Source: Closterium sp. NIES-65 (lineage: Eukaryota; Streptophyta; Zygnematophyceae; Desmidiales; Closteriaceae). From it: DNA of 64,000 nt. Position 1 is the first letter of the stretch; each line of letters opens with the position of its first letter. A model generated the notes under the pieces. That model saw only the letters and a list, made by a program, of their open reading frames with translations, did no database searches and had not been told where the DNA came from. This document shows, in pieces, positions 1 to 64,000 of this stretch. The DNA lies in the NCBI GenBank assembly GCA_948144175.1, contig CANXME010002461.1, positions 124,001 through 188,000 of the forward strand. Direction: 5' to 3'. Both the position numbers and the translations under genes were made by a program.

Positions 1-966
1 ACCACGAGTACAGCAGCAGCAGAGTACAGAACCACGAGTACAGCAGCAGCAGAGTACAGAACCACGAGTACAGCAGCAGCAGAGTACAGAACCACGAGTA
101 CAGCAGCAGCAGAGTACAGAACCACGAGTACAGCAGCAGCAGAGTACAGAACCACGAGTACAGCAGCAGCAGAGTACAGAACCACGAGTACAGCAGCAGC
201 AGAGTACAGAACCACGAGTACAGCAGCAGCAGAGTACAGAACCACGAGTACAGCAGCAGCAGAGTACAGAACCACGAGTACAGCAGCAGCAGAGTACAGA
301 ACCACGAGTACAGCAGCAGCAGAGTACAGAACCACGAGTACAGCAGCAGCAGAGTACAGAACCACGAGTACAGCAGCAGCAGAGTACAGAACCACGAGTA
401 CAGCAGCAGCAGAGTACAGAACCACGAGTACAGCAGCAGCAGAGTACAGAACCACGAGTACAGCAGCAGCAGAGTACAGAACCACGAGTACAGCAGCAGC
501 AGAGTACAGAACCACGAGTACAGCAGCAGCAGAGTACAGAACCACGAGTACAGCAGCAGCAGAGTACAGAACCACGAGTACAGCAGCAGCAGAGTACAGA
601 ACCACGAGTACAGCAGCAGCAGAGTACAGAACCACGAGTACAGCAGCAGCAGAGTACAGAACCACGAGTACAGCAGCAGCAGAGTACAGAACCACGAGTA
701 CAGCAGCAGCAGAGTACAGAACCACGAATACAGCAGCAGCAGAGTACAGAACCACGAGTACAGCAGCAGCAGAGTACAGAACCACGAGTACAGCAGCAGC
801 AGAGTACAGAACCACGAGTACAGCAGCAGCAGAGTACAGAACCACGAGTACAGCAGCAGCAGAGTACAGAACCACGAGTACAGCAGCAGCAGAGTACAGA
901 ACCACGAGTACAGCAGCAGCAGAGTACAGAACCACGAGTACAGCAGCAGCAGAGTACAGAACCACG
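1..966. repeat. 30-bp minisatellite, 32 near-identical copies
   Basis: Thirty-two head-to-tail copies of a 30-bp unit (ACCACGAGTACAGCAGCAGC followed by AGAGTACAGA), with essentially one substitution (position 728, GAGTA to GAATA). A last partial unit ends at 966. The array starts at or before the window edge. The unit is a multiple of three and has no stop in any of the six frames. It lies downstream of exon 2 of the minus-strand SET gene, so it is most simply intronic there. The plus strand shows a splice-donor-like GGTGAGT right at the array's end, so a plus-strand exon cannot be excluded. Confidence 0.95.
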
Positions 967-1170
967 GGTGAGTTTCTGCGTCGGTGCCAAGAGTGGAAGT
1001 GAAGCAGGTGTGATTGGGCCTGTCTACTAGAGGGAGTAGAGAACTGAGAGTTTGTGGGAGAAGAATGGAAAATGACCACCTGGACAGACTTATTAATATG
1101 CACAAACAAACTGTCATGCCTACCCAACCAGCCTCACAAGAGGACAGAGGATGGCAAAGGAGGAACCAAC

Positions 1171-2507
1171 CTGAAACGCGGACGGCAAGAGCTCCGCCGA
1201 TCCACCTCCACCGCCACCTCCACCATCACCACCACCCCCTTCCCTGAGCAGCGACTCCGTAGTGGCTCCTCTAGATTCCACAGCACCAGCAGCACCGGCA
1301 GGGTCAGCGGCATTAGAGATGGAGAAGGACCGTGAGGTGACAACACGCAGAGCCCAGCGGGCTCTCTCTCTCCCTGCCCTCGGCACGGCTACAGCAACTG
1401 CTGCTTCCATGGCTGCCATCTCTGCCGCGTATGCTCGCACCTCCGCTGCTGCTGGGCCCGACTGCAGGTGCTCTAACTCCTCGTCGCTCCAATCGGCCAG
1501 AGTCTGATGACAGGCAGGGAGGGCGGTGGTTTGAGACATCTCAAAGGTATGCCCGCACCTTTCCTGCTGCTGAAAACGACTGCAGGCGCTCTATGTCCTC
1601 GTCACTCCAATCAGCCAGAGTCTGAACTGAAGAGAGGCAGGGACGGATGTGACAGGAGAGATGGGAAAAAGGGGGAGGGGTGAGGGGGAAGTGGGGTGGG
1701 GGAAGGAAGAGACGGTATTTCAGACCATATACCACCCTCTCTCATGGTATGGTATGGTATGGTGTGCTCACTCAATATTGTGCCATTTCATACCATACCA
1801 TGCCATACCCACCCACGTACCACGCCATACCATACCACACTGTACCATACCATACCACACCGCCCTTGGTTTCAAACCAGAATATCACGTGCCTCGATCT
1901 CGCTCGGCAGCAACTCCTCCGCATACTGCCACCATATGCTGCCCGCCATCTGTTGAGACGTCTCGAAACTCGTCCCTTCCTCCTCCACCTGCGTCTGCTT
2001 TTCTCCTCCAGCCTCCATCCCCACTTCTCCTCTCCCTTCCTCCCCCTCCCCCGCGCCCATCCCACCCTCCCCTGTCCCGCAAACCGCCTGCAGCAGCGCA
2101 ATCGCCAGTCGCTGCACTGGAGTGCCGCTACCCCTTCCTCCTCCCCCTGCTGTTGACGTGGCGTGCAGCGGCACCCACAGCGTGGCGCGCAGAGGCACGG
2201 ACAGCAGAGGCGTGCCGGGGGGAATGGGGGGACGCGCGGGCACAAACGGGGGAGGAGAATGCGTAGAATGGGGAGAGGTGAGGGTTGATGGGGATGCAGA
2301 AGGCGCGGAAGCGGGAACAGAGGGACCAGCGGCGGAAGAACCTGGGTGATCCGTTGCGGGTGAACAGACAAAGAGGCCTCGTTCCCCTTCCTCCTCCTCT
2401 TCTTCCTCCCACGTTCCCGTTCTTGACTCTACTTCCTCCCGCGGCTCGACTCCCAGGCGCACCAGAGGCTCTGCTGGTTCCACGCCGATGCGCCGCCACA
2501 TGTCCAT
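1171..2507 (-). CDS. SET-domain lysine methyltransferase-like protein (LSMT/SETD3 type), 5' part
   Basis: Two exons are visible: 1878-2507 (210 codons from an ATG) and 1171-1503 (111 codons), joined in phase 0; the rest lies beyond the left edge. Exon 1 has the N-terminal SET-fold pattern GLFVCSP...IPPGTPLLSVPL, matching the family's 'GRGLVAxxxIxxGxxLLxVP', then a disordered Pro/Ser/Gly insert, then RLAIALLQAVCG and GSIWWQYAEELLP, matching the 'SFWxPYIxxLP' block. Exon 2 has LADWSDEELEHLQ and ARWALRVVTSRSFS, equivalent to the family's 'WSEEELxxLQG' and 'WAxxxxxSRAF'. The catalytic NHxxx region is not in the window. Family members methylate lysine or histidine on Rubisco, actin or ribosomal proteins; the substrate here is unknown. 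The exon 1 donor (CTG|GTTTGA) is weak. Exon 2 ends in a glycine-rich run before the donor CAG|GTTGGT. Confidence 0.72.
1429..1642. repeat. Tandem copy of SET exon 2 edge separated by a palindrome
   Basis: The segment 1429-1520 covers the first part of SET exon 2 with its acceptor. It is repeated, diverged, at about 1546-1642. Between the copies at 1530-1545 lies TTTGAGACATCTCAAA, a palindrome except for the central pair; it is one C-to-T step (on the other strand) from the perfect TTTGAGACGTCTCAAA. The outer copy encodes a similar peptide (LADWSDEDIERLQS) but soon meets a stop, so it is a decayed copy in intron 1. Confidence 0.85.
1738..1860. repeat. CATAC/GTATG pentanucleotide microsatellite
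   Basis: Runs of GGTAT at 1747-1762 and of CCATA/CATAC at 1785-1860, in opposite orientations, within intron 1 of the SET gene. The opposed GTATG and CATAC runs could fold into a hairpin. Confidence 0.85.
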
Positions 2508-3607
2508 GAACGATTGGTGCTGCTCACGTAGTGTTTTTCCCGCATTTCTTGGTGCGACATGATCTCTCGTTCCCGCCTGGCACTTAAGCGTCATTATCTC
2601 GTGCGATCTGTAGGTTGGTCGTTTAATGTCGCGATCATATTGGCATCCACATCCCGAGACTGATAATTGCGGACGAGCCGCGAAACGGGTGTGCCTTGAT
2701 CCACTGCTTCCGTCGGCCGAGCCTTCTTTCGTGGGAAGATTGCGCAGATTGAACCCCGAAGTCCGGCATGTGACGGCGTTGCCGTTTCTCGTGCTTCGAA
2801 AGGCTTGGAGCGGGAATGTACTTACTAGCGCTATCCAGGGAAGGTTCGTACGGAGTTTCCTTGAATGGGAGATTCTAGGCTGCCTGAGTATACTTGTAAA
2901 TTGGTCGGAACGGGGAGCGCGGGCCACCATGTGCGGTTTCAGAATGCGAAAATTCAAGTGTTCAGGTGGTTCTGATATAGCCCGGACCGCCGGATAATTC
3001 TTACAGGGACCATCGTAGATTGCGGGCTTCGGAAGGCTGACCAGCATTGTTCGGTTTCAAGGGCGCGTGCTGGTCAAAATCGTGCAGATTCTCACAGCAA
3101 TGAAGAGATTGTGGTGGTGAACAAGCATGGAGAAGTCCTTGGGAATGCCGTGTGGTTTGGATGAGGAGAATTTGGGAAATGAGCAGAGAGGGGAGACTGA
3201 ACCCAACCAACCGAACAACAGCAGCAGAGCCCCCCCAAAAAGCGTCGTGTTTGCGAGATTGTGGCTGTGCGAAAATGAAAGAGTTTCGTGACTAGCGGGA
3301 AAATTGCCCGATGTGGGGTCATAGGGCCAACGAAAAAGGGTTACCAATCGCGTTTGGAATGTGCAAATTCGACAAGCAGCAAAAATGGTACACCGCATAT
3401 TTCGCTCACCCCCAGGTCCCACCCAAGGTTCCTAGACCAAAATTCTTGTGCACTTGATCGTGCGCTGTTCACTCCTATGGTGAGTGCTGCAGGTTCTTGC
3501 TCCTGACTTTCTCCTGACTACTACACCGTGATCGTTTCACAATATACGTCGAGACCCGCAGCACGATCGGCCCAAGGAAACCACGGAAGTCTGTCCGTCC
3601 GTGTACC
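2508..3607. other. Intergenic region between divergent SET and mL46 genes
   Basis: About 1.1 kb between two start codons pointing away from each other, so promoters of both genes should lie here. I see no convincing TATA motif, RNA gene or repeat. Small open frames at 2626-2997 and 3057-3422 have no recognisable content. Confidence 0.6.
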
Positions 3608-6600
3608 ATGCGTCGAGCCGCAGTTCAAGCCGTTCACTTAGGCCGGCTCGCGGCCTCTGTCGCTCCTGCCGGATCCACACCATCCGGCGCGATTCCCGCT
3701 TGCCTGTCCACGTCAGCCGCTAGCAGATCGCCATGGATCGCGCCATCCCCGATGGTCAATCAAAGTGTGCCAGCTGGCACCGCTGCTGCTGCAAGATTAT
3801 TCAGCGCAGAGAGCAGCGTAGATAGCGGCTCAGCGGGTCAGCAGCTGATCGCGTCGCTATTGGTCGAGCGGCTGCCTGTCGTCATCCCGAAGCCTCCCGA
3901 ATGGGCTCTTAAATACGAGACGTTTAGGTTCGTGTATCGAGGCGCCTGGGAATCTCTCGAGGCTTTAGGCTCGTGATCGTAGTAGCCGCTTTCGCGCTTC
4001 AGGTTGATAGGTTGCGTCTAAGCCTTATCGGTTTTCTAGCATGCCAGGTGTGACAATAACGAGCACCCTTTCCCTCCCTATGCATTTGTGACAGCTTCGA
4101 GCGGAAACAGCAATACCGCAAGCAGTATCCTAAAGACTTTCTAGACGCGGCCTCTTCGACCAATGCAGGTGTGCCACGTGTCGGTTCCTTGCTTCGTTTC
4201 TCTCCCAACGGCAGATCTTCTGGCCCTTCACCCCTCCCACGTTGGCCATCCGGCCCTCACCCGCTTTTCCCGTAAAATCTCATGTTGTTGCCATCGCCAG
4301 CCTCTCCCTCCCGCATTTCCTCCCGTCGAGTCGTTCCAAAACAATTTCTGAGTCCCCCCAAACACGCCATATCCCGTTGCCCCGTTCCCAACCTCCCCCG
4401 CCCCCCCCCTCCCCGTGCACACCCCCCTCTCCTCCGCGCGCACACCCCTCTTCCCCTCCGTGCGCACACTCCTCCGCGCACGCACCCCTCTTCCCCTCCG
4501 TGCGCACACTCCTCCGCGCACGCACCCCTCTTCCCCTCCGCGCGCACACTCCGCCACGCGCGCAGCAAGCGCTGAGGGGGAAGGCGAGGAGGAGGACGAG
4601 TACTGGGCGGGAGTCCTCGAGGCGCCGTTTGACGCGCCGTCCAGACGAACCGCTGCTGACGAGGCCAATGACGTCAGGTGGGTGGGTGGGAAAGCATGGA
4701 GTAAAAGAAGGTCTCTTGCAGACAGCTTCACTGTCAAGTCAAGCACTATTAAGGTGACTTTTGAGTCGACTCAAAAGTCAGCTCTCTTGCAGACAGCGTC
4801 ACTGTCAAGCACTATTGAGCCTCCGCACCATTGCTTAGCTAAACTGCTCCTACTGTGCCTCCCACATTCCCCCATTACCCTCCCTCCGCCTCACTGACCC
4901 CTCTCCCCCTCACTGCCCCCCTCTCCTCCTCACTGCCCCCCTCTCCCCCTCACTGCCCCCCTCTCCTCCTCACTGCCCCCCTTCTCCCCCTCACCGTCCC
5001 CCTCTCCTCTCCCCCCCTCAGCAGCAGGCTCCTGCAAGGATCGCTGGACAAGCGCCTGTACCTGTTCCTTCCCCTGTTTCCCCACTCCCCCAACTTCCCA
5101 CTTCCTTTTTCCTCCCCCATCACTTCCACCCTATTTCCCACTTTCTTTCCTTCTCCCTACCCCACCCACCAGGTCCCTACAGCGGTCGAAGGACAAGCGC
5201 CCGTACCTGCTCTCGCCACGCCACTCCCCCACTCCCCCCACTTCCCGCTTCCTTCTTTCCGCCTCCCCTCTCCACCACCCACCCCCACCAGGTCCCTGCA
5301 GCGTGCACTGGACAAGCGCCTGTACCTGCTTCCCCCTCCAATCCGCCTGTACTTCCGCCTGTACCCTCATGGTGCCCCCAATCATCACCCCATCCCCCCC
5401 CGCCACCCACCAGGTCCCTGCAGCGCGCACTGGACAAGCGCCTGTACCTGCTGCTCAAGGGGCCCTCGCTTGCCGGCCAATCAGGCAGCGACACATGGCA
5501 CTTCCCCGAGAAGCTTTACGAAGGCGAAGATTCCATGCGCCAGGTGTGTTTTTCAAGCCATGTGTGCTTTACAAGCCACGTGTGCTTCATTCCAGCCATG
5601 TTTACTTGATTGATTCACATGGAATTCTTAAAAGTGACTCCGCTTCCCCCCATCCCTCCCAACCTTGCACCATGGCCTTCGTTCTTTTCTCCATCGCTTG
5701 GTTTCCTGCCCATAATCTCTTTCTCTGTTATTTCCCCTCCTCTTCTCACATTCATTCTCTCTCTCTCCGCTTCCCCCGTGCGTGCGCCTGGCCTCGCCTG
5801 GCCTGGTGTGTTCGCCTGCAGTGTGCAGAGAGGGCAGCAGCAGCATCCCTCGGTTCCTCCCTCGACCTCTACTTTGTTGGCAATGCTCCCTGCGCGCATG
5901 CTCCCATGGTAAGCCCTGCGCACATGCAATCAAGGTGGAGGGTGCACTGCATGTACGCCTGCACTTACTCGTTCCTCAGGCTCGTCCCTAGACCTCCATT
6001 TTGTTACCAGTGCTTCCTGCGCGTATGCTCCCACGGTAATTCCTATTGCTGTGTTGTGTTGCGGCATGAGAGGTGCAGGCGTGCACTACATGTATCCAAT
6101 TCTCGGGAGCCTCGTTGGCAATGTACCATGTGCCTGTGGCCCTCCTGTACCATACCCGTTGTTGCTGCGTGTGACAGTAACGAGTATGACTGGTTGTACA
6201 CCTGATACTCGCATCGACCTGCTTGGTCCATACTTGTTTGTTGTATACCCATTGTTCTCCCACAGCACCGTATGACACACCGACACACCTCATATCACAC
6301 TATACCGTACCCTCTCTCAGTCATGGGCCTGTCTCACAAGATAGGCATGGCTGTATGCCTCCCTCACACCGTCCCCCATCCCCTCACACCTTCCCTTTGT
6401 CCGTATGGTAATCTTCGTTCCAACCAGGCTCCTGCAACAGCTTTCGGTTTTTGAGTCGACTCAAAAACCGGCTCCTGCCACAGCTTTCATCTTCGGAGCG
6501 CATGTGCTAGACGACATTTGAGACGTCTCAAAAGTCTTTTCCTGCACACCTTTCCCCATCCCCACACACCTTCCCCTTTCATTCTCAAAAGCCTTTTGCT

Positions 6601-6941
6601 GGCAACCTTCGTTCCAACCAGGCTGCCGCCGCGGCCTTCTTGTGAGCCCACGTCCTAGGAGGAGGGGAGTTCCTGCCAGTGTATGATGCGACCATTGTCA
6701 TGCCGCCTAAACAATCGTCTCATCTCCCTCCACCTCCCCATCTCCCTCTCTGATTCTATCCCAGGCTGCAGCCACGGCATTCTTCTTCCGAGCCCATGTC
6801 CTAGGAGGTGATTTCCAACCATCTGCCCGGACAATAAAGGATTTCGCGTGGGTCAGCAAGGCAGAGATCCCAGAGTATGTGGACCTTTCGGCCATCCCTG
6901 ATGGACCCAAGCTCTTCCAGACGCTGCTCATGGACGAGTGA
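3608..6941 (+). CDS. MRPL46: Mitochondrial large-subunit ribosomal protein mL46 (MRPL46)
   Basis: Five exons: about 3608-3972, 4570-4677, 5414-5543, 5822-5908 and 6765-6941, 288 residues in all, close to the family size (human 279). Phases agree throughout. The N terminus is Arg/Ala/Ser-rich, as expected of a mitochondrial presequence. Exon 1 carries LLVERLPVVIPKPPEWAL, like the family's 'RPPVIxxPL' start. Exons 2-3 join as DEANDVR|SLQRALDKRLYLLL, the family hallmark 'TEADxxNDxxSLxRxLDxxLYLL'. Exon 3 continues TWHFPEKLYEGEDSMRQ and exon 4 CAERAAAASL...YFVGNAPCAH. Exon 5 has TAFFFRAHVLGGDF and DFAWVSKAEIPEYV, like 'KxFFFKxxLxxGxF...WVTKDEL'. This Nudix-fold-related protein belongs to the large mitoribosomal subunit. 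The exon 1 donor (C|GTGATC) is the least certain boundary. Confidence 0.85.
4388..4567. repeat. Pyrimidine-rich minisatellite in mL46 intron 1
   Basis: Roughly 40-bp units made of CGCGCACGCACCCCTCTTCC-type sequence plus TGCGCACACTCC, about three copies, ending just upstream of the exon 2 acceptor. It probably doubles as an extended polypyrimidine tract. Confidence 0.8.
4711..4821. repeat. Tandem duplication around a 26-bp perfect palindrome
   Basis: Left copy about 4711-4754 and right copy 4781-4821 share TCTCTTGCAGACAGC-TCACTGTCAAG...CACTATT. Exactly between them, 4755-4780 is a perfect 26-bp palindrome with core TTTTGAGTCGACTCAAAA. It lies in mL46 intron 2, just after the exon 2 donor. Confidence 0.92.
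4868..5010. repeat. CCCCTCTCC(T/C)CCTCACTGC minisatellite
   Basis: About seven short tandem units alternating CCCCTCTCC with CCCTCACTGCC in mL46 intron 2, directly before the array of exon 3 edge copies. Confidence 0.85.
5016..5345 (+). repeat. Three decayed copies of the mL46 exon 3 5' edge
   Basis: Copies of the exon 3 start (acceptor CAG, GTCCCTGCAGCG, then CTGGACAAGCGCCTGTACCTG) occur at about 5020-5066, 5169-5208 and 5290-5332, before the real exon at 5414. The third is nearly perfect over about 40 bp; the first two carry substitutions. The real exon alone continues in frame to a good donor. Splicing to an upstream copy would break or extend the protein, so these are potential cryptic acceptors. 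Confidence 0.88.
5909..6155 (+). repeat. Decayed copies of the mL46 exon 4 3' edge
   Basis: The exon 4 end (TTTGTTGGCAATGCTCCCTG..., donor ATG|GTAAGC) recurs with its donor at about 5998-6042 (TGCTTCCTGCGCGTATGCTC then GGTAATTCC). It recurs again, more diverged, at about 6112-6155. A short piece is also visible at 5915-5940. Confidence 0.78.
6418..6668 (+). repeat. Exon 5 5'-edge copies interspersed with palindromes (mL46 intron 4)
   Basis: The exon 5 start (AG|GCTGCAGCCACGGCATTCTT...) is copied at about 6424-6445, 6470-6512 and 6616-6662, each with mutations; the third contains TTCTTGTGAGCC, a stop in the exon frame. Between copies 1 and 2 lies a perfect 26-bp palindrome at 6445-6470 (core TTTTGAGTCGACTCAAAA). 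After copy 2 lies a 16-bp one at 6517-6532 (TTTGAGACGTCTCAAA). The real exon starts at 6765. Confidence 0.88.
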
Positions 6942-8152
6942 CATCTCTTCCACGCAGTTTGCATGGACGAGTGATACGATAGGGAACAGCTGAGAGTTTT
7001 GTGCTGTATGGGTCAGCAAGGCGGAGATCCCAGACTATGTGGACCTCTCAGCCATCCCTGACAGACCCAAGCTCTTTCAGACGCTGCTCATGGGCGAATG
7101 ATGCCAAGATAGGGAGCAGAGTGCGATATACCGGTAGTAGGGAACATCATGCCGGCTGTGCTGCCGAAATCCCTGATGGCCTTTGCTCCCCGACAGGACC
7201 ATGTGCTTGTCTATCACTAACGGACCCTACCCAAGCTCTCCCAGGCACTGCTCATGGTGAAAGCAGCGCATGCTACCTTCCATTTGACAATCCTCTGCCT
7301 TTTGTCTTTGTATTCAGGCAGTATGCGATGCATATAACATCCACGCTCCAGCGACTCAAGTGTGTACTCTTGAACAATGGAAATCCGTGCAGTGCAGCCA
7401 TTCCTTCATACCGTGTGTCATGGTGATTCCACAGGCACAGCTACTCATTGATCGAGGCGGTGAAAAACATCTCACTTGACATTAGGGAGCACAGTCCTTC
7501 ACTCTGATTCGGCTTGCGTGGCAGGGTGCCGTTCTGAACCCTCTTGCATACGAGGCTGCCCAGGGTACCTACGGTACCGTGCTGTACGTCCATCACAGGC
7601 TCTGATAGCCTATGCATGTGCTCTTTAACTGCCATCCATGGCAGAGAGCTTGAGTTCGGACAAGCAAATGTCTACAATGCAAGTGAAAGGAAAGCATGCG
7701 AAACACTTTTTCTGTCACACACACTGGTTCATATACTGTAACAGGGCAGCAGTGAGAAACTGCACCACCCACGCACCATTGCCCACTGCACTACCTAGTA
7801 TATATATGACTACAGTGCTTCTAGCACTGTTGGCATCTAGTAGTGCCATGCAGCACAGACCACAGGCCGCTCACAGGTGGTCTAGTGGTGTCCGACAACA
7901 GGGCACTCTATACAATAACTAGCAAACGAAGTCTTCGCACATCTCAACAGACGGGTCGGACCAGACACCAGCACTGGCAAAGCTTGTGTCCGCAGCAATG
8001 AGCACATGCATCCTGGTGCTCACAGCAGCGATTCACTGCTGCCCACAGCACACTGTGCCACCAACCGGAACACACCATCCCATGTCACAGCTCCACCACC
8101 CGGAAACACACTGTACTGCGCACCATCGCATTGAACCACTCCGCAAACCAGC
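6942..8152. other. Convergent intergenic region with decayed copies of the mL46 3' end
   Basis: At about 7008-7103 there is a copy of the last 95 bp of mL46 exon 5, including an equivalent stop (it still reads WVSKAEIPDYVDLSAIPD). A more decayed third copy lies at about 7160-7260. From about 7270 to 8152, where the minus-strand peptidase gene ends, I see no gene or clear repeat. The two genes converge here, so both 3' UTRs and polyadenylation sites should lie in this stretch. Confidence 0.7.
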
Positions 8153-11100
8153 TCACAGCAGCTGCCCCTCGAGGATCTTCGCGGCCCTCTCGATCGCCCG
8201 TGCTGCCCGGAAGATCTCATGCTGCACCGCCTTCCACTCCTCCCCATCCTCGTTATTGTCACTCCCCCTCACAGCACCACCTGCCCCAGCCTCGGGATTT
8301 TCCTTTTTGGAGGCGCTGCTACTGATGACATCAGCGATGGCATCGCGGATCCCGGGGAATGGTGACGTGGCATAGTCGTTGTCCTTCTCAGGGCCGTACA
8401 CCTGGCAGGGGGGATGTTGGGGGAAAGAATATTTGAGATTTGGGAAAGATGCGTTGAGTGCACGCCACATGCACTAGCACAGCCAACCCACCAGCACGCA
8501 CCCACACTCACACTACCTTACACACCATGACTCTTCCCGTCCACCCACCAGGTGCTTGAACCACGTGTAGTGTGGCCCGATGCCGTGGCCGTCCAGGAAC
8601 CCCCGCTCCGCCAGAAAGAGGCGCTCGTTCACCGCGTCAAACGCCTTGGAGGACGGGCAGTTGGCGCTGCCTTCCTCCATGGGGCATCCCCTCCCCCTCG
8701 TGCACCTGCACGCGCTGCTGCTGGATGCTGCAATGCGCTGTGGTGGTGGGAGGGGGGAGGGGAAGAGGGGGGAGAGAGGATGGAAAGGGTGTGGGAGACG
8801 AGCAGTTGGCGCTGCCTTCCTCCATGGGGCATCCCCTCCCCCTCCATGGGGCATCCCCTCCCCCTCCATGGCGCATCCCCTCCCCCTCCATGGGGCATCC
8901 CCTCCCCCTCCATGGGGCATCCCCTCCCCCTCCATGGGGCATCCCCTCCCCCTCCATGGGGCATCCCCTCCCCCTCCATGGGGCATCCCCTCCCCCTCCA
9001 TGGGGCATCCCCTCCCCCTCCATGGGGCATCCCCTCCCCCTCCATGGGGCATCCCCTCCCCCTCCATGGGGCATCCCCTCCCCCTCCATGGGGCATCCCC
9101 TCCCCCTCCATGGGGCATCCCCTCCCCCTCCATGGGGCATCCCCTCCCCCTCCATGGGGCATCCCCTCCCCCTCCATGGGGCATCCCCTCCCCCTCCATG
9201 GGGCATCCCCTCCCCCTCCATGGGGCATCCCCTCCCCCTCCATGGGGCATCCCCTCCCCCTCCATGGGGCATCCCCTCCCCCTCCTGGGGCATCCCCTCC
9301 CCCTCCATGGGGCATCCCCTCCCCCTCCATGGGGCATCCCCTCCCCCTCCATGGGGCATCCCCTCCCCCTCCATGGGGCATCCCCTCCCCCTCCATGGGG
9401 CATCCCCTCCCCCTCCATGGGGCATCCCCTCCCCCTCCATGGGGCATCCCCTCCCCCTCCATGGGGCATCCCCTCCCCCTCCATGGGGCATCCCCTCCCC
9501 CTCCATGGGGCATCCCCTCCCCCTCCATGGGGCATCCCCTCCCCCTCCTGGGGCATCCCCTCCCCCTCCATGGGGCATCCCCTCCCCCTCCATGGGGCAT
9601 CCCCTCCCCCTCGTGCACCTGCACGCGCTGCTGCTGGCCGCTGCGATGTGCTGTGGTGGTGGGAGGGGTGGCGGGGTGGGAGGGTGTGGGATGGGGGCGA
9701 ATGGCCTCAGTTTGTGCCTTCCTCAGATGCGCCCTCCATGGGGCATCCCCTCCCCCTCGTGCACCTGCATGCGCTGCTGCTGGATGCTGCAATGCGCTGT
9801 GGTGGTGGGAGGGGTGCGTGGGATTCGGGGGGTGTGAGATGGGGCTGAGACGAGGTGCGAGGAGAAAGGGAGCGGGGAATAGGAGGGATAAGAAGGGAAG
9901 TGCGAGGAAGGGTGGAGGAACACGGGAAATGGAGATGGAAGATGGGAGGGACTGCTGAAATGGAACTCGTTCCACACGAAAGCTGATGGGGCTGGCCAGG
10001 TGCGTGGAGCGGCCTAGTGCTCCACGCACTGCTGTGCACCCCACCGCACTGCACTCCACCGCACTGCACACCTGAACGCGGAACACGCGTTTTCAGGAAT
10101 ACCTAAATATCTTCTTAAATGCCTTGAGCAGCAGCTAGGATGCGAGAGACGGACACAAATATGCTCCAGAACGCTGTGCACCCCACCGCTGTGCACCCCA
10201 CCGCTGTGCACCCCACCGCTGTGCACCCCACCGCTGTGCACCCCACCGCTGTGCACCCCACCACTGTGCACCCCACCGCTGTGCACCCCACCGCTGTGCA
10301 CCCCACCGCTGTGCACCCCACAGCTGTGCTCCCCACCGCTGTGCACCCCACCGCTGTGCACCCCTGAATACCAGCCTGAATGCGCACCTGGATTTCCGCT
10401 TCAATGCCCTGGGCAGCCACCAGGAGCCGAGAGACCGACGCAAAGAGCGGCTCCACTGAGAGAGATGACGGGGCGCCTTGTGCTGCCACGTCAGCCTGCA
10501 GCCTTGCAACGTCATGCTCCAGGTGGGCAGCGTATGCAGAGTAGTTGAAGGGCAGGCGGTGGTCGCCTGCCAGCCTGGCAGCCACGCCAGCCATCATCTT
10601 GGTGACTGCCACGTGGCGCTTGAAGAGTGGATCGGCAAAGGTGGCCATCCAATGATAGTTGTCGTACACACTGTGATACATGGGGTAGGCTGGGTGCAGA
10701 GGGGAAAGGAAAGGGAAGAGGAGAGAGAGGGGGGGGAAAGAGGAAAAGGATGGTTGATACGTTATAATAACCATCCAAATGGTAGTTGTTTCACACACTG
10801 TGGTACACGGAATAGGCTGGTTGCAATGGAAAGGGGGTAATGGAAACAGAGCTCTTGAGGTGGCTCAAATGCCATTCAATGACACAAAGTAGGCTAGCCT
10901 AAAAAAACACTTCTGAAATTTCTCAAAAGTAACTCTCAGACCAACTTGTAACCTCATACCAGCCCACCCTCGTAAGCTCTCACCACCCCCTCAAACCTCA
11001 CACCACCCCCTCACAAACTCACATCCTCCAAAGTGAGTGTCTGCTGCGGCAATCCCAAGGTGCTGCAGGAACGCAGCGTAGTCACTGCCTCCCCCTCCCA

Positions 11101-14100
11101 GCCGCCCCAACTGCACCATGTGGTTGGGAATGGCCGACAGAAATGATAGAGTTTTCAAACGTCTTATGAATTGGTTCGGGAATGCACAGTGGAATGATGA
11201 GTCCCTCACACCTTTCCTTTGGACATGCAGAATGGGGGATGTGAAAGTATTTGTGATATTAGGTGCCTTTATGATGCTACAGAGAGGTTATTCCATACAG
11301 CACAACTGGTGCTCTGGCCTCTCTCTAGTACCATACTATGTACCATCACAACCAGTATCCAGCTCACCCTCACAACCATGTGCACCATGCACCATGCATG
11401 GTCTACAACGCACCTCAGGCTCTGACGTGCTGTGCTCAGCTGCCCACCCCTCCAATATCGACTCGCCAGCTGGATCGTCGGGATTGGCCACCTGTGAGGG
11501 CGAAAAAGGGGGAGACGAAGGGGGGGGGAGAGAGGGGAGAGGGAAGCAACGGGAGAGTGGGGAAAGGGAGTGGGAGTGGGAGTGGGGAGAGGGACGGAGA
11601 GTGTGGGGAGAGAGGAAGAAAGGAATGAAGAGGCAAAAAGGTGACTTAGCTAGCAAGAGCGGGCTGTAAAGAAAGTATTCCGACATCTCTCATATCTCTG
11701 GGATTCTCAAAAGTCTCTCTTGAACTTTCGAACTGGTTGGTACTCGCTCAGTCCACCACACGGCTCAATGCCATCAGCACACCCAGCCACTGACGTCAGC
11801 GTGCCTACCTGGCTGCTGACGTCACGGATGAGGTCATCAAGCTGTGGGGTGGCGGAGGCATGGAAACCTCCTCCCCCCACAGCCACGTCCACGTTTATGT
11901 ATGCCATGGCTGACGTCGCCAGCACTGGCGCGTTGTCCTCTACCCATTCGGTTGACCCAAGCTGTAGTGTGACATGAGCATGAGGAAGGGCAAGGGCATG
12001 GGGAAAGAAATGGCACTTGTATATTGAAGCACTCTCCCCCCCCCCCCCCACGGCCACGTCCACGTTGATGTATGTATGCTACTGCTGATGATGCCAGCAC
12101 CGGTGCATTGTCCTCCGCCCACTCCGTTGATCCTAGCTGCAGAGACACATGAGCACGGGGAAGGGCATGGGCATGGGAAAAGAAATGGCACTTGTATTGA
12201 AGCACTCTCTCCCCCCCACCCCACACACAGCGATGTCCACGTTGATGTATGCCATGGCTGCCGTTTTCCAGCACTGGCGCATTGTCTCTCTACCCACTCA
12301 CTCGGTTGACCCCAGCTGAATTGGGGGACAGACAGGGAAGAGGATGGGGACGGGAGAAGGAAAGAGTGAGAAAACTGTGAAGTTGAGGAGTGGGGGAGAA
12401 AAAAACACATACATTGTCAGTGCAACCACTATACACTGGCAACAAGTCCTCAGTGCCAACCCCATACTGTCACAGTGGCTAACCTTTACCGTCTCCCTTC
12501 TACTGTCATAGTGTCACCCCATACCGTCACCCCTACATTGTCACCTCACCCCTCTATAGTCACACTCACACATCCGTACTCCTCAGCATCCCAGCTGGCA
12601 AACACCAGCGAGCGGCGAGGCGACCAACCATGTGTCGCCATGTGGCCAAACGCACGCGCCACCTGGCGAGGGCGGGGAGCGGGAGATTGGGTGGAGAAGA
12701 AGGGGTGGGGGAAGAGAGTATTTATGTGAATGATACGATAAGAAATGCGTGTGATAAACGGTGCAACAAGATTGGTAAGTTGGGCCTTATGCAAAGACGA
12801 ACCGAGTCATCACTTCGGCACGCTCCATTGCTCCAACCTGATAAGGTGGAAGAGCAGACAAGGAAGGGAAGGCACTTTCATTCTTCAGGCACCCAAAAGA
12901 ATGAAAAGGACAAGCTAAGGAAGAGGATGCATGGATGGAGCGCAGTGCAATGGTTAGGAAATGGATGGACGCAATCGGGATAGGCAGTGGTACCTCGAGC
13001 AAGCAGGTGGTGCCGCTGTTGGGGTCTGCAGCGCCAAACACCCATGCATCCCGATGGTTGCCCAGAATGATGTACCTGCACACATGGTGGCGGTGTGGTG
13101 GCGGCAGCAGGGTCGGCGGGGGCGGGGGTGGTGGTGGTGGGGGGGGGGGGGGGGGGGGGGGGGGAAGGGGAGGTGTATTGACGTGATGTTATTGACTTTC
13201 ACATGAAACGAGGACAGAATGCATCACAATCTCAGAACTGACAAAAGCATAGCTGAAATACAGTAATGCGTGGCACTCGCGGCAATGGCACCAGGGACAG
13301 ACAGCCACGGTGGCTTCAATTCAGTGAAGGTGGCAGATCAGACACCCATCATTCCACAACCGCCGCTGCCCTCAGCAGCGCACCTGTCGGGCTGGTGGGA
13401 GCCTGGCAGCACGCCAATGACGTTGCGGATGGTGGTGACTGTGGCGTTCATATGTGGAATCAGCCAGTCCAGTATCCCAAACTCACTCCTGCCCGCTGCT
13501 CACCTGTCCGGCTGGTGGGAGCCTGGCAGCACGCCAATGACGTTGCGGATGGTGGTGACTGTGGCGTTCATCTGCGATCAAACCAACAGATGGTAGGAGA
13601 AGATCCCAAAACAATGGGCAGGGGATGCGGAGAGCGGGCAGGAAGAATCAAGCAGGTGTGAAGGATGAGAGTGGAGAGATGAGGGATGGATGAGATGGGG
13701 TGGGATGGATGGCTCCAAGTAAGGTGCATCACCCCCACACTCACTCACTCACTGTAACACATGGCGGCAGATACACGTATCATGTACGTGCAAGTGGTAC
13801 TGCATGCACGCATGGTTGCATGCACGCATGGTTGCATGCACGCATGGTCGCATGCACGCATGGTCGCATGCACGCATGGTCGCATGCACGCATGGTCGCA
13901 TGTACGCATGGCCGCACGCACGCAACCACGCTCGCAAAATTCACACGACCTCTTCCCCATGCACTCTCTCACCTGCACCTCCAGGTCAACTGCAGCAGGT
14001 CCGGGTCCAAACACGTACTGCACGCGCGGCCTGCCACTGCACCATGTGTGATAAGTCGAGTTTTGAGTCGACTCAAAGCTCGACTTATCACACACGGTCA

Positions 14101-16048
14101 ACAGCAGCAGGTCCGGGTCCAAACACGTACTGCACGCCTGGCCTGCTGCCACCGCACCACTCCTTCGGCACAGCCCTGCCCCCCATGTGCGCCATCACTG
14201 CCCCCCATGTGCGCCATCACTGCCCCCCATGTGCGCCATCACTGCCCCCCATGTGCGCCATCACTGCCCCGGCCACCGAATACCCCACCGCCCACCCGCC
14301 CCCCAAGCGCGCCCTCTCACCTGCACCTCCAGGTCAACCGCAGCGGGTCCCGGCCCAAACACATACTGCACGTCTGTCATGCCGCCCTGCCACTCCTCCG
14401 GCACCGAACTCCCTCCCATGTGCGCCATCACCGCCCCGGCCACCGAATACCCCACCGGCAGCACCGGGATGCGTGGCAGGCGCTTGGCTGTTTCCTTGTG
14501 GCTTAACCGTTCCCCTCCAGGGTGGGACGGCCAACCGGGGGTGGCAGGGTCGCCCTTGCCTGGGAAAACCACGGGCAGGAGAGGAGAGGGATGAGTCCGC
14601 ATGGTCTGCATGGTCCGCACGGTCCGCATGGTCCGCATGGTCCGCATGGTCCGCATGGTCCGCATGGTCTGCATGGTCCGCATAGTCGCATGGCGCATAG
14701 TGGTGCATGTATGAAGACCATTGCATCATCGCATCAGCATGGAGGTAGGTATTATTCTAGATGGTGCCTCTCTGGGCGCCAGTCACACATGGCCATTGCT
14801 CCTGGGCTTACACGCGCCGTGCACCGGTGCCTTACCTGTGTAGATGGTGCCTCGCTGAGCGCCAGTAGCAGGCAGCCATTGCTGCTGCGGGTACACATGC
14901 TCCGCATCTGTGCCCTCTGGTGCGTAATCCGCTGGGTCAGAGTACAGCAGCACTGCTGCCACGCCGAACCTCTCTGCATTCCGAACCTGACGAACAGGTT
15001 CGGTACAAAAGGATGGACGTTCGTTATTTGGGGGGAAAGCGCCGGAGGGAGGGCGGAAATTTGGGTTGGAAAGGGGACCGTTTTCACATGGAAGAGTCTG
15101 GCTTGCTGACAGAATACGAACTGTATGTGCTCACCTTATCCCCTCTAAAAGTCTTTCCATAACGAATCAGCGCCACTGCGCCTTTCACCTGCTCCTCCCC
15201 AATCGCCGCCACCAGCTCTTCAAAATCTTCCATGCGCCCATAATTCGCATATACCACCGCCGCTCCTTCTGCTTTTCCCGCTCCTTCCCCCTCCGCCTCC
15301 TCCTCTCCCGCCCCCTTTCCGCTCACCCTCCCGCTGGCCTTCCCGCCGACCCTCCCGCTACCGGAATACGCGTTAAAAGGATCAGTGGCGGCGCGCGAGG
15401 CGCTAAACGGGTCGCCGTGGACGGGTTCCTCGCGCAGCGAGAAGTTGCGCGCGACGGGGCGCACGAGGCGGAGCGACTGGCGCAGCGGGTAGGAGAGCAG
15501 CACGGGGTAGTCCGCGTAGTGCGCGCGCAGCCCGTACGACTGCCGTGTGATGCGGGGAAGTGTGTGTGGGGAGGGAGAGAGGGGGCATGGGGGAAAGGGA
15601 GGGGGGGGAAGAGATGGTTGGGAAGGTGAGATGGACGAAAAGAGTTGATGGGATGTGAAATCCTATGGTGATGCGGGCACGTGACACGATGAGACTGAAT
15701 GAAAATTTTACCCATAAAGTCTCGAATTCACACCTCGAATTTCTCCTTGACGTAACGAGCAGTTGCGAAGTTTTCGGGGGTGCCTGCGATGTGCGGCTTG
15801 GCGGTGAGCTCCCGAAGGTGCAACGCGAGGCTCTCATTGGACACGAGCGAAAAGAGCTTCGGCAGAAACCCGCAGCTCAACCCGCCCTCATCGCGACCGT
15901 CCACCGACGAACCGGCGTCGCGAGATTCGTAAGCGAGGCGCGAGAAGAAAAGAAAGGTGAATAACCCCAAGGTCAGCGCTAGCGGAACGTATGCGAAGGC
16001 TGTTCGCGGTCTGGCTGCGGTCTGCGGAAGCAACGATGAGCGATCCAT
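8153..16048 (-). CDS. Glutamate carboxypeptidase II-like metallopeptidase (AMP1/NAALADase family, M28)
   Basis: Thirteen exons, 782 residues (human GCPII 750, Arabidopsis AMP1 about 706): 15734-16048, 15135-15539, 14836-14986, 14321-14559, 13504-13571, 12994-13075, 12570-12662, 11809-11961, 11414-11491, 11023-11110, 10388-10689, 8549-8674 (or -8644) and 8153-8401. Every junction keeps phase. A signal anchor ([15 protein letters not shown]) sits near residue 25, so a type II membrane or ER protein is expected. All zinc ligands and the catalytic Glu are in place: GNHRDAW (His), GAADPNSG (Asp), SWDAEEYG (catalytic Glu and ligand Glu), YINVDVAV (Asp) and YPMYHSVYD (His). It should cleave C-terminal glutamate from peptides; AMP1 acts in plant hormone and meristem control, but the role here is unknown. 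Exon 2 carries a Gly/Ala/Glu-rich insert. The exon 12 start is the one uncertain boundary. Introns are full of decayed exon-edge copies. Confidence 0.93.
8659..9815. repeat. 22-bp minisatellite (about 36 copies) in GCPII intron 11, flanked by exon 12 edge copies
   Basis: From about 8816 to 9612 the unit CATGGGGCATCCCCTCCCCC plus TC is repeated about 36 times with near identity; two copies lack three bases. The same 22 bp occurs singly at 8678-8699, right at the exon 12 acceptor, and at 9736-9757. A longer flank (GTGCACCTGCACGCGCTGCT..., then CTGCAATGCGCTGTGGTGGT) is present three times, at about 8699-8750, 9611-9662 and 9758-9812. The array therefore seems to have grown out of the exon 12 boundary. 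Long overlapping open frames here are artefacts of the 22-bp period. Confidence 0.93.
10089..10372. repeat. 15-bp minisatellite and decayed exon 11 3'-edge copy
   Basis: About 13 copies of GCTGTGCACCCCACC lie at 10173-10363 in GCPII intron 11. Next to them (10089-10176), read on the minus strand, is a decayed copy of the end of exon 11: it still encodes [12 protein letters not shown], against the real [12 protein letters not shown], and then stops. Confidence 0.88.
10752..10824 (-). repeat. Decayed copy of GCPII exon 11 5' edge
   Basis: The sequence at 10752-10824 (CCATCCAAATGGTAGTTGTT then CACACACTGTGGTACACGG) repeats the start of exon 11 and its acceptor at about 10640-10695. It sits in intron 10 with several substitutions. 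Confidence 0.75.
12060..12325 (-). repeat. Two decayed copies of GCPII exon 8 5' edge
   Basis: The first part of exon 8 (acceptor, then codons for [25 protein letters not shown]) is present again at about 12060-12150 and 12230-12325. The nearer copy keeps acceptor CTGCAG and [16 protein letters not shown] but is shifted by an extra CATA. The farther one has an extra GAGT that creates a stop. Only the copy at 11809-11961 stays open to a donor. Each copy ends in a run of C on the plus strand. Confidence 0.9.
13100..13165. repeat. G-rich microsatellite in GCPII intron 5
   Basis: GGCGGGGGCGGGGGTGGTGG passing into a near-pure G run of over 20 bases at about 13138-13164. On the gene strand it is a C-rich tract upstream of the exon 6 acceptor. 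Confidence 0.9.
13384..13451 (-). repeat. Near-perfect duplicate of GCPII exon 5 without its acceptor
   Basis: This 68-bp segment matches exon 5 (13504-13571), differing at one or two positions and encoding the same peptide [20 protein letters not shown]. The real copy is preceded on the minus strand by GCAG. Here the equivalent bases read ACAT, so the acceptor AG is missing, though a donor-like GTGCGC follows. Including both copies would disturb the frame (68 is not a multiple of three). Confidence 0.9.
13798..13930. repeat. 16-bp minisatellite GCATGCACGCATGGTY
   Basis: About seven to eight copies with T/C changes at the last base, in GCPII intron 4. CATG/GCATGC palindromes recur in every unit. 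Confidence 0.9.
13970..14170 (-). repeat. Two extra copies of GCPII exon 4 3' edge around a 50-bp palindrome
   Basis: The last part of exon 4 with its donor (plus strand CTGCACCTCCAGGTCAAC, then GCAGCAGGTCCGGGTCCAAA) is repeated at about 13974-14045 and 14097-14165, before the real exon at 14321-14559. Between the copies, 14045-14094 is a 50-bp palindrome with 24 of 25 pairs matched and core TTTTGAGTCGACTCAAA. Confidence 0.92.
14176..14272. repeat. Short minisatellite CCCCCCATGTGCGCCATCAC
   Basis: Four to five tandem copies of a unit of about 22 bp in GCPII intron 4. The motif CCCATGTGCGCCATCACCGC also occurs inside exon 4 (around 14415), so the array looks derived from coding sequence. Confidence 0.88.
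14596..14695. repeat. 9-bp minisatellite CATGGTCCG
   Basis: About ten tandem copies with minor variants, in GCPII intron 3 just upstream (in the gene sense) of the exon 4 acceptor. Confidence 0.88.
14754..14815 (-). repeat. Decayed copy of GCPII exon 3 3' edge
   Basis: GATGGTGCCTCTCTGGGCGC followed by CAGTCACACATGGCCATTGC repeats the exon 3 end at about 14841-14895, with about 80% identity by eye, inside intron 3. Confidence 0.8.
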
Positions 16049-16720
16049 AACGGCGTGACTACGACGCACGCAGGAACGGCGACAAGCGCTCTGAAATGAG
16101 AACGGAAGCGTGCAAATGGAAGAGTTGGGAAGAGGTAAGGGGGAATACAAGGCAAAGGAGCTCCTAGAATCTTCCGCCTTCGCTATTTCTTGGATTTGGA
16201 GGGTGGGCCAGAGAAGTGAATCCAGCAGACGAAGAATTCGGTTTGGTTTGCTGCTGCGAATGATTGAAGCCAAACGAAGGGGCATGGTTGTGTTGGCGAT
16301 GTGACAGATGCTTTCGTGAGTACAATTTATGGCTGCGAAATCCATAGTAACCGTGCTATGTTGCCGCGCGAAAGGTGGATCTCCACGCATCTCGCAAAAT
16401 CGCTTTGGTGCATGCCATGCTGGAGGATGAATTGCGGCGCGCGCTCCACGTGGGCACGTGGGCTGCCACGTGGTCTCCCTTGTTGTGAAGGTGGTGAAGA
16501 ATGGTGAAGGACGAGAACCATGAAAAACACTGCGGTACAGCATATACAAACCATCCAGATCTCACTACCAAAATTGTATGTAGCTCCATACCGCGTATAT
16601 CCGTAAGTTCCGCCGAATTACACCCTTCCTGTGCTAAGGCATAATTCCAACAGCTAATTTGGTTCCTGATTTAGGAACCGACTCCGCAACAGCTTCTCAT
16701 TGTCCACGTGTCTCACCATC
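16049..16720. other. Divergent intergenic region between GCPII and USE1 genes
   Basis: About 670 bp between head-to-head start codons, presumably holding both promoters. A palindrome-like GGTTCCTGATTTAGGAACC lies at about 16661-16679. No gene is recognised. Confidence 0.6.
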
Positions 16721-19312
16721 ATGTCACTTGGCCTACAAACAGCCCCACTGCCGCCGTTCTTAAAATATGAGGGACAACCACAGCAAGTGCCAGACAGTCA
16801 AGGCACGGCGTTACCTGCGCTAGAGCAGCTTCCGCCTTTGCCGACTCCCTGTACGCGATTGGAAGTAGACCTTTATCGCCTGTTGCGATGCTGCGAGCGC
16901 ATCGCACGGAGCCAATCAGCAGCCGAGCTGCAACGAGATTTCAAGTTCCACAACGTGGGTGAGATTGCGAGCGAGCCGTTGATTCATTTCACAGCTCTTC
17001 CGTTCACCGATATGTGCTCGTCACAGCTCCTTCGGTCACGGTTTTGTTTTTTTTTAGGCGACTTAAAAATCTTTCGGTCTAGAGTGGTCGATCACACACA
17101 GATGCCTTTCAGAATGCAGGCTGATTGCCTCGATTGCGTCCGGCTTTGCCTCTCAACTGGTGACCTAGCCTCCCATCCTTCTCTTCAAACCTTCCCGATT
17201 CCGCTCGTCAATCCCTATGCCAATCCCTATGCCAATCTCAATGCCAATCCCAATGCCAATCCCTATGCCAATCCCGCTCTCCCGCAGTACGTCGCGTATC
17301 TCCGCGAGCTCTTTGCGCAAGTGCAGCAGGAGTCAAGAGCCGACTCAGCAGGCCGGTCTGCAAGGTACAGTGCAGCTATCAGCAAGGGCAATAGCATTCT
17401 GTTTGCCGTTTTCGGGTTAAGAGGCGGCTTTTGAGAAGTCTCAATTTCGGGTTAAGAGACGACGTTTGAAGTGCCTCAAAAGAGCAGACACAGCAGGCCA
17501 GTCGGCAAGGTACAGTGCAGGTGTCAGCAAGCGCAACAGCATCCTGTTTGCAAGTCCTTTTCGTCAATCAGCTTCATGCTGTTTTCCCCACTTGCAGCTT
17601 GACTGTTTACTGTAGAGACAATCTGTGTTAGGCTGTTCGGTGGTCCCTTCCTCCAGTCCTACCCTGCTCCAGTCCTACCCTGCTCCAGTCCTACCCTGCT
17701 CCAGTCCTACCCTGCTCCAGTCCTACCCTGCTCCAGTCCTACCCTGCTCCAGTCCTACCCTGCTCCAGTCCTACCCTGCTCCAGTCCTACCCTGCTCCAG
17801 TCCTACCCTGCTCCAGTCCTACCCTGCTCCAGTTCTACCCTGCTCCAGTTATACCCTGCTCCAGTCCTACCCTGCTCCAGTCCTACCCTGCTCCATTCCT
17901 ACCCTGCTCCAGTCCTACCCTGCTCCAGTCCTACCCTGCTCCAGTCCTACCCTGCTCCAGTCCTACCCTGCTCCAGTCCTACCCTGCTCCAGTCCTACCC
18001 TGCTCCAGTCCTAACCTGTTCCAGTCCCAGCTTACAAAACATTCCTTTCTATACAACGCACAATCATTTCCGGTTCCCTTGCCACTGCATTGCGTCCCTT
18101 TCTGCAGCCTCCCTGTTTCGGCAGCAGCGCAAGCCCAGGCGGCAAGGGCGGAGGCGTACCTTCAGCGAATCACTTTGTTGGCTGACTTGCTGGAAGAGCA
18201 CGTGCTGGTAACGAGTTATATGATGTGTATGTTTCATGTGAATCGGATGACTCGTGTGATTCTTATGTATCGTACAAATCGGGTCTTTTGCAGTGTTTCT
18301 TTTGGTGGCATATAATATAACCCTTCTTACTGGATGACCATGTGCTGGCAGCTGACTAAGCTTCACTGATTAGTCTTGCGATTCCGTTGTGTGTTGTCAC
18401 TTGCTTCCCGAATCACCAAACTGATGTCTTCCTGCACCTCATCTCACCAACCACAGCCTGACATGTGGCACATGCCGGACAGCCTGCCTCTTCAGGACGA
18501 ATGCCAGCTGGACGCCTTGGTACCTCAAGATCCCAACCTATCATCAACCTTCAGAGGAATCAAGCCTGCTCAATCCCATCAGCAGCAGCAGGGAGAAATC
18601 GAAGGAGGTGCCTTGCGGGGCTATGTGCCATATTCTGCAGCCTTTGCGGGTGGGCAAGGCAGGGAGGCGTTGGGCCTTCGATCACGCCGCCGCCAGTTGA
18701 GGGGTCGGCATGGGTAGGTGCTAGGTGGTGGCCATGATCCGTGATGCCATGCCATGCATGCATTCATGCCTTCATTTTTTTTGCTAAGGCGATCCTTCAC
18801 GCTGCAGCTCTTCTTCATGACCAGTGACCCGTGGCTAGGTGGTGGCCATGATCCGTGATGCCTGCCATGCATGCGTACATGCCTTCACTTTCTTTTTACT
18901 TCATGTAGGTTGTTGGTGCTTCAAAACCCATCGAATTGTTTTTCGGTGCCTTGTGCTGGTTGGTTGTATTTTGAGACGTCTCACAACTTCATCTATTCCT
19001 TTTGTGATGGCTTTCCACTGAACTCCGTAGCACTTTCCCATGCATGCATTGTTTGGTCTGTTGGGCAGGCCGACTTCCAGAGATCACCGACCAGGTTCTT
19101 CTCTCCCTGGGTCATCCCTGGACGATGCATCAAGAGCAATCATTACAACCCATAAGTAATGCTTTGTAATGTTCTTGCAGCATCACTTGCTTCTTCTCAG
19201 CTGATCTCCTTCAAACTTGCTTGCATATTCTCTCCGCAATTTCTACCCTGACCCTCCCCCTGCTTGCACTCCTATCTCGCTCGCTCTTCTCCACCTCGCC
19301 TCCCCCCTTTTC

Positions 19313-19348
<36 letters not shown>

Positions 19349-19910
19349 ACCTCACTCCCCCCCCTCAACCCCTCCTCCGTTTCTCCTTTTCTTTCAACCT
19401 TCCTCACTTTCCTCTCGTTCTCCTCATGTTTGCTTCCTTTACCCACTCGTTGCTCCTTTCTGCCGACTCTCTTACCTTCCCTCGTCCCTCCAGGAACCTT
19501 CAGGAGGAGCTGTCGGATCAGATGCTGACGCTGGCAGGGCAGATGAAGGCCAACTCGCTCGCCATGGAGGAGAAAGTCAAAAGCTCCAATAAGGTGACAC
19601 GCTGCTGCCATCTCATGGAGTAGTTCTGTTGTCTATGGTTGAGTTGAATGATTACAATGTACTTCAATTTGTTTTGTGCTGCTAATTATAGGGGTATTTA
19701 TTTTGCTTTTACTGTTTTCATCGTCTTGTGCAGGTTCTTGATGCAACCGAGGAGTCAATGGAGAGAAACGTGGCCAGCCTGAGTCGGGCCAATCAGAGGG
19801 CTTCACGGTTGGCCCGGCAGGGATTTTGCACTGGCTTATCGACGTGGCTGGCCATGATCTTTCTTCTTGCCATGTTCGTTGGAATGATTATGTTCATCAG
19901 AATGACTTGA
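16721..19910 (+). CDS. USE1: USE1-like SNARE (ER-Golgi retrograde transport)
   Basis: Six exons: 16721-16954, 17288-17364, 18108-18207, 18457-18713, 19494-19593 and 19734-19910, 314 residues, all in phase with good splice sites. Exons 1-2 join as FKFHN|YVAYLRELFAQ, matching the plant USE1 'HYVATLREQL' block, after TRLEVDLYRLLRCCERIA. Exons 5-6 encode the SNARE helix (LQEELSDQMLTLAGQMKANS...VLDATEESMERNVASLSR) and a C-terminal membrane anchor (STWLAMIFLLAMFVGMIMFI) followed by RMT, as in plant USE1. It should be a tail-anchored Qc-type SNARE in the ER SNARE complex receiving COPI vesicles. About 45 residues precede the usual plant start. The middle exon 4 is divergent and its 3' boundary is less sure. 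Confidence 0.87.
17408..17550 (+). repeat. Exon 2 3'-edge copy and palindrome in USE1 intron 2
   Basis: The exon 2 end with its donor (GACTCAGCAGGCCGGTCTGC then AAG|GTACAGTGCAG) is repeated at about 17482-17550. Just before it, TTCGGGTTAAGAGGCGGC and TTCGGGTTAAGAGACGAC flank an imperfect palindrome, TTGAGAAGTCTCAA, at 17431-17444. Confidence 0.85.
17650..18020. repeat. 16-bp minisatellite CCAGTCCTACCCTGCT
   Basis: About 22 copies with a few point variants in USE1 intron 2. The unit is pyrimidine-rich with a CAG, so each copy resembles a 3' splice site. Confidence 0.93.
18715..18900 (+). repeat. Duplicated segment after USE1 exon 4
   Basis: CTAGGTGGTGGCCATGATCC, then GTGATGCC and CATGCATG...ATGCCTTCA, occurs at about 18720-18775 and again at about 18833-18893. 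This is a tandem duplication inside intron 4, starting right at the exon 4 donor. Confidence 0.85.
19311..19352. repeat. Poly-C tract in USE1 intron 4
   Basis: A run of about 30 C with an A near its end, inside a pyrimidine-rich intron upstream of the exon 5 acceptor. Confidence 0.9.
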
Positions 19911-19988
19911 TAGGTACATATGTATGGGACACTAGCTTTAATAAAGTTAACTGTATGAATTTATCGGTTGCTCATCCAGCAGCTCTAA

Positions 19989-20138
19989 GGGCATGTTCCT
20001 ACGCTCTTATCAGGCAAACCTCTTGTCAGCCTTGCCTGGTAAAAGTAGCGAGGGTTGTTAGGTTAATGAAATTTTCAGTGTGTTTTGACGTGAGCTTGAT
20101 AAGAGGTTGGCCTGATAAGGGGCCGTAGGAACATGCCC
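19989..20138. mobile_element. MITE, Tourist/PIF-Harbinger type, 150 bp
   Basis: Terminal inverted repeats begin GGGCATGTTCCTACG and continue, with one short gap, through CTTATCAGGC; the right end is the reverse complement. It is flanked by TAA on both sides (19986-19988 and 20139-20141). The 3-bp TAA target duplication and G-rich termini are typical of PIF/Harbinger MITEs. It has no coding capacity. It inserted about 80 bp after the USE1 stop, and a Harbinger transposase is encoded 20 kb away. Confidence 0.88.
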
Positions 20139-20261
20139 TAAGATCTGAACTGCATAACGAGTACGTAACGAGTTCATCTCTCGACAGCTTCCAGATACTT
20201 TATAGATGGTACACTCTGGTGCTTTCACCGTGAAAGCGATCAGCTATTATTTATTGATCAG

Positions 20262-20603
20262 TGTAAGGAAAATTCCTTTTCCTTACTTCGCATCCCTGCT
20301 CAACGCGTACACCACTGTAGCACCACAGTCAGCACCGTTACCACTCGCAACCCTCGCATCGACAATCCGCCCGCCACCTTCGCACATCGCACCCCGACCT
20401 CACGGCTCGGCGGGTAACCCGCGCTCCGGGCCTCCGCTTCGACACTTTTTCCCAACCTCAGTCCCAGGCCGTCGCGCGGCAACCACAGTCCATTACCGTT
20501 ACCACTGTAGTTTCGCTATATATTCTTTGCTCATGCCTTCGCTCATTGTACTCTTGCTTCGATAGTGCAATTCTCGTTCTTTCACTCAATTGCACTCGTA
20601 ACA
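20262..20603 (+). repeat. 5' LTR of the gypsy element
   Basis: It starts TGTAAGGAAAATTCC and ends at ...GTAACA just before the primer-binding-like site, or alternatively at TTCACTCA (20588), where the 3' copy stops. It matches the 3' LTR almost throughout, with a difference around 20400-20416. Confidence 0.85.
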
Positions 20604-20785
20604 CTTGGTATTCAGAGCCTACGATCTCCTCTCGGACCGCACCCACACCTTCGCTTCCCCACTATCTCAGTTTTTTGGGGGGGTAGACGTTTGTCAGCGA
20701 CACAGCACCGCCGCTCGTAGTGCTCTCTCGTAAGCACGCACGGCCACGACCGAGGCTCTCGCTGAGCTCGCCCGACACCCCCGCC

Positions 20786-21401
20786 ATGGCCGAATTCACA
20801 CTCGCCACATTGACGCAGGAGCAGCTCGACCGTCTGGTGCGCCAACTCGAAGATTCGGCGCTCGAAATTGCGACGCTCACGGCGGAACGTAACTCTGCGC
20901 GTCAGCAATCAACGACGAACACTCCAGCGCCACCACACGCATCGACAAATGCATCTGCACAATCAGACGAGCCGATCGTCATCTCGTCCGGCACACCAAC
21001 ACAAAACAACAGCGTGGGACAGCGCTCAGGCGCAGCCAGCGATGGCGCCGCCCAGCCGAAGCCTTGCATGGGAGGAAACAGGGTCGCACCAAGCCCGCGG
21101 GAGCCTCGCGAAGCCCGTCGGCACGTGGAGTTCGCGGCGACAAGTGGCGAACAGGCCATTATGGCACCAATGCCACTCAAGCCGCAACGCCCGCCGTGCT
21201 TCGACCCGAGCCAGCGTGGAGGTCCGACGGTTCAATCGTGGGTCTTCACGATGAACGTCTTCTTCGACGCGAATTACGTCGAGTCGGACGCAGCGAACAT
21301 CTCGCACGAAATCATGCTACGCGGGCTCTCGAACTTCAACGAGATTCTCGCACTCGCCGAGAAAATCAACATTTTACGCCGTCCGAGACCGGGGTCCTAC
21401 T
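20786..21401 (+). pseudogene. Gypsy gag, N-terminal part (interrupted)
   Basis: An ATG-started frame of about 205 codons, beginning MAEFTLATLTQEQLDRLV, Gln/Ala/Pro-rich, with a capsid-like segment (FDPSQRGGPTVQSWVFTMNV). It is cut at the copia-1 insertion. Taking out copia-1 plus one copy of its CTACT duplication lets this frame run on into the CCHC segment at 28770. Confidence 0.85.
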
Positions 21402-21639
21402 TGTCAAATTATAATGTTGTCTAGGCTTTAGTGGGGTAGCCCATATGGGGTACACATTTCTAGGGTTGCATATTTGTATCACTTTCATTCCATAGTCATT
21501 CTCATTCTCGTTCTAATTTCCTCATGGTATCGAGCAGGTTCCCCCGTGGGAACGGTGCCTAGGGCCCACCACATCGAGTTTTTTTTTCCTGCCCGAAGCG
21601 CGCTCAGCCTGAGTCGCGCTCCGGGCTCTCACTTCGTCG

Positions 21640-22440
21640 AGCCGCCCTAGCGGCCCCAACGCCCTAGCGGCCCCGCAACCCGTCGATTCGGCCCCGCCGC
21701 CCTTCGTTGCGGCCCCGCAGCCCTTCACTGCGGCCCCGCCGCCCTTCACTGCGGCCCCGCCGCCCGTCTCAGTGGCCCCGCCGCCCTTTGCTGCGGCCCC
21801 GCCGCCTCTCTCGCTGCGGCCCCGCCGCCCTTCTCAGCGGCCCCGCCGCCCGTCTCAGCGGCCCCGCCGCCCTTCGCTGCGGCCCCGCCGCCCGTCTCAG
21901 CGGCCCCGCGGCCTCACATTGCAGCCCCGCCGCCCTTCCCTGCGGCCCCGCCGCCTCACACTGAGGCCCCGCTGCCCTTCGCTGCAGCCCCGCCGCCCGT
22001 CTCAGCGGCCCCGCCGCCCTTCACTGCGGCCCCGCCGCCTCTCTCGCTGCGGCCCCGCCGCCCTTCTCAGCGGCCCCGCCGCCTCTCTCACTGTGGCCCC
22101 GCCGCCCTTCTCAGCGGCCCTGCCGCCCTTCACGACAGCCCCGCCGCCCTTCACTCCGGGCCCACCGCCCCTCCCACTGCGGCCCCGCCACCTACCTTGC
22201 AGCCCCGCCGCCCTACCAGCGGCCCTACCGCCCTACACCGCCCGCGCCGCCTGAGCCGCCCGAGCCGTCCGAGCCGCCCGAGCCGCCTGAGCCGCTGAGG
22301 AGCCGAGCCGCCCGAGCCGCCTGAGCCGCCCGACCTGCCCAAGCCGCCCGAGCCGCCTCAGCCGCTGAGGAGCCGAGCCGCCCGAGCCGCCCGGCCCGCC
22401 CGAGCCGCCTGAGCCGCCTAAGGAGCCGAGCCGATGGTGC
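21640..22440. repeat. GC-rich tandem leader repeats of copia 1
   Basis: The untranslated leader contains many units of CGGCCCCGCCGCCCTTC type (about 21650-22240) and then GAGCCGCCCGAGCCGCC type (about 22245-22430). The equivalent array exists in copia 2 at 38560-39130. Open frames across it only reflect the lack of A/T-rich stops. Confidence 0.9.
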
Positions 22441-22595
22441 CGCGGAGCCGCAGTTGCTGCTGAGTCGTCCGAGCAGCCGTATTGCCGTGTTGCTGTGCTA
22501 CTGAGCTGCCCGAACCGCCCTGTCTGGTGAGAGCAGCGCTTCTGTCACTGCACTGCCCCTGTCCTACAGTTTGGTACTGCTAGTCTACTGTTGTC

Positions 22596-25562
22596 ATGGC
22601 TACCCCTAGTGTCCTCGCGTTTGATGCTGAGGGTAGAGCCATTGACTTTGAGGTCTGGGTCGACGACCTGCAGCTGTTCTTACAGTGCGATAGGGCAGAC
22701 GGTCTCTCTCTCTTTGACCTCACCTCTGGCGCCTCTCCTGCCCCTGCTGCTGATGCTGACCCCACTGTTCGCTCCCAGTGGGCCACGCGCGATGCTGCTG
22801 CACGTCTTGCTGTGCGTCGCCACCTACCTACCACTGAGCGCGCGCACTTTAGTCAATACAAGAGTGCTCAGACCTTGTACGACGCTGTTGTTGCGCGCTA
22901 CTCTTCCCCTGCCACTGCTGCACTGAGCCGCCTCATGCTACCGTACCTCTTCCCTGACCTTGCTGCCTTTCCCACTCTCGCTGACCTCATTACGCACCTC
23001 CGCACTAGTGACACTCGATACCGCACCGCGCTTTCTGCTGACTTCTGCGCCAAGAACCCCCCCCCCATGTACATCACTCTCTATTATATAGTCACCCGCC
23101 TCCCTGACTCCCTTCGTGTAGTCAGGGACCACTTCCTCTCAGTCTGTCCCACCGCTCTCACTGTTGACCTCTTAGAGAAGGCCCTCCTAGCAGCGGAAAA
23201 GAGCATTGTCGCTGTAGGAGCCTCTCGTGGTGACCCTCGCACCCCCATCTTTGAGGGGTGTTCTCCTTCCCCCCTTTTGCCCTCTGTCGCCTCTACCGCT
23301 GCGGCCGACCTCGTTGGTCTTGAGTCGGTCGGTGCGGCGTCTGCCCCTAGCGGGAGACGCCGCTCTGACAAGGGCAAGGGGGGCAAGGGCGCGGGTGGAG
23401 CTAGCGGGGGCGGTGGAGGTGGAGGTGGAGGCGGCGGAGGGAGTGGGGGTGGCGGTGGGAGTGGTGGCGGGGGTGGAGGTGTCGGTGGCAGCAGTGGAGG
23501 CGGAGGCGGCGGCGGTGCTAGCGGAGGCGGCGGTGGTGGCGGAGGTGGAGGAGGCCGTGGTGGAGGAGGTGGAGGTGGTCGGGGTGGCGCTTCGCAGCGG
23601 AGCAGCCCTGGTGGTGGTCAGCGCCAGCAGCAGCAGCAGCAGCAGCGTTCTCGGGACATTCCCCCCCCTCAGCAGCTCCGTGAGTGGTACGCGCAACGTC
23701 AGCGTGGTGGGGGTTTTGGTCCGTGCACCTACGTCCTTCGCTCCGGCGACCGCGCGGGTGAGCAGTGTGGGGGTACCCACACCACCCAGCGCTGCTTTGG
23801 CCGCCTGACGGACACTTGGCGTCACCAGTTCCCTGAGGCCACTGAGATCCCCCGCTGGGGAGAGCTGTCTAGGGCAGGCGTAGCTATCTATGATCTTGAC
23901 TTTGATGCTATCCTTGCTGCCATGTATGCTGTGACTATTAGTGATGAGGGTGACTGTTACCGGTGTTTCCCGCCCGACCCGGGCATTGCGATTGCTGCTC
24001 TAGGTGCTGGTGAGGCTGCTGCTCTAGGTGCCAGTGCGTCTGCGCCCTCAGGTGCTGGTGAGTCTGCGCTCTCAGGTACCACGTCGGCTTCGGCCTCCCT
24101 CACCTTCACACTTGACTCAGGGGCTTCTCGCTCCTTCTTTCGAGACCGCACCACACTCACGCCGCTTGGTCGGTCGGTTGCAGTCTCCCTGGCAGACCCC
24201 TCTAGGGGTCCTGTCCTCTCTCACTTCTCCACTGTCCTCCCGTGTCCGGCTGCCCCCTCTGGCACCTTGTCTGGTCTTTACCTCCCCTTGTTCTCTACAA
24301 ACTTGGTGAGTGGTGCTGACCTGCAGGATGTGGGGGTTCACCAGTTTACTCCTGCGAGTCAGCGGGTGACCCACTGCTTGGACGCTCGCACAGGCCGGCA
24401 CCTGGCCACGTTTACTCGTCGGCCGGGGTCGAGCCTCTACACCCTGACCACTGGGTCTCCTCCTGTCCCTGCGTCTAGCCAGGTAGCTGCGTCGGGTCAA
24501 GTGTTTGCTGCAGCGTCCAGGTCTGGTCCTGAGTCTGCCCCCTGCTCGTGTCGCCTCCTGTCTCACGAGACTCTCCTGTGGCACCACCGTCTTGGTCACC
24601 CCTCCTTGCCTCGTCTCCGAGGCATGGCTTCCCGTGTCCTTGTCTCTGGTCTCCCCCGGTCCCTCCCTCCCCTTCCTCTAGGGCCTGGTCCTTCCTGTGT
24701 TCCCTGTGTCGAGGGGCGGCTCCGGGCTGCCCCTCACTCCTCTCAGTTTCCCCCAACAGAGGCCCCACTTCAGACGCTTCACATGGACATGTGGGGCCCG
24801 GCCCGCGTTCGTGGACAGGGTCACGAGCGCTACTTCCTGCTGGTGGTTGACGACTACTCGCGTTACACCTCAGCCTTCCCCTTGCGCAGCAAGGGTGATG
24901 TCACTGAGGTGTTGATCGACTGGATCCGCGCAGCTCGTCTCCAGCTCAGGAGGAGCTTCGGCTCGGAATTTCCTGTTTTACGTCTGCACTCTGATAGAGG
25001 CGGAGAGTTCTCCTCTGGCCTTCTGCGAGCCTACTGCCGTGCGCGAGGCATCCGCCAGACCTTTACGCTTCCGGACTCTCCACAGCAAAATGGGATTGCT
25101 GAGCGCCGCATTGGCATGGTCATGGACGTCACTCGTACGTCCATGATGCATGCGGCTGCCCCCCATTTTCTGTGGCCGTTTGCGGTTTGGTACGCGGCGC
25201 ATCAGATCAACCTTCACCCCAGGGTCTCCATGCCGGAGACCTCCCCAGCTCTGCTGTGGACGGGGAAGGTAGGCGATGCGTCTGCGCTCCGTGTCTGGGG
25301 ATCTCGGGCGTTTGTCCGCGACTTGTCTGCGGACAAGCTGTCCCCTCGTGCTGCTCCTTGTGTCTTCCTTGGCTTCCCCCCTGACGCACCAGGGTGGCAG
25401 TTCTACCACCCCTCCTCTCGACGTGTTCTGTCCTCCCAGGACGTCAAATTTGACGAGTCGGTCCCCTACTACCGTCTCTTCCCCTACCGCACTCCTTCCC
25501 TCCCCCCGCTGCCGCACTTCCTTGTGCCAGGTCCCCCCCAGGTAGACCCCCTCCCCCCTTAG
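22596..25562 (+). CDS. Copia 1 gag-protease-integrase
   Basis: A 988-codon ATG frame. A gag domain opens (EVWVDDLQLFLQCDRADGLS) and passes into a long Gly/Ser tract at about residues 265-340. The protease motif LDSGASRSFF follows. The pre-integrase zinc motif has LLWHHRLGHPSLPRL and CVPCVEG. The integrase core shows all three acids in HMDMWGP, LRLHSDRGGEFSS and SPQQNGIAERR. It ends at TAG 25560-25562, where the sister element on the other strand reads CAG, so the stop is a C-to-T nonsense change inside the original polyprotein. Confidence 0.92.
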   Translation: MATPSVLAFDAEGRAIDFEVWVDDLQLFLQCDRADGLSLFDLTSGASPAPAADADPTVRSQWATRDAAARLAVRRHLPTTERAHFSQYKSAQTLYDAVVARYSSPATAALSRLMLPYLFPDLAAFPTLADLITHLRTSDTRYRTALSADFCAKNPPPMYITLYYIVTRLPDSLRVVRDHFLSVCPTALTVDLLEKALLAAEKSIVAVGASRGDPRTPIFEGCSPSPLLPSVASTAAADLVGLESVGAASAPSGRRRSDKGKGGKGAGGASGGGGGGGGGGGGSGGGGGSGGGGGGVGGSSGGGGGGGASGGGGGGGGGGGRGGGGGGGRGGASQRSSPGGGQRQQQQQQQRSRDIPPPQQLREWYAQRQRGGGFGPCTYVLRSGDRAGEQCGGTHTTQRCFGRLTDTWRHQFPEATEIPRWGELSRAGVAIYDLDFDAILAAMYAVTISDEGDCYRCFPPDPGIAIAALGAGEAAALGASASAPSGAGESALSGTTSASASLTFTLDSGASRSFFRDRTTLTPLGRSVAVSLADPSRGPVLSHFSTVLPCPAAPSGTLSGLYLPLFSTNLVSGADLQDVGVHQFTPASQRVTHCLDARTGRHLATFTRRPGSSLYTLTTGSPPVPASSQVAASGQVFAAASRSGPESAPCSCRLLSHETLLWHHRLGHPSLPRLRGMASRVLVSGLPRSLPPLPLGPGPSCVPCVEGRLRAAPHSSQFPPTEAPLQTLHMDMWGPARVRGQGHERYFLLVVDDYSRYTSAFPLRSKGDVTEVLIDWIRAARLQLRRSFGSEFPVLRLHSDRGGEFSSGLLRAYCRARGIRQTFTLPDSPQQNGIAERRIGMVMDVTRTSMMHAAAPHFLWPFAVWYAAHQINLHPRVSMPETSPALLWTGKVGDASALRVWGSRAFVRDLSADKLSPRAAPCVFLGFPPDAPGWQFYHPSSRRVLSSQDVKFDESVPYYRLFPYRTPSLPPLPHFLVPGPPQVDPLPP

Positions 25563-28456
25563 GGTCCTGCCCCTTCAGGTGTGTCCCAGGTAGACGCAGT
25601 CGAGTCGGTCGAGGTTGCTGGTGACTCTGGTACTGCTGGGGGTACTGAGCCTGGGGGTGCTACGACTGGGGGTGCTGAGCCTGAGGGTCCTTCGCCTGAA
25701 GGTGCTGCGTCTGGAGATGCTGAGCCTGGGGGTGCTGCGTCTGGAGCTGCTGAGCCTGGGGGTACTGAGTCTGGAGCTGCTGAGCCTGGGGGTGCCGAGC
25801 CCGCGGCCGCTGGACCTGCTCGTGTTGCGTCTGGCGGTGCTGGGCCTGGTGGTTCTCCGGGTGCTTCGTCTCGGCGGGAGCCTCTCTCTCCACAGGAGCT
25901 GCGCGAGTGGTTTGCCCGGCGCTGGAGGCGTACTGCTGGAGCTGGTGCTTCTTTGGCTGCTGAGGGTGCTGGTGCCGCCGGTCTCGGAGGTGCTAGCCCT
26001 GGGAGTGTTGGAGCTGCTGGGCCTGCGAGTGCGACTGGAGTCGGAGCTGCTGAGGGTGTTGGCGCTGAGGCTACTGCTGTCAGTCCTAGCGGCGGTCCTG
26101 CTGCGGGTGCTGCTGGTGCTGCTGCAGGTACTGGAGCTGGAGGTGCTGTTGGCGCTGGTGCTACCACAGGGGGTGCTGGTGCTGTCCCTGCTGTGTCTGG
26201 AGTCGCCGCGCGGCCTCGGCCGTACTTTGTTCTGCTCCTTCAGCACGTTCTTGGTCTTCCTCCTCCCTTAGAGTGTCCACCGCCTGTCCAGTCACAGTCA
26301 CAGTTACCGCCGGCCTCCCCACTGCCTGCTCCTTCTCCCTACACTGGTCCTACTGGAGGTCTTGCTGAGCGTCGTGAGCCTGCGTCTCGTCCTGCGTCGC
26401 CTGTTCGTGCTGCTCGCGCTAGTGGTCGCGGTTCGCTTCAGCGTCCTCCTCCTGTCCCTGGCACGCACCGGATGTCTCTGCGTCCGTCCACTGCTCCTCT
26501 GCATGCCCCTTTGCCTTCTCCTCCTGAGTCCTCTCTTCCTGCCCTTGCCGACCCGGAGTCGGACTCTCTTCGTGCTGCCAGTCCTACTGTCACGCGTCTC
26601 CTTGCTACTGTCGTCACTAACTCCTCTTTTGAGTCCACTGCTGAGTCTGCTCTTGTTGCTGAGCTCGTCGACTTTGCTGCTCGCTGTCGTCTAGACTACG
26701 CTGCTAGTCTCGTTGCTGAGTCTGCGTCTGTCTGTCCTCCGTCCGTCGGAGTGAGTGTGCTCTTGGCACAGACGTCCTTGAGGACAGGCAGGAGGAGTTC
26801 CAGTGCCTGGCTGCTGCTTCACCTCATCTCGTGTCCGTACTGCTTAACCCTGAGGGAGACCCGGGTGCACTTGACATCCCGACTCCGCGCTCTTACGCGG
26901 AGGCCGTAGAGGGTCCCTACTCCTCTCAATGGCAGGCAGCTATGGATGCAGAGATGGCTTCCTGGAAGTCCACAGGCACCTACGTTGACGCGGTTCCCCC
27001 ACCTGGGGCGAACATCGTCAGTGGCATGTGGATCTTCAGGGTGAAGCGGCCGCCGGGCTCTTCGCCTGTCTTCAAGGCGCGGTACGTGGCTCGTGGCTTC
27101 AGTCAGCGGCAGGGATTTGACTACTTTCAGACCTTCTCTCCCACCCCGAAGATGACCACTCTTCGGGTGCTGCTACACATAGCCGCTCAGCGTGACTACG
27201 AGCTTGACTCTCTTGACTTCAGCACTGCTTTCCTGCAGGGTAGCCTGCACGAGGAGATCTGGCTGCGCCGTCCACGTGGCTTCACTGCGACTTTCCCTCC
27301 TGGCACCCAGTGGAGCCTCCGACGGCCAGTCTACGGTCTCCGCCAGGCACCGCGCGAGTGGCACGACACACTGAGGACTACGCTTGCGGCTCTTGGGTTT
27401 GCTCCCTCTACTGCTGACCCGTCGTTGTTTCTACGCACCGACACCTCTTTGCCGCCATTCTACATCCTCGTGTACGTCGACGACTTGGTCTTTGCCACTC
27501 CTGACACTGCTGGACTCGCCCACGTGAAGTCCGAGCTGCAGAAGAGACACACGTGCACAGACCTGGGTGAACTGCGCAGCTACCTTGGCTTGCAGATCAC
27601 CCGGGACAGAGCACGCCGCACCATTACCCTGACTCAGTCACACATGGTGCAGCAGGTCCTTCAGCGCTTCGGCTTCACGTACTCCTCGCCTCAGGCCACT
27701 CCTCTGCCTACTCGCCAATCGCTCTCAGCTCTGCCTTCGGATGAGTCCGTAGAGCCGAGTGGCCCGTACCCAGAGCTTGTTGGCTGCCTCATGTACCTGA
27801 TGACTTGCACACGACCTGACCTTGCATACCCTCTTAGCATTCTTGCACGCTATGTTGCTCCTGGGAGACACAGACTAGAGCACATGGCTGCAGCGAAGAG
27901 GGTTTTGAGCTACTTGTGCAGTACGTCGGGCATGGGGCTAGTGCTTGGAGGGCAGAGTCCAGTGGTCCTCACTGGGCACGCGGACGCTTCTTGGGCTGAC
28001 GGCCAGGCTACGCAGCGGTCGTCACAGGGTTACACCTTCAGCCTTGGTTCCGGCTCTGTTTCGTGGCGGGCTACTCGCTCGTCTTCTGTTCTCGGCTCCA
28101 GTTGTGAGGCCGAGATCTACGCCGGGGCCATGGCTGCACAGGAGCTTCGCTGGCTCACCTACCTGCTGACCGACCTTGGAGAGCCGCCTCGTTCTCCTCC
28201 AGTCCTGTACGTAGACAACAAGGCCATGCTGGCCTTGTGTCGAGAGCAGAGACTGGAGCATAGAACAAAGCACATTGCTCTTCGCTACTTCCTTGCTCGT
28301 GAGCTACAGCAGCGTGGTCAGTTGCGGCTTGCGTACGTGGCCTCTGAGGCCAACACTGCTGATGTTTTCACCAAGGCACTTCCGCCTTGTGATCATCAGC
28401 GCTTCTGTACTCAGCTTGGTCTTGTGCCTGTCTTGCCTCACTTGCTCACTTCTTGA
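25563..28456 (+). pseudogene. Copia 1 spacer plus reverse transcriptase-RNase H
   Basis: The frame continues in phase after the TAG through a Gly/Ala/Glu-rich spacer of low-complexity GGAEPGG-type repeats. It is then broken near 26750, where copia 1 has one base fewer than copia 2 (GTCGGAGTGAG against GTCGGGGGTGAG). From there to 28456 the RT-RNase H frame is open: ANIVSGMWIFRVKRP, FSTAFLQGSLHEEIW, the catalytic YVDDLVF, then RNase H residues in GHADASWADG, SSCEAEIYAGAMAAQE and LYVDNKAML, ending PHLLTS. One nonsense codon and one frameshift are its only visible defects. Confidence 0.9.
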
Positions 28457-28764
28457 CCTTGCTTGTACTGTCACATATATATACTCCTGCTCTTGCTTGC
28501 TTAGCCTCTTATATATATATATGTGCTCCTGCATGTGAACTGGCCTTCTGGCCTTGAACTTGTGCTCGGAATGTGTGGTGACTTTGTGATCCACCCTGAG
28601 CTTTGCTTTGCTTTGCTTGACTGGTCTTGTGACCCCTTGTTCTCCCCCACTTTGCCTATGGGGGTGTGTCAAATCATAATGTTGTCTAGGCTTTAGTGGG
28701 GTAGCCCATATGGGGTACACATTTCTAGGGTTGCATATTTCTCATTCTCGTTCTAATTTCCTCA

Positions 28765-28977
28765 CTACTATGGACATCGTCCTCGGGGACCGATCGAGCA
28801 CGCCACTGTACACGCTGTTGCGACGAATGCAGCTGCCGCGCCGTTTAAGGGGCGTTGCTTTGCTTGCAACAGGCCGGGCCATCGCAAGAGCGAATGCCCA
28901 GAGGACCTAAGGCGCCGCGGAGCAGAGCAGGGGAGGGAGTCTCCAAAGCAGGGAAACGCCAGCAGTCAGTAGGAATC
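28765..28977 (+). pseudogene. Gypsy gag, C-terminal CCHC part
   Basis: After the right-hand CTACT the gag frame resumes and encodes a zinc knuckle CFACNRPGHRKSEC (CX2CX4HX4C), ending at TAG near 28977. The pol frame overlaps in another phase, so gag-pol needs a frameshift or a second initiation. Confidence 0.85.
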
Positions 28978-31900
28978 GGGCCAACTACTGACGAGACTGC
29001 CTGCTCGCCCAACCCCACCGACCTTCACCAAGTCACAGTACCGATTCATGCTATCGATCGGACTCGGACGAATAAGGAGGGTACAGCGACGGATTGCCCA
29101 ATACTGATCCACGGGAAAATACAGGGAGGAGCAAGCCACAGTTTAGTTAATACCGCAACCGCACGAAAACTGCAGTTGACACTTAGCCATTGCTTACCGG
29201 AGATAGACGCACGCTTAGTCGACGGCACGCCACTGGCCATACGGGAAAAGGTAGAGAGAGTCAAAGTCCGCTGCGGGGGAAATTTCGGGTTTACACAGGA
29301 AATGCTCGCGACGACACTGGATGGGCACGATATTTTACTTGGACGTGATTGGCTGCGACGGTACAACCCGCCAATTGGCTGGACGACGGGTAGCTGGACC
29401 GTGCAAAGTAGTGGTAACTGGGTCGAGCTACCTCGCTGGCAGTCGCCCGAGTCTTCAACGGTACACGTCAACGCCATTCCAATGAAACGTGCTGTCGCTG
29501 CTGGAGCTGACGTGTACGCAGTAGACATAGCAGTAGTAGAGGAAGCAGAACAGCCGAGTGATTTCAAGAAACTGCTGGCAGCCGTACCGCCCGAATTACA
29601 GGAACTATTGAAACGATACCTCGTGATTTTCCCCGACGACTTACCGGAAGGACTGCCACCTCAGCGAGCACATGACCACCGAATCGAATTAGAACCGGGG
29701 GCACAGCCAACCGTACAGCGCCAGTTCAGACTGACATAGCCCGGGCTCGACGAACTAAGGAAGCAGTTAGATTACCTATTAGAGAAAAAATTCATCAGAC
29801 CGAGCTCGTCACCGTTCGCCGCACCGATACTATTCACGCCGAAAAAAGACGGGGGTTTTCGCATGTGTATCGACTACAGAGCACTGAACAGGGTAACAAT
29901 CAAGTCGCGGTACCCAATTCCCCGCGCCAACGAACTGATCGACCAACTGCGAACAGCACGGGTTTTTTCGAAAATAGATTTACGGGTAGGTTACCATCAG
30001 ATTGGGGTCGAACCATTGGACTGCACCAAAACAGCTTTCAGGACTAGGTACGGGTCCTTCGAGTACACTGTGATGCCATTCGAGCTGACCAATGCACCGG
30101 CGACTTTTCAAATGACCATGAACGAGGCATTTAGGCTGCTCTTAGATAAATGTGTCATAGTTTACCTCGACGACATCCAAGTTTACAGTCGGGATCAGCA
30201 GCAGCACTTAGCAGATCTGGAAGCAGTGTTTAAGGTTTTAGACGAGCGCAGATTACTGACCAAGGGTTCGAAGTGCGAGTTCTTCCAGGATAGGTTAGAA
30301 TTTTTGGGGCACGTTATTTCGGAGGCTGGAGTTGAAATCGACCCAAAGAAGCTGGAAATGGTAAAAGCGTAGCATCCCCCGACGAACATCACGGAGCTGC
30401 AGAGCTTTTTAGGGTTCGTTAATTGTGTGCGTCGGTTCGTCCCCGATATGGCACAGTTAACTGCCCCACTGACGGACTTACTGCGGAAGGGGGTCGCTTT
30501 TACGTGGGGGGAGAAAGAGCATGCTGCCTTCTCTGCCCTGAAAAATGTTCTCTGTTCCCCGCCCGTCCTGCGCATCGGAGCCGACACAAGCGATATCGCC
30601 ATCGGAGCCGTAGTGCTACAGGATTTCGGCAATGGCCTACAGCCTATCGCATACGAGTCACGAAAGCTGCATCCGCTTGAGAAAAATTACCCGATACACG
30701 ACCGCGAAATGCTTGCGATGGTGCACGCGTTCAAAGTATGGCGCTGTTACTTGACTGGCGCGGACGTGACAGTACGGACAGACCATAAATCACTACAATA
30801 CCTTCGCGCACAGCCACACCTCAACCCACGACAAATTCGCTGGCTCGATTTCCTCGAGTCCGACTTTCACTACACAGTCACTTACAAAAAGGGAGCCTCG
30901 AACATCGCCGACGCACTGACCCGCCCCACTGCCCAGATCCACGCAATACTACTCGCCCAGACAAGCCCGCTACTGATAGGCCTATTCACCCACGGGTACA
31001 AGACGGATCCATTCTTCACAGGAGGAAATTCGCAGTTGTTCGCAGCAGCAAAGGGAGTCTATTACATAAAAACCGGGTCTGACCGCATTTGGGTACCTGG
31101 GTATACACCGCTACGGGAATTACTATTACAGGAGGCACACGACGAAGTTACCTCGGGGCATTTCGGAGTAGAAAAAACACGACAGCAGCTGCAGCGGTAT
31201 TATTACTGGCCCGAAATGTTGACCGATGTACAACGACACGTGGCATCGTGTCCCACTTGTCAGCTCATGAAATCATCACGACAGTGGCCGGCGGGACAGT
31301 TGCAGCCGATACCACTCCCAGAGCGTGCTTGGCAGCAGGTGACGATGGATTTCGTCACGGGGTTACCAGCCGGGGCAAGTGGGAACGACGCGATCCTAGT
31401 CGTCGTCGATCAACTGACGAAAATGGCACATTTCGCAGCCTGCAAAAAACCAATCACAGCCGAAGAAACAGCACGCCTCTTCATCTCCACCGACGTTCGA
31501 CTGCACGGGATACCAGCCGCGATCATCAGCGACCGCGACACGAAATTCACCAGCAACTTCTGGGGGAACCTGTGGCAGCAGTTCGGCACGCAACTACAGT
31601 TTAGTTCATCATACCACCCCGAAACCGACGGACAGACAGAACGGACAAATCAGACCATGGAACATCTCATCAGTGCCACGTGTGACGACCCGACCACGCG
31701 GGAACAACAACTGCAACAAATCGAATTCGCGTACAACAACTCGCCATCCGCCACGACCCAATAGTCACCATTTTACTTAAACTACATACAAGACCCGATA
31801 GTACCCATGACCCCGATCCGAATCCCGACAACCCAGTACCACGAGCACAATAGTTTGCCGAAATATTACAAGCAGCACGGACCCGGGCAGCAGACGCAAT

Positions 31901-32036
31901 AAAAAAATCGAACATCATCGCTAAATGCAACGCCGACCGCCACGGCCAGCTTGTCACTTACTATCTCGACGACTTAGTTTTACTTGACACTCAAAACCTC
32001 CGACTACCCATCACCCCGAAACTCCGCCCCCGATAC
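28960..32036 (+). pseudogene. Gypsy pol: protease, RT, RNase H, integrase (nonsense-mutated)
   Basis: The protease region has GGASHSLVN, where the usual DSG aspartate is not seen, so it may be inactive. RT begins around 29740 and has VFSKIDLRVGYHQI, FELTNAPATFQ and the catalytic VYLDDIQVYS. RNase H follows (ADTSDIAIGAVVLQ, YESRKLHPLEKNY, TDHKSLQYL). Integrase has an HHCC finger (HDEVTSGHFG...CPTCQ) and the acids in TMDFVTGLP, IISDRDTKF and ETDGQTER. In-frame stops interrupt it at about 29737, 30370 and 31762, each apparently a single-base change. It is cut at 32036 by copia 2. Confidence 0.9.
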
Positions 32037-32359
32037 TGTGAAGAAATGAGGAATGAATGAACTAGCAAGCAGGTGGGTACAAGTAGGAAAACGTAAAAGT
32101 GTTGTACCCCATATTGTCTACCCCACTACAGCCTACACAGACTATAGCATATGATTTTGACACACCCCCATAGGCAAAGTGGGGGAGAACAAGAGGTCAC
32201 AAGACCAGTCAAGCAAAGCAAAGCAAGCTCAGGGTGGATCACAACGTCACCACACATTCCGAGCACAAGCTCAAGGCCACAAGGCCAGCTCACATGCAAG
32301 ATTATGCATAAAGGTAAACAAGCAAGTGCAGGTATAGAAAGATCACAGTACAAGCAAGG

Positions 32360-35300
32360 TCAAGAAGTGAGCAAGTGAGGCCAAGTAGGCACAAGACCTA
32401 GCATCGTACAGAAGCGCTGATGATCACAAGGCGCAAGTGCCTTGGTAAAGATATCAGCAGTGTTGGCCTCAGAGGCCACGTAAGCAAGGCGCAGCTGACC
32501 ACGCTGCTGCAGCTCACGAGCAAGGAAGTAGCGAAGAGCAATGTGCTTCGTTCTGTGCTCCTGTCTGTGCTCCCGATACAAGGCCAGCATGGCCTTGTTG
32601 TCCACGTACAAAACTGGAGGAGAACGAGGCGGCTCTCCTAGGTCAGTCAGCAGGTAGGTGAGCCAGCGTAGCTACTGTGCAGCCATGGCCCCCGCGTAGA
32701 TCTCAGCCTCACAGCTGGAGGTGAGAACAGAAGACGAGCGGGTAGACCGCCACGAAACAGAGCTGGAACCAAGGCTGAGGGTGTAACCCTGTGACGACCG
32801 CTGCGTAGCCTGGTCGTCAGCCCAAGAAGCGTCTGCGTGACCTGAGAGGACCACTGAACGTCGCCCTCCAAGCACTAGCAACATGCTCGACGTACTGCAC
32901 ATGTAGCGCAACACCCTCTTTGCTGCAGCCATGTGCTCTGGTCGGTGTCTCCCAGGAGCAACATAGCGTGCCAAGACGCTAAGAGGGTATGCAAGGTCAG
33001 GTCGTGTGCAGGTCATCAGGTACATGAGGCAGCCAACAAGCTCTGGGTACGGGCCACACGGCTCTACGGACTCATCCGAAGGCAGAGCTGAGAGCGAGTG
33101 ACGAGTAGGCAGAGGAGTGGCCTGAGGCGAGGAGTACGTGAAACCGAAGCGCTGAAGGACCTACTGCACCATGTGTGACTGAGTCAGGGTAATGGTGCGG
33201 CGTGCTCTGTCCCGGGTGATTTGCAAGCCAAGATAGCTGCGCAGTTCACCCAGGTCTGTGCACGTGTGTCTCTTCTGCAGCTCGGACTTCACGTGGGCGA
33301 GTCGAGCAGTGTCAGCAGTGGCAAAGACCAAGTCGTCAACGTACACGAAGATCTAGAACGGCGACAAAGAGGTGTCGGTGCGCAGAAACAGCGACGGGTC
33401 GGCAGTAGAAGGAGCAAACCCAAGAGCCGCAAGTGTAGTCCTCAGTGTGTCGTGCCACTCACGGGGCGCCTAGCGGAGACCGTAGACAGGCCGCCGGAGG
33501 CTCCACTGGGTACCAGAAGGAAACGACCCAGTGAAGCCAGGTGGGCGGCGCAGCCAGATCTCCTCGTGCAGGCTGCCCTGCAGGAAAGATGTGCTGAAGT
33601 CAAGAGAGTGAAGCTCGTAGTCGCGCTGAGCAGCTATGTGCAGCAGAACCCGAAGAGTGGTCATCTTCAGGGTGGGAGAGAAGGTCTGAAAGTAGTCAAC
33701 TCCCTACCGCTGACTGAAGCTTCGAGCCACGTAACGCGCCTTGAAGACATGCGGAGAGCCCGGCGGCCACTTCACCTTGAAAATCCACATGCCATTGACG
33801 ATGTTCGCCCCAGGTGGGGGGACCTCGTCGACGTAGGTGCCTGTGGACTTCCAGGAAGCCATCTCTGCGTCCATGGCTGACTGCCACTGAGAGGAGTAGG
33901 GACCCTCGATCGCCTCAGCGTACGATCAAGGAGTCGGGATGTCTGGTGCATACGGGTCTCCCTCAGGGGCAATCACCGTGGACACGAGATGAGGCAAAGC
34001 AGCAGCAAAACACTGGAACTCCTCCTGCCTGTCCTCAAGGACGTCCGTGCTAAGAGCACACTCACCCCCGACGGACGGAGGACAGACAGACTCAGACTCA
34101 GCAACAAGACTAGTGGCGTAGTCTAGGCGACAGCGAGCAGCAAAGTCGACAAGCTCCACAACCAAGGCAGACGCAGCAGTGGACTCAAAGGAAGGGTAAG
34201 TGAGAACAGTAGCCAGGAGACGCGTGAGAGTAGGACTGGCAGCACGAAGAGAGTTAGACTCTGGGTCAGCAAGGACGGGAAGAGAGGACTCTGGAGGAGA
34301 TGGCAACGGGAGACGCAGAGGAGCAGTGGACGGACGCAGTGCCATCTGGTGTGTGCCTGGGACCGCAGGAGGACGCGGACGTGGAGCACGACTACTAGTG
34401 CGAGCAGCACGAACAGGCGACGCAGGACGAGACGCAGGCTCACGACGCTCAGCAAGACCTCCAGTAGGACCAGTATAGGGAAAAGGATCAGGCAGGGGGG
34501 AGGCGGGCTGTAAATGTGACTGCGACTGGACAGGCTGTGGACACTTTAAAGGAGGAGCATGACCAGTAGAAGGCGGAAGACCAAGAACCTGCTCAAGGAG
34601 CGGAACGAAGTACGGCCGCGGCCTCGCAGTGCCTCCAGAACTAGCAGGGACAGCTCCAGTACCCCCAGCGGCAGCACCGGCGCCAGCAGTACCTCCAGCT
34701 CCAACAGCGCCAACTCCAGCACCCTGAGAAGCACCAGCGCCAGCAGCACATCCAGCGCCAACACCCCTAGCAGCTCCAGCTCCAGCAGCACCAGCTCCAG
34801 CAGGACCGTCAGCTCGAGCAGTCTCAGCAGCTCCCCCAGGCCCAGCAGCTCCAGTACCACCTGTACGAGCACCTCCAGGACCAGTGGCTCCAGTAACTCC
34901 AGTGCCGACCCCAGGGTCAGCAGTAACAGCAGCACCTCCAGCTCCAGCAGCACGGCTCCAGCGCCGGCCAAACCTCTCGCGCAGCTCCTGCGGAGAGGGT
35001 AGCTCCCGCCTCGACGAGGCACCCGAAGAGGCCCCAAACCCAGCACCGCCAGAGGCCACACGAGCAGACCCAGCACCCCCAGGCTCCGCACCCCCAGGCT
35101 CAGCACCCCCAGGCTCTGTACCCCCAGGCTCCGCACCCCTAGGCTGAGCACCCCAAGACTCCGTACCCCCAAGCTCCGCACCCCCAGGCCCAGCACCCCC
35201 AGACTCAGCACCCCCAGGCTCAGCACCCCCAGACTCAGCACCCCCAGGCTCAACACCCCTAGCAGTACCAGAGTCAACAGCTACTTCGACAGGCTCGACT

Positions 35301-38277
35301 GCGTCTACCTGGGACACACCTGACGGGGCAGGACCCTGAGGGGGTAGGGGGTCTACCGGGGGGGACCCGGTGCAAGGAAGAGCGGCGGCGGGGGGAGGGG
35401 TGCAGTGCGGTAGGGGAAGAGACGGTAGTAAGGAACCGACTTGTCAAAGGTGACGTCCTGGGAGGACAAAACACGGCGCGAGGTGGGGTGGTAAAACTGC
35501 CAACCAGGCGCGTCAAGGGGGAAGCCAAGGAAGACGCACTGAACCGCACGGGGGGACAGCTTGTCCGCAGTCAAGTCGCGAACAAACGCCCGAGATCCCC
35601 ACACACGAAACGCAGACGCATCGCAGACCTTCCCCGTCCACCGCAAGGTGGGGGAGGTCTCTGGCAAAGAGACCCGAGGATGAAGGTTAATCTGATGCGC
35701 TGCATACTGAACCGCAAACGACCACTGAAAATGGGGAGCAGCCGCATGGAACATGCCAATGCGGCGCTCAGCAATCCCATTTTGCTGTGGAGAGGCCGGA
35801 AGCGTGAAGGTCTGGCGGATGCCCTGTGCACGAGAGAAGGCTCCCAGAAGGGCAGAGGAAAACTCCCCGCCTCTGTCAGAGTGCAAACGCAGAACAGGAA
35901 AGTCGGAGCCGAATCGCTCTCTGAGCTGGAGACGAGCTGCGCGGATCCAGTCGATCAACACCTCAGTGACGTCACCCTTGCTGTGCAAGGGGAACACCGT
36001 GGTGTAACGCGAGTAGTCGTCCACCACCAACGGGAAGTAACGCTCGTGACCCTGGCCACGGACGCGGGCGGGGCCGCACACGTCCATGTGAAGAGTCTGC
36101 AGCGGAGCCTCTGTCGGAGGAAACTCGGAGGTGTGAGGGGCGGCGCGCTGCCGCCCCTCGACGCAGGGAACGCAGGTAGGGGCAGACCCCGGAGGGAGGG
36201 GAGGGAGGGACCGGGGGAGACCAGAGACAAGGACACGGGAGGCCATGCCTCGGAGACGAGGCAGGGAGGGGTGACCAAGGCGGTGGTGTCAGAGGAGAGT
36301 CTTGTGGGACAGGAGACGACACGAGCAGGGAGCAGACTTAGGACCAGACCTGGACGCTGCAGCAAACACCTGACTCGACGCAGCTACCTGACAAGGCAAC
36401 CAGAGGAGACTCAGTAGTCAGTGTGTACAGGCTCGACCCCGGCCGACGGGTAAACGTGGCCAAGTGTTGGCCCGTCCGAGCACACATATAGTGGGTCACC
36501 CGCTGACTCGCAGGAGTGAACTGGTCAACCCCCCCATCCTGTACATCAGCACCACTCACCAAGTTCGTAGAGAACGAGGGGAGGTAGAGACCGGACTGGG
36601 TGCCAGAGGGGGCCGCCGGACACGGTAAGACAGTGGAGAAGTGGGCAAGGATAGGACCCCCAGAGGGGTCCACCAGGGAGACCGCAACCGGCCGACTAAG
36701 CGGCGTAAGCGTGGTGCGGTCTCGAAAGAAGGAGCGGGAAGCACCCGAGTCAAGGGTGAAGGTGTGTAAGGCCTGAGCCGACGTGGTACCTGGGAGAGCA
36801 GACTCACCAGCACCTGGGGCAGCAGACGCACTAGCACCTAGAGCAGCAGCCTCACCAGTACCTAGAGCAGCAGCCTCAATGCCCGGGTCAGGCGGAACAC
36901 ACAGGGAACAATCACCCTCATCACTAGTAGACACAACATACATGGCAGCAAGAATAGCATCATAATCAAGATCAAAGATAGCAACCCCCGACCTAAGTAG
37001 CTCGCCCCAGCGGGGGATCTCAGTGGCATCATGGAACTGGAGACGCCAAGCGTCCGTCAGGCGGCCGAAGCAGCGGTGGGTGGTGTGCGGGCCATCGCAC
37101 TGCTCACCAGTGCGGTCGCCGGTACGCAGAACGTAGGTACAGGGACCAGCACCCCCACCCCGCTGACGCGCAGAGTACCACTCACGAAGCTGCTGGGGGG
37201 GCGGGGTCTCACGAGTGCGCTGCTGCTGCTGGCGCCGACCACCACCGAAGCCGCGCGGCTGCGCAGAGCCACCCCGACTAGCTCCACCTCCTCCGCCGCC
37301 ACCTCCGCCACCGCCGCCACCGCCTCCTCCTCCGCTCCCACCGCCACCGCCGCCGCCGCCTCTGCCTCCACCGACGCCACCGAAGCCCCCACCCCCGCCA
37401 CCACTCCCACCACCACCCCCACTCCCTCCGCCTCCTCCACCACCACCTCCACCGCCCCCGCCAGCCCCTCCAGCGCCCTTGCCCCCCTTGCCCTTGCCGG
37501 TGCGGCGTCTCCCGCTAGGGGCAGATGCAGCACCGACCGACTCGGTGCTAAAGAAGTCGACGGCAGCAGCAGAGGCAACAGAGGGCAAAACGGGGGAGGG
37601 GGAGCACCCCTCAAAGACGGGTGCACGAGGGTCACCACGAGAGGCTCCTACAGCGACTATACTCTTCTCAGCTGCCAGGAGGCGCTCCTCGAGGAGGTCA
37701 ACGGTGAGTGTGGTGGGGCAAACAGAGAGGAAGTGGTCCCTGACTGAGCGAAGGGAGTCAGGGAGCCGGGTGACTAGGTAGTAGAGGGTGATGTACATGG
37801 GGGGGGGGGGGGGGGGTTCTTGGCGCAGAACTCAGCAGGAAGCGCAGCGCGGTAGCGGGTGTCACTAGTGCGAAGGTGCGTAACGAGGTCAGCGACAGTG
37901 GGAAAGGCGGCGAGGTCAGGAAACAGGTACGACAGCATGAGGCGGCTAAGGGCAGCAGTGGCAGGGGAAGAGAAGCGTGCAACTACAGCATCGTACAAGG
38001 TCTTAGCACTCTTGTACTGACTTAAGTGCGCGCGCTCAGTGGACGGCAAGTGACTACGCAGAGCAAGACGGGCAGCAGCATCACGTGTGGCCCACTATGA
38101 GCGAACAGTGCTGTCAGCATTGGCAGCAGGGGCAGTAGAGGCGCCAGACGTGAGATCGAACAGGGAGAGACCGTCCTTCCTATCGCACTGTAGGAAAAGC
38201 TACAGATCATCGACCCAGACCTCAAAGTCAACAGCCGAACCCTCAGCATCAAAGACTAGAACACTAGGGGTAGCCAT
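32360..38277 (-). pseudogene. Copia 2 gag-pol (degraded)
   Basis: It starts at ATG 38277 with the same opening peptide as copia 1. The Gly-rich gag, protease (LDSGASRSFF), integrase (LRLHSDRGGEFSS, SPQQNGIAERR), spacer and RT-RNase H are all recognisable, ending PHLLTS at 32360. Many in-frame stops break it, for instance TAG in place of CAG in the gag opening (DDL*LF) near 38207, and others near 38098, 33925 and 32680. A run of about 18 G at 37799-37816 replaces a shorter run in copia 1. Several stops are CAG to TAG, i.e. C-to-T. Confidence 0.88.
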
Positions 38278-38559
38278 GACAGCAGTGGCAGCAGGCTAGG
38301 GGCAGCAGTAGCAGGCGTGGCTCGGCAGTGCTCTCACCAGGGCTGGTAGGTAGGGGCCGGCAAGTGGTGGGGCAGGGCCGAGGCGCGTCGGCAGGGACAG
38401 AGCTACGACCGCGGCGGCAGCTCCTACTGTCAGTGGCGGCAGCAGTCGCTGCTGTCGGCGGCGAAGGCTGCTGCTGGTGGTGGCCGCCGCTGTTGTCGGC
38501 TGCTGCTGGCGGCGGCGGCGGCTGCTGCTGGCGGCGGCTGCTGCTGGTGGCGGAGGAGC

Positions 38560-39130
38560 CGAGGAGGGGCCGGGAAGGGTGGCGACGGGGCCACGAAGGG
38601 CGGCGACGGGGCGGAGAAGAGGCCGCCAGGGGCCGTGAAGGGCGGCGACGGGGCCGCTAGGGGCGGCGACGGGGCCGCGAAGGGTGGTGATGGGGCCGAT
38701 AGGGGCGGCGACGGGGCTGCGAAGGGCGGCGACGGGACCGCTAGGGGCGGCGACGAGGCCGCAAAGGGTGGCGACGGGGCCGCTAGAGGCGGCGACGGGG
38801 CCGCGAAGGGCGGCGACGGGGCCGATAGGGGCGGCGACGGGGCCGCGAAGGGCGGCGACGGGGCCGCTAGGGGCGGCGACGGGGCCGCGAAGGGGCCGCG
38901 AGGGGCCTCAAAGGGCGGCGAGGGGGCCGCGAAGGGCGGTGACGGGGCCGTAACGGGCGGCGACGGGGTCGCGAAGGGCGGCGACGGGGCCGCTAGGGGC
39001 GGCGACGGGGCCGCGAAGGGTGGCGACGGGGCCGCTAGGGGTGGCGACGGGGCCGCTAAGGGCGGCGACGGGGCCGCTAGGGGTGGCGGGAGGGGCCGTG
39101 AGAGGGGCCTCTAGAAGGGCGCGGCGGGCC
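38560..39130. repeat. GC-rich tandem leader repeats of copia 2
   Basis: About twenty imperfect units of GGCGGCGACGGGGCCGCGAA type (27-30 bp period) in the untranslated leader between the LTR and gag of copia 2. Confidence 0.9.
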
Positions 39131-39407
39131 GCTAAGGGAAGGGGACGCGACGAGAGGGCGGCCCACGGGGCGCGCCTCGGGCAGGGGCGACTCGCGCTCC
39201 AGTCTCAAAAAAATAAAATAAAATCGATTTTCAGTGGTGGGCCCTAGGAAGCGTTCCCACTAGGGAACCTGCTTTATACCATGTGAAGAAATGAGGAATG
39301 AATGAACTAGCAAGCAGGTGGGTACAAGTAGGAAAACCTAAACGTGTTGTACCCCATATTGTCTACTCCACTACAGCCTACACAGACTAAAGCATATGAG
39401 TTTGACA

Positions 39408-39787
39408 GATACTCCGGGCCATTTCGCATAAGCCACATGCTTACACCCGTCACCGCCCACCTCCTCCTCCCTGCTGACTGGTACGTCAGCCCCTCATTCC
39501 ACGTCAGCCTACCTCGCCCGTACGTCCCGTCCACGAGCCAACCGCCACGCAATCGCCCAGCCAGCATGACAAGACCACCAACCGAACCAATCGTCACCCC
39601 CGAGAAAATCCTGAGTCACAGAGTTCACGACCCTCGAGCAGCCCGAAGGATCGAGTTCTTACTCCGCTGGAAGGACCGTACACCCACCGAAGACAATTGG
39701 GTTCCCCTGGACAGAATCGAAAACCACCCCGTCCTCACCGAGTATCTACGCAGCCGAAATTTCAGGGATGAACACGCACTTTCGTAA
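39408..39787 (+). pseudogene. Gypsy pol C-terminus with chromodomain
   Basis: Beyond copia 2 the pol frame resumes (RYSGPFRISHMLTP, then LPADWYVSPSFHVSLPRPYV). It ends in a chromodomain-like module: EKILSHRVHDPR, EFLLRWKDRTPTEDNWVP and HPVLTEYL. The aromatic/charged pattern with WK...W is that of chromovirus integrases, which use it to target chromatin. It stops about 25 bp before the 3' LTR. Confidence 0.88.
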
Positions 39788-39814
39788 GGAGGACCTCCTT
39801 AGGGGGGGGGGTAG

Positions 39815-40133
39815 TGTAAGGAAAATTCCTTTTCCTTACTTCGCATCCCTGCTCAACGCGTACATTACTGTAGCACCACAGTCAGCACCGTTACCACTCG
39901 CAACCCTCGCATCGACAATCCGCCCGCCACCTTCGCACATCGCACCCCGACCTCACACCTACCCGCGCTCCGGGCCTCCGCTTCGACACTTTTTCCCAAC
40001 CTCAGTCCCAGGCCCGTCGCGCGACAGCCACAGTCCATTACCGTTACCACTGTAGTTTCGCAATATATTTTTTGCTCATGCCTTCGCTCATTGTACTCTT
40101 GCTTCGATAGTGCAATTCTCGTTCGTTCACTCA
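39815..40133 (+). repeat. 3' LTR of the gypsy element
   Basis: It starts TGTAAGGAAAATTCC directly after an A/G-rich tract (AGGGGGGGGGGTAG). It follows the 5' LTR to TTCACTCA at 40133, then the sequence changes to GGGCGGGTCC. The last 15 bp of the 5' LTR candidate are absent, so either the LTR really ends in TCA or it is truncated by the next element. Confidence 0.88.
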
Positions 40134-40705
40134 GGGCGGGTCCAACTCATATCAATTTGGCGGTATGCAACTTCCGTAACGAATTGCCAACTATCCGAGT
40201 TTTAAGCAGGGGATCCGAAGTCAGGCACGTGCCATGTCCAGGAGGGCCTACGCGGACTCCAGTTCCCGCCCGTTTGAACTGCCAGGCCTACGCGGACACA
40301 GCATCCCGCCCATGCGCTCAGATTTTGGACGAACACATTTGGTTCGCGAACGCTAAACTTGTCGATTGGGTAACTAGGGTTTTGGGGAAAAAAATGTGGG
40401 AATCGACATTGCGCCACATCATATTCTCGCCCCGCGCATCCAAGCCGCGCCGCAACAAACACATTGAAAATCCCTCTCGCGGGATCTATCACACTTCAGA
40501 ATAGACACGCCTCTCCAGTTCTGGTCCACCGTCTGCTTGCATTCTCTGCTGAAAATATTAATACGACTCATTGTACGCAAAAGCTTCAGCAAGATCACAC
40601 CATGTCTACCCCTCCAATTAGGATGTCCGCCATATTGCACCATGGATTCGTATCAGTTGTCGTCGCTCCAATCGGTGAGGTGCTGAAGTTGTGGCTGCCG
40701 ACTCC
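40134..40705. other. 5' flank of the Harbinger transposase gene
   Basis: About 570 bp between the gypsy LTR and the transposase start. A sequence beginning GGGCGGGTCCAACTC abuts the LTR and may be the left end of the Harbinger element, but I found no inverted partner to the right. A short upstream ATG at 40642 followed by GTGAGG could be a small first exon. Confidence 0.5.
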
Positions 40706-41779
40706 ATGGTGCGCTCCCGTGGCAACTTGAGACGCCGTTGGCAGAACCTTCTTAAGAATCTCAACAACGATCTCTTCGTATTGTTGTTCAGGATGGAGAA
40801 ACATGTGTTCCAATACATCCTCGGCGAATACGATCTGGTGCGACGTCTGCTTACTCGTAACAGCCTCACACCGGAACTGCGTGTTGCATTGGCGCTCACA
40901 AGGCTGGGTCACGGATGGACGTACCGTCTGTTGGGTCTTCATTTCGGAGTCAGCAGGAACATAGCTATGAATGCCTGCGACGACTTTGAAGCTTTCCTAA
41001 TGTCCGATTTATGCCCCTTATGGGTGCAATGGCCTAATGAAGCTGATCTCCCTCGTATGGAGCGCGAATTCATTCGGCTGGGCGGCATCCCTGGCGTTGT
41101 GGGCGCCCTTGACGGTACATTCGTGCTTGTTAGGGGTTTTGGAGAGCACAAAGTCGACTATCAAAACCGTAAGGGTAGTTATTCAGTGATACTTCAACTT
41201 GTTGTGGATGCACGGGGTTACATTTGGGATTTCGACGTGGGCTGGCCTGGAAGTGTGAATGATGCTAGGGTGTGGAACAATTGTCGTGCGAAAGCAAGAA
41301 TTGAAAACGGTGAACTACATGGAAGGAGCCTAGTGGCGAATGCTGCCTACCCCCTACGTTCCTACATGCTACCCCCATTCAAAGTGCCTACCAACAGGAA
41401 TTTAAGCGACGCCGAAGCGATCTACAACAAACTGCCAAGCAGGGAGCGGATGGTGGTTGAGCAAACAAACGGTTGCCTCAAAGGGAAGTACCGCATAATG
41501 GACGGCATGATGCAGTCGCATCCCAACAAGGTGCCCCGCACGGTCGGTGCATGTTGCGTCCTTCACAACATTGAAAACTGCCTCGGGTCTCGTCCACGAG
41601 CGACCGCACCACGTGACGCGCACCGTTGGTGGCTGACCGAACCAGCAACCGGTGTGCGTCTTATTCCAGAGGATGCGCCGGGCTTCACGCCGTCTCTCCG
41701 TCGAGATCGTCTTGCGGCTGATTTGCACGCGGGATGGGTGCGCTCACATCCGGCCATGAACCGACCAAGGATCGGGTGA
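40706..41779 (+). CDS. PIF/Harbinger DDE transposase (HARBI1-like)
   Basis: An open frame of about 357 codons from ATG 40706. An N-terminal helical part (FGVSRNIAMNACDDFEAFL) resembles the helix-turn-helix of HARBI1. The DDE_Tnp_4 nuclease core shows VVGALDGTF (first Asp), WPGSVNDARVW (second Asp) and VVEQTNGCLKGKYRIM (Glu). The block usually GDxGYP reads NAAYPLRSYMLPPF. The length matches the family. It cuts and pastes the element and would act together with a Myb-like partner, which is encoded convergently and overlaps its 3' end by about 95 bp. Confidence 0.9.
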   Translation: MVRSRGNLRRRWQNLLKNLNNDLFVLLFRMEKHVFQYILGEYDLVRRLLTRNSLTPELRVALALTRLGHGWTYRLLGLHFGVSRNIAMNACDDFEAFLMSDLCPLWVQWPNEADLPRMEREFIRLGGIPGVVGALDGTFVLVRGFGEHKVDYQNRKGSYSVILQLVVDARGYIWDFDVGWPGSVNDARVWNNCRAKARIENGELHGRSLVANAAYPLRSYMLPPFKVPTNRNLSDAEAIYNKLPSRERMVVEQTNGCLKGKYRIMDGMMQSHPNKVPRTVGACCVLHNIENCLGSRPRATAPRDAHRWWLTEPATGVRLIPEDAPGFTPSLRRDRLAADLHAGWVRSHPAMNRPRIG

Positions 41780-43097
41780 GTGATTCAAACCTATCGCATG
41801 CACGATCAGCTGCAGCACTAGTAGCAGAAGCAATGCTCTCGGCCATTGCGTTTGCAATGAAAGATTCAGGCCCCATAATACTCACCCCTCCATTCATACG
41901 ACCATTACCACGCGTTGGAATCTCATTTGCAGGAGGCGCCCTCGCCCCAGCCGCGGAACAAGGGCTGGGGCCGGACCTCGGTGAAGTGCTATCATCGACC
42001 GTGGCACCGCCGTGAGGGAGTGGGGTAGCTGATGGGCGGGGCCTCTTGGTTCCCGCAACGACCGGAATGGCAGGTGGAGGTGTAGTACCGAAGCTTGGTG
42101 GAGGAACCCGAGGCGCGAACGAGCTCCCACCGGTTGTTGCAGCAAGGATGGTTGCGTCCACGCTTGCAGCGACCTGGGTTGGGCCGTCCGCACGGGCTGG
42201 TCCGCGGCGGGAGCGCACTGGTCCCACCGAGGGGGCAGTGGTGGTCCTATCCATTGCGCAGGGTTTTATGCCATGAAAGGTTAGAGATTAGAGTAGTTAG
42301 TCGGCCGCAGACATAGGTGACTAGGTGGTGGGGTTTTGTGGGTGCTTTTTTTGAGTAGTATGTGGTAGAAAGCATGGCATACCTTCTGGTGCGGTCGGCG
42401 GGTTACCAGCCACATTGCTTGTCACGCGATGTGGGGGGACGATAGCCGGATGGTTCCCACGGATGGTGTCCATCAAGGTGTACCAGATCAGCTTGTAACG
42501 CAGTGATGCAGCTCCAGAACGGTTCAGCCGGTCGCGGAGCTAGCGGTACTGGGCCTCGATGCGGAGCATCTTCATCTTGCAAGCTGCCAAAGTGAAGCGG
42601 AACTGAGGGTGGCGCTCTTTCAGCAAGGTGAACAGGGAGGTCCAGTAGTTAGCGCCCTGGACTCCCCTCATCAAGTCCCACTCTTCATCAAGGTCAACCC
42701 GAGCTTGCACCAGCTGTAACGTTTCCGATGCAGTCCAGTGAACACGGGTGCGTGTGTCCGCAGCAGCGATTGTTGGCGTTACAATAGGGGTGTGGTTGGC
42801 ATCACTAGGGGTGTTGTTCCTCGTGGACTGCAGAGGTGTTCCGAGGAAGCCAGAGTTGTCAACATCCGGGAGTTCGTCAAGGTGCTCTTCGTAGTAGTCA
42901 TCAGCAAGGTTCAGCGGCTCGTCGTCATCCAGCACAATAGTAGGGCCTCGCCCTGCTTGCGCGATAGTAGTACTACCCCCAGGACCAGGTGTAAACAAAC
43001 TGGGTGTTGGAGCAGCGACAGATTCCTGTGTTTCAAGCACTTCGTCTTCATATGCGCGGAGGGTATTGCTGCGAGGGTCGGGCTGCGAGTAAGACAT
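41685..43097 (-). pseudogene. Harbinger Myb/SANT-like partner protein, nonsense-mutated
   Basis: Exon 1 runs 42383-43097 and exon 2 about 41685-42250, with donor GAAG|GTATGC. An acidic N-terminal part precedes a trihelix/SANT-like domain (RVHWTASETLQLVQARVDLD, WTSLFTLLKERHPQ, KMKMLRIEAQYR). There the frame hits TAG (42540-42542), but it continues convincingly as LRDRLNRSGAASLRYKLIWY. The TAG is one C-to-T step from CAG, so it looks like a nonsense mutation. Exon 2 is Pro/Ala-rich with a C-terminal helical segment (MAESIASATSAAADRACDRF). In PIF elements this protein binds the ends and helps transposase enter the nucleus. Confidence 0.75.
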
Positions 43098-46000
43098 AGC
43101 GTCACAAGGCTCGCGTTGTTTAGAAGCTGGTGTGCTGATAGCTGGTCTGGTAGTTGAGTGATTGTGCTGTCCGTTTATTCTTTATTTGTAGTATCATCGC
43201 GAAAAAGGGTTTGGCCAATTTTCGAGTTCAAGTCTGAAAGCTGCAGGAAAGTTGCTGACTTGTATCCTGAATGTATCCAAAAAGCATAGACTGGAAAAAG
43301 CAACTCACACAAACTTAGGATACAAGGGGTAACCGAGCCGCGAATTTTGGATACGTCGGTAACCCGAGGCGTGATTTTCGGATTCGTGGGTTTCTCGGAC
43401 CGCACATTTCTAGCATCAAATTCGACACCTCGGCACCAAACAGCACACCTGGTCACGACCAAAATGTGGGAGTCTCCCTTGCTGTGAAACTGCAGGTGTC
43501 CGATAGATGAACACTTGGCACAAATTAGGTTAGCATTCTCGAAAATTGCGAACACGGTAACGTGGATACAAACCGCACGACCGTCGCCAAGGTTCAACCA
43601 GGAATCGGAGCTGGCAACAGGCACAAGGGTTCACAGTCACACCCAATCAGTGCTAAGTGTTCAGATTTCGGGTACTGACGTGGCTTCCACGGACCAAGGT
43701 TCAGCTAACCCGTAACGAAATGGTCGAACCTAATGATTTTTTACTAACCAATCACTGGGGTGCTCTTGCCTGCAGCAAAAATCAACGGCATATTTTGACG
43801 ACACTTCAGCACACCTCCAAGCTCTAGAAGCATCTATCTTTCTTACCCTCACTCAGCGCATGACTCTCTCCCGACCAAACACCCGTCACCTACCTCATTT
43901 TCACACAACTGACTAAGGTTCTTCACATCTCCTGCCTCTGAGTGTCCTCTTAGCACAATTAGCGTCTACCTAAAGACCACATCACTTCTACGTGTTATTG
44001 CATTTTATTACCACTGCTTGTATCTCAGGCCCATGTTATCAATTTGGCCCCTGCGAATCCTCCCCTATCCTTTTACAAATTACACAGCAAAGTTTTCTAC
44101 ACGCGGAGAACGCGGCACCAGCGACTAGTAACGGAATCGCCAGGTTCCGCGCGAAAAGCGCCGAAAGGTGTGCTACACATGCTTTTTGTAACTCGTAACC
44201 AAGCTATCATTTTCCCGTGCGTGTGCCTTAGGTTGTAACTCGTTCATCTATTCTCACGGGTTATGCTTCGCGAGCAATCGATCTGTTCGTATCTTGCCGA
44301 TATGTGTGCAGATCTGTCGCGATGGCTTGTAAGTTCCTTTTTTTCCCGCCCCTGCCAGTCCTCCCATTCCTTAGTGCATTTTAATTAGTTGCACTTCTTT
44401 TTTTCCCTAGCCTCCCAATACTGCTCGTCGGCATGCTCACTGCATTACTAGGACTGGTGGCCTGCAAATCGTGTGGGACACGGCGTCTTCAGCGCGAGAA
44501 ACGCGGTGAGTGTGGTAGTCGCACCAAGGCCTCTCTCTGCCTCTGCTTGAGCTTTTAACCATGCGCATTCTAACCCCATGTTGTCTGGAGTCCAGCCTGT
44601 AACGATAGTGTTGTTATCTCTTTTGTTGATGTAGTCATCGTGTTTCAGGGCCGATTTCCATGTGCAGGGTTCATGGAAGTCAATAGATGTTTCCAGGCGT
44701 TTGAACAATACCCAGAAGCTCTCAAGCATATCTAAGGCAATGTTATGAGTGACGGTGAAGGCCCGCTGGTGGTAAGTCACTAAGGTGGGGAACAAGCACA
44801 TGAGTAACCAAAGTCTTAACGTTATGTCATTGTTTTGTTTGCAGGCGTTAAAACGACACATTTTTTTGCCATGTGTGCCCTTCATATAAGATGTTTAGCT
44901 ACGTCTAAGTACTTGGGTCTAGCTGTGTTTCTTGTTTTGCTGTGTTCTCGCAAAGTGTATACTTCTGAAGTATGTACGCAAATGTCAGAAATATTGTGTT
45001 GCAAACGAATGTATACATAAAAAAATAGCAATAACAATCAGCCAGTGAAACGAAATCTCCGCTTGTGCAGTTCAGGCAAAACGGCGGCTTGTAGAAATCA
45101 AGTTTCGCACACTTCAAGGTCATGTCTGATTGGCCCACATGGCAAGTTGCCGTACACATATCGAGAATGACACCTGGCACAAATATCTTTGCTTACGTGG
45201 CAAAAAATCTTCACGTACATACCAGGGTACGTACACTTTGAAGTCTAAACTGTGCGGAGGCCACGTGGCAGGTGGTGAAACTGCATACATGTGTCTGAAA
45301 TGTATATGCAACTTTTTCGCAACTTTTTCCCGCAACCACGATCTCTGCAACATTTGACCATAACTGGAAAGTTGCAAAACCAAGGAATCCAAAAAGTATC
45401 ATTTTTGCAACATTCCCGCAGCTTTATGGCAAAGCCCTTTTTCGCGATAGTTTTCCAGTTCGGTTTCCAGTTATGCGGTTCCAGCAGCTACCTTGCAAAG
45501 TAAAGGATACCGGGGTTACGTGATATACGTGGCGGCCCCGCATCATCGCCGTGACATCGTTCGAGTCGCGATTGCGACTGCTTTGCTGTCTTAGGCATAA
45601 TGGCGGCGGGTCTACCATTATGCCGTGAAATGCGGCCAATGCGGTCAAAGTGAGGGGCGGCTTTCGATTTAAGACGAATACGTGCCTAAACATGTTTGAG
45701 GACTAGGCTATGTGCGCCGTACTTAGAGGCCCTTTTTCCGCGACTCCATCTATAGTTGGCACTTTGCTCCACTGCCGTGAAGTGCGGCAATGTATGCGGA
45801 GCTTCGCTGCTTCGTATTGTGTTGTGGATTCGCGGGAAATTGGTGTGTGGGAAAAATTTCAGAAATGTTGGGCGACTGAATCTGCATAAGCGATCTACAA
45901 CTCATTCGCTTGACGAAGGTAAAGCTTGTTACCAGCAAGTGAGCCAGCGAGGGTTTGATTTGGGACCGCGGTCCAGTTTGCAATTTTATCGTTTGAATTT

Positions 46001-46404
46001 CGAATGCACATCGTGATCTGAAATGCGACTGGTTTTGCAAGATGGGAAACTGAGCACGTCATCCAGACTGTTTTCGAATCTTGATGCGGTTACCCTACAA
46101 AAAAGGGTTACTGTTCCCCAAACTGACCTGAGCTGTGATGAGCTGCCCGCCCTCAATTGCTCTCGTAACAATCAGCGTGCTTTCACTCAGGTACTTCATT
46201 GTGGAAAGCGGTGATAGCCAAAACAAACATTCACCGTCGTAAACCGCACAGCATGCCTTGTACCCACACCCTCGTGAGGCGTCATCTGCTCTCACGCCAA
46301 GCAAGCGGGTGGCTCAGAAGTCGCCACGTGGTGCTGTTCAGGAAACATAAACATTTTTCGATCAGCTATTATTTATCGAACCACATCGGGCTTGACCATT
46401 GACC
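43098..46404. other. AT-richer region without recognised genes
   Basis: About 3.3 kb of lower GC than its surroundings. It presumably includes the right end of the Harbinger element and the EBP promoter. Small open frames occur at 44448-44885 (-) and 45120-45392 (-) without recognisable domains. Related AAAGTTGC and CCAAAAAG fragments occur near 43245-43280 and 45340-45405, suggesting old repeat debris. Confidence 0.5.
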
Positions 46405-47951
46405 ATGGCAGGCGGCGTCGCGCATCCGTACTATCCGCGCGACATCGTGTTGCCTGACTACGTCCCACCAGCGTGGAGCACGGCCGAGCTCTTCGGCGTT
46501 TTCGGGGTGGCCGTCGGGGTGATCTTCACCCTCTCATGGCTCTTCGCACGTGAGTTGACGGCGCCTCAATAGGTCGGGTTGATCCTCATCCTATCATGGC
46601 TCTTCGCGCGTGAGTTGACGTTTCAGGCGCCTTAATAGGTCGGGTTGATCCTCATCCTCTCATGGTTCTTCGCACGTGAGTCGACGTATCAGGCGCACGC
46701 TTTTTCCGGAAGCAGGTGTTCGCGTCCAGTCCAGCATTTTCTGTCGTCTAGTCAGCAGCCACGCAATTCCGATCTCGCCTGATAAGTCAGATCGTTCCAG
46801 CTTCCACCATTCCTCATTCTCCGTCAACCTTCTGATCCTCCCGCCTGTCTCCCATTCTCGCTAATCGGTGTTACAGAGGCTCATCTCTTCGCCTGCTGAC
46901 CCGTGTTGGTAGCCTCTTGCGCTTTCCCCTCTCATTGTCCTTCAAAGTTCATCACCACCCATTTCAGGCTCATAGTCCCGTCTCATTGTCCTCACCCCCA
47001 CCCTCTTCTCCCCCCTCCCCCTCCCACCCCCTCTCCCCCACCACTTTCCCCTTTCATCCAGGCTCATGTCGCCATCTATCAGCGTCGGAGCGGTTCACCT
47101 TCAGCTGGTGGGCCGTGACGGGTGCCATTCACATGCTCATGGAGGGAGCATTTGTCGCCTTCCCCGCCCTCATCAGCAGCACCAGCAAGGCCTTCCTCCT
47201 CGATGCCTGTACGCACGCCTAATTGTTTTCCATTCGCCTACTCTCCCATTGACCTAATTTCTCATTTTTCCACAGTAGCCTAGTCTCCCATTTCACATTA
47301 GTTCTCCCCCTGTCCGTGCCCGTGCTGTGTCTTAACCCACTCTTAAACCCTTTCCTTTTTTTCAACCATTCCTTAATGCACTTTTGGATGAGGTTTAAAT
47401 AATTACTTCGCCTCCTTTCTGCCCTGCTCTTCACTTCCATGCAGGGAAGGAGTACGCCATATCGGATTCACGATATGCTACCCGTGACACCTGCATTGTC
47501 TCTCTCGAGGCAGTCACTGCCTTCATCGAAGGCCCTGCCTGCATCCTCATTCTGTGAGTGCTGCTTACAGCTGCTCCTCCTTACACTTGTTTCACTTAGC
47601 CTTTTTTGCCCAACTGTCTATGGGACTTAGACAGCTTCAATGCTTTTGTGGGTTCATCCTTCTGCATGCAGGTATGCCATCGCAGCCCGGAAGCCCTTCA
47701 GCAATCTGCTGCAGTTCACAGTGTCTCTTGGGCAGCTGTACGGAGCAGCTGTGTACTTTGCCACGAGCTACTTGGAAGGCTTTCCCCACTCAGACCCCCA
47801 TCCGATCTAATTTTGGGGCTATTTTGTTGGCATGAACGCCATCTGGATTCTGGTGCCGTTTCTCATTCTCTGGCGCTGCTGGGCGCGCATCATTTCAGCA
47901 GAGGCCTCAATCATGCAAGCTTCAAGTTCTCGGAGGTCCAAGAGGGACTGA
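46405..47951 (+). pseudogene. EBP: Sterol delta8-delta7 isomerase (EBP/HYDRA1 family) with in-frame stop
   Basis: Four exons: 46405-46549, 47062-47208, 47445-47553 and 47672-47951, all phase-consistent, 226 residues if read through (human EBP 230). It opens HPYYPRDIVLPDYVP. Conserved blocks are VTGAIHMLMEGAF (catalytic His and Glu), KEYAISDSRYATRDT, SLEAVTAFIEGP (Glu) and QLYGAAVYFATSYLEGFPHS. Codon 180 (47808-47810) is TAA where family members have Tyr (HPI-Tyr-FWGYF). The frame continues FWGYFVGMNAIWILVPFLIL to a TGA at 47949. The Asn and Trp of FVGMNAIW, needed for catalysis in human EBP, lie after the stop. Four to five ER membrane helices are expected. It could be a real null allele, a decaying paralogue or a base error. 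Confidence 0.9.
46510..46690 (+). repeat. Two extra copies of EBP exon 1 3' edge with donor
   Basis: The end of exon 1 with its donor (CTCTCATGGCTCTTCGCAC|GTGAGTTGACG) at 46515-46560 recurs at about 46575-46622 and 46640-46688, each keeping GTGAGT. All three could act as 5' splice sites. Only the first is in phase with the protein. Confidence 0.92.
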
Positions 47952-49490
47952 ATATCATATAAAAATTTGTTGTAGGGACTGAGGCATTATGGCAAGGGTG
48001 TTGGGAGTTTACACCATGATGCCTGATATTCAGAAAACACTTGTACAATGCCGTGCTAAGCTCCAGTGTTACGTATATATCGTTTGGTACAGAATATGGA
48101 ATGTTAATATCAAGTCTCGAGTCCACAGCCCAGCGGTCAGCCTTACTAAGGTTGAACAACTTGGGCTGCGGGCTTTAACGGTGTCATCCTACTGGAACTT
48201 CCAGAAGTTAGAACGAAAAATCTGCTTCTTGTTGATTGGTTGTTTTGGGTCTGACTCGCGGCCCTGTCAGAAACGAAGTGGCAATCGAGGCTCTCTGAGC
48301 CACACGTATTTCCACGCAGGAGATTCGAGAGAGATTCACCCTCCGCGCCACGTGCGAGAAAGACATTCTCCACGCACCAAGAACAGAGCATCACACACAC
48401 ACTCACAAAACTGTATTTCTAGCAGCTGATGCCCATTCCGCGGTTATGTTTGCTCGTGTTTCAGATCGCCTTCCTGGGGTGTCCGGACATTGAAGTGGGG
48501 ACAGCGAAAAGTGCATTCCGCGCGTGCAAGAGATTGGGGTAGGATGATGAGGTGGAGGAGGAACGAATCTGGACGTCGCAATTGTTCAGAGGTCCCCAAC
48601 GTGCGAACACCCCTCATGATCGGACGGTTGGGCTTGACCAACTAGATTTGAGATGCGATCACAGATCGTAGATGGAGTCGTGCAGGAAATGTTGATCGCA
48701 CACTGGAGAGTAGGTGAGAGCGTGAAAGCAGCGTGGAAGCAACGTGAAATCTGCCACGCTGGACCCAGATAGTTGTACTTTTGGGGGCTGTCCTGTCCCA
48801 AGTTCGCAGGAAGGCGATCTCACACTTCCTTCTCCTGGCGTCCCGCTCCCTCGCAGATGCATGTCCCGTTCGCTGTGGAGGGACGCGTGGCGGGAGAGAC
48901 GGTGAGAAAGTCGAGCACGTGTGCCTCGCCTTTCCTCACTTTCTTGGGGAAGGGAAGAACCGAGGACGGTGAGTTCGTGGCCGAGGTTAAAAGGAATTGC
49001 TGGCTCTAGGGTCCTGCGTGCCGCACTCGATTCAACGACGCACTCAGAACGTGCTAACGATCACTAACTCCTTTTCTCCTTAAAGACACCTCCATTGTCC
49101 TTACTGAACTGGCTACGCTGTCTCGGCTCCAGAACCCGCCGACAGTTAAAAAGAACCCTGCGACGCGCAGATAGACAGACTCGTCTGGAGGGACTGACCG
49201 AGGATTGCAAGAGTGTTGAGACGTCTCGAAAGTCGTCTTCGAGGAGCCGACCCAGGACCCAGGAGTAGACTTTCGAGTCGACTCAAAAGTCAACTCGTCT
49301 ACGAGGATCCGACCCAGCAACGTGAAACACCCAGGATCCAGGAGGACTAGGAGACTGTGTTGCAGATTGAGATTCTTTACGTCGACTCAAAGATCGCAGG
49401 AGGAGGAGAAGGAGGAGGGGACTGTGCTGCAGATCAAGGAATCGCAGATTGTGATTCGTTCAGAATCACACTGGAACAGGAATTGCAGAC
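47952..49490. other. Intergenic region, EBP to ferroportin, with palindromes
   Basis: No gene is recognised over about 1.5 kb. From 49208 two palindromes (49213-49230 around TTGAGACGTCTCGAA, and 49268-49291 around TCGAGTCGACTCAAAAGTC) flank a repeated segment: TCGTCTTCGAGGAGCCGACC at about 49232 and CGTCTACGAGGATCCGACCC at about 49295. This lies 200-280 bp upstream of the ferroportin start, likely in its promoter or 5' UTR. Confidence 0.65.
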
Positions 49491-52334
49491 ATGGCCAGCG
49501 AGTGCGGTTTCCGAGCCGATCCCGGAGACGAATCCGGGGATCCGCTACGCAGCAGTCGCATCAGCAGCAGCAGCACCAGCGTTGGTCTCGAGGAGACGCT
49601 TCTATTGGCTGGCGACGCCCCTTCCTCCGCTGCTCTCGACGAATCACAAACCAAGCTCAGAACAAAAAGAAAGAAATCCAAGCACGCGCGAGAGCGCACA
49701 AGGCGGCGCAAGTCCGCTCTGGCCCTTGGGAACTGCGATAAACAACACGCAGCAGATTCAGATTCCCGTTATAAAGCTTCTCAATACAAGCACTCTGCGC
49801 CTCTTCCGCATCGAGTCATTCAGCTCGTGAACGCCCTCCAGGCTGCCCTCTCTCCGAGACTTCCCTCGAAGCTTCCTCATAAGGCGACTCTCTTCGCGCT
49901 TTACGTCTCTCATTTCCTCTCCCGATGGACCAATCGCTTGTGGGAATTCGCGGTGCCGCTCTTTCTCCTAGACTCCTCGTACACTGCCACGTCAGCTTCC
50001 TCTTCCTCCTCTACAGTCACCTCCGGTAGTAGCGCCGGATCAGCCTCTTTGCTCCTCGTGGCGCTTTACGGACTTTCCGAGTCGCTCGCGATGTCTTTAT
50101 TCTCCGTCCCCATAGGAACGTGGGTGGATCTTTGTCCGCGTTTACCACTAGCTGCCTTCGCTATCTCCGCTCAAAATGCCGCTCTGTTTCTCGCCGCGAT
50201 TGCCGTCGCCGCTCTCCTCTACCTCGCCGACTTTCTCGCCGCACCCGCCGCCGCAAGTTCCGCTGGGCCTGATCTTTTCGCATGGGTGACCGGAGCAGCC
50301 GAAACGGGAGCTGACGTGGCGCTGGTGGCGGCGGTTTGCGTGCTGGGCGCTGCGGCTGCTCTCGCCGGATTGGCGCGCGGGATCGCGGTGGAACGTGATT
50401 GGGCAGTGGTGATTGCGGATTGGGTTTGCGAGCAGGAAGGTGCTGCGAATTTGAAAAGGGGATGTGGGCGGCAGGGGGGATGGGAGGACAGGGGGCAAGA
50501 CGAAAGGGAGAGAGGAGGGGGAGTAGTGGAGGTGGTGGTGGGAAATGAGGAGGATGCGACTAAAAAGCAGGTGCCGTTCGATAACGGGGAGGCTTGTAGC
50601 GAATCAGCGCGGCGGGAGAGAGAGGAGGGGGGGAGGGACGGGGGGGGAGAGCATCACTTGCGGACACACGTTGTAGAAGAGAGTGGAGTCAGCGAAGCAG
50701 GGGGGGGAGGGGATGCGGACGCTAATTGCCGGGACAAGGCAGCGCAGACACAGGAGGTTCTGTCTGTGCAGCAGCAGGGGCAGCAGGAGGGGAGGGAGGG
50801 ACAGCAGGGACAGCAGAGACAGGAGCAAGAGCAGCAGGGGAGGGAGCAGCGGGAGCGCGTGCGAGCGCGGCTCAACTCCACTCTTCGCACCATCGACCTG
50901 CTCTGCCGCCTGCTCGCCCCGGCCGTCACTGGCGCCCTCATGGCCGCTGCTGTCTCTGCATCCACGTCCGCCTCCGCCTCCGCCGCCTCCCCCTCCGCCA
51001 CTCCCCCTTCCGCTGTTACATCTCCAGCGTCGCCCGCACGTCACGAGTTACTGCCCGTGTCGCTGCCGCTCGCCATGGCAGTGTGGGTCCTCGTGGCCGC
51101 TGCTGCGGAGCTGCTGCTGCTGGCGCTTGTCCACTCGCAGGTGCCCGCGCTGGGGGAGAGGCGCAAGGAGAGAGCAGGGGAGGGAATGGTGGAGGACGAA
51201 AGGGCTGGTGAGAGGGAGAGAGAAAGTGAGGGAGGGGAGGAGGAAGAGGTGGAAGAAGAGGAGGACGAGGAAGCGGAGGAGGAAGAGGAGGAGGAACAAG
51301 GGAGAGGGAGAGGGGTGGGGCGTGGAGGGGATGATAAGAATGGAGCGTTGGATGTTAAGAGTCGAGTGAAAGCACAAGGGGACAATGGGAAGGAGCATGA
51401 GGGAGGGGATGGGCAGATCCTGGTCCCTTCAGCAGCTAATCCAACCCCACCTGCTCCTATCACCCCTTCAGACTCCCCAGCCGCCCCTATCATCACCACC
51501 ACCACTACCACCAGAAGCAGCAGCAGCAGCGAGCCTCCCCTCATCCCCTCCACCGCCCACAACCCTTCCTTCTTAAACCACCTGCTCTCCTCCCTCCACC
51601 ACCTCCGCCTCCTCCTCACCTCCTGGCTGACCACCCTTCGATCCGCCTGGACAGTTTACCTCCGCCAGACCTCCCTCTTCCCCTCCCTCGCCCTTGCCCT
51701 TCTGTACCTCACTGTCCTCTCCTTCGGATCTCTCATGTGCGCCTATCTGCACTCCCAAGGCGTCCCTCTTGGTCTCCTAGGCTCGGCAAGCGGAGCCGCG
51801 GCTGTCACCGGCGTGCTCGGGGCAACCCTCTTCCCGAGCCTCTGCGCCAGGCTCGGGCCGAGCCGGACCGCCGAGGCTTCCGTGTGGTCGCAGCTGGCGT
51901 GCCTCCTGCCGTGTGTCGTCGCGGGATTGGTTCTCCAATCGTCAGGGCCGATACCAGCAGTGCTGCTGATGGCAGGAGTGGTGCTCTCAAGAGCTCCTCT
52001 CTGGGTGTTTGATCTGTCTGTGCTGCAGATGGTGCAGGGGGCGGTGGTGGAGGAGGAGAGAGGCGCGGTGGGGGGAGTGCAGGAGTCGTTGCAGCAGGGA
52101 ATGCAGCTGGTAGCGCTGGTGCTAGCTGCGGTGATCAGCAGACCGAGGGATTTCTGGGTGCTGACGACGGTGTCGGGAGGGGCTGTGATGCTGGCTGCGG
52201 TGCTGGTGAGTGTGGATCGTAGGCTGAGGGGAATCTTGAGACGAATCAGGAGAGGTGGTTGGCAGAGGCAGGCCGAGGGACTCATGGGAGTTGACGGCAG
52301 GGCTGGGAGTGGCGCAGGTGCAGATGAGGTTTAG
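49491..52334 (+). CDS. Ferroportin-family metal exporter (SLC40A/IREG-like)
   Basis: A single 947-codon exon, well over the usual 500-600 residues. The family signature is at residues 136-160 (LYVSHFLSRWTNRLWEFAVP), followed by LVALYGLSESLAMSLFSVPI and GTWVD. Later come LRTIDLLCRLLAPAVTGALM, VYLRQTSLFPSLALALLYLT, APLWVFDLSVLQMVQ and ERGAVGGVQESLQQGMQL, all matching ferroportin helices. Two large hydrophilic insertions, about residues 320-465 (Glu/Gln/Gly-rich) and 555-680 (nearly pure Glu/Asp/Arg then Thr/Ser/Pro), enlarge loops. The 130-residue N-terminal extension is Ser/Arg/Lys-rich, so plastid targeting, as for plant IREG3/MAR1, is possible but unproven. It probably exports Fe(II) or related metals. 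The lack of introns contrasts with its neighbours. Confidence 0.87.
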   Translation: MASECGFRADPGDESGDPLRSSRISSSSTSVGLEETLLLAGDAPSSAALDESQTKLRTKRKKSKHARERTRRRKSALALGNCDKQHAADSDSRYKASQYKHSAPLPHRVIQLVNALQAALSPRLPSKLPHKATLFALYVSHFLSRWTNRLWEFAVPLFLLDSSYTATSASSSSSTVTSGSSAGSASLLLVALYGLSESLAMSLFSVPIGTWVDLCPRLPLAAFAISAQNAALFLAAIAVAALLYLADFLAAPAAASSAGPDLFAWVTGAAETGADVALVAAVCVLGAAAALAGLARGIAVERDWAVVIADWVCEQEGAANLKRGCGRQGGWEDRGQDERERGGGVVEVVVGNEEDATKKQVPFDNGEACSESARREREEGGRDGGGEHHLRTHVVEESGVSEAGGGGDADANCRDKAAQTQEVLSVQQQGQQEGREGQQGQQRQEQEQQGREQRERVRARLNSTLRTIDLLCRLLAPAVTGALMAAAVSASTSASASAASPSATPPSAVTSPASPARHELLPVSLPLAMAVWVLVAAAAELLLLALVHSQVPALGERRKERAGEGMVEDERAGERERESEGGEEEEVEEEEDEEAEEEEEEEQGRGRGVGRGGDDKNGALDVKSRVKAQGDNGKEHEGGDGQILVPSAANPTPPAPITPSDSPAAPIITTTTTTRSSSSSEPPLIPSTAHNPSFLNHLLSSLHHLRLLLTSWLTTLRSAWTVYLRQTSLFPSLALALLYLTVLSFGSLMCAYLHSQGVPLGLLGSASGAAAVTGVLGATLFPSLCARLGPSRTAEASVWSQLACLLPCVVAGLVLQSSGPIPAVLLMAGVVLSRAPLWVFDLSVLQMVQGAVVEEERGAVGGVQESLQQGMQLVALVLAAVISRPRDFWVLTTVSGGAVMLAAVLVSVDRRLRGILRRIRRGGWQRQAEGLMGVDGRAGSGAGADEV

Positions 52335-52366
52335 GGGTGCTGAACGTTCACTGCACACATGGACTA

Positions 52367-52525
52367 CCGTAATCCCCCGTATATAAGACCCCCCCCCAGT
52401 TGTAGACCCCCGGGTCTATAATACGGACCCGGGTACTCTATTCGAGTCTAGTTGAGTTATACCCCCCAGCCTTTTTAGGGGTGATTATCATAATACCCTA
52501 GGGTCTTATATACGGGGGATTACGG
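52367..52525. mobile_element. MITE with 26-bp inverted repeats, mariner/Tc1-like
   Basis: The left end CCGTAATCCCCCGTATATAA continues GACCC. The right end is its reverse complement (GGGTCTTATATACGGGGGAT then TACGG), essentially perfect. It is flanked by TA on both sides (52365-52366 and 52526-52527), as in Tc1/mariner target duplications. A second palindrome (ACCCGGGTC...GACCCGGGT-like) lies inside. It has no coding capacity and sits 30 bp after the ferroportin stop. Confidence 0.87.
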
Positions 52526-53277
52526 TACATGGCTACCGTATCCACTTCAGATATAGTTGCACGTGTGCTGGTCATTTTTATGTATTTGTGTCTGTGTACA
52601 TAGGCGTCAACGACACGCAACGAACGATGGCGGTGGGCCGGTGGCATGGCATGGCATGCCGTTCTTACTGCAATACATGTGTGGATAATTCACATGAATG
52701 GCATGAAAGCATTACACACGAGGCCATCCCAAGTGTCATGAATAACTCCCCCCTGATGTACCTGCAACCTCTGTTATAAATACTGTACGGTTTGTATATA
52801 TGGTACATCACAATATACAATTTTAATCAGTACCTCATGTACAATTATCTCATCCCTACAACCCCGCCTCCTACTACCTCCACAAGCAGGCTTCTCAAGC
52901 CTCGGCTCAAACGTCTCCACTCCACTACCTGTCACACAAGAGCGTCACATTCCTTAAACACCACCTCTTTTGAGTCGACTCACACACGTCTCCACTCCAC
53001 TACCATTCAATTCAACCATTCACACAAGAGCGACACACTCCTTGAACACCACCTCTTGCACACTTGCCATTTCTGCAATCCCCTCCTCCGACATACTCTC
53101 CAGCCTCCTGCACCCAAGCACCACCACTCTTTCCAACTGACCGACCCAATTCCATGATGGAAGCCGGCAAACTCCTTAGGCTTTTGCACAGCCCCAACTC
53201 CAGCACCCCTAGACTCGGCAGCTCTCCCCTAAAGTTTGCCCATGTCGAATGTAAGTGCTCCAACCGTCTCAATACAG
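52526..53277. other. Intergenic: 3' flank of LRR gene with decayed gene-end copies
   Basis: About 53010-53260 is a decayed copy of the last 250 bp of the LRR gene; on the minus strand it still reads LGVLELGLCKSLRSLPASIM. Further out, CGTCTCCACTCCACTACC-type segments at 52911-52967 and 52988-53060 are repeated around TTTTGAGTCGACTCA (52968-52982). The rest (52530-52900) is AT-rich without recognised genes. Confidence 0.8.
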
Positions 53278-55164
53278 TCACACAAGAGCATCACACTCTC
53301 TAAAGACCACCTCTTGCACGCTCGGCATCTCTGCAATCCCTTCCGGCACACTCTCCAGTCTCCTGCACCCGAGCACCACCACTCTTTCCAACCGACCTAA
53401 TTCCATTATCGAGTCTGGCAAACTCCTCAGGCTCTTGCACAGACCCAACTCCAGCACCCGTAGACTGCTCAGCTGGCCCAGGTTCCTCGGAAGCTCTCTC
53501 AAATGGGAGCACCCTACAATGACAAGGCGCGAGAGGGACGGGAGGAGAGGGAGCGATTGGGGGAGGAGCGAGAGCGAGTCGCAATTGTGGATTTCCAGGG
53601 TGGTTAGATGCTTCAGCTGGTTGAGTGATGCTGGTAGGGATTTTAGGCAGGGGCAGGAAGAAATTTCGAGGTGTTTCAGGGCGGGCAGCTCGGAAAGAGA
53701 TTCTGGAAGGGAGGTGAGGCCCTCACATGAGTTCAACTCCAAACGTTCTAAAACTGACAAGTGGGAGATTTTGTCTGGTAGTGCGGGGAGGGCCCAGCAG
53801 CCAATGAGAAAGGTGGATAGGGAAGGCAGGGTGAAGAGGGAGTCAGGCAGGGAGAGGAGCGAATCACAGTCGTTCAATTGGAGCACAGAGAGGTTTTCCA
53901 GGTGCCCAAAAAACTCGGGCAGACTTGTCACGGGCATTTTTTCCAGGACGAAATGTTTCAAGGCGGAAAGCTGGCCGATGGATTCTGGCAAGGAGTCGAA
54001 ATCAAGGGACGAGAGGCGAAGCGAGGTTAAGGAACGAAGGCTGCCCAGAGACTCGGGCAGGTGCCGAAAAGAACAACTTTCGATGTTCAGGCAGGTGAGG
54101 CTGCTAAGCTGCCCGATCCAATCGGGCAGATTCCGGGCGGACAGGGACCGGAGAGTGAGCTCTTCCAGTAATTTCAGCTGCCCGAGGCTTTCAGGCAGAG
54201 AGCTAAGACTGGGGCTCTCCAGCCTAAGAACCCTCAAGACGGTCAGGGAGCCGAAATTTTCCAGAAGACTGCCCAGGCAGGGCATGGAAATATCTAGGGA
54301 TGTGAGTGCAGGCAGTGTGACTAAAGAGGGGGGAAGTGTGGTGACTACACGGCCGCAGTGCAGGGCGAGGGAGCGTAAGAGGCGGCAGTGGAGAAAGAGA
54401 GAGTCCAGGCCTGCTGCTGTGATGCGCGGGGGGGAGCGCGGGTCCTCCGCGAGGAAGAGAGAGCGGAGAGAGGAGGTGCGAGGCTGGGTATGCGGCGGTG
54501 GGAGCGGGGACGCGAGAGCATGTTGTTCTGCTGCGCGGGTGCCGTCGATGGTCATTCTCGCCATTCTCTCCAGTGACGAGCCAATGCCACAGGAGTGTCG
54601 GATGCCATGTGGCTTATGATCGCCGCCGCCCACTGTATCACCAGTGCCGCCCAGTCCACCGCGGGTGCCGTCCACTATACCACCATTGCCGCTGACTCTA
54701 GTACTGCCAGTGCCGTTCAGACCTAATCTCTGCCCGGCGCCAATGGCTCCCGATCCTTCTTCGTGACTTTCCTCCTCCTCCAATTCCGTTTCCTTCTCCT
54801 CGTCCGCGTAATTGTCACACCCGTTACAAGCACCTTTAGCGAGAATTGTCAGGAACCCGTCGTCTAAGAAATCGACTCCGTCTCGATCGATATGTAGGTG
54901 GGTGAGGCGGGGAAAGCGGGAGAGGGCGAGGAGGAGGCGCGGGGAGGAGATGGCTCGAGATTTCGCCACGTGGACTGATGACTGCGCGAGGCACGCCGCG
55001 CAATGCCATCGCTTGCACACCAACGCGTGCTGAAAGGACGTGCCGGATGGCGCCACGTGGCGCAAGATGACGGCGAGGATCTCTTGTGGAAGCCGATCGA
55101 ACGGATTTGACTCAGTCGTCAAAAGATCCGACGATGCTGGGTCGTCAAGAGGAACAACGTTCAT
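53278..55164 (-). CDS. F-box and leucine-rich-repeat protein
   Basis: A single 628-codon frame from ATG 55164. An F-box-like motif is at about residues 20-60 (NPFDRLPQEILAVILRHV...HALVCKRWHCAACL). A variable Glu/Gly-rich linker (about 120-190) follows. About sixteen LRRs of 23-24 residues run from about residue 240 to the end, of the plant type 'LPESLGxLxxLxxLxLxxxx' (SLPESLGQLKLLEELTLRSL, NLPDWIGQLSSLTCLNIESC). Such proteins usually act as substrate receptors of SCF ubiquitin ligases; the same LRR class also occurs in plant immune receptors, but no NB-ARC is present. Stops are absent over 1.9 kb. The partner and substrate cannot be named. Confidence 0.85.
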   Translation of the reverse strand: MNVVPLDDPASSDLLTTESNPFDRLPQEILAVILRHVAPSGTSFQHALVCKRWHCAACLAQSSVHVAKSRAISSPRLLLALSRFPRLTHLHIDRDGVDFLDDGFLTILAKGACNGCDNYADEEKETELEEEESHEEGSGAIGAGQRLGLNGTGSTRVSGNGGIVDGTRGGLGGTGDTVGGGDHKPHGIRHSCGIGSSLERMARMTIDGTRAAEQHALASPLPPPHTQPRTSSLRSLFLAEDPRSPPRITAAGLDSLFLHCRLLRSLALHCGRVVTTLPPSLVTLPALTSLDISMPCLGSLLENFGSLTVLRVLRLESPSLSSLPESLGQLKLLEELTLRSLSARNLPDWIGQLSSLTCLNIESCSFRHLPESLGSLRSLTSLRLSSLDFDSLPESIGQLSALKHFVLEKMPVTSLPEFFGHLENLSVLQLNDCDSLLSLPDSLFTLPSLSTFLIGCWALPALPDKISHLSVLERLELNSCEGLTSLPESLSELPALKHLEISSCPCLKSLPASLNQLKHLTTLEIHNCDSLSLLPQSLPLLPSLSRLVIVGCSHLRELPRNLGQLSSLRVLELGLCKSLRSLPDSIMELGRLERVVVLGCRRLESVPEGIAEMPSVQEVVFRECDALV

Positions 55165-55611
55165 TATGTTCCCTCAACTGTGAGGAACAAAGGCTGGGTT
55201 TCTTAAGGTTTGCAAAAAAAACGAAACGCGGTTAGTGTTGGGCGTTGCTTGTTGAGAATTTTCAAGCGACTTCAACCCCAAGCGGAAAACTGTCAGGGAG
55301 GTGAGAAGTTGCATTCGGCAAAAACCTGGCCCCAACGAGTTTCGAACTCGTGACCTTTTGCGTGTAAAGCAAACGTGATGACCACTACACCATGGGACCA
55401 CGCATCTATGTGTTAACATAACGTATATGTATATGTTATAATCTTCTCACTCTTTTCTCTCAGGTGTACTTCTGGTTTGTTGAAGTTCCTCTTAGTCACG
55501 CTTGCTACTAGTTCATTCAGGGTGGCATAGGACTAATCGATTCCGTCATAGCACAGGACGTCGCTGTTGCGCCTTGTAGCTCATGCGCGAACCGCATGCT
55601 CTAGCAGTACG
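55165..55611. other. Intergenic region containing tRNA-Val
   Basis: About 450 bp between the divergent LRR and SNF2 genes. Apart from the tRNA at 55327-55399 nothing is recognised. The SNF2 promoter should lie between 55400 and 55611. Confidence 0.6.
55327..55399 (-). tRNA. tRNA-Val, anticodon UAC
   Basis: It folds as a standard 73-nt cloverleaf. The acceptor stem GGTCCCA pairs with TGGGGCC (one G-U pair), followed by discriminator A. The A box is TGGTGTAGTGG and the B box GAGTTCGAAACTC. The anticodon loop TTTACAC gives UAC. There is no intron. TTTTT follows the 3' end, as expected for polymerase III termination. CCA is not encoded. The sequence is close to eukaryotic nuclear tRNA-Val(UAC). 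Confidence 0.95.
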
Positions 55612-56432
55612 ATGCCATCCACATCAGCACACCATGTCACCACTGCGTCCCCGCGTGACACGTCACTCGGTTTGGATGTCGGTACAATTGATGGCGCAGA
55701 AAATTGTAAAAGCCAGGATATAGCCGGTGTCAATAACGAGTTTCTTTTCAACGGGGATGTCGGACTCACTAATGTCGGCGATTACTTCCGTGAAAACCAG
55801 GAGGAGTGTAGCACTGAGGAGAGAATTAACGATGACGCCGACTGCGATCTTAAAAACATCGCGACCGTTGATGGTGAGAAGGCGGATCATTTCAACGGTG
55901 GCGATTTTCGCGACGTGAGAAGCGAGGAGGAGGGGGAGGAGGGTGGAAGGGAAGGGAGTGGGATAGCCGGCCGTGAAAGAGGAGGTACGGATGTCGGGGG
56001 CTCTGCCCGTGTTCCTGGAAGATTACCACACTCTGTTGATATAGGGTTGCCCGACCGTGTTTATACAGGGTTACCCAACGCTGTTAATATAGGGTTACCC
56101 GAAGGTGCTCATATAGGGTTACTCGACGGTTTTGATGCAGGGTTAACCAACGGTGCCGACATGGGGTTACCCGATGCTGCTGATATAAACGGTGGTAGTA
56201 CGGTGTTACCAGATGGTGTCGATTTAGGGTTGCCGGACAGTGCAAAGATTGGGTTACCAGACAGTGATAGAATAGGGTTACCAGACAGTGATAGAATAGG
56301 GTTACCTTTCGGTGGTAATTCCGCAATGGCTGACGTCATGGGTGCAGATGCTGGTGCTTCTGCGAGGGAAGCGGGAAAGGCGAGTGAGAGTAAGAGGGAA
56401 AGGGAGAGGGAGAGGGAGAGGGAGAGTGAGAT

Positions 56433-56473
<41 letters not shown>

Positions 56474-57056
56474 AGGGAGGAGATGAGGATGCGCCACGCA
56501 TGCATGGGAACGGTGTAGGCTCGGCGCATGGCGAGAGCGTTACAGCATGGGTGATGGGTGGAGGCTTGCCGAAGGATGGTGGTTTGACGGTGGATGGAGG
56601 TGCTGCTTCTGATCCTGCGGGTGCTTCTGACCCCCCTACTGCTCCTGCTTCTTCTGATGCTGCTGTTGCTGCTGCTGCTGCCGCCGTCGCCGCTGCTGCT
56701 GCTGCTGATGCTGCACCGGCTGCTTCTCCCACAGGCCCTCGTTCTTCTGCCGCTGCCACCACCACCAACGCCTCACCTGCCGCCACCGCTGCCACTGCCG
56801 ACGCCACTGGTGCTGGTGGTGCAGCAGCAGGTGCAGCTGGTGGTGCAGCAGCAGGTGCAGATGGCCCTTTGGAGTCGATTGAAAAAGCAACAGCGGGTGC
56901 TGGTGCTGGTGGCGCTAGCTCAGCAGGCAGGAGTGCAAGTGCAGAAGCGAAAGAGGATGAGATGGACGTGGTGTGGTTGAGCGATGATGAGGTTGATGCC
57001 GACAGTGATGATGGTAGTGACAACGAGTACGCAGAACAGCAGCTGCAGCAGCTCCT

Positions 57057-57088
<32 letters not shown>

Positions 57089-60000
57089 CGCAGAAGCAGA
57101 AACAGCAGGGGCAGCAGGGGCAGCAGGGACAGCAGCAGGGGCAATTGGGCAGCAGCAGAAGCAGCGGGAACATGAACGGCAGCAGGAGGGCTGGTGGTGC
57201 TAGTAACAGGGTGGCTAGTAACGAGGATGAGGATGTGATGGAGCTGAGCGGGCGGGAGGTGCAGGAAGCCATGCTGCAGGCGAGGCTCAGAACCGCGCAG
57301 AGACAGATGATGCGCTCCATGGGGGGCGGCATGCCGGGTGGCGCTCTGGGCGGTGTGCCGGGCGGCGTTCTGGGTAGCGTGCCGGGCGGCGTTCTGGGTA
57401 GCGTGCCGGGCGGCATGCCGGGTGGCGTAATGGGCGGCATGGTGGGCGGCACGACTGGAAACACGGTTCGGGGATTGGGGGGTGGCGTGGGGATAGGTAC
57501 AGGATTGGGATTAGGCGGTGCTGGTGATGGGAGGGAGGGCAGGGAGGGGAGGGGTGTGGTTGAAGGGGTAGGGAGAGAGGGGAGTGAGGGGAGTGAGAGT
57601 AGTGTTGTGAGTGTGATCAGTATGGCGAGTGATGATGAGGATGATAAGGTGGGTGATGAGGTGAGGCAGCAGTGGGAGCAGCTGGGGCAGCTGAAGGCTG
57701 TTCTGTCACCGCAGAGGCAGAGGGGTCGGCGGGACGAAGGTGAGAGAAGCAGAGGCCGGGGGAGCGTTGGGCAGCAGCAGCGTAATCAGCTTCAGGGTAA
57801 CCAGCAGCAGCAGCAGCAGATTAACCAGCAGCAGCAGCAGCAGCAGCAGCAGGTGCAGCAAGAGGTTTTGCAGTGGCAGCGGCAGCAGCAGGAGGCGAGG
57901 CAGCAGGTGCTTCTGGAGCAGGAGGTGAGAGACCGGTTTGGCGAGCGCGTGCTGCTCCGAGACCAAGGGGATGATGATGAGGAGGAAGAGGACGGAGAGG
58001 GGGAAGGTGGTGGGAGTGGGAGGAGGAGAGGGAGGGAAGGCGCAGGTGGTAATGCATGGCAGTGGTTTGGGGTTGGGATGGGAGGGAGAGGGGCGGATAG
58101 GGAGGAGGAGAGGCGAGAGTTTGTGGAGGCGAGGAGGAGGAGTGCGGCTGACGCTCTGAGGCACTTCAGGAGCATGCGGGACGAGGGGCTGGTGCAACGG
58201 TTGCCACAGGCTGAGCTGAGTCAGCATGTGGCACGGCAAGCACACACGCTGCATACAGCAGTCACAACACCCGCAGCACACGCAGCAGGCATGGGACACA
58301 GAGCCTATAGCATAGACCCACACACAACATTACACTTAGAACCTGATCTAGCTCCGTTTATTACAAGGGATAGCTCACCATCGGTTGGATTGCCGCAGTT
58401 TAGGTCGCTGCCGGCAAGCATTCGAGGAGGCACGGGGAGCAATGGTGGTGTTGGTGGGCGCATGGACACAGACAGGGCAGGAGAGCAAGCTGCGAAGAGG
58501 ATGCGAGTGGATGCCGGAACCACACACAACCACCTCCCACCGAGCCACACCCATCCGCATCCCACCCACCACCACAGCCACCACCACAGCCACCACCACC
58601 ACCATCACCACCATCCGCACCTGTATCCCCAAGCACCCTCTCCAACCCCTCCCAACCCCCCTCCAGACCAGCAAACCGCAATGCGGCAAATTCTGGAAGG
58701 TCTCTCCCTCGCGGGAACAGCAGAGGAGGTAGAAATGCCGGCAGGGGCTTTAAGAGTGCCGTTGCTGACACATCAACGCATGGCAGTGGCGTGGATGAGA
58801 CGCAGAGAGGCGTCCATCCCTGCTGGGGGGATACTGGCGGATGACCAGGGGCTGGGGAAGACGCTGACCACGATTGCACTCATTGTGCTGGGGGTGCGGG
58901 AGGGCCGGGAGAGGGAGAGGAAGGAGAGGGAGAAGGGGAAGGGGGTTGCTGGGGAGGAGGGGCAGATGCTGCTGCTGACAGGTGGTGCGGGTACATGTGA
59001 TGCTGGTCCTTCTGGTGCTGGTGCATCTGGCGCTGGTACAAGTGGTGGTGGTGCTGCTGCTGCTGCCGCTGCTGCGGTGCCGGTGGCAACATCAGGAGGA
59101 GGAGGAATGGGAGTAGGGAGCAGCAGCAAGATGGAAGTGGTTGATCTGGAGGAGGAAGACGAGGAGAGGGAGAGGGGGCGGGGGAGATGGGATGGGAAGA
59201 AACAACGACTAGCAGCTCCAATGCTGTCAGTGGCAGGTGCAGCAACGCCACCTGAGCTCTCTACAGCCGCCACGTCAGCAGCGGCCACGTCAGCAGCTGC
59301 TGCATCAGCAGCTGCCACGTCAGCAGCGTGCGGTACAGGTGGCAGGGGCAAGCGCGTGAGCGGCGGCACGCTGGTGGTGTGCCCCACGAGCATTCTACGG
59401 CAGTGGGAGCGGGAAATACGCGAGCGCGTAGGTGCCCTGGGGGATGCAGCAGGCACTGCTGCTGCTTCTGGTTCTGCTGGCGCTGCTGGCGGTGTGGGAG
59501 ACGAGAGGTTGGCTAGTGGAACTGGGGAAGGAGGAGGGAGGAGAGGAGGAGGAAACACAGGAGTAGGAGGAAGAGGGGGCGGGGGAAGAGGGTTATCGGT
59601 GCTGGTGTATCATGGGCCGGGGCGCACGCGGAGTGCAGCGGAGGTGGCATCGTACGACGTGGTGCTGACCACCTATGCCATCGCCGCCATGGACGTGGGG
59701 GGAAGTAGAGGCGGTGATGGGGGCGAGGGGGGGAAGGGCAAAGGGAAAGAGCCCTCGTGGGAGGAGGTGATGGGGATTGGTGGGGGTGGTGGGGGCGGGG
59801 CGGGGGGGAAGAGGAAGGCGGGTGGTGGTGAGGGTGGGAGTGGGGGCAGTGGGGGGAGTGTGGGGGGTCCGCTTGCGGGGGTGGCGTGGCAGCGAGTGGT
59901 GCTGGACGAGGCTCAGGCCATTAAGAACCGCAACACGCAGGTGGGTGGGTGATAAGGCCACCAGATCAATTCAGGGGCGGGGGGGTTAGTGGCATATGCA

Positions 60001-63000
60001 TGCCTTCAAGCTAAGATTCGGTGGTGCCTGTCGGGCACGCCGATGCAGAACGCAGTGGACGATGTGTATTGTATTCCTACCTGCGCTTCCCGCGCTGCAC
60101 CCCGTATGATGAGTACGCGCTGTTCCGCTGTTCCACGCCTCAAAACCATTCTCCTTCCCCATTGCACCCTCCCCCAGGTGGCAAGGGCGTGCTGGGCGTT
60201 GAGAGCCAAGAAGTGGTGGTGCCTCTCCGGTACTCCCATGCACGACGACGCTCAGAACGCGGTGAACGACGTGTATTCCTACCTGCACTCGCCCCGTTCA
60301 TCTCCTTCATCCCCTTCATCCCCCTCCTCTCCCCTCCCTCAGGTGGCAAGGGCGTGCTGGGCTTTAAGAGCCAAGAAGCGGTGGTGCTTGTTGGGAACGT
60401 CCATGCAGAACGCCGTGGGCGATGTGTATTCCTACCTTTGCTTCCTGCGCTTCCTGCGCTTCTTGTGCTTCCTGGTTGACCTTCCCCCCACCCACCCCCA
60501 GGTAGCGAGAGCATGTTGGGCTCTGAGGGCCAAGAAGCGGTGGTGCCTGTCGGGAACGCCCATGCAGAATGCGGTGGACGATGTGTATTCCTACCTGCGC
60601 TTCCTGCGCTTCACCCCGTACGACGAGTACGCGTCCTTCCGCACAACCATCAAGGACCCCATCACGCGCAACCCCTCCCAGGGCTTTAAGCGCCTGCAGG
60701 CCGTGCTGCTGGCTGTCATGCTGCGCCGCACCAAGGGTGAGTCCCTGAGTCCTTGCTTGCTGTCCCACATGAGTACGCATCCTTCCGCACAACCATCAAG
60801 GATCCGATCACGCGCATCCCCTCCCAGGGGTTTAAGCGCCTGCAGGCAGTGTTGCTCGCTGTCATGCTCCGCCGCACCAAGGGTAAGTCCCTGAGTCCCT
60901 GCTTGCTGTGCTGCATCACACGAGTACGCTCCGTTCCGCACCACAGTTCATCAAGGGCCGAGTCAACCCGTCCCAGGGCTTTGAGCGCCTGCCGGCTGTG
61001 CTGCTCGCTGTGATGCTCTGCGCAGATGCACCTAAGGTGTGTACTAGTTGTTAGTTGGTTGGTCAGCTGTGCTGCATCAATCACACGAGTACCCGCACCA
61101 CCATTAAAGGTGCGCCCGCTGTGAGTGAACCTGGCACCGCACATAGTGGTGGGGCAGTGATCCCCATCATCCCCTTCTCCCCTGCCCTCTGCTCGCCGAC
61201 CTTACCTGCCCTCCCCCACTTCCCCCACCAGCCACGCGCATCAAGGGAGCGCCCATAGTGAACCTGCCACCTCATGTAGTGGCACATCCTCATCATTCCA
61301 TTCTCCCGTTCCCTCTGCTCCGCCCTCTCCTGTCCCCCCACCCCACCAGCCACGCGCATCAAGGGGGCGCCCATAGTGAACCTGCCACCGCGCATAGTGG
61401 CGCTGCAGCGAGCGGAGTTCACAGCAGAGGAGAGGGCCTTCTATCTCTCTCTCGAGGCCTCCTCCAAGCGCCAGTTCCACGTGAGTGAAGCCGCAGCTGC
61501 TTTTAATAGTACATTCACACGCACTCTACCTACACAGTTCACCCCCAATCTGAAAGAACATCCTTCTACCTCTCAGTTGAGGTTGAGGCCTCCTGGCGCT
61601 GCCAGTTCCACCCCTTCTGCATCAATAGAAAATTTCTCCCTGCCAGGACAACATGCGCATCCCTCATCCCCCTTATTATCTGTCTCTACTCCCCTCTCCC
61701 TTCTCCTCTCTCTTCTCACCAGAACTGTGCAACACGTCCTGTGCAGGGGTACAGAGCAACTACATGCACATCCTCATCGCACTGCTTCCTGCCCTCATTC
61801 CCACTCTCGTCCCTCTTCTCTCTCCTCTTCCTCCCCTTCTCTTCTCACCAGGACTATGTGGCAGCAGGCACGGTACAGAACCACAACATGCACATTCTCA
61901 CCATGCTGCTGCTGCGCCTGCAGTCATCCCCACCCTCTCCTCCCCTCTTTCTCCCCTTGCTCCTACGTACGAGGACTACGCGGCAGGGAGCACAGTGCAG
62001 AGCAACTACATGAGCACAGTGCAGAGCAACTACATGAACATTCTCACCATGCTGCTGCGCCTTCCTTCCCTTCATCCCCTCTACCATATCTCTGTCCTTC
62101 CTCCCTTCTCCCCACCTCTCAACCTACCAGGACTACGCGGCAGCGGGCACGGTGCAAAACAACTACATGCACATTCTCACGATGCTGCTGCGCCTGCGCC
62201 AGGCCTGCAACCACCCCGCCCTCGCCAAGGGCGCCCCCATCGCGCCAGACACCCGGACCAGAGGCAATGGAGGAGGAGGAGCAGCATCACGGGGGAGGGG
62301 CGGGGTTGGCGGAGGGGGAGGGGGGAGTGGTGGGGCGCCGGGGAGGCGGAGTGTGTTTGCCGGGTCAGTAGGGAGGCTATCAGTGGGTAAGCGCGCCGAG
62401 CTAGTTCGGCAGGTTGCACAGGTGGGGGGAGAGGCAGTGTGTGAGTTATGTGGGGATGCAGCGGAGGTGCCGGTGCTGTCGGTGTGCCTGCACACCTTCT
62501 GCGAGCAATGTGCCCTGCAGCACCTCGCTCAGTGTGATCCCGCCCTCTGCCCCTGCTGCTCCAAAGCCCTCTCGCCTGCTTCGCTCTGCCAGTTTTCGGA
62601 GCTGGAAGGTGGAGGGAGCGCCGGGATGGGTGCGGGAGGGGTGGTGATGGGTGGTGGTGGGGGTGGGATGGGGATGGGAGCAGCGGCAGGCGCGTTAGCA
62701 CCAACTTCACTGGCAGACAGGAGGGGAGGGCAGCAGCAGCAGCAGCAGCAGCTGGAGGCTGAAAATGATCCGCTCTTCTTCTCTCCCTCGCGCATGTCCA
62801 CCAAGGCTCGTGCCGTCCTCAACTACCTTCTCGCCCTCCCTCTCATGCCCGCTTCTCCTCCTCCTTCTGCTGGCCCTGCTGCTGCTGCTGCCCTCCCTCT
62901 CATGCTCCCTGCTCCCCTTCCTTCGTCTGCTTCTCCTCCTGCTGCTGCTACTCTTCCCACCTCCTCACTTCCCTCCTCTCTCCCATCCTCCTTTCCCTCC

Positions 63001-64000
63001 TCCCTTCCCTCCTCCATTCCCTTCTCCGGTCCCGCCTCTCTCCCATCCTCCCATCCCTCTTCCCTCCCGCCATCGCATCCCACCATGCCCCCACCCAGTG
63101 CACGTACTGTCTCTGGCCCTGTTCTCTCAAGTACCCCTCCCACCTCCAATTCATTCATTTTTACTCCTCCACCTCCACCTCCCACCTCCGCACCTCCCAC
63201 TTCCACTCCTCCCACCTCCCTTCCCTCCTCTACCCCTCCCTCTGTGGAGGAAGAGGTGAGAGGTGGGGCAGTGGGAGGGGGTGCAGGAGACTGTGTAACG
63301 AGACATGACGCTGGTGCAGCAGGTGCAGGTGGAAATTCTGGTGGGGTTGGGGGCCTGGGAGAGGTCAAGCAGGAGGCATGCGACGGGGGAGGTGATGGGG
63401 GATTGTTGCAACAGGGAGAAGGGACGAGTGTGCAGCCGCAGCAGCAGCAGCAACAGCAACAACCACAACAGCAACAGCAGCAGCAACAGCAACAGCAACA
63501 ACCACAACAGCAACAGCAGCAGCAACAGCAACAGCAAGAACAGAAGCAAGAACCAGAGGAGGCAGGGTGGATGGCGGGGCTGTGGGCAGAGATTGCGGCA
63601 AGCGCTGTGCTGGAGGAGGAGGATGTGGGGTCGCGAGGGGCAGATGTGGCACCTGGGGAAGGGACACCTGGGGAAGGGACACCTGGGGAAGGGGCACCTA
63701 GTGGGTGGGTACCTGATGTACCGTCTGCACGTTTGACAGGAGGTGCAGTGAAAGACGAAATGGTTGAGAGTGGTGGAGATGGGGATGCAGGGGTGTTTGG
63801 TCCATCAGGTGGGCGGGCACCTGACCTACCACCACCTGGTCCACCACCTGATGCACCTGACTCAACACCTGACGTCCCGGATGTAAAACCTGCTGTCTTT
63901 GCTTTAGCTTCTGCTGCACCTGGTTCTAGACCTGACGTGCCTGATGTTAAGCTTGCAATTGCTTCAGTATCTGTCGCTGCACCTGACTCTACACCTGCTG
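55612..64000 (+). CDS. SNF2-family ATPase with internal RING (CHR27/CHR28/FRG or RAD5/HLTF-like), 3' end outside
   Basis: Exons: 55612-59940 (1443 codons, first in-frame ATG), 60502-60736, 61350-61480 and 62131 to beyond 64000, all in phase. The first thousand residues are disordered: IGLPD repeats, Glu/Arg runs, Ala and Gln tracts, and a His-rich tract near 58570-58620. The SNF2 core starts [20 protein letters not shown], with Walker A in [36 protein letters not shown] in [15 protein letters not shown], then [28 protein letters not shown] and [22 protein letters not shown]3HC4 RING ([29 protein letters not shown]) follows at about 62437-62560. Then comes [16 protein letters not shown] and a Pro/Ser/Gln-rich insert before the missing helicase C-terminal domain. 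Plant members act in chromatin remodelling and RNA-directed DNA methylation. Its introns hold many exon-edge copies. Confidence 0.92.
56035..56310 (+). repeat. In-frame IGLPD-type repeats in SNF2 N-terminus
   Basis: About eleven imperfect 24-30-bp units (ATAGGGTTACCCGAC and variants) encoding [I/V]GLPDxxx. The unit contains the telomere-like string AGGGTTA; here it is a coding repeat with variable spacers. Two units near 56260-56300 are nearly identical (recent duplication). Confidence 0.88.
59995..60480 (+). repeat. Three decayed copies of SNF2 exon 2 5' edge
   Basis: Copies of the exon 2 start (acceptor CCCCAG, then coding [20 protein letters not shown]...) lie at about 60000-60070, 60172-60285 and 60343-60440, ahead of the real exon at 60502. 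The copies vary (e.g. CLLGTSMQN, and an inserted CACGACGACG). Only the fourth is joined in frame to the exon body. Confidence 0.92.
60768..61285 (+). repeat. Copies of SNF2 exon 2 3' edge and exon 3 5' edge
   Basis: Exon 2's end with donor (GAGTACGC-TCCTTCCGCAC ... CACCAAGG|GTRAGTCC) is repeated at about 60768-60900 (near-perfect) and about 60918-61040 (decayed). Exon 3's start (CCACGCGCATCAAGGG-GCGC) is copied at about 61100-61150 and 61229-61285 before the real exon at 61350. Intron 2 consists almost entirely of such copies. Confidence 0.92.
61555..62085 (+). repeat. Copies of SNF2 exon 3 3' edge and exon 4 5' edge
   Basis: About 61565-61605 is a decayed exon 3 end. Exon 4's start (AG|GACTACGCGGCAGCGGGCAC ... 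AACTACATGCACATTCTCAC) is copied at about 61730-61790, 61850-61920 and 61968-62062. The last carries an internal 24-bp duplication. The real exon starts at 62131. Confidence 0.92.
63425..63550 (+). repeat. CAG/CAA trinucleotide tract (poly-Gln)
   Basis: About 40 mostly CAG/CAA codons with a few CCA, inside SNF2 exon 4, giving a polyglutamine stretch. A similar tract lies at 57790-57860. Confidence 0.9.

Follow-up and report, generated by a model that had tools for sequence, protein, structure and literature searches.

Nuclear palindromes at the joints of short tandem duplications in Closterium look like mobile or break-repair DNA of a kind new to the nucleus

Very small palindromes in many dispersed copies are known from organelles: the GC clusters of yeast mitochondria (GC42), the sponge RHE, the organelle repeats of Volvox, and LIMP and HyLIMP of Lobosphaera. 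According to the available parts of the papers on these repeats, GC42 has a putative target duplication of AG only, HyLIMP retains complementary changes in both arms, and nuclear copies of the Volvox repeats were judged to be inert organelle transfers (PMC4478555, PMC2800124, PMC2670323, PMC4524435). The way in which organelle palindromes move is still debated, as far as the accessible text of two of these papers goes (PMC4478555, PMC2670323). Small tandem duplications, on the other side, are known from break repair. Available passages report that complementary 3' overhangs lead to small tandem duplications through CST-Pol alpha fill-in at staggered breaks (PMC8355091), and "patch-mediated" duplications of rice were described by Vaughn and Bennetzen (as cited in PMC7407515). 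Like those at the palindromes described here, these duplications are short tandem host copies of similar size and are attributed to offset breaks, whereas a conserved palindrome in the joint is not mentioned in the parts of both papers available to us (PMC8355091, PMC7407515).

The palindrome of Closterium shares small size and dispersal with the organelle repeats and differs from them in being nuclear, in having tens of thousands of copies and in lying between duplications of 11–108 bp. Its centre is loop-free and self-complementary, whereas LIMP, HyLIMP and the Volvox repeats have a loop of 3–7 nt, according to the accessible descriptions. Short dispersed palindromes also occur in bacteria (REP/REPIN and Rickettsia palindromic elements); these are larger or looped and, to our knowledge, lack long target duplications. 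The host is a single-celled green alga and a close relative of land plants. Genome size differs among Closterium strains, as stated in the available part of one report (PMC10407611).

The family is real and genome-wide. In an 874-Mb Closterium assembly, TTTTGAG-NNNN-CTCAAAA with any centre occurs 30,327 times (reversed control, 4), and exact copies with a WCGW centre number 18,241 (reversed control, 0). Among the WCGW centres, 18,127 are the symmetric TCGA or ACGT and 114 the asymmetric ACGA or TCGT. An earlier sequence-only reading had recognized two self-complementary cores, TCGA and ACGT; both are indeed so, and with GCGC and AATT there are at least four such centres. Among the matches listed from the any-centre search, the centre was self-complementary in 46 of 50 places. 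Bacterial and archaeal contigs (257 Gb) contained just 25 WCGW stretches. The window, i.e., the whole 64-kb stretch of DNA that was analysed, holds 13 matches with up to three mismatches to TTTTGAGWCGWCTCAAAA, where 0.02 are expected. These comparisons rule out an origin by chance or composition. A viral origin was also rejected, as IMG/VR gave one exact match to the ACGT core, none to TCGA and no sign of a viral family. Some arms resemble what we take to be the transposon ends of sequencing-library kits; varied arms and flanking repeats oppose an adapter origin. A search of the window against Rfam at the gathering score gave one tRNA and nothing else. The element was not found in the open-licence PMC literature, and 14-letter cores with TCGA, ACGT or GCGC centres are absent from open-licence PMC papers. 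The setting is nuclear: besides the size of the assembly, the window holds LTR elements and genes, e.g., for an SNF2 protein.

All eleven palindromes listed in the earlier reading were present in the core scan (up to three mismatches), and two additional, doubtful matches with three mismatches lie at 17051 and 56868. The sites are as follows; no strand is assigned to these features.

1429..1528: left host-repeat copy, 100 bp (100/105 bp pair, 78% identical)
1529..1546: decayed palindrome GTTTGAGACATCTCAAAG, 3 mismatches (core scan)
1547..1651: right host-repeat copy, 105 bp, pairs with 1429..1528
1951..1968: palindrome, ACGT centre, 2 mismatches (core scan); flanking repeat not found
4709..4753: left host-repeat copy (45/40 bp, 82%; a 30-bp stretch 93%)
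4754..4779: insert GTGAC-TTTTGAGTCGACTCAAAA-GTC with exact core, a 26-bp perfect palindrome
4780..4819: right host-repeat copy, pairs with 4709..4753
6423..6445: left host-repeat copy (23/22 bp, 91%)
6446..6466: palindrome insert, TCGA centre; perfect 26 bp with CGGT/ACCG arms at about 6445-6470
6467..6488: right host-repeat copy, pairs with 6423..6445
6516..6533: palindrome, ACGT centre, 1 mismatch; unconvincing repeat at its flanks (score 9.7)
13984..14044: left host-repeat copy (61/64 bp, 89%)
14045..14095: long-armed 51-bp insert, TCGA centre, arms TGTGTGATAAGTCGAG / CTCGACTTATCACACAC
14096..14159: right host-repeat copy, pairs with 13984..14044
17429..17446: decayed palindrome, 3 mismatches; host repeat of ~20 bp on both sides, by eye
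18969..18986: palindrome, ACGT centre, 1 mismatch (core scan); flanking repeat not found
49214..49231: palindrome, ACGT centre, 2 mismatches; first of a pair that shares a repeat array
49230..49255: left copy of a 26-bp host repeat (88%), precedes the second array palindrome
49271..49288: palindrome, TCGA centre, 1 mismatch; the array's second palindrome
49292..49317: right copy of the 26-bp host repeat, pairs with 49230..49255
52911..52967: left host-repeat copy (57/70 bp, 74%)
52968..52985: palindrome, TCGA centre, 2 mismatches (core scan)
52986..53055: right host-repeat copy, pairs with 52911..52967

It had been proposed that the palindromes sit exactly between tandem duplications. This holds for the cores at 1529, 4759, 6449, 14061, 49271 and 52968 and is not general, because no repeat was found at 1951 and 18969. 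Two further sites had been called similar, which fits 17429 and not 6516.

We read the window, 200 kb of regions around exact hits and nine 3-kb loci; as these regions were picked around exact hits on a few contigs, bias affects both ages and fractions. In this sequence, a partner arm was present within two mismatches for 164 of 170 half-cores, and six had none. Direct repeats lie on both sides, within 26 bp of the palindrome, at 42 of 59 isolated sites. Their length is 11–108 bp (median 43), without a fixed short length. A score of at least 15 was reached at 38/59 isolated sites, 53/286 shifted local places and 9/65 other palindromes. Tandem repeats abound in this genome and control places therefore score too, also in a separate flank test (61/400). 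Since a score alone is common in such a genome, abutting repeats and local controls were preferred to random places. The comparison of flanks with controls, which the earlier reading had proposed, is clearly positive in this part of the genome, although the controls are not near zero. No flanking repeat was found at the other 17 of the 59 sites; some of these are probably chance matches or old, and those with good cores include L012:1501 (exact), L028:667 and 18969 in the window. We also collected short tandem duplications with gaps of 14–60 bp without regard to the core (n=87). Their gaps contained a palindrome (arms of at least 8, one mismatch allowed) in 25 of 87 cases, compared with 4/87 for shuffled gaps, and GAGNNNNCTC was present in 24 of these 25. 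The same palindrome thus recurs at duplication joints, unlike a joint without recurrent foreign sequence. No target motif was seen at 82 ends of 41 sites, where the lowest p was 0.16 and weak motifs could escape; neither a homing-type target nor a LINE nick motif was seen among them. In their random position the joints resemble break-repair duplications. A 1-nt overlap between host and arm seemed frequent at the joints by eye, but the sample is too small, and its boundary too biased, to carry a claim.

The longest copies are ~54 bp and read CACGTG-5-AG-5-TTTTGAG-4 followed by the mirror image. CACGTG-N12-TTTTGAG occurs 1,175 times genome-wide and the AG...CT form 3,335 times, both with a control of 0. 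Of 59 distinct spacers, 56 and 52 carry this AG at positions 6-7. CACGTG is a common outer block of these 1,175 arms, and most inserts that were read end short of it, variably; among the matches listed (100 rows of 1,175), exact CACGTG stood on both sides in 2 of 98 elements. In most copies read, outer parts are missing from one side or from both, and the smallest copies are ~18 bp. The loose spacers vary among copies and are mirrored between the arms of a copy: 113 of 145 letters in 29 distinct spacer pairs (shuffled expectation, 56.9 +/- 6.3), and 127/160 letters in all 32 elements, three of which share their spacers with others and differ in the centre (shuffled 61.6, sd 6.8). At 40 hand-picked sites, most of which combine a good core with a repeat and some of which have long arms, double-changed cells numbered 79 against 35.5 in shuffles, and 0 of 500 shuffles were as high. 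Perfect mirroring was found in 3/13 TCGA copies and 0/3 GCGC copies; mismatched letters may reflect decay after insertion or arms unequal at birth. The proposal that symmetry, not one sequence, matters is half borne out: the four centres and the mirrored spacers favour it, but the sequence itself is conserved in TTTTGAG and, among longer copies, in AG and CACGTG.

The evidence that the palindrome is mobile is one empty site together with the flanking repeats. A paralogous site holds one repeat copy without the palindrome and the second repeat; it is the only clean case, and a second candidate (L003:1501) matches on the right side only. Repeat divergence was 8.4, 12.9, 13.7 and 14.4% at 0, 1, 2 and 3 core mismatches, in small groups (n=25, 8, 4 and 5). 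Because divergence grows with core decay, palindrome and repeat probably arise together. In another isolated set of 33 sites, which scored GCGC cores as two mismatches and included some misaligned long repeats, the two were uncorrelated (Spearman 0.02, p 0.92). In two arrays (L005:1442/1501 and 49214/49271 in the window), the copies of one host unit are separated by palindromes that differ from each other, which indicates fresh insertion rather than copying. The view of the palindrome as a tiny insertion element has thus gained from the recurrence of one sequence at tens of thousands of sites, from the repeats at most isolated copies that were read and from the empty site.

We somewhat favour a nuclear mobile palindrome that is inserted at staggered breaks. 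The complete element would be a ~54-bp dyad, CACGTG-n5-AG-n5-TTTTGAG-(self-complementary 4)-CTCAAAA-n5-CT-n5-CACGTG. It would enter at randomly placed breaks with an overlap of 11–108 nt, and fill-in of both overhangs would turn the overlap into two tandem host copies. The one empty site and the matching decay suggest that the same event closes the joint with the palindrome inside it. Both arms may be made from one arm, to judge from the mirrored spacers of each copy and from a centre that is self-complementary with few exceptions; identical half pieces on both break ends might, for instance, be joined via self-complementary 4-nt tips. A putative dyad-binding protein would recognize the CACGTG, AG and TTTTGAG blocks, as suggested by their constant spacing. 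Later unequal exchange between the repeats could give arrays and short satellites. It is also conceivable, and we offer it tentatively, that the spreading unit is a single arm of ~27 nt, with which a putative dyad-binding machine arms both break ends before joining the 4-nt tips. If so, each insertion would start out perfectly palindromic and carry a mirrored "barcode" of its own, gap filling would duplicate the target, and a selfish element and a break-sealing system would be one.

A MITE, moved by a transposase that would recognize the inverted arms and cut with a fixed stagger, would explain a dispersed inverted repeat flanked by direct repeats, and inverted repeats with flanking direct repeats at high copy number are the mark of MITEs and DNA transposons. 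The conserved spaced blocks resemble protein contacts, with CACGTG as their common outer end, and the window contains a gene for a DDE_Tnp_4 transposase (40691-41779). DDE transposases, however, leave one short length of target duplication, whereas the direct repeats here are long and variable. Conservation is higher at the centre than at the mostly ragged ends, of which so few pairs carry CACGTG, and a target motif was not seen; we consider a MITE unlikely. It appears to us improbable as well that a LINE- or Penelope-like element retroposed a small hairpin RNA and that the repeats are ordinary target-site duplications. Target-primed reverse transcription typically gives variable target duplications and truncated copies, as are found here and, for the former, in non-LTR retroposons and SINEs. 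On the other hand, inserts inspected by eye are ragged on both sides, without a common 3' tail or constant end, and the 82 ends lack a nick motif. An RNA loop needs no self-complementarity, but the centre has it in 46 of the 50 places listed. Furthermore, inner columns 7-28 switch from A-T to G-C without G-U (AU 18, GC 8, GU 0); outer columns 1-4 have some G-U, yet many unpaired cells.

It is rather doubtful that the palindrome came first by other means and that its hairpin later provoked a copy-back duplication of the flank, in which the second palindrome was skipped. Palindromes stall replication, 17 of 59 isolated sites are without a repeat, and the arrays show that later duplications occur at such sites. 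Against this, the empty site misses palindrome and second repeat jointly, divergence climbs with core decay in the 42-site set (not in the 33-site set), and the two arrays hold differing palindromes. Duplication at insertion is therefore more likely than the earlier suggestion that the palindrome provokes it later. If local sequence were joined by fold-back (snap-back) end-joining, as was also suggested earlier, this would leave inverted filler with mirrored arms at duplication joints, and synthesis-dependent end joining does yield direct or inverted templated repeats according to the available part of one paper (PMC7407515), but local templates cannot supply an identical 18 letters (two centres) in 18,241 places, so that this process is excluded as the sole cause and very improbable overall.

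Genomes commonly gain new sequence through small tandem duplications, which are seldom marked by their maker. As many joints here bear a recognizable mark, the duplicating process could be dated, counted and compared across strains. If our reading of an inserted palindrome holds, the nucleus would have an abundant equivalent of the organelle palindromes. The mirrored spacers and self-complementary centre also make a specific and testable claim on how a palindrome can be copied. A longer element with terminal inverted repeats is not the rule: inverted repeats past the arms are weak at L012:1501 (10.0) and L035:4359 (10.5), compared with a control 95th percentile of 10.5, and clear at L028:667 (score 20).

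The palindrome is far more frequent than expected by chance. With up to 3 mismatches, the window (G+C 57.8%) holds 13 matches to TTTTGAGWCGWCTCAAAA against 0.02 expected, and all eleven palindromes noticed in the sequence-only reading are among them. In the assembly (874,075,685 bases, 2,400 contigs), we found 18,241 exact copies with a WCGW centre and none of the same pattern read backwards, confirming genome-wide that the count exceeds chance. With any four-letter centre, the counts were 30,327 and 4, respectively. The WCGW pattern occurs in 25 stretches of bacterial and archaeal contigs (257 Gb), and IMG/VR holds one exact ACGT-centred copy and no exact TCGA-centred copy. Extrapolating from the density of this one window (9 sites with up to 2 mismatches per 64 kb), recognisable copies would be of the order of 100,000 genome-wide. 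The genome-wide counts are of exact patterns, and the sequence-level reading covered one window and selected regions: 264 kb in the window and 20 regions, including some N, plus nine additional loci of 3 kb. The regions were chosen around exact matches and the sample is therefore not random.

The palindrome is a dyad without a loop. TCGA and ACGT account for 18,127 of the 18,241 WCGW copies, and the asymmetric centres ACGA and TCGT for 114 (55 + 59). Among the first 50 any-centre matches listed, which come from three contigs (C6, C9 and C10) and include arrays, 46 had a self-complementary centre (TCGA, ACGT, GCGC or AATT) and the other four were one-transition mutants of these. At the 110 distinct sites in the sequence read (up to 2 mismatches in the 14 arm letters), the centres were TCGA (42), ACGT (23), GCGC (17), AATT (8) and others (20). 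Partnerless half-cores are rare in this sequence, as 164 of 170 have a partner within 2 mismatches.

Outside TTTTGAG the arms are variable, yet mirrored. In 40 hand-picked sites, mostly with a good core and a flanking repeat and some long-armed, 82.5% of cells paired, and pairing fell to 46-51% when the partner was slid by one column. Cells changed on both sides numbered 79 against 35.5 in shuffles, and none of 500 shuffles was as high. The five positions adjoining the core gave z = 6.7, 5.4, 3.0, 2.8 and 2.4 at all 110 distinct sites, taken regardless of pairing. Long-armed copies carry CACGTG at a fixed distance from the core: CACGTG-N12-TTTTGAG-NNNN-CTCAAA occurs 1,175 times in the assembly (597 + 578; control 0). 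Among the 59 distinct N12 spacers in 100 of these matches listed, position 6 is A in 56 and position 7 is G in 52, and the remaining positions are loose. Exact CACGTG was kept on both sides in only 2 of the 98 elements among these 100 listed matches, so at least one arm is usually incomplete. The form AG-N5-TTTTGAG-NNNN-CTCAAAA-N5-CT occurs 3,335 times (control 0), against a chance figure of about 118 (30,327/256) that assumes random AG and CT and equal letter frequencies. Fifty of these matches listed gave 32 distinct elements and 29 distinct spacer pairs, in which 113 of 145 letters were mirrored, compared with 56.9 in shuffles (sd 6.3; highest of 2,000, 78). Twelve of the 29 listed pairs were perfect mirrors, with 12 different spacers (TCGA 3/13, ACGT 4/6, AATT 2/3, GCGC 0/3).

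The sequence-only reading placed the palindromes between tandem duplications, and this held against controls in the sequence read. In anchored alignments, an abutting direct repeat (score at least 15) was found at 70 of 91 sites and at 61 of 400 random places. For isolated sites (up to 3 mismatches, no other site within 160 bp), repeats at score 15 flanked 38 of 59, or 30 of 41 with at most 1 mismatch, versus 53 of 286 places shifted by 250-450 bp (odds ratio 8.0, p = 9e-12) and 9 of 65 other palindromes with arms of at least 6. When the repeats had to end no more than 26 bp from the core at either side, 42 of the 59 sat between direct repeats of 11-108 bp (median 43); one of these (L004:1501) is inside a satellite. 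A search blind to the core found 87 short tandem duplications whose copies are 14-60 bp apart. Palindromes with arms of at least 8 were present in 25 of the 87 gaps (4 of 87 when shuffled), and 24 of the 25 contained GAGNNNNCTC. The remaining 62 duplications lack such a palindrome, and six of them still contain GAGNNNNCTC.

Comparison of two related loci, L003 and L013, revealed an empty site. L013:1501 reads repeat, AGGTGAC, core, G, repeat; in its L003 paralogue the 20-bp repeat occurs once and the palindrome is absent. This was the one clean case when 42 joined flanks were searched against the loci read. At L003:1501, the L013 relative fits on the right side only. Repeat divergence was 8.4, 12.9, 13.7 and 14.4% at 0, 1, 2 and 3 core mismatches (n = 25, 8, 4 and 5 sites), as expected if palindrome and duplication were born together and then decayed. 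In an earlier analysis of 33 sites, in which GCGC was not counted as a core and some misaligned long repeats were included, the two were uncorrelated (Spearman 0.02). The empty site and the decay support insertion and duplication as one event.

The copies are dispersed, loop-free dyads with flanking repeats of variable length, mirrored spacers and fixed blocks at fixed spacing. They probably arise at a break with nicks offset by 11-108 nt, where both overhangs would be filled in. Complementary 3' protrusions at breaks are described as giving short tandem duplications by fill-in (PMC8355091), and for rice insertions of the staggered-break kind, asymmetrical nicks have been named as the cause (cited in PMC7407515). 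Both arms probably derive from one arm, because otherwise free spacers tend to match on both sides. Joining of two identical ends through a 4-nt self-complementary tip would explain the self-complementary centre. The CACGTG, AG and TTTTGAG blocks resemble contact sites for a protein. In a hairpin intermediate the four central letters would be the unpaired loop, so a hairpin by itself leaves their self-complementarity unexplained. Small mobile palindromes have been described in organelles. Examples are GC42 in yeast mitochondria, for which AG is a putative duplication (PMC4478555), sponge hairpin elements (PMC2800124), repeats in Volvox organelles, the nuclear copies of which were considered inert (PMC2670323), and Lobosphaera LIMP/HyLIMP, whose stems show complementary changes (PMC4524435). 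From these accounts, their working appears somewhat similar, but the Closterium palindrome lacks the organelle location and the loop. It also lacks the fixed-length duplication of MITEs, and it differs from fungal symmetrical proliferating introns, which are described as having no flanking duplications (PMC8469720). The word palindrome is absent from the main text of the Closterium genome-size paper (PMC10407611).

No target motif was apparent: around 82 repeat ends, from 41 sites without the one in a satellite, base frequencies did not depart from composition at any position (lowest p 0.16). About 30 kb of the window (18,987-49,213) has no family palindrome with up to 3 mismatches and contains:
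22596-28456, copia element
30427-31764, gypsy element
40691-41779, DDE_Tnp_4 transposase gene
This gap would fit either a younger age of these elements or their avoidance by the palindromes.

Host unit and palindrome often recur together in arrays (period 64 bp in locus L035, 37 bp in contig C6). At L005:1442-1518 and at window 49214-49288, one host unit is present three times, with two different palindromes between its copies. The centres differ between copies of one unit, GCGC (1442) and ACGT (1501) in L005 and ACGT (49214) and TCGA (49271) in the window; therefore, in these two arrays a place already hit can apparently receive a new insertion. A GCGC-centred palindrome forms a 24-bp satellite of at least 11 units at L015:2395-2675. 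At L028:667, a direct repeat was looked for and not found, and the palindrome is flanked, at distances of 23 and 33 bp, by a perfect 20-bp inverted repeat. Weaker inverted repeats lie outside the palindromes at L012:1501 and L035:4359.

Other genes in the window are:
49491-52334, ORF of 947 aa between two palindrome sites, matching ferroportin (FPN1, PF06963, E 4.5e-89)
53278-55164, minus strand, LRR reading frame (protein match)
55327-55399, minus strand, tRNA gene
The LRR frame best matches a Closterium sp. NIES-64 protein (93% identity over 68% of length), followed by other Closterium strains. The window starts from its first base with a near-perfect 30-bp tandem array (1-966, 32 copies, 99% matches), and 8819-9612 holds a 22-bp array (36 copies). 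A SNF2-domain stretch is repeated in tandem at 59989-61018 (period about 146 bp), and exon-like tandem copies seem, by eye, to be present at about 6430-6840.
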